A stretch of DNA of 27,702 bases from the NCBI GenBank assembly GCA_003563255.1, contig PWSL01000036.1:1-27702 (forward strand). The letters run 5' to 3'. Origin of the DNA: Desulfonatronospira sp. Its GTDB lineage: Bacteria; Desulfobacterota; Desulfovibrionia; Desulfovibrionales; Desulfonatronovibrionaceae. How positions within the stretch are numbered: position 1 is the first letter of the stretch; each line of letters starts with the position of its first letter. A program made the translations under genes and the position numbers. The notes below the pieces were generated by a model. The model saw nothing but the letters and a program-made list of their open reading frames with translations. It did no database searches and was not told where the DNA came from. Positions 1-27,702 of the stretch are shown piece by piece.

Positions 1-1
1 G

Positions 2-152
2 GTATCTGTTTAGCGCTTTCAAGGAAAGCAGGGGACAGGCACTCCGGGACCCACTTGAGCATCATTTTGTGCTTAAAATATCTCATTTTTTGGGACAAGT
101 GGGTCCCGGAAAAGCCAGTCCCCATGCCACATGCAAAGCGCTAAACAGATAC
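2..152. repeat. Type A palindromic element, inner stem 1
   Basis: The ends are an 18-bp perfect inverted repeat, GTATCTGTTTAGCGCTTT at 2-19 and its complement at 135-152. Inside each arm lies a GGGGAC shoulder (GGGGACAGGCACT on the left, AAAAGCCAGTCCCC on the right), then a long inner stem CCGGGACCCACTTG / CAAGTGGGTCCCGG around an A+T-rich loop. The left arm continues AAGGAAAGCA and the right arm TGCCACATGC, so the two arms are distinguishable. It is the best preserved A element here; near copies lie at 7076-7226 (inverted) and 22814-22965. The 60-codon reading frame across it is an artefact of the repeat. Confidence 0.93.
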
Positions 153-200
153 AAAACAAGAACAATTTCGAACAGAGACGGGGTTTCAGCGCCTGGTACG

Positions 201-247
201 GGGACTGTCCCCGCTAAGAACCAACCAGATCAAAGGCAACCAGTTTT
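201..247 (+). repeat. 47-bp perfect inverted repeat, left copy
   Basis: These 47 bases recur without a mismatch, in inverted orientation, at 5863-5909. The unit begins with the palindrome GGGACTGTCCC and continues CGCTAAGAACCAACC. The pair flanks the NlpC/P60 gene, maf, pgpA and pgi. The rest of 153-396 holds only a G+C-rich hairpin (304-318) and no gene that I can support. Confidence 0.93.
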
Positions 248-396
248 TTGAAGAAAAGGCTGGAGCCTGGGAACGAGGGGTATAAGTTACTTATAGGTTC
301 GGTCCCGGGCCGCCCGGGTAAGACGCATTTAACTCTCAAGATGGTTATCCAGTCCCCAGAAGTCAAGGGCTGAACGGCTCGAACCCTTCATATGCC

Positions 397-1770
397 TCAA
401 TTCGGCCGGTCCACCACAGTGGTCATATGAGTCACCCGGTTGATAAGCAGCCCCCGGGGTTTGGCCAGGTTGTGCATCTCCCGTCCCGGCTCCAGGGATG
501 TAATGACAGTACGCCCGATTATGTGCCTGCCGTCCGCCAGCTGCCAGGCCCTGCTGGTCCTTAAGCCCCACATGGAATGATACACCACTGGATGCCCGTT
601 TTGGGGATCCTCACCCAGATAGAGCATAACATGTCCCGGCATGTAAAGTATACTCAAAAGAGGTCTGCCTTTATCCTGTATTATCTGCAGCTTCTCCTCT
701 CTTTGCAGCCCCTCCAGGGACGAAGGCTCCCTGAAATCCCTTTGCTGGGCTGAATTGCGTGGCAGAAAGATACCGAACATTCTGTACAGATCCTGCAGCA
801 GAGACGAGCAGTCCCGGTTTTCATACATACCGCCCCAACCATATGGTCGCCCCAGCATGGAATCCATCAGGCCCGCAAAGTTGTCTCCAGTAGGACGCAT
901 GGGGATCTTTTGCAGCACACCCTGAAGGGTCTTCCCAGGAACCAGCCGTGCATATCCGTATTTATCCCGCACCGGCACCAGTAAGCCCTGCCCTTTTTCT
1001 GAACAGCCCAGCGGGTCCTGAGGCAGCACCATGCCCACCCGTCCGTTAAAGACAAAACCGCCTTGAGCGGTCAGTACCGGAACCTGGTCCTGTGCAAAGC
1101 CCATCAAAGGGCTGGATTTAAAACTCTGCACCAGGTCTCTATGGACAAGGGCCAATCCCGACCACTGCACCCATCCCGCCGCGTATTCCGTTTCCACCAG
1201 GGCCCACTCAGCGTCCCTGGTCTGGTGGGTAATGAGTACCGGGGTTCCTGCCGGGACCAGGCTGTTTTGCATGTAATCAAAGGGGAAGCCCTCTCCCGGT
1301 GCCCCTGGTTTTAAAAACACCGGAGACCTGGAAGGCAGGACCCGCATGTCCACGTTATCCACCGTCACCGCCCGATCATGCCGGGAAGGATATCCGGAAA
1401 TGTCAGAATTCCTGTACATTTTACCAAGCCATTCATGGGTTACCGGCAGATAGTTTTCAGCGTAAACATCACGGCCCCTGATGAAATCAAACCCCCAGAA
1501 GACACTTGCAGCGTCGAATTTGGGCTCTGACCTGAACCATGGCCTGAAATGCATTTCGCGGAAATCCTGGTAAAGCTCCTCCTGCTTTCCAGGAGGCATG
1601 ACCTCCCTGGACAGTTCCGGAATATAATAGGCGCTGCTCTGAGGCAAAACCTCCAGGTCCCTAACCATTCCCTCCTGCCTGGGAGCGCAGGCTGCCGACG
1701 CCAGGAACAGGACCAGCAAGGCCGGGATTAAAACGCCTTTCTCAATAAAAAATGTATTGTCTTTGCTCAT
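397..1770 (-). CDS. SH3-domain NlpC/P60 lipoprotein, putative cell-wall endopeptidase
   Basis: This 457-residue protein begins with a lysine-containing head, a hydrophobic stretch (residues 13-27) and a likely lipobox ending SAAC at Cys28, so it is probably a lipoprotein. Residues about 135-290 look like two bacterial SH3-type segments (VDNVDMRVLPSRSP is the typical entry). The C-terminal third is an NlpC/P60 papain-like fold: nucleophile Cys321 in NRDCSSLLQDL, His380 in PGHVMLYLG, and a third polar residue near His393 or His398. Families of this make-up cut stem peptides in peptidoglycan (D-glutamyl-diamino acid bond); the exact substrate here is inference. It is a single gene divergent from maf. 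The ATG lacks a strong ribosome site, and a promoter-like pair ends only a few bases upstream (see 1780-1809). Confidence 0.88.
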   Translation of the reverse strand: MSKDNTFFIEKGVLIPALLVLFLASAACAPRQEGMVRDLEVLPQSSAYYIPELSREVMPPGKQEELYQDFREMHFRPWFRSEPKFDAASVFWGFDFIRGRDVYAENYLPVTHEWLGKMYRNSDISGYPSRHDRAVTVDNVDMRVLPSRSPVFLKPGAPGEGFPFDYMQNSLVPAGTPVLITHQTRDAEWALVETEYAAGWVQWSGLALVHRDLVQSFKSSPLMGFAQDQVPVLTAQGGFVFNGRVGMVLPQDPLGCSEKGQGLLVPVRDKYGYARLVPGKTLQGVLQKIPMRPTGDNFAGLMDSMLGRPYGWGGMYENRDCSSLLQDLYRMFGIFLPRNSAQQRDFREPSSLEGLQREEKLQIIQDKGRPLLSILYMPGHVMLYLGEDPQNGHPVVYHSMWGLRTSRAWQLADGRHIIGRTVITSLEPGREMHNLAKPRGLLINRVTHMTTVVDRPN

Positions 1771-1779
1771 ACCAGCTTC

Positions 1780-1809
1780 ATTTTACTGCCAATGTTCCGG
1801 AAAAGTCAA
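1780..1809 (-). promoter_or_regulatory. Putative promoter of the NlpC/P60 gene, nearly leaderless
   Basis: Reading the minus strand there is TTGACT (1804-1809), an 18-bp spacer and TAAAAT (1780-1785). The predicted transcription start, about seven bases on, falls within roughly three bases of the ATG at 1770. Either the mRNA is (almost) leaderless, which fits the weak ribosome site, or the match is chance. Confidence 0.4.
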
Positions 1810-1920
1810 AGGTGACGCTCCCCCCTCAAATCTGCAACCTTGATTTTCCCTGCCAAAAAAAATATGCTTTCAGCTTAACTTCAGTGACTTATTCCTGGTA
1901 CCCTGTCACAATCACCTCCA

Positions 1921-2030
1921 GGGACCGGCTCTTTTGCCGCCGGAGAGCACGGCCGTATTACGGTTTGAGTTCGGCAAAAGTGCCTGTCCCCGGTGGTTGA
2001 GGCAATAATTAACACAAAGTTGCGCTGCAG
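1921..2030. repeat. Type B element, left arm missing, inner stem 3
   Basis: It starts at the shoulder (GGGACCGGCTCTTTTGCCG), continues through the inner stem to CGGCAAAAGTGCCTGTCCCC, and ends with the degenerate right B arm AAAGTTGCGCTGCAGG. The outer left B arm is absent. It matches 3789-3931 and 27384-27495 in the same orientation. Confidence 0.85.
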
Positions 2031-2041
2031 GGATAAGGTAA

Positions 2042-2208
2042 GCATTCAGGGGTCCTCAGTGGTAGTTCCTGGCACCAGGCCTGGGGACTGTCCCTGCTAA
2101 GTTATATCTGTGCAGGTTCACACAATTTTGCGTTTGTCATATTTTATTTGTGCAGGATAAGGTGTCGCGTGGACTGTCACCGGGTCGGTTCCGGCACCCC
2201 CTGAATGC
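2042..2208. repeat. Type D element
   Basis: GCATTCAGGGG at 2042-2052 is matched by its complement at 2198-2208. Next to the left end is a unit (GGCACCAGGCCTGGGGAC, then GTCCC) that recurs as a direct copy at 27171-27230. The interior carries two GTGCAGG motifs and a possible promoter. It occupies the gap upstream of maf. Confidence 0.65.
2117..2145 (+). promoter_or_regulatory. Possible maf promoter
   Basis: TTCACA, 17 bp, TATTTT; lies inside the type D element about 110 bp before the maf start. The match is moderate and could be chance in A+T-rich sequence. Confidence 0.25.
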
Positions 2209-2253
2209 TTGCGTAATAAGTATTAATCCTCAAGTACACAAGGATAACAACAT

Positions 2254-2892
2254 TTGAATACTGAACATCCACATTTTAAACAAGGACCATTCAGGAGCAT
2301 CAGGGAGATCATCCTGGCCTCGGCATCGCCGCGAAGGCAGATGCTCCTTGCCACACTGGGCCTGAACTTCCGGGTACTCCCGGCAGATTTGAAAGAACCG
2401 CCAATCGATCCTGGAGAGCAGCCTGGGCATTACGTCCTGGAAATGTCCGGTGAAAAATGCCGGATCATTGCCGAGCAGAACACGGACAGCGTTGTATTGG
2501 GTGCCGACACCGTAGTGGTGCTGGACGGGGAGGTCATGGGCAAGCCTGATTCCAGGGAGCATGCCCTGGACATGCTCCTTCGCCTGCAGGGCAATACACA
2601 CGAGGTGATTACCGGGGTCTGCCTGCAATGCACCCGCATGCAGATTCGGACTAGATTCAGTGTCACTACCAGGGTGGAAATGATACCCGCCGACCAGGAA
2701 ATGCTCCAGGCCTATATCGATACCGGCGAACCCCGGGACAAGGCGGGGGGATATGCCATCCAGGGAGTGGGGGCCTTTTTGATAAGTGCTGTTACCGGCT
2801 CATACACCAACGTGGTAGGACTACCTCTGGACCGGGTCATGCAGGCCCTTTTACAGCTTGAAGCCATTTGCTTGCAGGCTGACAGTCAGTGA
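2254..2892 (+). CDS. maf: Maf-like nucleoside triphosphate pyrophosphatase
   Basis: Hydrolyses non-canonical or excess nucleotides to the monophosphate plus pyrophosphate in the cytoplasm. The 212 residues show the Maf signatures: ILASASPRRQMLL near residue 20, SGEKCR, VLGADTVVVLDG with the catalytic Asp, and DKAGGYAIQG followed by GSYTNVVGLPL. The last block is the YhdE-type variant (dTTP/UTP pyrophosphatase) rather than the YceF type, so the specificity is a family-based inference. The frame opens with TTG at 2254, preceded by AAGGA at a workable distance; no ATG lies upstream of the SASPRR motif, so a TTG start is the best choice. It has its own transcription unit, between type D and type F repeats. 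Confidence 0.93.
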   Translation: MNTEHPHFKQGPFRSIREIILASASPRRQMLLATLGLNFRVLPADLKEPPIDPGEQPGHYVLEMSGEKCRIIAEQNTDSVVLGADTVVVLDGEVMGKPDSREHALDMLLRLQGNTHEVITGVCLQCTRMQIRTRFSVTTRVEMIPADQEMLQAYIDTGEPRDKAGGYAIQGVGAFLISAVTGSYTNVVGLPLDRVMQALLQLEAICLQADSQ

Positions 2893-2953
2893 TTCAACCT
2901 GGTGATTTTTTTCCACGCCACTGCCTGGCAGGCCTGCAACTTCGAACTCCAAA

Positions 2954-3018
2954 GCGGGCTCTGCCCGCAACCCGGGATAAAGAAGTGCTCTTGATCCACA
3001 AATTGGACAGTCCCGCAC
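2954..3018 (+). repeat. Type F repeat, copy 1
   Basis: Begins with the hairpin GCGGGC-TCT-GCCCGC (2954-2968), continues AACCCGGGATAAAGAAGTGC and ends in AATTGGACAGTCCCGC. A direct copy lies at 5765-5828 and a partial inverted one at 22782-22812. The hairpin has no following T-run, so it is not a classical terminator. Confidence 0.75.
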
Positions 3019-3047
3019 TGATTATTACTGCGAACATCCTGCGTTAA

Positions 3048-3115
3048 CACTACAGCGAAACTTAGGTTCTATCACGTTACAAGTGTAATATTTGTCTTAT
3101 AGTGTCCCTTTAGTG
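3048..3115. repeat. Core-less type B element
   Basis: The left end CACTACAGCGAAACTT (3048-3063) and right end AGTGTCCCTTTAGTG (3101-3115) match the outer B arms, but the usual GGGGAC shoulders and inner stem are absent. The 38 bases between are A+T-rich. It sits just upstream of pgpA and carries a promoter-like pair. Confidence 0.6.
3076..3103 (+). promoter_or_regulatory. Possible pgpA promoter
   Basis: GTTACA, 16 bp, TATAGT; the -10 is good and the -35 moderate. It lies within the core-less B element 40 bp before the pgpA start, so the repeat may have donated the promoter (inference). Confidence 0.4.
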
Positions 3116-3141
3116 CTACAGTTGCAAGGAGGTTTTGCAGA

Positions 3142-3645
3142 ATGAATGCTCCTCAAAGTCATATTCAAAGCTTTGGCAAAAACCTGGCCACCCTTGGTCC
3201 CATTGGACACCTGCCTGTTGCACCGGGCACCTGGGGTTCTCTGGCCGCGGTCATTGCCGCACCATGGCTCTTTATCCCCTTGAGTATTCCAGTCAAAATC
3301 CTTGTTCTTGCAGGCCTGTTTATTCTGGGTTCCTGGGCCTGCTCTATTGCCGAAAAGGAATTCGGTGGTAAGGACCCCGGCCAGGCCGTAATTGACGAGT
3401 TCCTTGGGCAGTGGGTTACATTTCTGTTGCTGGCCACCCCCGATATTATCCTGCTGGTTTGTGGCTTTTTTCTGTTCAGGTTCTTCGATATCCTGAAGCC
3501 CTGGCCTGTTCGAAGCTCCGAAAAATGGCTGCCGGGCGGATCATCGGTCATGCTGGACGACCTCCTGGCGGGGATCTACGCCCTGGCCGCACTGGTAATC
3601 CTGGAACGTTTACTGCCGGCAGACATCCTACCCTCCCTGTTGTAG
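3142..3645 (+). CDS. pgpA: Phosphatidylglycerophosphatase A
   Basis: Dephosphorylates phosphatidylglycerol phosphate to phosphatidylglycerol at the inner membrane. The 167-residue sequence has the PgpA landmarks: LPVAPGTWGS near residue 28, the acidic metal/catalytic block KDPGQAVIDEFLGQW near residue 76, and FRFFDILKPWPV followed by DDLLAGIYA. Several hydrophobic segments (about 34-65, 91-115, 140-160) fit an integral membrane protein. AAGGAGG lies about ten bases before the ATG at 3142 and decides the start; the slightly earlier ATG of another frame is a shadow. It is convergent with pgi across a block of repeats. Length and motifs match the family well. Confidence 0.95.
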   Translation: MNAPQSHIQSFGKNLATLGPIGHLPVAPGTWGSLAAVIAAPWLFIPLSIPVKILVLAGLFILGSWACSIAEKEFGGKDPGQAVIDEFLGQWVTFLLLATPDIILLVCGFFLFRFFDILKPWPVRSSEKWLPGGSSVMLDDLLAGIYALAALVILERLLPADILPSLL

Positions 3646-3663
3646 CGGCAGAACCTGAAAAAA

Positions 3664-3787
3664 TGTTGTCTGATCAGCGCTTTGCCTGTATCACGGCTTC
3701 CTTCCCGGAGGCTTACAGCCCGGAGTGGTACCGGCTCTCCCCGCGCTATTTTTTTCAAATATGCTGAAATTATCTATGACAAAAATA
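3664..3787. repeat. Degenerate type A element cut short by a B element
   Basis: The left end resembles the A arm (TCAGCGCTTTGCCTGT). It continues with CCCGGAGGCTTACAGCCCGG and CAAATATGCTGAA, which are shared with 6789-6961. The expected right half is missing: the sequence stops where the B element at 3789 starts. Confidence 0.65.
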
Positions 3788-3788
3788 A

Positions 3789-3931
3789 CACTACAGCGAC
3801 ACTTTATTTAAGCTGCAAGGGGACTGGCTCTTTTGCCGCCGGATAGTCCGGCCGTTTTACGGTATGAGGTCGGCAAAAGTGCCTGTCCCCAGTGGCCGAG
3901 GCGATAATTTATACAAAGTGTCGCTGTAGTG
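3789..3931. repeat. Type B palindromic element, inner stem 3
   Basis: This is the cleanest B copy. A 17-bp perfect inverted repeat, CACTACAGCGACACTTT at 3789-3805 and complement at 3915-3931, encloses GGGGACTGGCTCTTTTGCCG and CGGCAAAAGTGCCTGTCCCC. The arms differ next to the shoulders: AAGCTGCAA on the left, AGTGGCCGAGGCGATAA on the right. It lies between the convergent ends of pgpA and pgi, where its hairpin could also act in 3' processing or termination (inference). Confidence 0.93.
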
Positions 3932-3969
3932 ATAAGTGCAGTAATAGAGAGTCTTCCAGGACCCTGCTG

Positions 3970-5613
3970 CTATTTCCAGTACATTTTTTTCCAGGTATTA
4001 ATCAGTCCGTTGGTGGAGACATCGTGATTCCGCACCGGGGTATCGTCTTCCAGCTCAGGCTCAATGCTTTTTGCCAGAGCCTTACCCAGTTCCACCCCCC
4101 ATTGATCAAAAGAATTGATATCCCAGATGACTCCCTGCACGAATATCTTATGTTCGTACAAGGCAATGAGAGCACCCAGGGTCGCAGGTTCCAGTTCAGG
4201 CAACAGGAGGGAGTTGGAGGGCCTGTTGCCTGGAAAAGTTCTGTGGGGTAATAATTTTTGCAGCTCTTCCTCTGATTTGCCCTGGGACTGCATTTCCTCC
4301 CGGACCTCATCAATGGTCTTGCCCAGCATCAAGGCCTCGGTCTGGGCCAGGAAATTAGCCAGCAAAAGGCGATGCTGGCCGGGGTCGTGGTCCGGCTGGC
4401 GAGCAAAAATGATGAAATCACAGGGAATCATTCTGGTGCCCTGATGCAGCAATTGATAAAAGGCATGCTGACCGTTGGTGCCGGGAGCCCCCCATATAAC
4501 CGGGCCGGTGGCGTAGTCCACCTTTAGTCCCTGCAGGGTGATTCTTTTGCCGTTACTTTCCATTTCTGCCTGCTGCATATAAGCCGGAAAGTCCTCCAGG
4601 TACTGGCTGTAGGGCAGCAGTGCCTGTGATTCGGTCTGAAAAAAATTGGTATACCAGATACCCAGCAGGGCCAGAATAACCGGCATATTTTTTTCCAGGG
4701 GAGCGTTGCGGAAATGCTCATCCATTTCATGTGCCCCCTGCAGCAACTGCTCAAAACGGTGCATACCGATGGACAGGGCAATGGGCAAACCGATGGCGGA
4801 CCACAAGGAAAACCTGCCCCCCACCCAGTCCCAGAAACCAAACATATTTTTTGGGTCGATGCCGAAAGCCCTTACCTTGTCGGTACTGGTAGAGACGGCC
4901 ACGAAATGCCGGGGGATATGATCCTGACTGCCTGCGCTCTGCAGAAACCATTCTTTTGCCCTGGTGGCATTAAACATTGTCTCCTGTGTGGTAAAGGTCT
5001 TGGAGGCTATGATAAAAAGAGTCCTTCTGGGGTCAAGTCCCGCCAGGGTGTTTTCAAGATGTGCCGGATCTACATTGGATACAAAGTAGCTTTTAAGATC
5101 CGGCCGGGCAAAGGCCTTTAACCCTCTGGTGACCATTTTGGGACCAAGGTCCGAGCCCCCGATGCCGATATTGACTACATCCTTTACCGGTTCATTGGTC
5201 CACCCCAGCCAGGTGCCTTCCCTGACCCGGTTTACAAAATCCTTCATCCTGTCCAGCACAGTGTTGACATCCGGCATGACGTCCCGGCCATCCACCATGG
5301 CCGGTCTATTGGAACGGTTGCGCAGGGCCGTGTGCAGAACACTCCTGTTTTCCGTGGTATTGATTTTCGCACCGGAAAACATGCTCTCGATTTTTTCCTG
5401 CAAGTGCATCTCCCTGGCCAGGGCAAAAAGGTAGTCCATGGTCTCCTGCTGTATGCGGTTTTTGGAATAGTCCAGGAATACCGGGCCGGCTTGCAGAGAA
5501 AACCTCGAGAATCTTTCAGGGTCGGCTACAAACATCTCCCGCATATGAGTGTTTTTTATTTTAGAGAAATGATCTGCAAGTTTTGCCCATCCGGGTGCTT
5601 GAGTGGTGTGCAT
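3970..5613 (-). CDS. pgi: Glucose-6-phosphate isomerase
   Basis: Interconverts glucose 6-phosphate and fructose 6-phosphate in the cytoplasm. The 547 residues match the long bacterial form (about 549 in E. coli). Visible signatures are [24 protein letters not shown], the first PROSITE-like block [31 protein letters not shown] carrying the catalytic His, and the C-terminal [11 protein letters not shown] block. I place the start at the ATG at 5613 (MHTTQAPGW) because GAAGGAGAA lies just upstream. The frame stays open another 46 codons, but that stretch runs into the GGGACAGGCAT repeat and is not conserved-looking protein. It is a single-gene unit, convergent with pgpA. Confidence 0.97.
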
Positions 5614-5732
5614 TGTCCGTTCTCCTTCAATTTTTCTGGTTTTACCACCGGCTGGAATGCTCAAGGCATCTTGTGACACGCTCAGCCGCAGACTTGACCT
5701 GGTTGGTATAAAATGATGGAAAGGGAAAGAAG

Positions 5733-5760
5733 GGACAGGCATACCCCGCATTTATTTTTC
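5733..5760. repeat. Left half of a stem-2 element
   Basis: GGGACAGGCATACCCCGCAT followed by a T-rich run is the left shoulder plus inner stem 2. The corresponding right half occurs only at about 6013-6063, with type F and the 47-bp repeat in between, which suggests an element split by later insertions (inference). Confidence 0.55.
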
Positions 5761-5764
5761 TAAC

Positions 5765-5828
5765 GCGGGCGATGCCCGCAACCCAAGATAAAGCAGTGCT
5801 CTTATCCCAATTGGGACAGTCCCCGCCA
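5765..5828 (+). repeat. Type F repeat, copy 2
   Basis: Hairpin GCGGGC-GAT-GCCCGC (5765-5779), then AACCCAAGATAAAGCAGTGC and AATTGGGACAGTCCCCGCC. Direct copy of 2954-3018 with a changed hairpin loop. Confidence 0.75.
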
Positions 5829-5862
5829 CAGTATTTTTTCGTTACTGAAATCTTTAATTCGC

Positions 5863-5909
5863 AAAACTGGTTGCCTTTGATCTGGTTGGTTCTTAGCGGG
5901 GACAGTCCC
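5863..5909 (-). repeat. 47-bp perfect inverted repeat, right copy
   Basis: Exact reverse complement of 201-247, ending in GGGACAGTCCC. Together the copies bracket about 5.6 kb of four housekeeping genes. Confidence 0.93.
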
Positions 5910-6012
5910 ACTGCCAAGCATTGAACCCCCGCCATGGCTTAAATTTTTCTTGTATTTTGTGACAGGGTCTCAGGAGTAAGTCTAAAGGATGTTTGACGGT
6001 TTTTTTTAAATA

Positions 6013-6063
6013 AGTGCGGGGAAAGCCAGTCCCCGTGCCACATGCAAAGCGCTAAAAAGATAC
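6013..6063. repeat. Right half of a type A, stem-2 element
   Basis: AAATAAGTGCGGGGAAAGCC, AGTCCCCGTGCCACATGC, then AAAGCGCTAAAAAGATAC, which is the A right arm with one change. No left A arm adjoins it. Confidence 0.75.
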
Positions 6064-6074
6064 CCCCAGCCGGA

Positions 6075-6776
6075 CTATTCAATGGATATATTTATCTTTC
6101 CAGGTGTATAGCCTTTAAGTTCCGAAAGCATGCCTAATATGGACCTGGTGATGATCCTTTCCACAAAGGGATTCATGGCCAGTGCCTGGTTGTTGACCGT
6201 GATCTTCATCCTGGAGTGCAAGGCCTGGCAGTCATCCAGGCGCGCATTGTCCGCCACGATTTCCCGGGCCAGATCCAGACACTTCTCCCGGCCACAGGTA
6301 CCGCAGTCCAGGCCTGGCAGAGCAAAAGCCCTGGACCTGGCGATGTCGGCAAGGTCTTCAATACTGCCGGCGTGCGGCAGGTAATGGGTCTTGATTTTAC
6401 CCCAGGTGGCTATGGCCAGACCTCTGTCCAGGGCTTCTGCATCCCCTGGTTTTTTAAGGATTATCACCCGGGGCAGCCATCCCAGGTGCTTGCCGCCTTC
6501 AACCAGCAGCATGCCGGCCTGCAAAAGGGGTATGAGATCAGGCAGGTACTTTTTCTCTTTCCAGTTAATGAAGGACTGCTCCTGGCTCAAGCCGATCACC
6601 TCATTCACCACGGAAGAGAACTTGGCAGTATCTGTGTTTTCATGGTCAAACCCGTGCTGGGAAAATTTTGCTGCCGCGGTTTTTACTCCCCTGTCCTGAA
6701 GTTCTCTGGCCAGTTTGAGCATAAGGCCGGTCTTGCCGCTTTTTTTGTATCCTACGATGGATAAAGCCTGGATCAT
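6075..6776 (-). CDS. mobB: MobB-like molybdopterin-cofactor GTPase with 4Fe-4S motif
   Basis: A 233-residue P-loop protein. Walker A is GYKKSGKT (residues 9-16), VEGG at about 92-95 fits the MobB fold, and the family assists attachment of the nucleotide to the molybdenum cofactor. Beyond the usual MobB length it carries Cys158-x2-Cys161-x4-Cys166-x16-Cys183, the spacing of the small 4Fe-4S domain family PF04060, then a tail with NPFVERIITRSILGMLSELK. Formate dehydrogenases need this cofactor in sulfate reducers, but no such gene is next to it. Start: ATG at 6776 has GGGAG five bases upstream; ATG at 6788 has AAAGGA close by, but that sequence belongs to a repeat end. The longer open frame is repeat-derived. 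Function by fold is fairly sure, the symbol less so. Confidence 0.8.
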   Translation of the reverse strand: MIQALSIVGYKKSGKTGLMLKLARELQDRGVKTAAAKFSQHGFDHENTDTAKFSSVVNEVIGLSQEQSFINWKEKKYLPDLIPLLQAGMLLVEGGKHLGWLPRVIILKKPGDAEALDRGLAIATWGKIKTHYLPHAGSIEDLADIARSRAFALPGLDCGTCGREKCLDLAREIVADNARLDDCQALHSRMKITVNNQALAMNPFVERIITRSILGMLSELKGYTPGKINISIE

Positions 6777-6788
6777 CTTTGCTCCCAT

Positions 6789-6961
6789 GTATCCTTTCAG
6801 TTCTTTGCATGTGGCCCGGTTTCCCGCCCGGAGGCATACAGCCCGGAGAGGCACAGGCTCTCCCCCTCACTTATTCTTTCAAATATGCTGAACTATTCTG
6901 TAACAAAAACAAGTGAGGGGACGCCAAAGCCCTGCTTTTCTTAAATGCGCTTACCAGATAA
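6789..6961. repeat. Degenerate type A element abutting the MobB gene
   Basis: The left end GTATCCTTTCAGTTCTTTGC (6789-6808) aligns with the A arm GTATCTGTTCAGCGCTTTGC. The shoulder is CACAGGCTCT, the inner stem CCCCTCACTTATT / AACAAGTGAGGGG, and the right end a decayed GCGCTTACCAGATA. An extra segment CCCGGAGGCATACAGCCCGG is shared with 3664-3787. Its outermost base touches the ATG codon at 6786-6788. Confidence 0.7.
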
Positions 6962-6975
6962 GCTCCCATGAAGTT

Positions 6976-7004
6976 TTGACATTTTGCAATACTTGCTCTA
7001 ACGT
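6976..7004 (+). promoter_or_regulatory. Possible promoter toward hisS (distal)
   Basis: TTGACA, 17 bp, TAACGT in unique sequence between two repeat elements. The -35 is perfect, the -10 poor. It is about 400 bp upstream of hisS, and transcripts from it would cross two repeats. Confidence 0.3.
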
Positions 7005-7075
7005 CTGACTCTTTAGAGTGATTTTGCAGGAGACAGCCCGGCCCTTCAACAAAAATTTGTACCCCTGAAAAATTC

Positions 7076-7226
7076 GTATCTGTTCAGCGCTTTGCAAGTG
7101 GCACGGGGACAGGCTCTTCCGGGACCCACTTGTCCCAAAAAATGAGTCGTTTTGAGCACAAAATGATGCTCAAGTGGGTCCTGGAGTGCCTGTCCCCTGC
7201 CTTCCTAAAATACGCTAAACAGATAC
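7076..7226. repeat. Type A element, inner stem 1, inverted orientation
   Basis: GTATCTGTTCAGCGCTTT at the left and TACGCTAAACAGATAC at the right. The interior is the reverse complement of the 2-152 copy (CCGGGACCCACTTG near the left, CAAGTGGGTCCTGG near the right), with the shoulders GGGGACAGGCTCT and AGTGCCTGTCCCC. Confidence 0.92.
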
Positions 7227-7235
7227 CTTTAGAAA

Positions 7236-7289
7236 AATAAGTGCGGAGGTGCCAGTCCCCTGCTTTCCTTAAAAGCGCTAAAAAGATAC
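7236..7289. repeat. Half of a type A, stem-2 element
   Basis: AAATAAGTGCGGAGGTGCC, AGTCCCCTGCTTTCCTTA, then AAGCGCTAAAAAGATAC. Only one arm is present, and it carries the AAGGAAAGCA side (inverted). Confidence 0.7.
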
Positions 7290-7321
7290 AAAAATTCTTA
7301 CAATTATTTCAACAGGCTGTA

Positions 7322-7350
7322 TTGCAGGGTGATAAGTTCAGCTCCATATT
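7322..7350 (+). promoter_or_regulatory. Possible hisS promoter (proximal)
   Basis: TTGCAG, 17 bp, CATATT about 60 bp before the hisS start, in the only repeat-free part of this gap near the gene. Moderate match. Confidence 0.3.
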
Positions 7351-7407
7351 CATGGATTTTTTACTATTCCAGGCCCCGGCTGTCCGGCCGAAGAAAAAAG
7401 AACAGGC

Positions 7408-8679
7408 ATGAGCAGAATAAATAAAATCAAGGGGTTTTTTGACCTTTTTCCTCCTGAAAGCACCTCTTACATGTTTATGGAGGACAAGGCCAGGGAGATT
7501 TTTTTAAAGTATTCCTACCAGGAGCTAAGAACCCCTATACTTGAACAGACAGAGCTTTTCGCCCGTTCCATCGGACAGGAGACCGATGTGGTTCAGAAGG
7601 AAATGTATACTTTCCCGGATCGCAAAGGAAGAAGCCTGACCATGCGCCCGGAGGCCACCGCAGGTGTAATACGGGCATTTATCGACAGTCCTGCTTCAAG
7701 TTCCGGCGGCGTCAGTCGCTTTTTCACCCTGGGACCCATGTTCAGGTACGAACGGCCCCAAAAGGGCAGGGCACGACAGTTTCACCAGGTTAATGCCGAA
7801 ATGCTGGGGGAGGATTCACCATATGCCGACGCCGAGATAATTTCCATGCTCTGGGCTTACCTGCAGGCCCTGGGCCTCCAGGAAATGACCCTGGAGATCA
7901 ACTCCCTGGGGTGTCCCTTATGCAGGCCGGGGTTTGATACAGAGCTCAAGCATTTTCTGGCCGGCAACGACCCGGAGGTCTTCTGTGAAGACTGCCGTCG
8001 CCGTTCAGATTCCAATCCCCTGCGGGTTCTGGATTGCAAGGCCTCTGGCTGCCGGGATATGGTGGCAGGCGCTCCCAGAATAGTGGACAACCTGTGTCAG
8101 GGTTGCAAAGAGCATTTTGACAAGGTTCTGGAAATTTTGAATAGCTTCAATATCCCCTTTAAGTTGAATCCGTTTCTGGTACGCGGCCTGGATTACTACC
8201 AGAGGACAACCTTTGAGGTTATTTCCGACGATATCGGATCCCAGTCGGCAGTTGCCGGGGGGGGCAGATATGACGGTCTGGTAAAGGATCTGGGTGGTCC
8301 TGAAATACCCGGAATAGGTTTCGCCTGCGGTATGGAGCGCCTGGCGCTTCTTTTGCGGGGCATCAGGGAAAAACCCCTGGACTTTTACCTGGCGGTACTG
8401 CATCAGGACGCTATGCACAAGGCCATGCAGCTGGTACAGCGGCTTCGCGGCAAGGGCTACCATGGTGAGATGGGATTTAAGATTAGGAGCGTCAAGAGCC
8501 ACCTGCGCCAGGCCAACAAGAAAAAGGTCAAGACCTGCCTTCTCCTGGGTCTGGATGAAATGCAGAAAAACCAGGTGCAGGTCAAGGACATGTCCACCGG
8601 GGTGCAGAGGGCCGTGAGCCAGGATGACGTTGAGCAGGCCCTGGGCCTTGTATTCCAGCCCAGAAATAATAATTTTTAA
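7408..8679 (+). CDS. hisS: Histidyl-tRNA synthetase
   Basis: Charges tRNA-His with histidine. At 423 residues it has the family's usual length. Class II motif 2 is FFTLGPMFRYERPQKGRARQ (105-124), the histidine-specific blocks are LVRGLDYYQRTTFE (257-270) and AVAGGGRYDGLV, motif 3 is GIGFACGMERLALLL, and an anticodon-binding domain follows. The insertion region has several cysteine pairs (169/172, 193/196, 230/233, plus 210 and 215) that could bind a metal; some of these are common in bacterial HisRS. ATG at 7408 starts MSRINKIKGF, the usual N-terminus; the ribosome site is weak and purine-rich. It is followed by aspS, an arrangement common in many bacteria, with a B element in between. Confidence 0.97.
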   Translation: MSRINKIKGFFDLFPPESTSYMFMEDKAREIFLKYSYQELRTPILEQTELFARSIGQETDVVQKEMYTFPDRKGRSLTMRPEATAGVIRAFIDSPASSSGGVSRFFTLGPMFRYERPQKGRARQFHQVNAEMLGEDSPYADAEIISMLWAYLQALGLQEMTLEINSLGCPLCRPGFDTELKHFLAGNDPEVFCEDCRRRSDSNPLRVLDCKASGCRDMVAGAPRIVDNLCQGCKEHFDKVLEILNSFNIPFKLNPFLVRGLDYYQRTTFEVISDDIGSQSAVAGGGRYDGLVKDLGGPEIPGIGFACGMERLALLLRGIREKPLDFYLAVLHQDAMHKAMQLVQRLRGKGYHGEMGFKIRSVKSHLRQANKKKVKTCLLLGLDEMQKNQVQVKDMSTGVQRAVSQDDVEQALGLVFQPRNNNF

Positions 8680-8689
8680 CCTCACTTAA

Positions 8690-8839
8690 CACTGCAGCGA
8701 AACTTTTCATATACTACTGGGGACACTACTGGGGACAGGCACTTTTGCCCATTGGCAACTGTCAAGTGCTGTAATGTTAAAAATCCAGTCGGCAAAAGAG
8801 CCAGTACCCTGGGAACATAACCAAAGTATCGCTGAAGTG
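8690..8839. repeat. Type B element, inner stem 3, with an internal 12-bp duplication
   Basis: CACTGCAGCGAAACTT at the left and AAAGTATCGCTGAAGTG at the right. The interior is GGGGACAGGCACTTTTGCCC to GTCGGCAAAAGAGCCAGT, opposite in orientation to 3789-3931. ACTACTGGGGAC occurs twice in tandem at 8713-8736, doubling one shoulder. It fills the hisS-aspS gap and ends 28 bp before aspS. Confidence 0.85.
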
Positions 8840-8866
8840 CTGATAATTTTACAGGAAACAGACACA

Positions 8867-10678
8867 ATGGAAGAAACTAGAAGTAAGCTGCAGACCCAGC
8901 CACTGGGATGGTGGGTCAGATCCCACGGCTGCAATGAATTGAGTTTGGAGCACGACGATCTGGAAGTTTGCCTCATGGGCTGGGTGCAGTACCGTCGGGA
9001 TCATGGCGGGCTGATATTTATCGATTTGCGGGACCGGGACGGCCTGACTCAGGTGGTCTTTACTCCCGATGTCAACGCCCAGGCCCTGGAAGAAGCTCAC
9101 GCCCTTCGCAGCGAGTACGTTCTGGCGGTCAAGGGTGTAGTTCGCAAAAGACCCGAGGACATGGTCAACCCCAGCCTGCTCACCGGCGAGATTGAGGTGG
9201 CTGTTAGGGATTTCAAACTGTTGAACCGCTCCAGAACTCCGCCGTTCCTGATAGAGGACCGGGTAGAGGCAGCGGAAAACCTGCGACTGAAACACCGCTA
9301 CCTGGACATCAGACGTCCGGCTGTGGCTAAAAACCTGCGATTGCGCAGCCAGGTGGTGCACGAGATAAGAAATTACCTGCATACGGCCGGCTTTATCGAA
9401 GTGGAAACCCCGGTGCTGACCCGGAGCACCCCGGAGGGTGCCAGGGACTTCCTGGTGCCCAGCCGTTTGAGCCATGGACATTTTTATGCTCTGCCCCAGT
9501 CCCCGCAACTCTTTAAGCAGCTTCTTATGTGTGCCGGACTGGACCGCTACTACCAGGTGGTCAAATGCTTCCGGGATGAGGACCTGCGGGCGGATCGCCA
9601 GCCCGAGTTTACTCAGGTGGATATGGAGATGTCCTTTGTGGAAGAAGAAGGAATCATGTCCGAAGCGGAAAACATGATTGCCGGGCTTTTCAAGAAAGTT
9701 CTGGACGTGAAACTGGAGACTCCTTTCCTGAGGCTGAATTATTCCCAGGCCATTGCGGATTACGGGCTGGACCGCCCGGATGTGCGCTTCGACCTGACCC
9801 TCAGGGATGTAACGGATGTGGTGCGGGGTTCCAGGTTCAACCTTTTTGCCAGGGCGGAACTGGTCAAGGCCCTGCGCGTGCCTGGAGGAGCAGAGCTGAG
9901 CCGCAAGGAAATCGACGACTATACCGACTTTGTCAGCATTTACGGTGCCAAGGGGCTGGCCTGGATCAAGATAAAGGATGACGAATGGCAGTCCCCCATT
10001 GCCAAATTTTTAAGCCCTGAAGAGCAGGAAGGACTTACAGACGTTCTGGGCCTTGAAGCGGGAGACATAGTTTTTTTCCAGGCTGCTTCTCCGGAAGTTG
10101 TCAACAATGCTCTGGGTTATCTGCGTCTGAAGCTGGGGGAGAGGTTCGGGCTCATCCCCGAAAATACCTTTGCACCTATCTGGATAATGGATTTTCCCCT
10201 CCTGGAGTGGGACGCTGATGAAAAGAGGTGGGAGGCCAGGCACCACCCCTTTACCTCCCCCAGGGACGGCCACATGGAGCTTCTGGAAAAGGAACCGGGC
10301 CTGGCCCTGGCCCGGGCCTACGACATGGTCATAAACGGTCAGGAGGTGGGCGGAGGTTCCATCCGTATCCATACCAGGGATGACCAGGAGAAGATGTTTG
10401 CCGCCCTGGGCATGGATCTGCAGGAGTCCCGGAACAAGTTCGGGTTTCTGCTGCAGGCCCTGGATTACGGGGCACCACCTCACGGCGGGATCGCCTTCGG
10501 CCTGGATCGCCTGGTAATGCTCATGGCCGGGTGTTCTTCCATCCGGGACGTAATTGCCTTTCCCAAGACCCAGAAGGCTGCATGTCTCATGACCGATGCC
10601 CCGGCCGGGGTTTCCAACCGCCAGTTGAGAGAACTGGGAATCAGGTTGCGCGAAGCTGAAAATAAACCGCAGGATTAA
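8867..10678 (+). CDS. aspS: Aspartyl-tRNA synthetase
   Basis: Charges tRNA with aspartate; bacterial long-type class II enzyme of 603 residues. An N-terminal OB fold recognises the anticodon (VCLMGWVQYRRDHGGLIFID). Then follow the class II core with PQSPQLFKQLLM, motif 2 around YYQVVKCFRDEDLRADRQPE, the bacterial GAD insertion domain (about residues 290-420), and motif 3 HGGIAFGLDRLVMLMAG. I put the start at ATG 8867, with AGGAAA eight bases before it. The frame is open 31 codons further upstream, but that is translation of the B element. Whether it also misacylates tRNA-Asn cannot be told from this window. Confidence 0.96.
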   Translation: MEETRSKLQTQPLGWWVRSHGCNELSLEHDDLEVCLMGWVQYRRDHGGLIFIDLRDRDGLTQVVFTPDVNAQALEEAHALRSEYVLAVKGVVRKRPEDMVNPSLLTGEIEVAVRDFKLLNRSRTPPFLIEDRVEAAENLRLKHRYLDIRRPAVAKNLRLRSQVVHEIRNYLHTAGFIEVETPVLTRSTPEGARDFLVPSRLSHGHFYALPQSPQLFKQLLMCAGLDRYYQVVKCFRDEDLRADRQPEFTQVDMEMSFVEEEGIMSEAENMIAGLFKKVLDVKLETPFLRLNYSQAIADYGLDRPDVRFDLTLRDVTDVVRGSRFNLFARAELVKALRVPGGAELSRKEIDDYTDFVSIYGAKGLAWIKIKDDEWQSPIAKFLSPEEQEGLTDVLGLEAGDIVFFQAASPEVVNNALGYLRLKLGERFGLIPENTFAPIWIMDFPLLEWDADEKRWEARHHPFTSPRDGHMELLEKEPGLALARAYDMVINGQEVGGGSIRIHTRDDQEKMFAALGMDLQESRNKFGFLLQALDYGAPPHGGIAFGLDRLVMLMAGCSSIRDVIAFPKTQKAACLMTDAPAGVSNRQLRELGIRLREAENKPQD

Positions 10679-10751
10679 ACCCAGGTGAACTTTGCAGGCT
10701 CTTAACACTACTGCTTGAGGTGCCAGGGGCTTCCCCCTGCAGACACTTATC

Positions 10752-11252
10752 ATGTCCAGAAAGATACATACATACCCGGATAAGATTCTGCTGCAGCAGG
10801 CCGGACCCGTAGAGAAGATCGATGATTATATTGTGGATCTTTCCCGGGACATGGCCAGGCTCATGTATGAAAACAGGGGCATTGGGCTGGCCGCCCCCCA
10901 GGTGGGGGAGTCCCTGCGGGTGGTGACCGTGGACCTCAGCGGCCCTGACAGGCAGGAAGAGCTTTTCACCTACATAAATCCAGAGATTATCTCCTCTGAA
11001 GAGGAAATCACCACCGAGGAGGGTTGCCTGAGCGTTGCAGGTTACCAGAGCAATGTCCGCCGAGCCAGAAAAATTCAGATACGGGCCTTGAACCTGCAGG
11101 GAGAGGAAGTAATTCACCAGGGCGAAGACCTGTGGGCGGTATGCCTGCAGCACGAGATAGACCACTTGAACGGTATACTTTTCATTGACCACATCAGCCG
11201 GCTTAAAAGGGCCATGTACGATAAGAAAGTAAAGAAATGGCTGGACAGATAA
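10752..11252 (+). CDS. def: Peptide deformylase
   Basis: Removes the N-formyl group from nascent proteins; a metalloenzyme. All three motifs are intact in 166 residues: GIGLAAPQVG (43-52), EGCLS with metal ligand Cys92 (90-94) and HEIDH (134-138). The pattern is type I. The ATG at 10752 starts MSRKIHTYPD, a normal PDF N-terminus; the ribosome site is not obvious. The stop overlaps the start of fmt by 16 bases, so the formylating and deformylating enzymes are probably translationally coupled. Confidence 0.97.
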   Translation: MSRKIHTYPDKILLQQAGPVEKIDDYIVDLSRDMARLMYENRGIGLAAPQVGESLRVVTVDLSGPDRQEELFTYINPEIISSEEEITTEEGCLSVAGYQSNVRRARKIQIRALNLQGEEVIHQGEDLWAVCLQHEIDHLNGILFIDHISRLKRAMYDKKVKKWLDR

Positions 11253-12193
11253 AAAGAATAGTGTTTATGGGCACCCCTGATTTCGCCAGAACAGTGCTCC
11301 AAAAAGTGCTGGAGTGGCCCGGAGGTACTGTAACAGGGGTATATACCCAGCCGGATCGCCCCAGTGGAAGGGGCCGCAAGGTCTCTTTCCCGCCCGTAAA
11401 AGAACTGGCCCTGGAAAGAGGCCTGCCGGTGCTTCAGCCACACAATTTCAAGTCTGCGGAAGAGGTGCGCAGGCTGGAAGAATTTGACCCTCATTACCTG
11501 GTTGTGGCTGCTTACGGCCTGATCCTGCCACCTGCAGTTCTTGACGCTGCAGCCGAAATGCCCATCAACGTGCATGCTTCTCTATTACCCCTTTACCGGG
11601 GCGCGGCCCCCATTCAACGGGCCATTATTGACGGGCAGAGCCAGACCGGCATAAGCATCATGCGTCTAACCCCTGGCATGGACGAAGGTCCGGTCCTCAT
11701 GGAAGAGTGCCTGGACATCCAGAAGCAGGATACGGCCCAGACTCTGCACGACAAGCTGGCCGACCTGGGGGGGAAACTGGTGGTCAAAACCCTGGAAAAG
11801 CTGCAGCATGAAAAAATAGTCCCGGTGGAGCAGGATCATGCCAAAGCTACTTATGCCGGCAAACTAACCAAGAAGGAGGGCGACATCTCCTGGGACAGGC
11901 CGGCCCAGGAGATCCATGACCGTATCCGGGGGATGTTTCCCTGGCCCGGGGCTTTTTTTAACTGGAAAAGCCCCGCAGGCAAAACCATCAGGCTGAAGGT
12001 TTACCCGGGCAGGACAGGGGGGGAGCGCCCCCCGGAAATCTCTCCAGGCACCCTGGTGGGCCTGGTGGAGGAATGCCTCTGTATAGCCTGCCAGGACAGG
12101 ATGTACCTTACCCCCACTGTGAAGCCCGAAAACAGCAAAGAAATGTCCGCCCGCAGCTTCTACTGCGGATTTATGCAGAAATGCCGGGAGTAA
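11237..12193 (+). CDS. fmt: Methionyl-tRNA formyltransferase
   Basis: Transfers a formyl group from 10-formyl-tetrahydrofolate to initiator Met-tRNA. The 318 residues have the N-terminal MGTPDFA, the catalytic residues Asn111 and His113 in NVHASLLPLYRGAAPIQ, Asp149 in GMDEGP, and the C-terminal OB-type domain (from about 205). The start inside the end of def fits the usual MxxxxRIVFMGTP beginning. Third-position use and style match the neighbours. Second gene of def-fmt-DUF116-rsmB. Confidence 0.97.
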   Translation: MAGQIKRIVFMGTPDFARTVLQKVLEWPGGTVTGVYTQPDRPSGRGRKVSFPPVKELALERGLPVLQPHNFKSAEEVRRLEEFDPHYLVVAAYGLILPPAVLDAAAEMPINVHASLLPLYRGAAPIQRAIIDGQSQTGISIMRLTPGMDEGPVLMEECLDIQKQDTAQTLHDKLADLGGKLVVKTLEKLQHEKIVPVEQDHAKATYAGKLTKKEGDISWDRPAQEIHDRIRGMFPWPGAFFNWKSPAGKTIRLKVYPGRTGGERPPEISPGTLVGLVEECLCIACQDRMYLTPTVKPENSKEMSARSFYCGFMQKCRE

Positions 12194-12235
12194 ATCCCGG
12201 TAAGCTCAAAATGCAACCGATGTTTTTTTCTATTA

Positions 12236-13141
12236 ATGACCACCAATAGCCAAGAATTCCTGGAAAAGGAAATACAGGATTCCTTTGAGACCAGAAAGAG
12301 GCTTTTCATAGGACTGATCACCGGAACATCCGTCCTGGTGTGCCTGATTCTGCTTCTTTTATGGTATATTCCATTCGTGGGCCTGGACAGCATTCACCCT
12401 TGGGCCCCCTGGGTCCTGGGCAGTGTGGTCGCCCTGGCCATAGCCTTTATTTTCTGGGTCTCCCTGGGCCTGGTGCTCAATATCCTGCTTAAACGCCCTG
12501 TGCTTTTCTCCAGAAGTCTCAGAGGGATCAGCATCAAGTTTTTTTTGCCCCTGATGACAATTTTCGGCAGGATGCTGCGCATTCCCAAGCAAAAGATCCG
12601 GGCTTCATTTATCAAAGTAAACAACGAACTGGTTTTGTCCGAAAGCCGAAAGTACCCACCGGAAAAAGTGCTCATGCTCATGCCTCACTGCCTGCAGAAC
12701 AGCATCTGCAGCCGCAGACTTACCTACAATGTAAACAACTGCAAAAGGTGCGGAGAATGCAGCATCTCCGGTCTCCTGGACCTTAGCCGGGATTACGGGG
12801 TTCACATGGCCATAGCAACCGGCGGCACCATCGCCCGCAGAATAGTGGTCAATATACGCCCCAGGCTTATTGTGGCGGTGGCCTGCGAGCGCGATCTCTC
12901 CAGCGGTATCCAGGATGCCTACCCTATACCTGTATACGGCGTCTTAAACGACCGTCCCAAGGGTCCATGCCTGGACACCACGGTGGCCCTGGAACATGTC
13001 AGGCTGGCTCTGGATAAATTTGTAGATATTTCTCTGCAAAAGACAGACAACGGCAGGCGTAATGCGGATGAGTCAGGACAGGCCAAGACCGGCAAAGTAC
13101 AATTCTCAGAGACCAGTCTGAAAAATGCTCCAGGCAAGTGA
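12236..13141 (+). CDS. DUF116 family membrane protein, cysteine-rich
   Basis: A 301-residue protein of the DUF116 family, whose function is not established. Two hydrophobic segments (about 23-47 and 57-84) anchor it. The cytoplasmic-looking remainder has a conserved-type set of cysteines: Cys152 and Cys158 in the PHCLQNSIC block, Cys169-x2-Cys172-x2-Cys175, Cys217 and Cys245. That arrangement suggests an Fe-S or Zn site (inference). Glycine-rich ATGGTIARR at 194-202 is typical of the family. The ATG at 12236 has no clear ribosome site, and no earlier in-frame start is better. It overlaps rsmB by 17 bases, so it belongs with the def-fmt-rsmB cluster, possibly in rRNA or translation physiology (inference). 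Confidence 0.85.
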   Translation: MTTNSQEFLEKEIQDSFETRKRLFIGLITGTSVLVCLILLLLWYIPFVGLDSIHPWAPWVLGSVVALAIAFIFWVSLGLVLNILLKRPVLFSRSLRGISIKFFLPLMTIFGRMLRIPKQKIRASFIKVNNELVLSESRKYPPEKVLMLMPHCLQNSICSRRLTYNVNNCKRCGECSISGLLDLSRDYGVHMAIATGGTIARRIVVNIRPRLIVAVACERDLSSGIQDAYPIPVYGVLNDRPKGPCLDTTVALEHVRLALDKFVDISLQKTDNGRRNADESGQAKTGKVQFSETSLKNAPGK

Positions 13142-14378
13142 ACCCCGCGCCGCCGCCCTGAATACAGTGCTGGATGCCCTGCGCCCCGGTCGGGACCTGC
13201 AGATGGTCCTGGATGGCATCCTGGATCCGGAAATGGATCCCAGGGACAGGTCCCTGGCTACTGAACTGGCTTATGGTTACCTGCGCTACAAAGGCCGCCT
13301 GGATTATGTGCTGGATTGCTACCTAAAGTCTCCAGGCAGGCTGTCCGGGAATCTCAGAGCCCTTATGGGCCTGGCTGCATACGAAATTTTTTTCCTGGAC
13401 CGCATTCCTGATTATGCTTCAGTTTCCAGGGCCGTTGCTCTGGCCCGTAAAAGATTCGGAGCCGGGATGTCTTCTGTGGTCAATGCGGTTCTGCGCAAAT
13501 GCTGTAGAGTGGATGCCTTTGACCCTGATTTCTTCAGGCAGGATAATCCCTCGCAAGAGCTTTTCCTGTCCAGATTTTATGCTTGTCCGGAGTGGATAGT
13601 GCAGCTTTGGCGGAAGGATTACGGCATTGATGCAACACGGGAGTACCTGAAGCAGAGCCTGCAAAAACCGGCTGCAGGCATAAGACTCGCCCCGGGGAGT
13701 GAGCCCTCCGGACTGGATCAGGACATGGTCCTTCAGAGCATCGGCCCATCGGTTCTGCTGAGAGATATATATCCGGAACTGGAAGAGCTTGAGAGCCAGG
13801 GCAAAGTCTGCAGGCAGAGTTTTGCTGGGCAAAAGCTTCTCTGGGATCTTGGCCTGGAATCCTGGGACCCGCCCGTATGGGACATGTGCGCCGGCAGAGG
13901 GGGTAAGACCATGCTCATGAGCAGCCAGGGCCTGCAGGTCTGGGCCAGTGACAGTTATCCCCCCAGGCTGACCGGGCTGAAAAAAGAGCTACAGAAGCAG
14001 ACAGGAATCCCTGTGTTTGCAGCCAGGGGGCAAAATCCGCCCCTGAAAAAAGCACCCGGCACGGTACTCGTGGATGCTCCATGTACCGGTCTGGGAGTGC
14101 TGTCCAGAAGACCGGACACCAAATGGAAGCGTCGTCCCCAGGATGTGCTGGAGCTGAGCCGGGTTCAAAAAGAACTGCTTGCTTCCGCCGCCGGCATCCT
14201 GCCCCAGAATGGCCGGCTCATCTACATCACCTGTACTCTGACCAGACAGGAAAACCAGGATCAGGTGGCGGATTTTCTGGACGCACACCAGGATTTTGAA
14301 TGCCTGCAGACTTGCGGCACTGGAGCTGACGAAAACCTGGGGGAGTTCTTTTTCGGAGCAAAGCTGCAGCGCAGGTAG
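13125..14378 (+). CDS. rsmB: 16S rRNA (cytosine-967-C5) methyltransferase RsmB
   Basis: Methylates a 16S rRNA cytosine with S-adenosylmethionine. An N-terminal NusB-like RNA-binding domain (about 1-135) leads into a Rossmann methyltransferase. Motif I is DMCAGRGGKT (253-262), motif IV VDAPCTGLG with Cys320, and motif VI YITCTL with the catalytic Cys370; two cysteines mark the RsmB/RsmF mechanism. The end FFFGAKLQRR is a common RsmB-type terminus. At 417 residues it is near full length. The ATG at 13125 lies inside the DUF116 gene, an overlap typical of coupled genes. Convergent with tsaB. Confidence 0.95.
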   Translation: MLQASEPRAAALNTVLDALRPGRDLQMVLDGILDPEMDPRDRSLATELAYGYLRYKGRLDYVLDCYLKSPGRLSGNLRALMGLAAYEIFFLDRIPDYASVSRAVALARKRFGAGMSSVVNAVLRKCCRVDAFDPDFFRQDNPSQELFLSRFYACPEWIVQLWRKDYGIDATREYLKQSLQKPAAGIRLAPGSEPSGLDQDMVLQSIGPSVLLRDIYPELEELESQGKVCRQSFAGQKLLWDLGLESWDPPVWDMCAGRGGKTMLMSSQGLQVWASDSYPPRLTGLKKELQKQTGIPVFAARGQNPPLKKAPGTVLVDAPCTGLGVLSRRPDTKWKRRPQDVLELSRVQKELLASAAGILPQNGRLIYITCTLTRQENQDQVADFLDAHQDFECLQTCGTGADENLGEFFFGAKLQRR

Positions 14379-14423
14379 GTCACCCTGTCATAAAAAAACA
14401 AGAAAATTTTGAACCGCAAAGCT

Positions 14424-14474
14424 GCCCCGGTTGAATGCCCTTCTGGCTTGCTCTTCGAGCAATTCAACTGGGGC
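14424..14474. terminator. Long hairpin between convergent rsmB and tsaB
   Basis: GCCCCGGTTGAAT (14424-14436) pairs with ATTCAACTGGGGC (14462-14474), one mismatch; within the loop a small GCTC-TTC-GAGC stem forms. No T-run follows directly on the plus strand. On the minus strand a run of seven Ts (14393-14399 region) comes some 25 bases later. It could serve both genes, but not as a textbook terminator. Confidence 0.5.
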
Positions 14475-14524
14475 GCCTTTGGTGAAAATATGTTTTTGGG
14501 ATGCGGGCAAAGCCAGCGTTCGGG

Positions 14525-15244
14525 TTATTCCCGCTTAAGGTATTCCCTGGCCTGTTCCAGGTCCAGTCCCCGGCCTGCAGCGATGTGCGCCAGGTTTTCC
14601 TCGGCCTCGGAAACCCGAATGTAGTCCGGGGATGGCAGGGTGGTATCCCAGGAAGCTTCCATAGACATTCTCAACAGGTTGTGGGGCACGGGCACGTCCC
14701 AGTACTGAGGCAGGACTCCGGACTGGTGGTCATGAAAAAAGCCGCTGTTCCGGCGTACTCCGCTGCCCATCAGGTACACTGGATTACTGCATGCGGATAT
14801 AATGGGTTTTAGTTCCGAAAGGTGCAGGTTTTTTGCAGGTGCTGTGGAAGTAAGATCAGGGCAGGCAAAAGCCTGGGCATACACCTGCTCACGCCGGGAG
14901 TGCACCAGAATAATAAGCATACCCTGAAGCAGAGGGCCCGGCCCCATTGCCAGGGCCTGCATAAAGCTCAGCCCGGCCAGGGGTATATTGTGGGCGCAAG
15001 CCAGGCCAAGGGCATGTGCCAGGCTCATGCGCAACCCTGTAAATGATCCCGGCCCGGATACGCAGCCTATACCCTCTAGATGTTGTGGTTCAAGTTCCAT
15101 GGTCTGCAGGGCTGAACTAATGCCCGGGGCCATATACTTCATGGCCCGTCCGGGTGCGTACAGGCTGCTTGAAAACCAGAGCCTTTCACTGTTCCCCAGG
15201 ACTATCTGCAAATCGCCTTCGGCGCAATTGATTACCAGATACAT
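14525..15244 (-). CDS. tsaB: tRNA t6A biosynthesis protein TsaB
   Basis: Non-catalytic ASKHA-fold partner of TsaD in making N6-threonylcarbamoyladenosine in tRNA. The 239 residues contain the hallmark GPGSFTGLRM near residue 66, plus the N-terminal beta strand YLVINCAEGDLQIVL, where the frequent Asp-Thr-Ser is replaced by Asn-Cys-Ala. It is otherwise of normal length. The start is ATG at 15244; a TTG two codons earlier (15250) is possible. It follows rseP by about 28 bases and is probably the last gene of the rpsB-to-tsaB cluster, ending against the rsmB hairpin. Confidence 0.88.
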   Translation of the reverse strand: MYLVINCAEGDLQIVLGNSERLWFSSSLYAPGRAMKYMAPGISSALQTMELEPQHLEGIGCVSGPGSFTGLRMSLAHALGLACAHNIPLAGLSFMQALAMGPGPLLQGMLIILVHSRREQVYAQAFACPDLTSTAPAKNLHLSELKPIISACSNPVYLMGSGVRRNSGFFHDHQSGVLPQYWDVPVPHNLLRMSMEASWDTTLPSPDYIRVSEAEENLAHIAAGRGLDLEQAREYLKRE

Positions 15245-15272
15245 GCCCAAGCCGTATCGCCGCCCGGGTTTA

Positions 15273-16340
15273 TCAACCCACCAGCCTCAGGATGTCGTTT
15301 ATAATGGCAAAGGCCATGAGTGATAAAATCAATAGTATACCGATTCTGGTGGCCATCTGGCGCATACGCTCGTTAAGAGGCCTGCGTGTGACCATCTCGA
15401 TACTGTAAAACAGAATGTGTCCACCATCCAGAACAGGAATGGGCAGCAGATTGATAAGACCCAGGTTGATGCTGATAAGGGCGGTAAGAGCCAGTAGATT
15501 GACCATGCCCTCCTGTTTCTGCTCGCTCACCAGTTGACCGATGAGAATGGGCCCCCCAATGGTATCCAGAGGAATAATCCTCTCTATGAGTTTTTTGATT
15601 GCCTCCACAGTGAGCTTGATGAGCATCCAGGTCTGCGACAGACCTTCCTTGCCGGCACTGATAAATCCAAGGGAGATAGTCTCAGTCTCACCTGAGGCCA
15701 TGATTCCAATTTGCGGGGTCTTGATCTCCTCTCCGAAAATGTTTTCCTGGATCGACATCCTGGGAACCATGGTAAACTCCATTACACTGGAATTTCTCTG
15801 GATCTCCAGGTTCAGGGGTTCGCCCTCGCTCTTCTGGATATGCTGGACCATGTCCTCCCAGTACTCGACCTCATGGCTGTTTATGCTGAGTACCAGGTCC
15901 CCGGGCTGCAGGCCCGCCTCCAAAGCCGGTCCGTCTTCGGCGAGATCACCTATCTGGGGCAGCATCTGCATCTGCCCGTGCGCAAAGAATAGGCCCCAGT
16001 AGATGAACCAGGCCAGGACAAAGTTGAAGACCGGCCCTGCCGCCACCACCAGGATTCTCTGCCAGGGCGGTCGTTTAGAAAAGCTCTGGGCCGGGGTGAA
16101 ACCTTTGGGCAACTCCGAATCATCGCCTTCACCCACCAGGTGGACGTAGCCTCCCAGTGGCACCGCCGAGAGACGGTATTCTGTATTGCCCCGGACAAAT
16201 CCGGCCAGCTTCGGCCCGAAACCCAGGGAAAATGTTGAAACCCCTACTCCCAGAAGCCTGGCCACAAGAAAATGGCCCAGTTCATGGAAAAAAATCAGCA
16301 GTCCCAGTACCAGGACTATGGCAATTGCACTTGTAAGCAT
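15273..16340 (-). CDS. rseP: RIP metalloprotease RseP (site-2 protease)
   Basis: Intramembrane zinc protease that cleaves membrane-bound regulators such as anti-sigma factors. The first transmembrane segment carries HELGH (19-23). One PDZ domain follows (about 110-190: AEDGPALEAGLQPGDLVLSI), then the C-terminal LINLLPIPVLDGGH motif, which supplies the third metal ligand, and a final hydrophobic helix. At 355 residues it is the short, single-PDZ form, against two PDZ domains in E. coli. The ATG at 16340 has no strong ribosome site. Upstream, 363 bp of repeat-derived sequence separate it from dxr, so it may be transcribed separately. Confidence 0.96.
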   Translation of the reverse strand: MLTSAIAIVLVLGLLIFFHELGHFLVARLLGVGVSTFSLGFGPKLAGFVRGNTEYRLSAVPLGGYVHLVGEGDDSELPKGFTPAQSFSKRPPWQRILVVAAGPVFNFVLAWFIYWGLFFAHGQMQMLPQIGDLAEDGPALEAGLQPGDLVLSINSHEVEYWEDMVQHIQKSEGEPLNLEIQRNSSVMEFTMVPRMSIQENIFGEEIKTPQIGIMASGETETISLGFISAGKEGLSQTWMLIKLTVEAIKKLIERIIPLDTIGGPILIGQLVSEQKQEGMVNLLALTALISINLGLINLLPIPVLDGGHILFYSIEMVTRRPLNERMRQMATRIGILLILSLMAFAIINDILRLVG

Positions 16341-16360
16341 GGATGTTTTATTGGTAAGTT

Positions 16361-16673
16361 GTATCTGTTAAATGCTTTTTATATCGCATGGGTACTGATA
16401 CCCCGCACTAATTTTATAAAAATTCTGTCAAACTGAACAGTATAAAAGTTTTTTAACCATTTGTTTTTATTATTTTTTACAGCTGATCAGTATGTCTTTA
16501 AGGCCAGACCAGATATCTATCCAAATTTAAAGACTTTATTTCTTTCAACCAGGAACGAAGAACCAGGAACCAGGAACCAGGAACTATGAACTCTCAAACG
16601 TCAAACATCACTTTAGCAAAATTTGTGCGGGGCTCCAGTCCCCTTCCAGCTCTAATAAAGTGTCGCTGTAGTG
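16361..16673. repeat. Hybrid element: A-type left end, B-type right end
   Basis: The left end GTATCTGTTAAATGCTTTTT is an A arm, followed by a stem-2 left half (CCCCGCACTAATTTT). The right end is GTGCGGGGCTCCAGTCCCC and then AAAGTGTCGCTGTAGTG, a B arm (16657-16673). About 200 bases of unrelated A+T-rich sequence lie between, including the tandem repeat at 16547-16586. This fills nearly all of the 363-bp dxr-rseP gap. Confidence 0.7.
16547..16586. repeat. Short tandem repeat of CCAGGAA
   Basis: AACCAGGAAC appears at 16547-16556, and after ACGAAG the 7-bp unit CCAGGAA repeats three times in a row before CTATGAACT. It lies inside the hybrid element and is likely prone to slippage. Confidence 0.8.
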
Positions 16674-16703
16674 TTAAGTAAAAATATCTGATAACCCCGC
16701 AAG

Positions 16704-17900
16704 CTACAGGATCAATTCATGCACCCTTTGTCTGGTTTGATAGTCCAGGTTAAGAATTTCTGCGGGACTGTCAACTGCTACGGGGCTGTGTTCCTCCAGG
16801 GCCCTGGAGTTGAGCCTGGGTATATCCATAAAGCCTATTTTGCCTCTCAGGAAGCTCTCCACACAGATCTCGTTGGAGGCGTTAAGAACTACCGGATAGC
16901 TTGGTCCTCTTCTTATTGCATCCACTGCCAGGTCCAGGCATGGAAAGGACTTGTGATCAGGCCTGTAAAAGCCAAGCTCAGCACATGCCGCCAGATCCAG
17001 AGGCTTCAACCCCGGGTCCAGGCGGTGCGGGTAGCCCAGGCAGTGAGCAATGGGCATCTGCATGTCAGGAATCCCCATATGGGCCAGGATGGAACCGTCG
17101 CAGAACTGCACCAGGGCATGCACAAGACTTTGAGGATGCACCAGCACCCGGATTTTGTCCATGGGTATCCCGAAAAGATGATGCGCCTCAATGAGTTCCA
17201 GACCCTTGTTCATCATGGTGGCGGAATCAATACTTATCTTGGCTCCCATGGACCAGTTGGGGTGAGCCAGGGCCTGTTCCGGCTTCATGTTCTCCAGGCC
17301 GGAGGCCTTGCAGTCCCAGAATGGTCCCCCGGAGGCGGTAATGATAACCGAATCCAGTTCTCCGGTCACGTGTCCCTGCAGGGCCTGAAACAGGGCGTTA
17401 TGCTCCGAGTCCACCGGCAGGATGACAGCCTTGCTGCGCTCGCAGCTTGTACGTATGAGATGTCCTGCCAGGACCAGGGATTCCTTGTTGGCCAGAAGTA
17501 TGGTCTTGCCATGCTGTACTGCCTCCAGAGTGGGCAAAAGTCCCGCCGCCCCCACCATGGCTGACAGGACCATGTCTGCAGTTTGCAGAGAGGCCATCTG
17601 CACATAGCCTTCGCTGCCGGCCAGGATATGGGGGGTATAGCCCGGAGCCAGGCTGTTCTGGAGTTCTCCGGCCAGTTCACGGTCCAGTACGGCCAGATAA
17701 TCGGGGCGGTAATGGTTGGCCTGTTGCGCCAGGAGGCGCACGTTTCTGGCCCCGGCCAGGCCCAGGATATGAAATTTGTCCGGGTGGCCCTGGATTACCT
17801 TCAGGGCGCTGGTTCCAATGGAGCCGGTGGAGCCCATGATTACCAGTGAACGTGTTTGATCCGGCCTGTACTGCAGGTTCAGGGATGATATGTATTGCAA
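16704..17900 (-). CDS. dxr: 1-deoxy-D-xylulose 5-phosphate reductoisomerase
   Basis: First committed step of the MEP isoprenoid pathway: DXP to MEP with NADPH. The 398 residues (from TTG at 17900) match the E. coli length. NADPH site MGSTGSIGTSAL, then GAAGLLPTLEA, LLANKESLV, metal site LPVDSEHNALFQ, GGPFWD, HPNWSMGAKISIDSATMMNKGLE and VHPQS are all present. Two TTG codons compete, 17906 and 17900; only the second has AGGA at a six-base distance, and there is no ATG before the GSTGSIG motif. It lies 31 bases after cdsA, and with uppS and cdsA forms an envelope-lipid block. Confidence 0.97.
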   Translation of the reverse strand: MQYISSLNLQYRPDQTRSLVIMGSTGSIGTSALKVIQGHPDKFHILGLAGARNVRLLAQQANHYRPDYLAVLDRELAGELQNSLAPGYTPHILAGSEGYVQMASLQTADMVLSAMVGAAGLLPTLEAVQHGKTILLANKESLVLAGHLIRTSCERSKAVILPVDSEHNALFQALQGHVTGELDSVIITASGGPFWDCKASGLENMKPEQALAHPNWSMGAKISIDSATMMNKGLELIEAHHLFGIPMDKIRVLVHPQSLVHALVQFCDGSILAHMGIPDMQMPIAHCLGYPHRLDPGLKPLDLAACAELGFYRPDHKSFPCLDLAVDAIRRGPSYPVVLNASNEICVESFLRGKIGFMDIPRLNSRALEEHSPVAVDSPAEILNLDYQTRQRVHELIL

Positions 17901-17931
17901 GGTCAATCCTGGGCTGCTTGAGTACCCCGGC

Positions 17932-18735
17932 TTAAAACATGGTCACAAATATTGAGTACACCACATACGCAGGCAGGAGCAGAAGCAGGCTGTCTATCCG
18001 GTCAAGTATCCCCCCGTGCCCGGGCAGGATCTGACCGGTATCCTTAACATCGTTCCATCTTTTGAGGGACGATTGAAAGAAGTCCCCCATCTGGGCGCTT
18101 ATATTTAAAATTATTCCCAGGATGACAAAATGCCACCATTGAGCGCTTCCAAGCAGAGTGCCCAGTCCCAGTGTTATAGCAGTGCAGAGAACCAGGCCCC
18201 CCAGGCTTCCCATCCAGGTCTTTTTGGGGCTGATGTCGGGCCATATTTTTCTGTCACCCCACAGGTAGCCGCTGTAAAATGCCCCGACATCGGAAGCGGC
18301 GGTGGCCGCCAGGATAAGGATTATTTCCGGAGCCTGCAGGGTGAAAAACAGACTGAGCACCAGGGGAATATATGCTATCCCCGAAATAAGCACCATGTAA
18401 TCGTTGAGCCTGGCCTGTTCTTTCTGTTTGCTGTATTCCACCAGAAACCCCAGCCATGCGGCCCAGAACACCAGCACCAGAAAAAGCAGGGGATGCCCGG
18501 TGATTTCCAGTGAATAGTCCAGCAGGAAAAGTGCCCCGGCCAGGCAACCCATGGTTTTTAAAATAATCCTTCGGCCTCCGGTCCAGAACAGGGAATAAAA
18601 CTCCCACAGTCCAAGCAGGGAAACCAGGACAACCAGGACGGCGATGCCTGCATGCCCGAAATAAACAGCCCCGCCCAGGACCAGAATTATAATGATTGCA
18701 GTCAGGATTCTTTGAATATGTGGGCTGAGATTCAT
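17932..18735 (-). CDS. cdsA: Phosphatidate cytidylyltransferase
   Basis: Makes CDP-diacylglycerol from phosphatidate and CTP in the inner membrane. The 267 residues consist of many hydrophobic helices (about eight) and end with the family signature SSLKRWNDVKDTG followed by LPGHGGILDRIDS. An acidic block AATAASDVGAFYSG precedes it, as in other CdsA proteins. The ATG overlaps the uppS stop (ATGA), and GGTGGAG lies five bases upstream, within the last uppS codons. Confidence 0.96.
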   Translation of the reverse strand: MNLSPHIQRILTAIIIILVLGGAVYFGHAGIAVLVVLVSLLGLWEFYSLFWTGGRRIILKTMGCLAGALFLLDYSLEITGHPLLFLVLVFWAAWLGFLVEYSKQKEQARLNDYMVLISGIAYIPLVLSLFFTLQAPEIILILAATAASDVGAFYSGYLWGDRKIWPDISPKKTWMGSLGGLVLCTAITLGLGTLLGSAQWWHFVILGIILNISAQMGDFFQSSLKRWNDVKDTGQILPGHGGILDRIDSLLLLLPAYVVYSIFVTMF

Positions 18736-19433
18736 ACTGACTCCACCCGCCCGAACCGGCGGCTTCTCAGGTAATAGTCTTCCAGGGCCCTGTGCAGTTC
18801 CGCGGCGTCAAAATCCGGCCACAGGGTTTCAGTAAAATAAAATTCGGAATAGGCGGACTGATAGAGAAGGAAATTGCTTATCCTGATTTCTCCGCTGGTG
18901 CGGATGATGAGGTCCGGATCAGGCTGCCCGGATGTATATAGATATCGGCTGAACTCCTGCTCATCCAGGTTGCCGGGGTCCAGCCCTTTTTCTAGGACAA
19001 GCCCGCAGGCCCGCAGAATCTCCAGGCGTCCGGAATAGTTCAGGGCAAGGTTCAGCTGCATACTCTGGTTGGAGCGGGTTCTGCTGCAGGCCATTTGCAG
19101 TATTTTTCTTGTGGCCAGGGGCAGTTCGCCGGTTTCACCCAGGATATTAAGCCTGATGTTCTGGCGCATCAGGGTGGACAGTTCGCTGTTTAAAAACTCT
19201 CCCAGGAGATTGAATAAAAAATCCACTTCATCCCTGGGCCGGGACCAGTTCTCTTTGGAAAAGGCATACAGGGTCAGGTGCTGGATGCCTAAGCGACGGG
19301 ACTCTTCTACAATGGCCCTGGCGCTTCTGGTACCCTGCTTGTGCCCCTCAACCCTGGGCAGACCATGCCTGCCGGCCCACCTGCCGTTGCCGTCCATTAT
19401 AATGGCAATGTGCCGGGGAAGTTTTGCCTGCAG
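18732..19433 (-). CDS. uppS: Undecaprenyl diphosphate synthase, probable CTG start
   Basis: Cis-prenyltransferase that builds the C55 carrier for peptidoglycan and O-antigen. The catalytic Asp is in MDGNGRWA, followed by GHKQG, YAFSKENW, and DLIIRTSGEIRISNFLL with the magnesium-site Glu near the end. The first ATG (19397) would make that Asp residue 2 and delete the first beta strand, yet the frame upstream reads LPRHIAII, exactly the expected strand. The only usable start there is CTG at 19433, with GGAG seven bases before it and one base after the frr stop. That gives 233 residues, a normal length. ATT or ATA codons closer to the motif are less well placed. It overlaps cdsA by four bases. 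Confidence 0.9.
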   Translation of the reverse strand: MQAKLPRHIAIIMDGNGRWAGRHGLPRVEGHKQGTRSARAIVEESRRLGIQHLTLYAFSKENWSRPRDEVDFLFNLLGEFLNSELSTLMRQNIRLNILGETGELPLATRKILQMACSRTRSNQSMQLNLALNYSGRLEILRACGLVLEKGLDPGNLDEQEFSRYLYTSGQPDPDLIIRTSGEIRISNFLLYQSAYSEFYFTETLWPDFDAAELHRALEDYYLRSRRFGRVESV

Positions 19434-19434
19434 T

Positions 19435-19989
19435 TTAGAACTCCATGATCTCTTTTTCTTTGTCCCCCAGGATCTGGTCCACTCTGCTCACGAAGGAGTC
19501 AGTGATTTTCTGGACCTCTTCGTGGCCCTTGTGCATTTCATCCTCGGTGAGATCCTTGTTGTTCTTCATCTTTTTCAGGGAATCATTAGCCTCCCTGCGG
19601 ACGTTTCTCAAGGCAACCTTGGCGTCTTCTGCATATTTTTTAGCCATCTTTACCAGGTCTTTACGCCGCTCCTCGGTGAGGGCCGGAATGTTGATGCGGA
19701 TGACCTTGCCGTCGCTGACAGGGTTTAAGCCCAGGTCCGACTTCATGATGGCCTTTTCAATGCCTGAAAACACGTTTCTGTCCCAGGGTTGGATGGCGAT
19801 AGTACGGCTGTCGGGGATGGAAATTGAGGCCAGCTGATTCAGCGGAGTCATGGTACCATAGTATTCCACCATAATTCCATCAAGCAGACCTACAGAGGCC
19901 CGCCCGGTCCTGAGTTTGGTCAGATCCTTTTCCAGGCTGGCAATGGCCTTTTCCATTCTGTCTTTGCAATCATCAAGCACGTCATCCAT
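19435..19989 (-). CDS. frr: Ribosome recycling factor
   Basis: Splits post-termination ribosomes together with EF-G. The 184 residues have the usual size and features: [17 protein letters not shown] near residue 25, [52 protein letters not shown], and a long C-terminal helix ending KEKEIMEF. The ATG lies two bases after the pyrH stop, and its ribosome site AAGGAGG is made of the last pyrH codons (Gly-Gly). Confidence 0.97.
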
Positions 19990-19991
19990 AG

Positions 19992-20711
19992 TTATCCTCC
20001 TTGTACCATAGTGCCGATTTTTTCACCCTTGAGAATCCGGATAATATTGTCCCGCTGGAAAAGGTTGAAAACCACCAGCGGCATATCGTTGTCCATGCAC
20101 AGGGAAACAGCAGCCGAATCCATGACTTTCAGACGTCTGCTCAGTACGTCGATATATGACAGAGATTCGTACTTCAAGGCTTCGGAGTTAGTCACCGGGT
20201 CCTTGTCAAAGACTCCGTCCACTTTTGTAGCCTTGAAAATGGCGTCCGCCTTGAGCTCCATGGCCCTGAGGGCAGCTGCTGTGTCGGTGGTGAAATAAGG
20301 ATTGCCGGTGCCGGCTGCACAGATAATTATACGTTTTTTCTCAAGATGTCTAAGGGCCCTGCGCCGGATATACGGTTCGGCCACCTCGTGCATGGCTATG
20401 GCGCTCAAGACCCTGGTATCTGCATTCATCTTTTCCAGGATATCCTGAATCGCCAGGGAGTTCATCACCGTTGCCAGCATACCCATGTAATCCGCGGATG
20501 CCCGGTCCATGCCCTGGGCGGATTCGGACACTCCGCGGAATATATTGCCACCGCCTATGACCAGGGCGATTTCCGCCCCAAGCTCTCTGGCTGCTATTAC
20601 TTCCCGACAGATTGAAGTCACAGTGTCTGGATCCATGCCGTATTCACGATCGCCTGCCAGGGCTTCTCCACTGAGCTTCAGCAGCACGCGGCGATATTTG
20701 AGTGGGGACAT
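19992..20711 (-). CDS. pyrH: UMP kinase
   Basis: Phosphorylates UMP to UDP; hexameric amino-acid-kinase fold. Signatures include [63 protein letters not shown] and [14 protein letters not shown] use ATG 20711, giving 240 coding triplets including stop. A GTG at 20717 that overlaps the tsf stop (GTGA) would add two residues and would tie its translation to tsf; AAGGGG lies upstream of both. Confidence 0.96.
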
Positions 20712-20713
20712 TG

Positions 20714-21313
20714 TCACTCAGCCCCTTCACCAAGTCCCAGACGGGTGAAGCGCCCGATCTGGATACTTTCCCCCAGAACCACCACCGTGTCGTTGATAAG
20801 GTCTTCTATGCTTTTGGAATCGTCCTTGATATAGGGCTGTTTTATGAGGCAGACTTCCTTGTAATATTTTTCCAGACGACCCTGAATAATCTTTTCGGCT
20901 ATGTGCTCAGGCTTGCCTTCCTTTTCAGCCTGACGCTTATAGAAGTCTTTTTCCTTGTCAACAAGCTCCTGGGGCAGCTGTTCAGGCGTTACGCATACCG
21001 GGCTGGTGGCGGCAACCTGCATGGCCAGATCCCTGGCCAGCTGCTGGAACTGATCGCTTTTGGCCACAAAGTCTGTTTCACATTTTAGTTCCACCAGCAC
21101 TCCAATTTTACCATTGCTGTGGATATATGAGCCTATCCAACCCTCAGAAGTAGCCCGTCCGGCTCTTTTCTGGGCCTTGGAAAGGCCTTTTTCCCGAAGC
21201 CAGGTAATGGCCTTTTCTTCGTCCCCTCCGCTGTCCTGCAGAGCTTTTTTGCAGTCCATCATTCCGGCCCCGGTCTTGTCACGAAGCGCCTTTACTTTCT
21301 GGGCGTCAACCAT
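20714..21313 (-). CDS. tsf: Elongation factor Ts, short form
   Basis: Guanine-nucleotide exchange factor for EF-Tu. At 199 residues it has the N-terminal UBA-like domain ([19 protein letters not shown]) and the TDFVAKS block that enters EF-Tu, but only one core subdomain, as in Thermus and unlike the 283-residue E. coli protein. The end lies before the usual dimerisation module. Three bases separate it from rpsB, and its ribosome site AGGAGGAG is formed by the last rpsB codons. Confidence 0.97.
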
Positions 21314-21316
21314 GTT

Positions 21317-22111
21317 TTACTCCTCCTGTGTATCGTCCTGCATGGCAGGTTCTTTTTCCGTCTGCATTATTCCGGCCCCTGCCTCCTGGTCTTCCAGAGC
21401 CATATCTTCCTGCATTTCCCTGTCGCCGCGTTTGGACATACCTTCCAGGCAGGCATCGGCTATGCTGCCTGCAAAAAGTTTTATGGCCCTGATAGCGTCG
21501 TCGTTTCCAGGAATGACAAAGTCAATAAGATCCGGGTCGCAATTGGTGTCCACCACTCCAACGATGGGTATGTTGAGTTTGCGGCACTCCTTAATGGCGA
21601 TTTCCTCTTTCTTGGGGTCAATGATGAAAGCGGCCCCGGGCAGGGAGTCCATGTCCTTGATACCACCCAGATCGGCATTGAGTTTGTTGGCTTCTCTTTG
21701 TATCATGGCCACCTCTTTTTTGACAAAGCGGTGCACGCTGCCGTCCTCAAACATTTTTTCCAGTGTCTTGAGACGGTCAATGCTTTTGCGGATGGTCTGA
21801 AAATTGGTCAATGTGCCGCCCAGCCAGCGGTTGGTAACGTAAAACATACCGGCCCGTTCTGCCTCTACCTTGATAACTTCTCTGGCCTGCCTCTTGGTGC
21901 CCACAAAAAGGATCTGCTGGCCGGCGGCGACTGTATCCAAAATAAAATCATGGGCGTGCTGGTAAAGCTTTACCGTCTGCTGCAGGTCAATAATGTGAAT
22001 GCCTTTTCTGGACCCGAATATGTAGGGTTTCATTTTCGGATTCCAGCGCTTGGTCTGATGACCGAAGTGCACCCCGGTCTCAAGCATCTGCTTCATGGTT
22101 ACATAACTCAT
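21317..22111 (-). CDS. rpsB: 30S ribosomal protein S2
   Basis: Small-subunit protein S2, 264 residues. The start [18 protein letters not shown] is standard, followed by [22 protein letters not shown]-like [26 protein letters not shown] and [10 protein letters not shown]. The last 35 or so residues are an acidic, glutamine-rich tail seen in several proteobacterial S2 proteins. ATG 22111 has GGGAGGA upstream; the frame runs further into the leader but is not coding. First gene of the long minus-strand cluster. Confidence 0.98.
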
Positions 22112-22209
22112 TAAGATTCCTCCCAAAGGGTTTTTCCTCCGCCCGGTCAACGGCTCTTCAACAACGAAAAGCACCCACAGGGCTTCGCCCGGGCGTGTGT
22201 TTTAAGAAA
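22112..22209 (-). other. rpsB mRNA leader
   Basis: About 98 bases between the predicted transcription start and the S2 start codon. It can form GGGC-GAA-GCCC near 22170-22180 with imperfect extension, and it ends with the GGGAGGA ribosome site. S2 mRNA leaders are autoregulated in other bacteria; I do not recognise a known motif here. Confidence 0.35.
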
Positions 22210-22215
22210 CTTCTC

Positions 22216-22244
22216 TTTATAAGATAAAAATTTATGACTGGCAA
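22216..22244 (-). promoter_or_regulatory. rpsB operon promoter
   Basis: On the minus strand TTGCCA (22239-22244), 17-bp A+T-rich spacer, TATAAA (22216-22221). It is the strongest sigma70-like match before the ribosomal gene cluster, just clear of the B element at 22258. Confidence 0.7.
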
Positions 22245-22257
22245 GTCCCAACATTAA

Positions 22258-22405
22258 CACTACAGCGACATTTTGTGTAAAATATCGTCTCGGCCACCGG
22301 GGACAGGCATCCCGCACTTATTTTAAAATCCGTCAGTCTTCTGTAAGCAAAAGAAGTGCGGGGTGCCTGTCCCCTTCCAGCTCAAATTAAAGTGTCGCTG
22401 TAGTA
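22258..22405. repeat. Type B element, inner stem 2
   Basis: CACTACAGCGACA at the left and AAAGTGTCGCTGTAGT at the right. The order of arms is inverted relative to 3789 (GTCTCGGCCACC on the left). The interior is GGGGACAGGCATCCCGCACT / AAGTGCGGGGTGCCTGTCCC. B arms thus carry the stem that A arms carry at 27244. It lies between the divergent rpsB and rpmE promoters. Confidence 0.92.
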
Positions 22406-22441
22406 TTAGTGTGATTTCAAAAAAAATGTCTGAAAATAATC

Positions 22442-22470
22442 TTGCCAATACCTGTCAGATGTTCTATATA
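22442..22470 (+). promoter_or_regulatory. rpmE promoter
   Basis: TTGCCA (22442-22447), 17 bp, TATATA (22465-22470); start predicted near 22477, 26 bases before the L31 ATG. The -35 hexamer is identical to that of the divergent rpsB promoter. Confidence 0.7.
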
Positions 22471-22502
22471 CTTTGGTCTTTCAAAAATTGGAGGTGACTG
22501 TA

Positions 22503-22712
22503 ATGAAAAAAAATTTACATCCCAGCCTGCACGATACCAAGATAAAATGTGCTTGCGGCAGTGAATTCGAATCCCAATCCACCGCCGGCCGGGAAATCAC
22601 TGTGGAGGTATGTTCCCAGTGTCATCCTTTCTTTACCGGACAGCAGAGGTTTGTTGACTCTGCAGGCCGCATTGACCGCTTCAAAAAGAAATACGGGCAG
22701 GCGGCGCAGTAG
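22503..22712 (+). CDS. rpmE: 50S ribosomal protein L31, zinc-binding form
   Basis: A 69-residue large-subunit protein. Cys16, Cys18, Cys37 and Cys40 (KCACGSEF and VCSQCHPF) are the four zinc ligands of the C+ type, at the same positions as in E. coli. [22 protein letters not shown] is the usual C-terminal block (here split by eye into overlapping short motifs FTGQQR and DRFKKKYG). The start ATG 22503 is set by GGAGGTGA; ten upstream codons in frame are leader. A zinc-independent paralogue, if present, is not in this window. Likely transcribed with prfA and prmC or alone. Confidence 0.97.
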
Positions 22713-22751
22713 GGTTTCGGGATTATCCGCTGATTGAAATTTTCAGAACAA

Positions 22752-22812
22752 GTATCTGTTTAGGGTGGTTCATCAGAATAGTAAGTGCGGGACTGTCCCA
22801 ATTTGGTCAAGA
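22752..22812. repeat. Fragments of A arm and inverted type F repeat
   Basis: GTATCTGTTTAG at 22752 is an isolated A-arm start, followed by AGTGCGGGACTGTCCCAATT and GTCAAGAG, the reverse complement of the type F end. It abuts the full A element at 22814. Confidence 0.6.
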
Positions 22813-22813
22813 G

Positions 22814-22965
22814 GTATCTGTTTAGCGCTTTTAAGGAAAGCAGGGGACAGGCAACTCCGGGACCCACTTGAGCATCAATTTGTGCTCAAAATGACTCGAT
22901 TTCTGGGACAAGTGGGTCCCGGAAGAGCCAGTCCCCATGCCACATCCAAAGCGCTGAACAGATAC
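22814..22965. repeat. Type A element, inner stem 1
   Basis: GTATCTGTTTAGCGCTTT at the left, AAAGCGCTGAACAGATAC at the right (one mismatch). The whole 152 bp runs parallel to the 2-152 copy, with scattered substitutions. It fills the rpmE-prfA gap together with the GCGGGC-ACA-GCCCGC hairpin at 22992-23006. Confidence 0.93.
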
Positions 22966-23042
22966 GTCAAGAGTAACTCTTTTCTTTGTTTGCGGGCACA
23001 GCCCGCCTTAGGGATCAATAAACCGCCGAAACGGATTTTAAT

Positions 23043-24113
23043 ATGTTTGCCAAGCTGGATGAACTGGAACATAAATACCTGCAAATAGAAACCGACCTGA
23101 GTGACCCGGAGATATTTTCCAACCATGCGAAATACAAAAAGCTCTCCAAGTCGCACTCGGAACTGGGCCCTATAGTGACTGCATACCGGGAGTACCGGCA
23201 GGTGGTCACAGAGATGGAGGAAAACAGGGAACTTATGAGAGACGCTGACCCCGAGATTCGCGAACTGGCCCGGTCCGAGTTTGAAGGCCTGCAGGAAAAA
23301 AAAGATAAGCTTGAACAGGACCTGAGATTACAGCTTGTTCCCAGTGACCCCCTTGACGACAAGAATATTATCCTGGAGATTCGGGCCGGTACCGGTGGTG
23401 AAGAGGCTGCCCTGTTCGCCGCTGACCTTTTTCGCATGTATTTCAGGTATGCCGAGGAACGTAATTGGAGGGTGGAAATACTCAACATGCAGGAAACTGG
23501 ATCAGGGGGCCTGAAGGAAGTCATAGCCTCCATAGCGGGCAAAAAGGTTTACAGCAGGCTCAAATACGAGTCCGGGGTGCACAGGGTGCAGCGGGTACCT
23601 GAAACCGAATCCCAGGGACGGGTTCACACCTCGGCTGTAACAGTGGCCATCCTGCCCGAGGCCGAAGAAGTGGACGTCAGCATTGATCCCAATGATCTGC
23701 GGGTGGATGTGTTCCGGGCTTCTGGACCCGGAGGGCAAAGCGTCAATACCACTGATTCTGCGGTCCGGATTACCCATATCCCCACCGGCCTGGTGGTTTC
23801 CTGCCAGGATGAAAAGTCCCAGCACAAGAATAAGGCCAAGGCTTTGAAGGTTCTAAGGTCCAGGCTTTTGCAGGTCATGGAGCAGGAGCAGAAGAAGGAA
23901 CTGGATGACAACCGCAGGGCCCAGGTAGGTTCTGGAGATCGCTCCGAAAGAATCCGCACCTACAATTTTCCTCAAAGCAGGGTCACTGATCACCGCATCA
24001 ATCTCACCCTCTACAATCTGGAATCGGTCATGCAGGGGCACCTGGACGGCATTATAGATCCCCTGGTACAGAACCACCAGGCTCTGGCCCTCCAGAATGC
24101 CCAGGCTGCCTGA
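23043..24113 (+). CDS. prfA: Peptide chain release factor 1
   Basis: Recognises UAA and UAG and triggers peptide release. The 356 residues have the codon-reading tripeptide PET (186-188, the PxT position in [12 protein letters not shown]) and the universal GGQ at 230-232 within [19 protein letters not shown] (shown here as the key positions). The N-terminal coiled region and the C-terminal helical end are intact. ATG 23043 gives the normal [12 protein letters not shown] start; the ribosome site is weak. prmC, which methylates the GGQ glutamine, follows at 35 bases. Confidence 0.97.
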
Positions 24114-24148
24114 GCAGTTCCGGGTTTACTCTAAAAGTCTTTTACAAT

Positions 24149-24988
24149 ATGCCGATCATAGCTTCTCTGCTTGCCGGGGGCACCAGTGATTTGATTGAGG
24201 CCGGGGTTGATTCCCCTGGGCTTTCGGCCAGGCTTCTCATGGCTCATGTCCTGGAGTGCTCCTGCGAAAGACTTGTGCTGATATTAGATCAGCAGGCAGG
24301 CAAAAACATTGAAAAGTATTTTCAACGCCTGATTTCACGCAGGGCTGGAGGGGAGCCTGTAGCCTATATTTTGGGGCAAAAGGAATTTTACAGCCTTGAT
24401 TTCAAGGTGAGCCCCGGAGTTTTGATTCCAAGGCCTGAGACGGAGATGCTGGTTGAGCTGACTGGGAGATGGTTCCCCCCCAAACAGGAAATGGTATTTG
24501 CTGACATTGGCACGGGAAGCGGGATCCTGGGGATATGTATAGCCCTCAAGTTTCCCTTGTTTGCCTGTCTGGCCTGTGATATCAGCATGCAGGCACTGGA
24601 GATTGCCCGTGCAAATGCCTGTAAGCATGGTGTGTCTGACCGTATATTATTTTTTAAGGGAGACATGGGGCAGGGAATAATGAATCAGCGCCTTGATTTT
24701 ATTGTCTGTAACCCCCCTTATGTCTGTGCAGATGAGTTTGCTGCACTGGATAAAAGTGTGCGTTGTTTTGAGCCCGCTCTGGCCCTGTTGTCGCCGGATC
24801 AGGGACTGGGACATATAAAAAGGCTGGAAGCAGTGGCTGCACAAGCCTTGCGCAGAGGGAGCCCTTTGTTTCTTGAAATGGGCCACTGGCAGGCCGACCG
24901 TATTCGCGAAATTTTTTCTGGATGGAGAAACTTCCAAATGTTCAGGGACCTGGCAGGCTTGGACAGGGCAGCGGTCATAATTAAATAA
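24149..24988 (+). CDS. prmC: Release factor glutamine methyltransferase
   Basis: Methylates the glutamine of the release-factor GGQ motif, using S-adenosylmethionine. The 279 residues have the helical N-terminal domain (SARLLMAHVL), GEPVAYILGQKEFYSLDF, LIPRPETEMLVEL, the SAM motif DIGTGSGILGI (119-129) and the catalytic NPPYV (188-192). Length is normal. No strong ribosome site precedes ATG 24149, so translation may depend on prfA. The stop runs directly into a B element. Confidence 0.95.
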   Translation: MPIIASLLAGGTSDLIEAGVDSPGLSARLLMAHVLECSCERLVLILDQQAGKNIEKYFQRLISRRAGGEPVAYILGQKEFYSLDFKVSPGVLIPRPETEMLVELTGRWFPPKQEMVFADIGTGSGILGICIALKFPLFACLACDISMQALEIARANACKHGVSDRILFFKGDMGQGIMNQRLDFIVCNPPYVCADEFAALDKSVRCFEPALALLSPDQGLGHIKRLEAVAAQALRRGSPLFLEMGHWQADRIREIFSGWRNFQMFRDLAGLDRAAVIIK

Positions 24989-24989
24989 C

Positions 24990-25150
24990 CTTACAACGAA
25001 ACTTGTTTGTGCCTCAAGGAGGCTGGCTCTTCCGGCACCCACTTGAAGCTGAAAATCAGGCTCCAAAGGCCCAAAAACACATTCAAGTGGGTGTGCCGGA
25101 GTGCCTGTCCCTGATTTAACCAGCACATATTTTATAAGTTGCGTTGTAGG
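24990..25150. repeat. Type B element, inner stem 1
   Basis: Outer arms ACAACGAAACTT and AAGTTGCGTTGT are a B variant. The interior is GGCTGGCTCTTCCGGCACCC with ACTTGAA, pairing with TTCAAGTGGGTGTGCCGG, then AGTGCCTGTCCC: stem 1, otherwise found with A arms. It starts one base after the prmC stop codon. Confidence 0.8.
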
Positions 25151-25302
25151 GATAGAGTTGATGCTGAAAAAAAACAGTTTTTGTTAAAAAAACACAACAG
25201 TTAAAATTTACCCCAAAAATAAAGTTCATAATTTCAGGTAGTTGCTGTTTAGCAATACTGGTACTTTTTTTGCTTATCGGCTTCCAAGAGGAGGAAGCAT
25301 GA

Positions 25303-26226
25303 ATGAGGCAGCAAACCATCAAAAAAGATGTAAAGTGCTTTGGCGTGGGTCTGCACAGCGGGAAAAAAGTCAGTCTACATATGCGGCCGGCTGATGAAGA
25401 CACTGGGTTGGTATTTGTTCACAAAGGCCCGGACGGCTCCAGAAAGCTATATCCCACTCCGCATTCTGTAAAATCCACGGAGCTTGCTACGACCATAGGC
25501 AACGGCGACGTCTCCATAGCTACAGTTGAGCATCTGCTGGCAGCTGTAGCCGGGCTTGGTATAGATAATCTTTACATCGATGTCCAAGGAAACGAGCTTC
25601 CCATAATGGACGGCAGCGCAGCCTCTTTTGTTTTTCTCCTTCGTACAGCCGGCCTGCGCAGGCAGAGAAAACCCCGGCGGATTTTGGGGCTTAGCCGGCC
25701 CCTGGTTTATAAAAACGGGCAGCGCTGGATTAAGGCCGAACCTTACAGCGGCCTCAAGATAAAATATACCATCGATTATTCTCACCCCCTGGTTGGCAAT
25801 CAATCCTACCAATTCGAGCACAATCCCCAGCATTTCGTCAGGTCTCTGGCCAAGGCCAGAACTTTCGGTTTTTTAAAGGACGTGGAAAAGCTGCAAAGTA
25901 TGGGGCTGGCCCTGGGAGGCACCCTGAATAATGCCGTTGTTCTGGACGAGTATGGGGTAATCAATCCTGACGGCCTTCGCTACAGTGATGAGCTGGTGAG
26001 ACACAAGACCCTGGACTTCATGGGAGATATAAGCCTCATGGGGGCCGCCCTATGGGGATCCTTTGAGGTGCACTGCTCGGGACACGCCTTCAACAATTCT
26101 TTCCTTAGGTTCCTGGATGAAAACAGGGATGACTACCTGCACTGGGTGGATTTTGACTGCCTGGATCAGAAAGTGCCTGCATTCGAACCCCAGGGTGCTT
26201 TTCAGCCCCAGCCTGCCTGGGCCTGA
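25303..26226 (+). CDS. lpxC: UDP-3-O-acyl-N-acetylglucosamine deacetylase
   Basis: Zinc enzyme for the committed step of lipid A synthesis, showing a Gram-negative envelope. Of 307 residues, GVGLHSGKKV is near the start. Glu76 and zinc ligand His77 are in ATVEHLLAA, then PIMDGSA, and His234 and Asp238 in DELVRHKTLDFMGD. His261 in SGHAFNN completes the site. The hydrophobic-passage region NAVVLDEYGVIN is also typical. ATG 25303 follows GAGGAGGAAG; an ATG four bases earlier is out of frame. A+T-rich sequence at 25151-25285 probably holds the promoter, but I cannot single out a pair. Convergent with the PHP gene, 22 bp apart. Confidence 0.97.
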   Translation: MRQQTIKKDVKCFGVGLHSGKKVSLHMRPADEDTGLVFVHKGPDGSRKLYPTPHSVKSTELATTIGNGDVSIATVEHLLAAVAGLGIDNLYIDVQGNELPIMDGSAASFVFLLRTAGLRRQRKPRRILGLSRPLVYKNGQRWIKAEPYSGLKIKYTIDYSHPLVGNQSYQFEHNPQHFVRSLAKARTFGFLKDVEKLQSMGLALGGTLNNAVVLDEYGVINPDGLRYSDELVRHKTLDFMGDISLMGAALWGSFEVHCSGHAFNNSFLRFLDENRDDYLHWVDFDCLDQKVPAFEPQGAFQPQPAWA

Positions 26227-26248
26227 AGCCGGAGCTGTTTTTTGATTT

Positions 26249-26893
26249 TCACCAGTGAGTCACTAAAGACCGCATCCACCTGGCTTTCTGCCGAAAGTGC
26301 GGGTTGTGCACAGGCCTGCAGTTTTTGCTCAACAGGGCTTTGACCAGTTCTTCTCTGGAACGTACCGGCTCTGAAAAGAAGGTCCCCACCCTGCCCAACT
26401 CTTCAATGCTGTGGGCATCACTGCCTCCAGTGAGGCTGATTCCATATTTATCATGCCATAATTGGGCCAGGGAATTTTCCAAACCGGAATTTCTGCCGTT
26501 AAGGCCCTCTGCATAGCTTATGATGCCTGATGAAGCCAGTCTTTCATTCACTTTCTGCATTGCCCTGTAAGGGTGCGAGGCTATCATCACTCCCCCCAGT
26601 CTGGTTACCCGTCTGGATATCTCTTCCCCTGGCAGGTAAGGTTCAAATTCCTTCTCAGGTCCAAATATCAGAAAATGTCCGTCCAGGCTGGAATATTCCT
26701 GTCCTATTATGACGCACAGACCGTCCTCCTGGATACCCTCCCGGACCAGGATTCCAGCTTCCAATGTATTGTGGTCTGTAATACAGACTCCGTCCAGACT
26801 CAGGGAGCGGGCTTCTGCAAGGATTTCCTCCAGAGACAGGATGCTGCAGGGGGAGATGCTGGAGTGGACATGCAAATCAAAAAAGCAGGACAC
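26249..26893 (-). CDS. PHP-domain metal-dependent phosphoesterase
   Basis: A 214-residue single-domain PHP protein. Metal-binding motifs: DLHVHSS (6-12), TDHNT (39-43), Glu66 in GQEYS, SHPYR (106-110) and GSDAH near 167-171, followed by a PHP-associated C-terminal part. Stand-alone PHP proteins of this type include 3',5'-nucleoside phosphatases and uncharacterised enzymes; the substrate cannot be told here. The start is GTG at 26893 with GAGG about eight bases before it; no ATG precedes the DLHVHSS motif. It lies 26 bases after the small acidic gene and is likely cotranscribed with it. Confidence 0.9.
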   Translation of the reverse strand: MSCFFDLHVHSSISPCSILSLEEILAEARSLSLDGVCITDHNTLEAGILVREGIQEDGLCVIIGQEYSSLDGHFLIFGPEKEFEPYLPGEEISRRVTRLGGVMIASHPYRAMQKVNERLASSGIISYAEGLNGRNSGLENSLAQLWHDKYGISLTGGSDAHSIEELGRVGTFFSEPVRSREELVKALLSKNCRPVHNPHFRQKARWMRSLVTHW

Positions 26894-26919
26894 GTGGTTT
26901 ACCTCGTTGGGGAAGGAGA

Positions 26920-27147
26920 TTACTCCTTTTCCTTTTTGTCCCCGGTCTCAAACATTTGTCCCAGTTCACTGTTTTTAAAGATTATCCTTGTAGCTGTTTC
27001 ATCGGCCAGCTCGGCCAGGTCCATAAGCCTTTCCAGGTAATCCAGTATTTCCATTCGGCGCTCCTCAGAAGAACATTCAAAGTCCTGCTCGAGGTCTCCG
27101 GACTTGATGTAGTTTTCCAGATCACCTAATAATTTATCGTTGAGCAT
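26920..27147 (-). CDS. Small acidic hypothetical protein
   Basis: I do not recognise this 75-residue protein. It is rich in Glu, Asp and Leu (DYLERLMDLAELADETATR) and looks wholly helical, with a charged tail DKKEKE and a single cysteine at about 25. The ATG at 27147 follows AGGAG at five bases, a good ribosome site, and codon use resembles the neighbours, which supports a real gene. It is immediately upstream of the PHP gene and may be a partner or regulator (inference). Confidence 0.75.
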   Translation of the reverse strand: MLNDKLLGDLENYIKSGDLEQDFECSSEERRMEILDYLERLMDLAELADETATRIIFKNSELGQMFETGDKKEKE

Positions 27148-27170
27148 CAAGACTCCTGTTATGTCGCAAC

Positions 27171-27230
27171 CATTCAGGGGGTCCTCGGTGGTTGTTTACT
27201 GGCACCAGGCCTGGGGACCGTCCCACCAGT
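27171..27230 (+). repeat. Type D repeat, partial direct copy
   Basis: CATTCAGGGGGTCCTC, then GGCACCAGGCCTGGGGAC and CGTCCC: direct match to 2043-2096 with a few changes. The right end CCCCTGAATGC of the 2042 copy is missing; an A element follows. Confidence 0.8.
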
Positions 27231-27243
27231 ACTGCTTGTGCAG

Positions 27244-27383
27244 GTAACTGTTTAGCGCTTTTAAGGAAAGCAGAGGACAGGCACCCCCGCACTTATTTTT
27301 CAGTAATGATCTTCACATCAGCGAAAAAATAAGTGCGGGGAGAGCCAGTCCCCGTGCCACATGCAAAGCCCTAAACAGACTAC
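27244..27383. repeat. Type A element, inner stem 2
   Basis: GTAACTGTTTAGCGCTTT at the left and CTAAACAGACTAC at the right, slightly decayed. The inner stem is CCCCGCACTTATTTTT / AAAAATAAGTGCGGGG with shoulders GGACAGGCAC and AGAGCCAGTCCCC. Confidence 0.9.
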
Positions 27384-27495
27384 GGGACTGACTCTTTTGC
27401 CGCCGGACAGTCCGGGCGTTTTAAGGTTTGAGATCGGCAAAAGTGCCTGTTTCCGGTGGCCGGGGCGATAATTTATACAAAGTGTCGCTGTAGTG
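27384..27495. repeat. Type B element, left arm missing, inner stem 3
   Basis: Begins at the shoulder GGGACTGACTCTTTTGCCG directly after the A element's last base and ends with GTGTCGCTGTAGTG. Same truncation as 1921-2030. Confidence 0.88.
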
Positions 27496-27575
27496 TTACA
27501 GTACTCACTGTTTTCTGCCACAAGGCCTGCCATAGGTCAAAGGGTTTTACACCACCCGCATGTATAAAATACCAC

Positions 27576-27605
27576 TTGACTGAATTAAGCCCAGTGCATT
27601 ATTAT
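27576..27605 (+). promoter_or_regulatory. tRNA-Leu promoter
   Basis: TTGACT (27576-27581), 18 bp, TATTAT (27600-27605), ending ten bases before the tRNA; the predicted start is about 27612. Confidence 0.65.
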
Positions 27606-27615
27606 TTAAATTAAA

Positions 27616-27702
27616 GCCGGGGTGGTGAAATTGGTAGACGCACGGGACTCAAAATCCCGCGGGGGTGACTCCATGAGGGTTCGAATCCCTCCCCCGGCAC
27701 CA
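27616..27702 (+). tRNA. tRNA-Leu (anticodon CAA)
   Basis: An 87-base type II tRNA. Acceptor stem GCCGGGG pairs with CCCCGGC. The anticodon stem CGGGA / TCCCG holds loop CTCAAAA, anticodon CAA, reading UUG. A long variable arm (GGGGGTGACTCCATG region) marks leucine, the T arm is AGGGTTCGAATCCCT, and discriminator A and CCA are encoded. It is complete at the window edge. Confidence 0.97.

Follow-up and report, generated by a model that had tools for sequence, protein, structure and literature searches.

Hundreds of palindromic elements scattered through the genome of this Desulfonatronospira sp., a soda-lake bacterium, appear to be composite MITEs, in which MITE shells surround a RAYT-type hairpin core; these would have spread via their outer ends, with the centres replaced by short-homology exchange (a reading to which we give a probability of about 0.7). 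It is customary to keep REP/REPIN elements, which Y1 enzymes move, apart from MITEs, which are moved by DDE enzymes. We observed directly a layer structure, target site duplications (TSDs) in every main combination, a common shell sequence, conserved mismatches, a motif upstream of RAYT genes, and element-free spacers in relatives. These results partly support the interpretation in an earlier note on the window (the whole 27,702-nt stretch analysed): outer arms and inner stems are, as it proposed, separable layers across a common shoulder, in copies with their own TSDs. What it missed looks like two unrelated MITE families plus sub-types on the outside and, as the centre, a separate RAYT-linked hairpin family.

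Outer arms and their target duplications

The elements in the window lie where the earlier note had placed them; its A+1, A+2, B+2, and B+3 combinations were recovered, and its B+1 and second B+3 copies are present in degenerate form. The A shell encloses stem 1 at 2..152 (plus strand; full, with the contig end as left flank, so that it could not be tested for a TSD), at 7076..7226 (minus strand; ACAGGC in both shoulders), and at 22814-22965 (plus strand; 22806..22973 with its TSDs, a perfect 8-bp GTCAAGAG on each side). The last of these is missing from the rpmE-prfA spacer in two relatives (G006 and G002). An A shell with stem 2 (loop 2iii) at 27244..27382 (plus strand) is abutted by a stem-3 core with a B left arm only at 27384..27498 (minus strand). 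The B shell is found with stem 3 at 3785..3935 (minus strand; ATAA flanks at 3785-3788 and 3932-3935) and with stem 2 (loop 2iv) at 22254..22409 (plus strand), while degenerate shells surround stem 3 at 8686..8843 (plus strand; C-left/B-right by score) and a stem 1 that carries another loop (1b) at 24989..25151 (minus strand; B/C-type, below the core cut-off). The remaining copies are partial: a stem-3 core with the B left arm present and the B right arm absent at 1921..2035 (minus strand), and half-elements at 6008..6063 (plus strand; A+2, with right arm, shoulder, and part of the stem), 7244..7289 (minus strand; A left arm and shoulder, an inverted repeat), and 16615..16679 (plus strand; B+2). 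The GGGGAC shoulder is shared, as had been described; some window elements, such as those at 24989 and 27244, have it in mutated form. Three whole window elements had hairpin z-scores of -10.1, -10.0, and -7.9, in line with an inverted doublet that forms a hairpin, and Rfam reported only a tRNA in the window.

Judged from their sequence, the outer arms belong, as terminal inverted repeats (TIRs), to at least two unrelated MITE families of the DDE-moved kind. The elements are short and non-coding, with 18-nt and 16-nt TIRs, a commonest TIR-to-TIR length of 151 bp (A) or 143 bp (B/C), and TSDs of fixed length. The A-type TIR, GTATCTGTTTAGCGC, comes with an 8-bp TSD, which we found in 31/56 cases (at most one mismatch; 0.71 when shuffled), and the B/C-type TIR, CACTACAGCG, with a 4-bp NTAN TSD (33/55, exact; 4.93 when shuffled). 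The supposedly single B resolves into two arm types, B and C, which have the TIR CACTACAGCGAMACTT in common and of which C is distinguished by GCGAAAC and another interior. Each of the six main combinations has its own duplications (A1 8/14, A2 11/20, B2 4/5, B3 8/12, C2 11/17, C3 6/6; shuffled expectation per shell 0.67 of 37 for A, 2.95 of 18 for B, and 2.48 of 23 for C), and therefore these are not assembly artefacts. We give almost no credence to an assembly or binning error that joined halves of different repeats: the draft does consist of 532 contigs, some of which end in elements, but it is contradicted by duplications that match across the two ends in every main combination, and by similar shells and cores in three other genomes (G006, G010, and G015). 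One fixed stem per arm, with the mixed copies as artefacts, was the outcome that the earlier note had set against its own view, and it did not occur in the 31% of the genome examined.

The duplications also bear on the idea of an ordinary REPIN/BIME population whose outer arms are extended REP flanks, with no second transposase. This is very improbable, even though the elements are palindromic, intergenic, and of high copy number in a genome with RAYT genes, since the outer ends bear duplications of 8 bp and 4 bp, which contradict it, and since the arm sequences are unrelated and their duplications differ in length.

Neither an autonomous element with either TIR nor a matching DDE transposase partner was found in the stretches read (31% of the genome) or in the complete list of exact A TIRs from G006. 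TIR pairs 0.7-3.5 kb apart that enclose an ORF were taken for pairs of MITEs on either side of genes. An IS66-type partner for arm A was considered; nothing was found for it, and we do not claim it.

A hairpin core resembling a RAYT upstream motif

We found 1,223 exact matches to GGGGACWGGC in the 3.5-Mb draft genome, compared to 28 for a reversed control pattern, and 30 shoulder matches with at most one mismatch in the window, compared to 6.4 on average over 100 shuffles. Counting as a core any place with at most one mismatch over both 10-nt shoulders (which leaves degenerate copies such as 24989 outside), and reducing places with a common right shoulder to the innermost core, we obtained 178 cores in 125 stretches (1,096,723 nt, 31% of the genome). 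The 611 forward shoulder matches suggest roughly 600 cores in the 3.5 Mb, an estimated 90 kb or so at 150 bp each. The claim that no element lies within a gene was nearly right: 10/178 core centres fall in a stop-free stretch of at least 200 aa, and such stretches make up 76% of the sampled bases. The 25/178 cores at contig edges were excluded from the combination tables and the per-combination TSD counts, and kept for counts of loops, arm distances, genic positions, mismatches, and half-hybrids.

The core, GGGGACAGGC...GCCAGTCCCC, has facing A.A bases at position 7 in 151/178 copies and at position 11 in 156/178. Its shoulder resembles a motif, GGGACWG, that lies 60-130 nt upstream of 36/47 RAYT copies (36/40 of those with at least 45% identity), compared to 71/5,000 random windows. 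From its sequence, the core thus resembles a REPIN: it would be an inverted doublet of the motif that precedes a Y1 (HUH) transposase gene of the RAYT/TIRYT type. We withdrew an early reading of a two-ended RAYT transposon, because the inverted motif was not found downstream of the genes as a right end (2/42 versus 183/5,000 random); the upstream motif could be regulatory. The intact RAYT gene, in stretch L024, is closely followed on its downstream side by a B half-element.

Like REPINs/BIMEs, these elements are intergenic, hairpin-forming inverted doublets with stem mismatches, hundreds of copies, tandem arrays, a mosaic make-up, and RAYT genes in the same genome. Unlike REPINs/BIMEs, the cores have no common GTAG/GTGG head (shells differ in their arm consensus ahead of GGGGAC, and GTGG is confined to the right arm of A and a small number of bare B leaders), and most complete copies sit in MITE terminal repeats with TSDs. 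The upstream motif (G)GGGACAG fits the GGGGWSAS of TIRtrons/TIRYT (PMC3733652; TnpA_REP subclass 2.1 in PMC6006769), repeats that are reported to occur as dimers. However, TIRYT have repeats on both sides of the Y1 gene, and we found no inverted copy downstream of the RAYT genes here; moreover, subclass 2.1 proteins have an HTH domain, and Pfam detected none in the intact L024 protein. Anabaena variabilis GTAG-15 and Halothiobacillus neapolitanus CGTC-1 likewise place a REP dimer concentrically within an outer palindrome (PMC3733652), but in that paper's description of them each REP family has a single outer palindrome and target duplications are not mentioned, whereas here the cores are common to two MITE families, with several cores per shell. 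Finally, the elements resemble the bacterial MITEs RUP, NEMIS, and ERIC in being short, non-coding, and of high copy number, with TIRs and TSDs, and differ from them in carrying an exchangeable inner hairpin that resembles that of another transposase class.

Probable exchange of centres between shells

Clustering of arms and stems in the 125 stretches bore out one half of the proposed free combination, in that each shell occurs with more than one stem. The other half did not hold, as the combinations are structured. Among same-shell copies, stem 1 occurs in A only, stem 3 in B and C only, and stem 2 in all, and the shell-stem association is strong (chi2 50.7, 4 df, p 2.5e-10, V 0.54; sub-classes pooled as 2x and 2/? 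with 2, and 1/3, 1/?, and ?/1 with 1). The A1 and A2 arms are nonetheless indistinguishable (distance 0.160 both within and between, with the difference reached in 300/500 shuffles), and their consensus is equal except for the last base of one arm. Thus, centres have probably been exchanged between shells, most likely at the 12-13-nt shoulders. Two results count against exchange: a slight excess of same-stem nearest neighbours among A arms (24.9/42; chance 20.5), and B right arms, which, taken alone, differ somewhat by stem (25/500 shuffles). Half-hybrids make up 12/103 elements with both arms complete, and the shoulder letter goes with its own arm in 12/12, which places the join within the shoulder, though not at one fixed base. 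Inverted loops were found in 11/87 cores with stem-2-type loops, compared to 0/22 with loop 1 and 0/31 with loop 3i/3ii.

Nested insertion was among the mechanisms offered in the earlier note, and it does occur: in stretch L017, an A1 element is inserted into a B2 arm with the duplication CTTCGAGT. We considered it possible, at rather low odds, that a Y1 transposase repeatedly put different cores independently into ready-made MITE shells, always at one base and in one orientation. Core-to-shell orientation is indeed fixed (AT in 36/43 A, 16/18 B, and 26/27 C; TA never), there are cores with short leaders outside complete shells, a different core lies between different arms in a related genus (G012), and Y1/IS200-type cleavage is guide-directed as described in PMC8266576. 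Partial B left arms end 7-8 nt from the shoulder in 7/12 cases, but no such clustering was clear for A or C; the arm-core junctions differ by shell (AAAGCA, GCCACC, TCAATT), so that no common target is visible; and no orthologous site was seen both with and without a core. Shells without a core, which were found for A and, in a single case flanked by TTAT on each side, for C, also suit repeated insertion. We rejected such shells as proof of pre-insertion sites, as slippage at AAAGC or GCA could account for two of them (L064:7150 and L050:4406); two others (L012:5965 and L228) may be such sites.

Repeated insertion has the composite MITE in common with our preferred reading and differs from it on the exchange step, so the odds of the two overlap. 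Short-homology recombination or template switching, also offered earlier, fits centre exchange better, although exchange at a shoulder was not caught in the act and is a step that we infer. In our preferred reading, an ancestral RAYT-type hairpin would have been captured between MITE ends, transposases that recognise the outer ends would have spread whole composites in trans, and stem-loop centres would occasionally have been replaced between copies across the shoulders by template switching or gene conversion. Half-hybrids and flipped loops may have been made by other joins inside stems or loops.

Overlapping with this reading is the unlikely case that a RAYT enzyme cuts single-stranded cores near the shoulder and rejoins them, so swapping the centres. 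According to PMC8266576, REP strands are cut and recombined by TnpA_REP in vitro, the mismatch is required in E. coli REPs, and group 3 REPs are perfectly palindromic; the cores described here have retained their A.A mismatches. Against such catalysis, some copies suggest that the unit ends 7-10 nt outside the shoulder, half-hybrid joins fall at no fixed base, and a cleavage site is not readable from sequence.

Relatives and implications

In G006, 26/29 exact-TIR A pairs have a length of 151 bp. We read nine complete A elements chosen from among these pairs: eight were A1, six of them nearly identical, and five of the eight had perfect 8-bp duplications. Many RAYT matches coincide with raised shoulder counts in G006, G010, and G012, while in other genomes, including G018, G020, G025, and G029, RAYT matches are not accompanied by raised counts, and G015 has 25 core matches with a single weak RAYT match. 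Eight G006 stretches picked for RAYT genes (157 kb) contained no core, and one of two arbitrary G006 stretches contained one.

REP/REPIN-like and MITE parts, which are usually assigned to different classes of enzyme, appear fused in these elements, and in the related genus (G012) arms of a third kind enclose a similar core. They offer a natural system for studying the persistence of REP-like hairpins that have little or no dedicated transposase, as in G015, and the ways in which long palindromes exchange centres. It is a long shot that they are two-engine mobile elements, in which DDE transposases serve the outer ends and a Y1 RAYT swaps the centres at the inner shoulders like cassettes; if this were true, shell and core would be separately evolving replicators, repeatedly paired with unrelated partners.

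Core hairpins within three outer shells

Each element consists of outer arms (shell A, B or C; the B of the earlier note covered both B and C), GGGGAC shoulders, and an inner stem with its loop; the core is the hairpin bounded by two shoulders, found with at most one mismatch over both 10-nt shoulders. The draft genome (3,522,783 bases, 532 contigs, the window being one entire contig, C71) has 1,223 matches to GGGGACWGGC, compared to 28 for the reversed pattern. We read 125 stretches (L numbers; 1,096,723 nt, 31% of the genome), comprising the window, 17 contigs with listed shoulder matches, 7 chosen for transposase matches, and others taken by consecutive number. A scripted scan of these identified 178 hairpin cores, including 153 away from contig edges. 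Core centres shun long open frames (stop-free for at least 200 aa), which hold 10/178 centres compared to 76% of sampled bases; 9 of 10 window proteins scanned fall in known families, mainly housekeeping. In most cores GGGGACAGGCAC faces GGGGACTGGCTC across the hairpin, thus placing A opposite A at positions 7 and 11 (found in 151/178 and 156/178, respectively). Inside the shoulders lies stem 1, 2 or 3, each with several loops, and three whole window elements folded as single strands far better than shuffled sequences.

The A arm begins GTATCTGTTTAGCGCTTT, and 8-bp duplications with at most one mismatch flank 31/56 A elements (0.71 in shuffled). B and C arms begin CACTACAGCGA(C/A)ACTT, and exact 4-bp duplications (for example TTAT, TTAG, ATAA, CTAA) flank 33/55 B/C elements (4.93 in shuffled). 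The A+1 element at window 22814 is flanked on both sides by GTCAAGAG and is missing from the rpmE-prfA spacer, its site in the window, in two other genomes (G006 and G002). An A1 element is nested within a B2 arm in L017, with duplication CTTCGAGT, and elements form tandem arrays in L006, L019, L053, L057 and L148.

Two other window repeats were noted. Short palindromes of type GGGGACTGTCCC(C) recur at 200-212, 2083-2092, 5815-5824 and 5898-5907, in two cases preceded by similar GGYRCCWGG-like sequence and followed by GCTAAG; these are a separate repeat family with a similar shoulder. A 45-nt intergenic repeat (GCGGGC..GCCCGC + AGTGCTCTT) lies at 2948-2992 and 5759-5803 (84% alike).

Combinations of shells and stems

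The 103 cores with both arms complete comprise 89 single-shell elements, 12 two-shell hybrids and 2 with module E on one side. Stems 1/2/3 number 20/22/0 in shell A, 0/6/12 in B and 0/20/7 in C, and each main combination has target duplications of its own. Stem 1 with loop 1a is also present in two hybrids that have one A arm apiece (L006:1826, L051:3282), and a stem-1 variant with a different loop occurs in B/C-type arms (L010:9384, L168:65, window 24989). The shoulder letter goes with its arm in all 12 hybrids. Mean distance does not separate A1 from A2 arms (300/500 shuffles reach the difference), and nearest neighbours among A arms share a stem in 24.9/42 cases compared to 20.5 by chance, a slight excess; the shuffle counts were 478/500 for C2 and C3 arms and 85/500 for B2 and B3 (right arm alone, 25/500). 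Among cores with A.A shoulders, loops were inverted in 11/87 of stem-2 type (a few of which belong to cores with stem 3), 0/22 of loop 1 and 0/31 of loop 3.

RAYT genes and elements in other genomes

GGGACWG occurs 60-130 nt upstream of 36/47 RAYT (REP-associated Y1 transposase) copies, compared to 71/5,000 random windows; 7 of the 11 copies that lack it have <30% identity to the query. Among the RAYT copy pairs listed, sequence divergence begins 0-14 nt 5' of GGGACWG. Published TIRYT repeats (PMC3733652, PMC6006769) have GGGGWSAS in common, a likeness to our shoulder; in contrast, the inverted motif was found downstream of 2/42 RAYT genes here (183/5,000 random windows), which counts against the likeness.

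Across 61 genomes, RAYT matches accompany raised shoulder counts in the source genome G000 (14), G006 (39), G010 (39) and G012 (18). G015 has raised shoulder counts, yet a single weak RAYT match, and RAYT matches occur with shoulder counts not raised in G018, G020, G025, G029 and others. No cores were found in the 8 G006 stretches picked for RAYT genes; a G010 RAYT stretch (L142) holds two, and a B half-element adjoins a RAYT gene in L024 of G000. Several RAYT copies are spaced at most a few kb apart in L130 and L132 of G006, and in-frame stops sit close to the ends of some. A short ORF (L023:5986-6459) matches Y1_Tnp positions 62-121 at its end; its start presumably resembles an IS66-type N-terminus. 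The named records closest to the source genome's RAYT come from MAG contigs under mixed labels. Several bear sample names (e.g. CSSed10, T1Sed10), which we take to denote soda-lake samples, and one (L120, 76%) is labelled Desulfonatronovibrio sp.

Ten stretches each from G006 and G010 were drawn from exact A-end pairs or single ends, and these two sets are thus biased to young copies. In G006, 26/29 exact A-end pairs are 151 bp long. The ten G006 stretches gave eight complete A1 elements (six nearly identical), one A2 (L196) and a fragment (L199). The A1 duplications are perfect over 8 bp in five cases, carry one mismatch in two and span 7 bp in one. A C+2 element also lies in L139 of G006. 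All 10 G010 stretches read have stem 1, and 7 carry a 31-bp extra module. Module GGCTTCCTGCCCGGAGGCNTACAGCCCGGAG separates the core from the right A arm in 7/10 G010 stretches (L200-L202, L205-L208) and some source-genome copies (window 3674-3742, 6797-6865; L034:1629); it is a further exchangeable piece, on one side only. The elements in L205 and L206 (717 and 514 bp) combine A ends and A1-like cores with long inserts that seem non-coding. In G012, searches for exact GTATCTGTTYAGCGC and exact CACTACAGCGAMAC found none; its 23 core matches are mainly GGGGACAGGCGAACG...CGTTCGCCTGTCCCC, which lacks the position-7 A.A mismatch, and 6 of 8 read lie between arms of a third type, GTCGCCTGCAAAAAGT...ACTTTTTGCAGGCGAC. 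G015 has 25 core matches, and the 8 read include A+1, B+3, and another stem in an A-like shell.

Proposed spread of composites and exchange of centres

REP dimers within longer palindromes are known in other bacteria (PMC3733652), so the concentric plan has precedent; in titles and abstract openings, with few subscription journals covered, we found no description of RAYT-type cores common to several MITE shells. We suggest that a core would have been captured between MITE ends. The target duplications and uniform G006 copies support spread of whole composites by a putative transposase acting on their outer ends. Shared shells, hybrids and loop flips suggest that centres may have been exchanged at the shoulders. 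Repeated directed insertion of cores is a serious rival to such exchange. For exchange itself, a 12-13-nt shoulder offers little length for RecA-dependent recombination, and template switching at hairpins is thus the preferred route.
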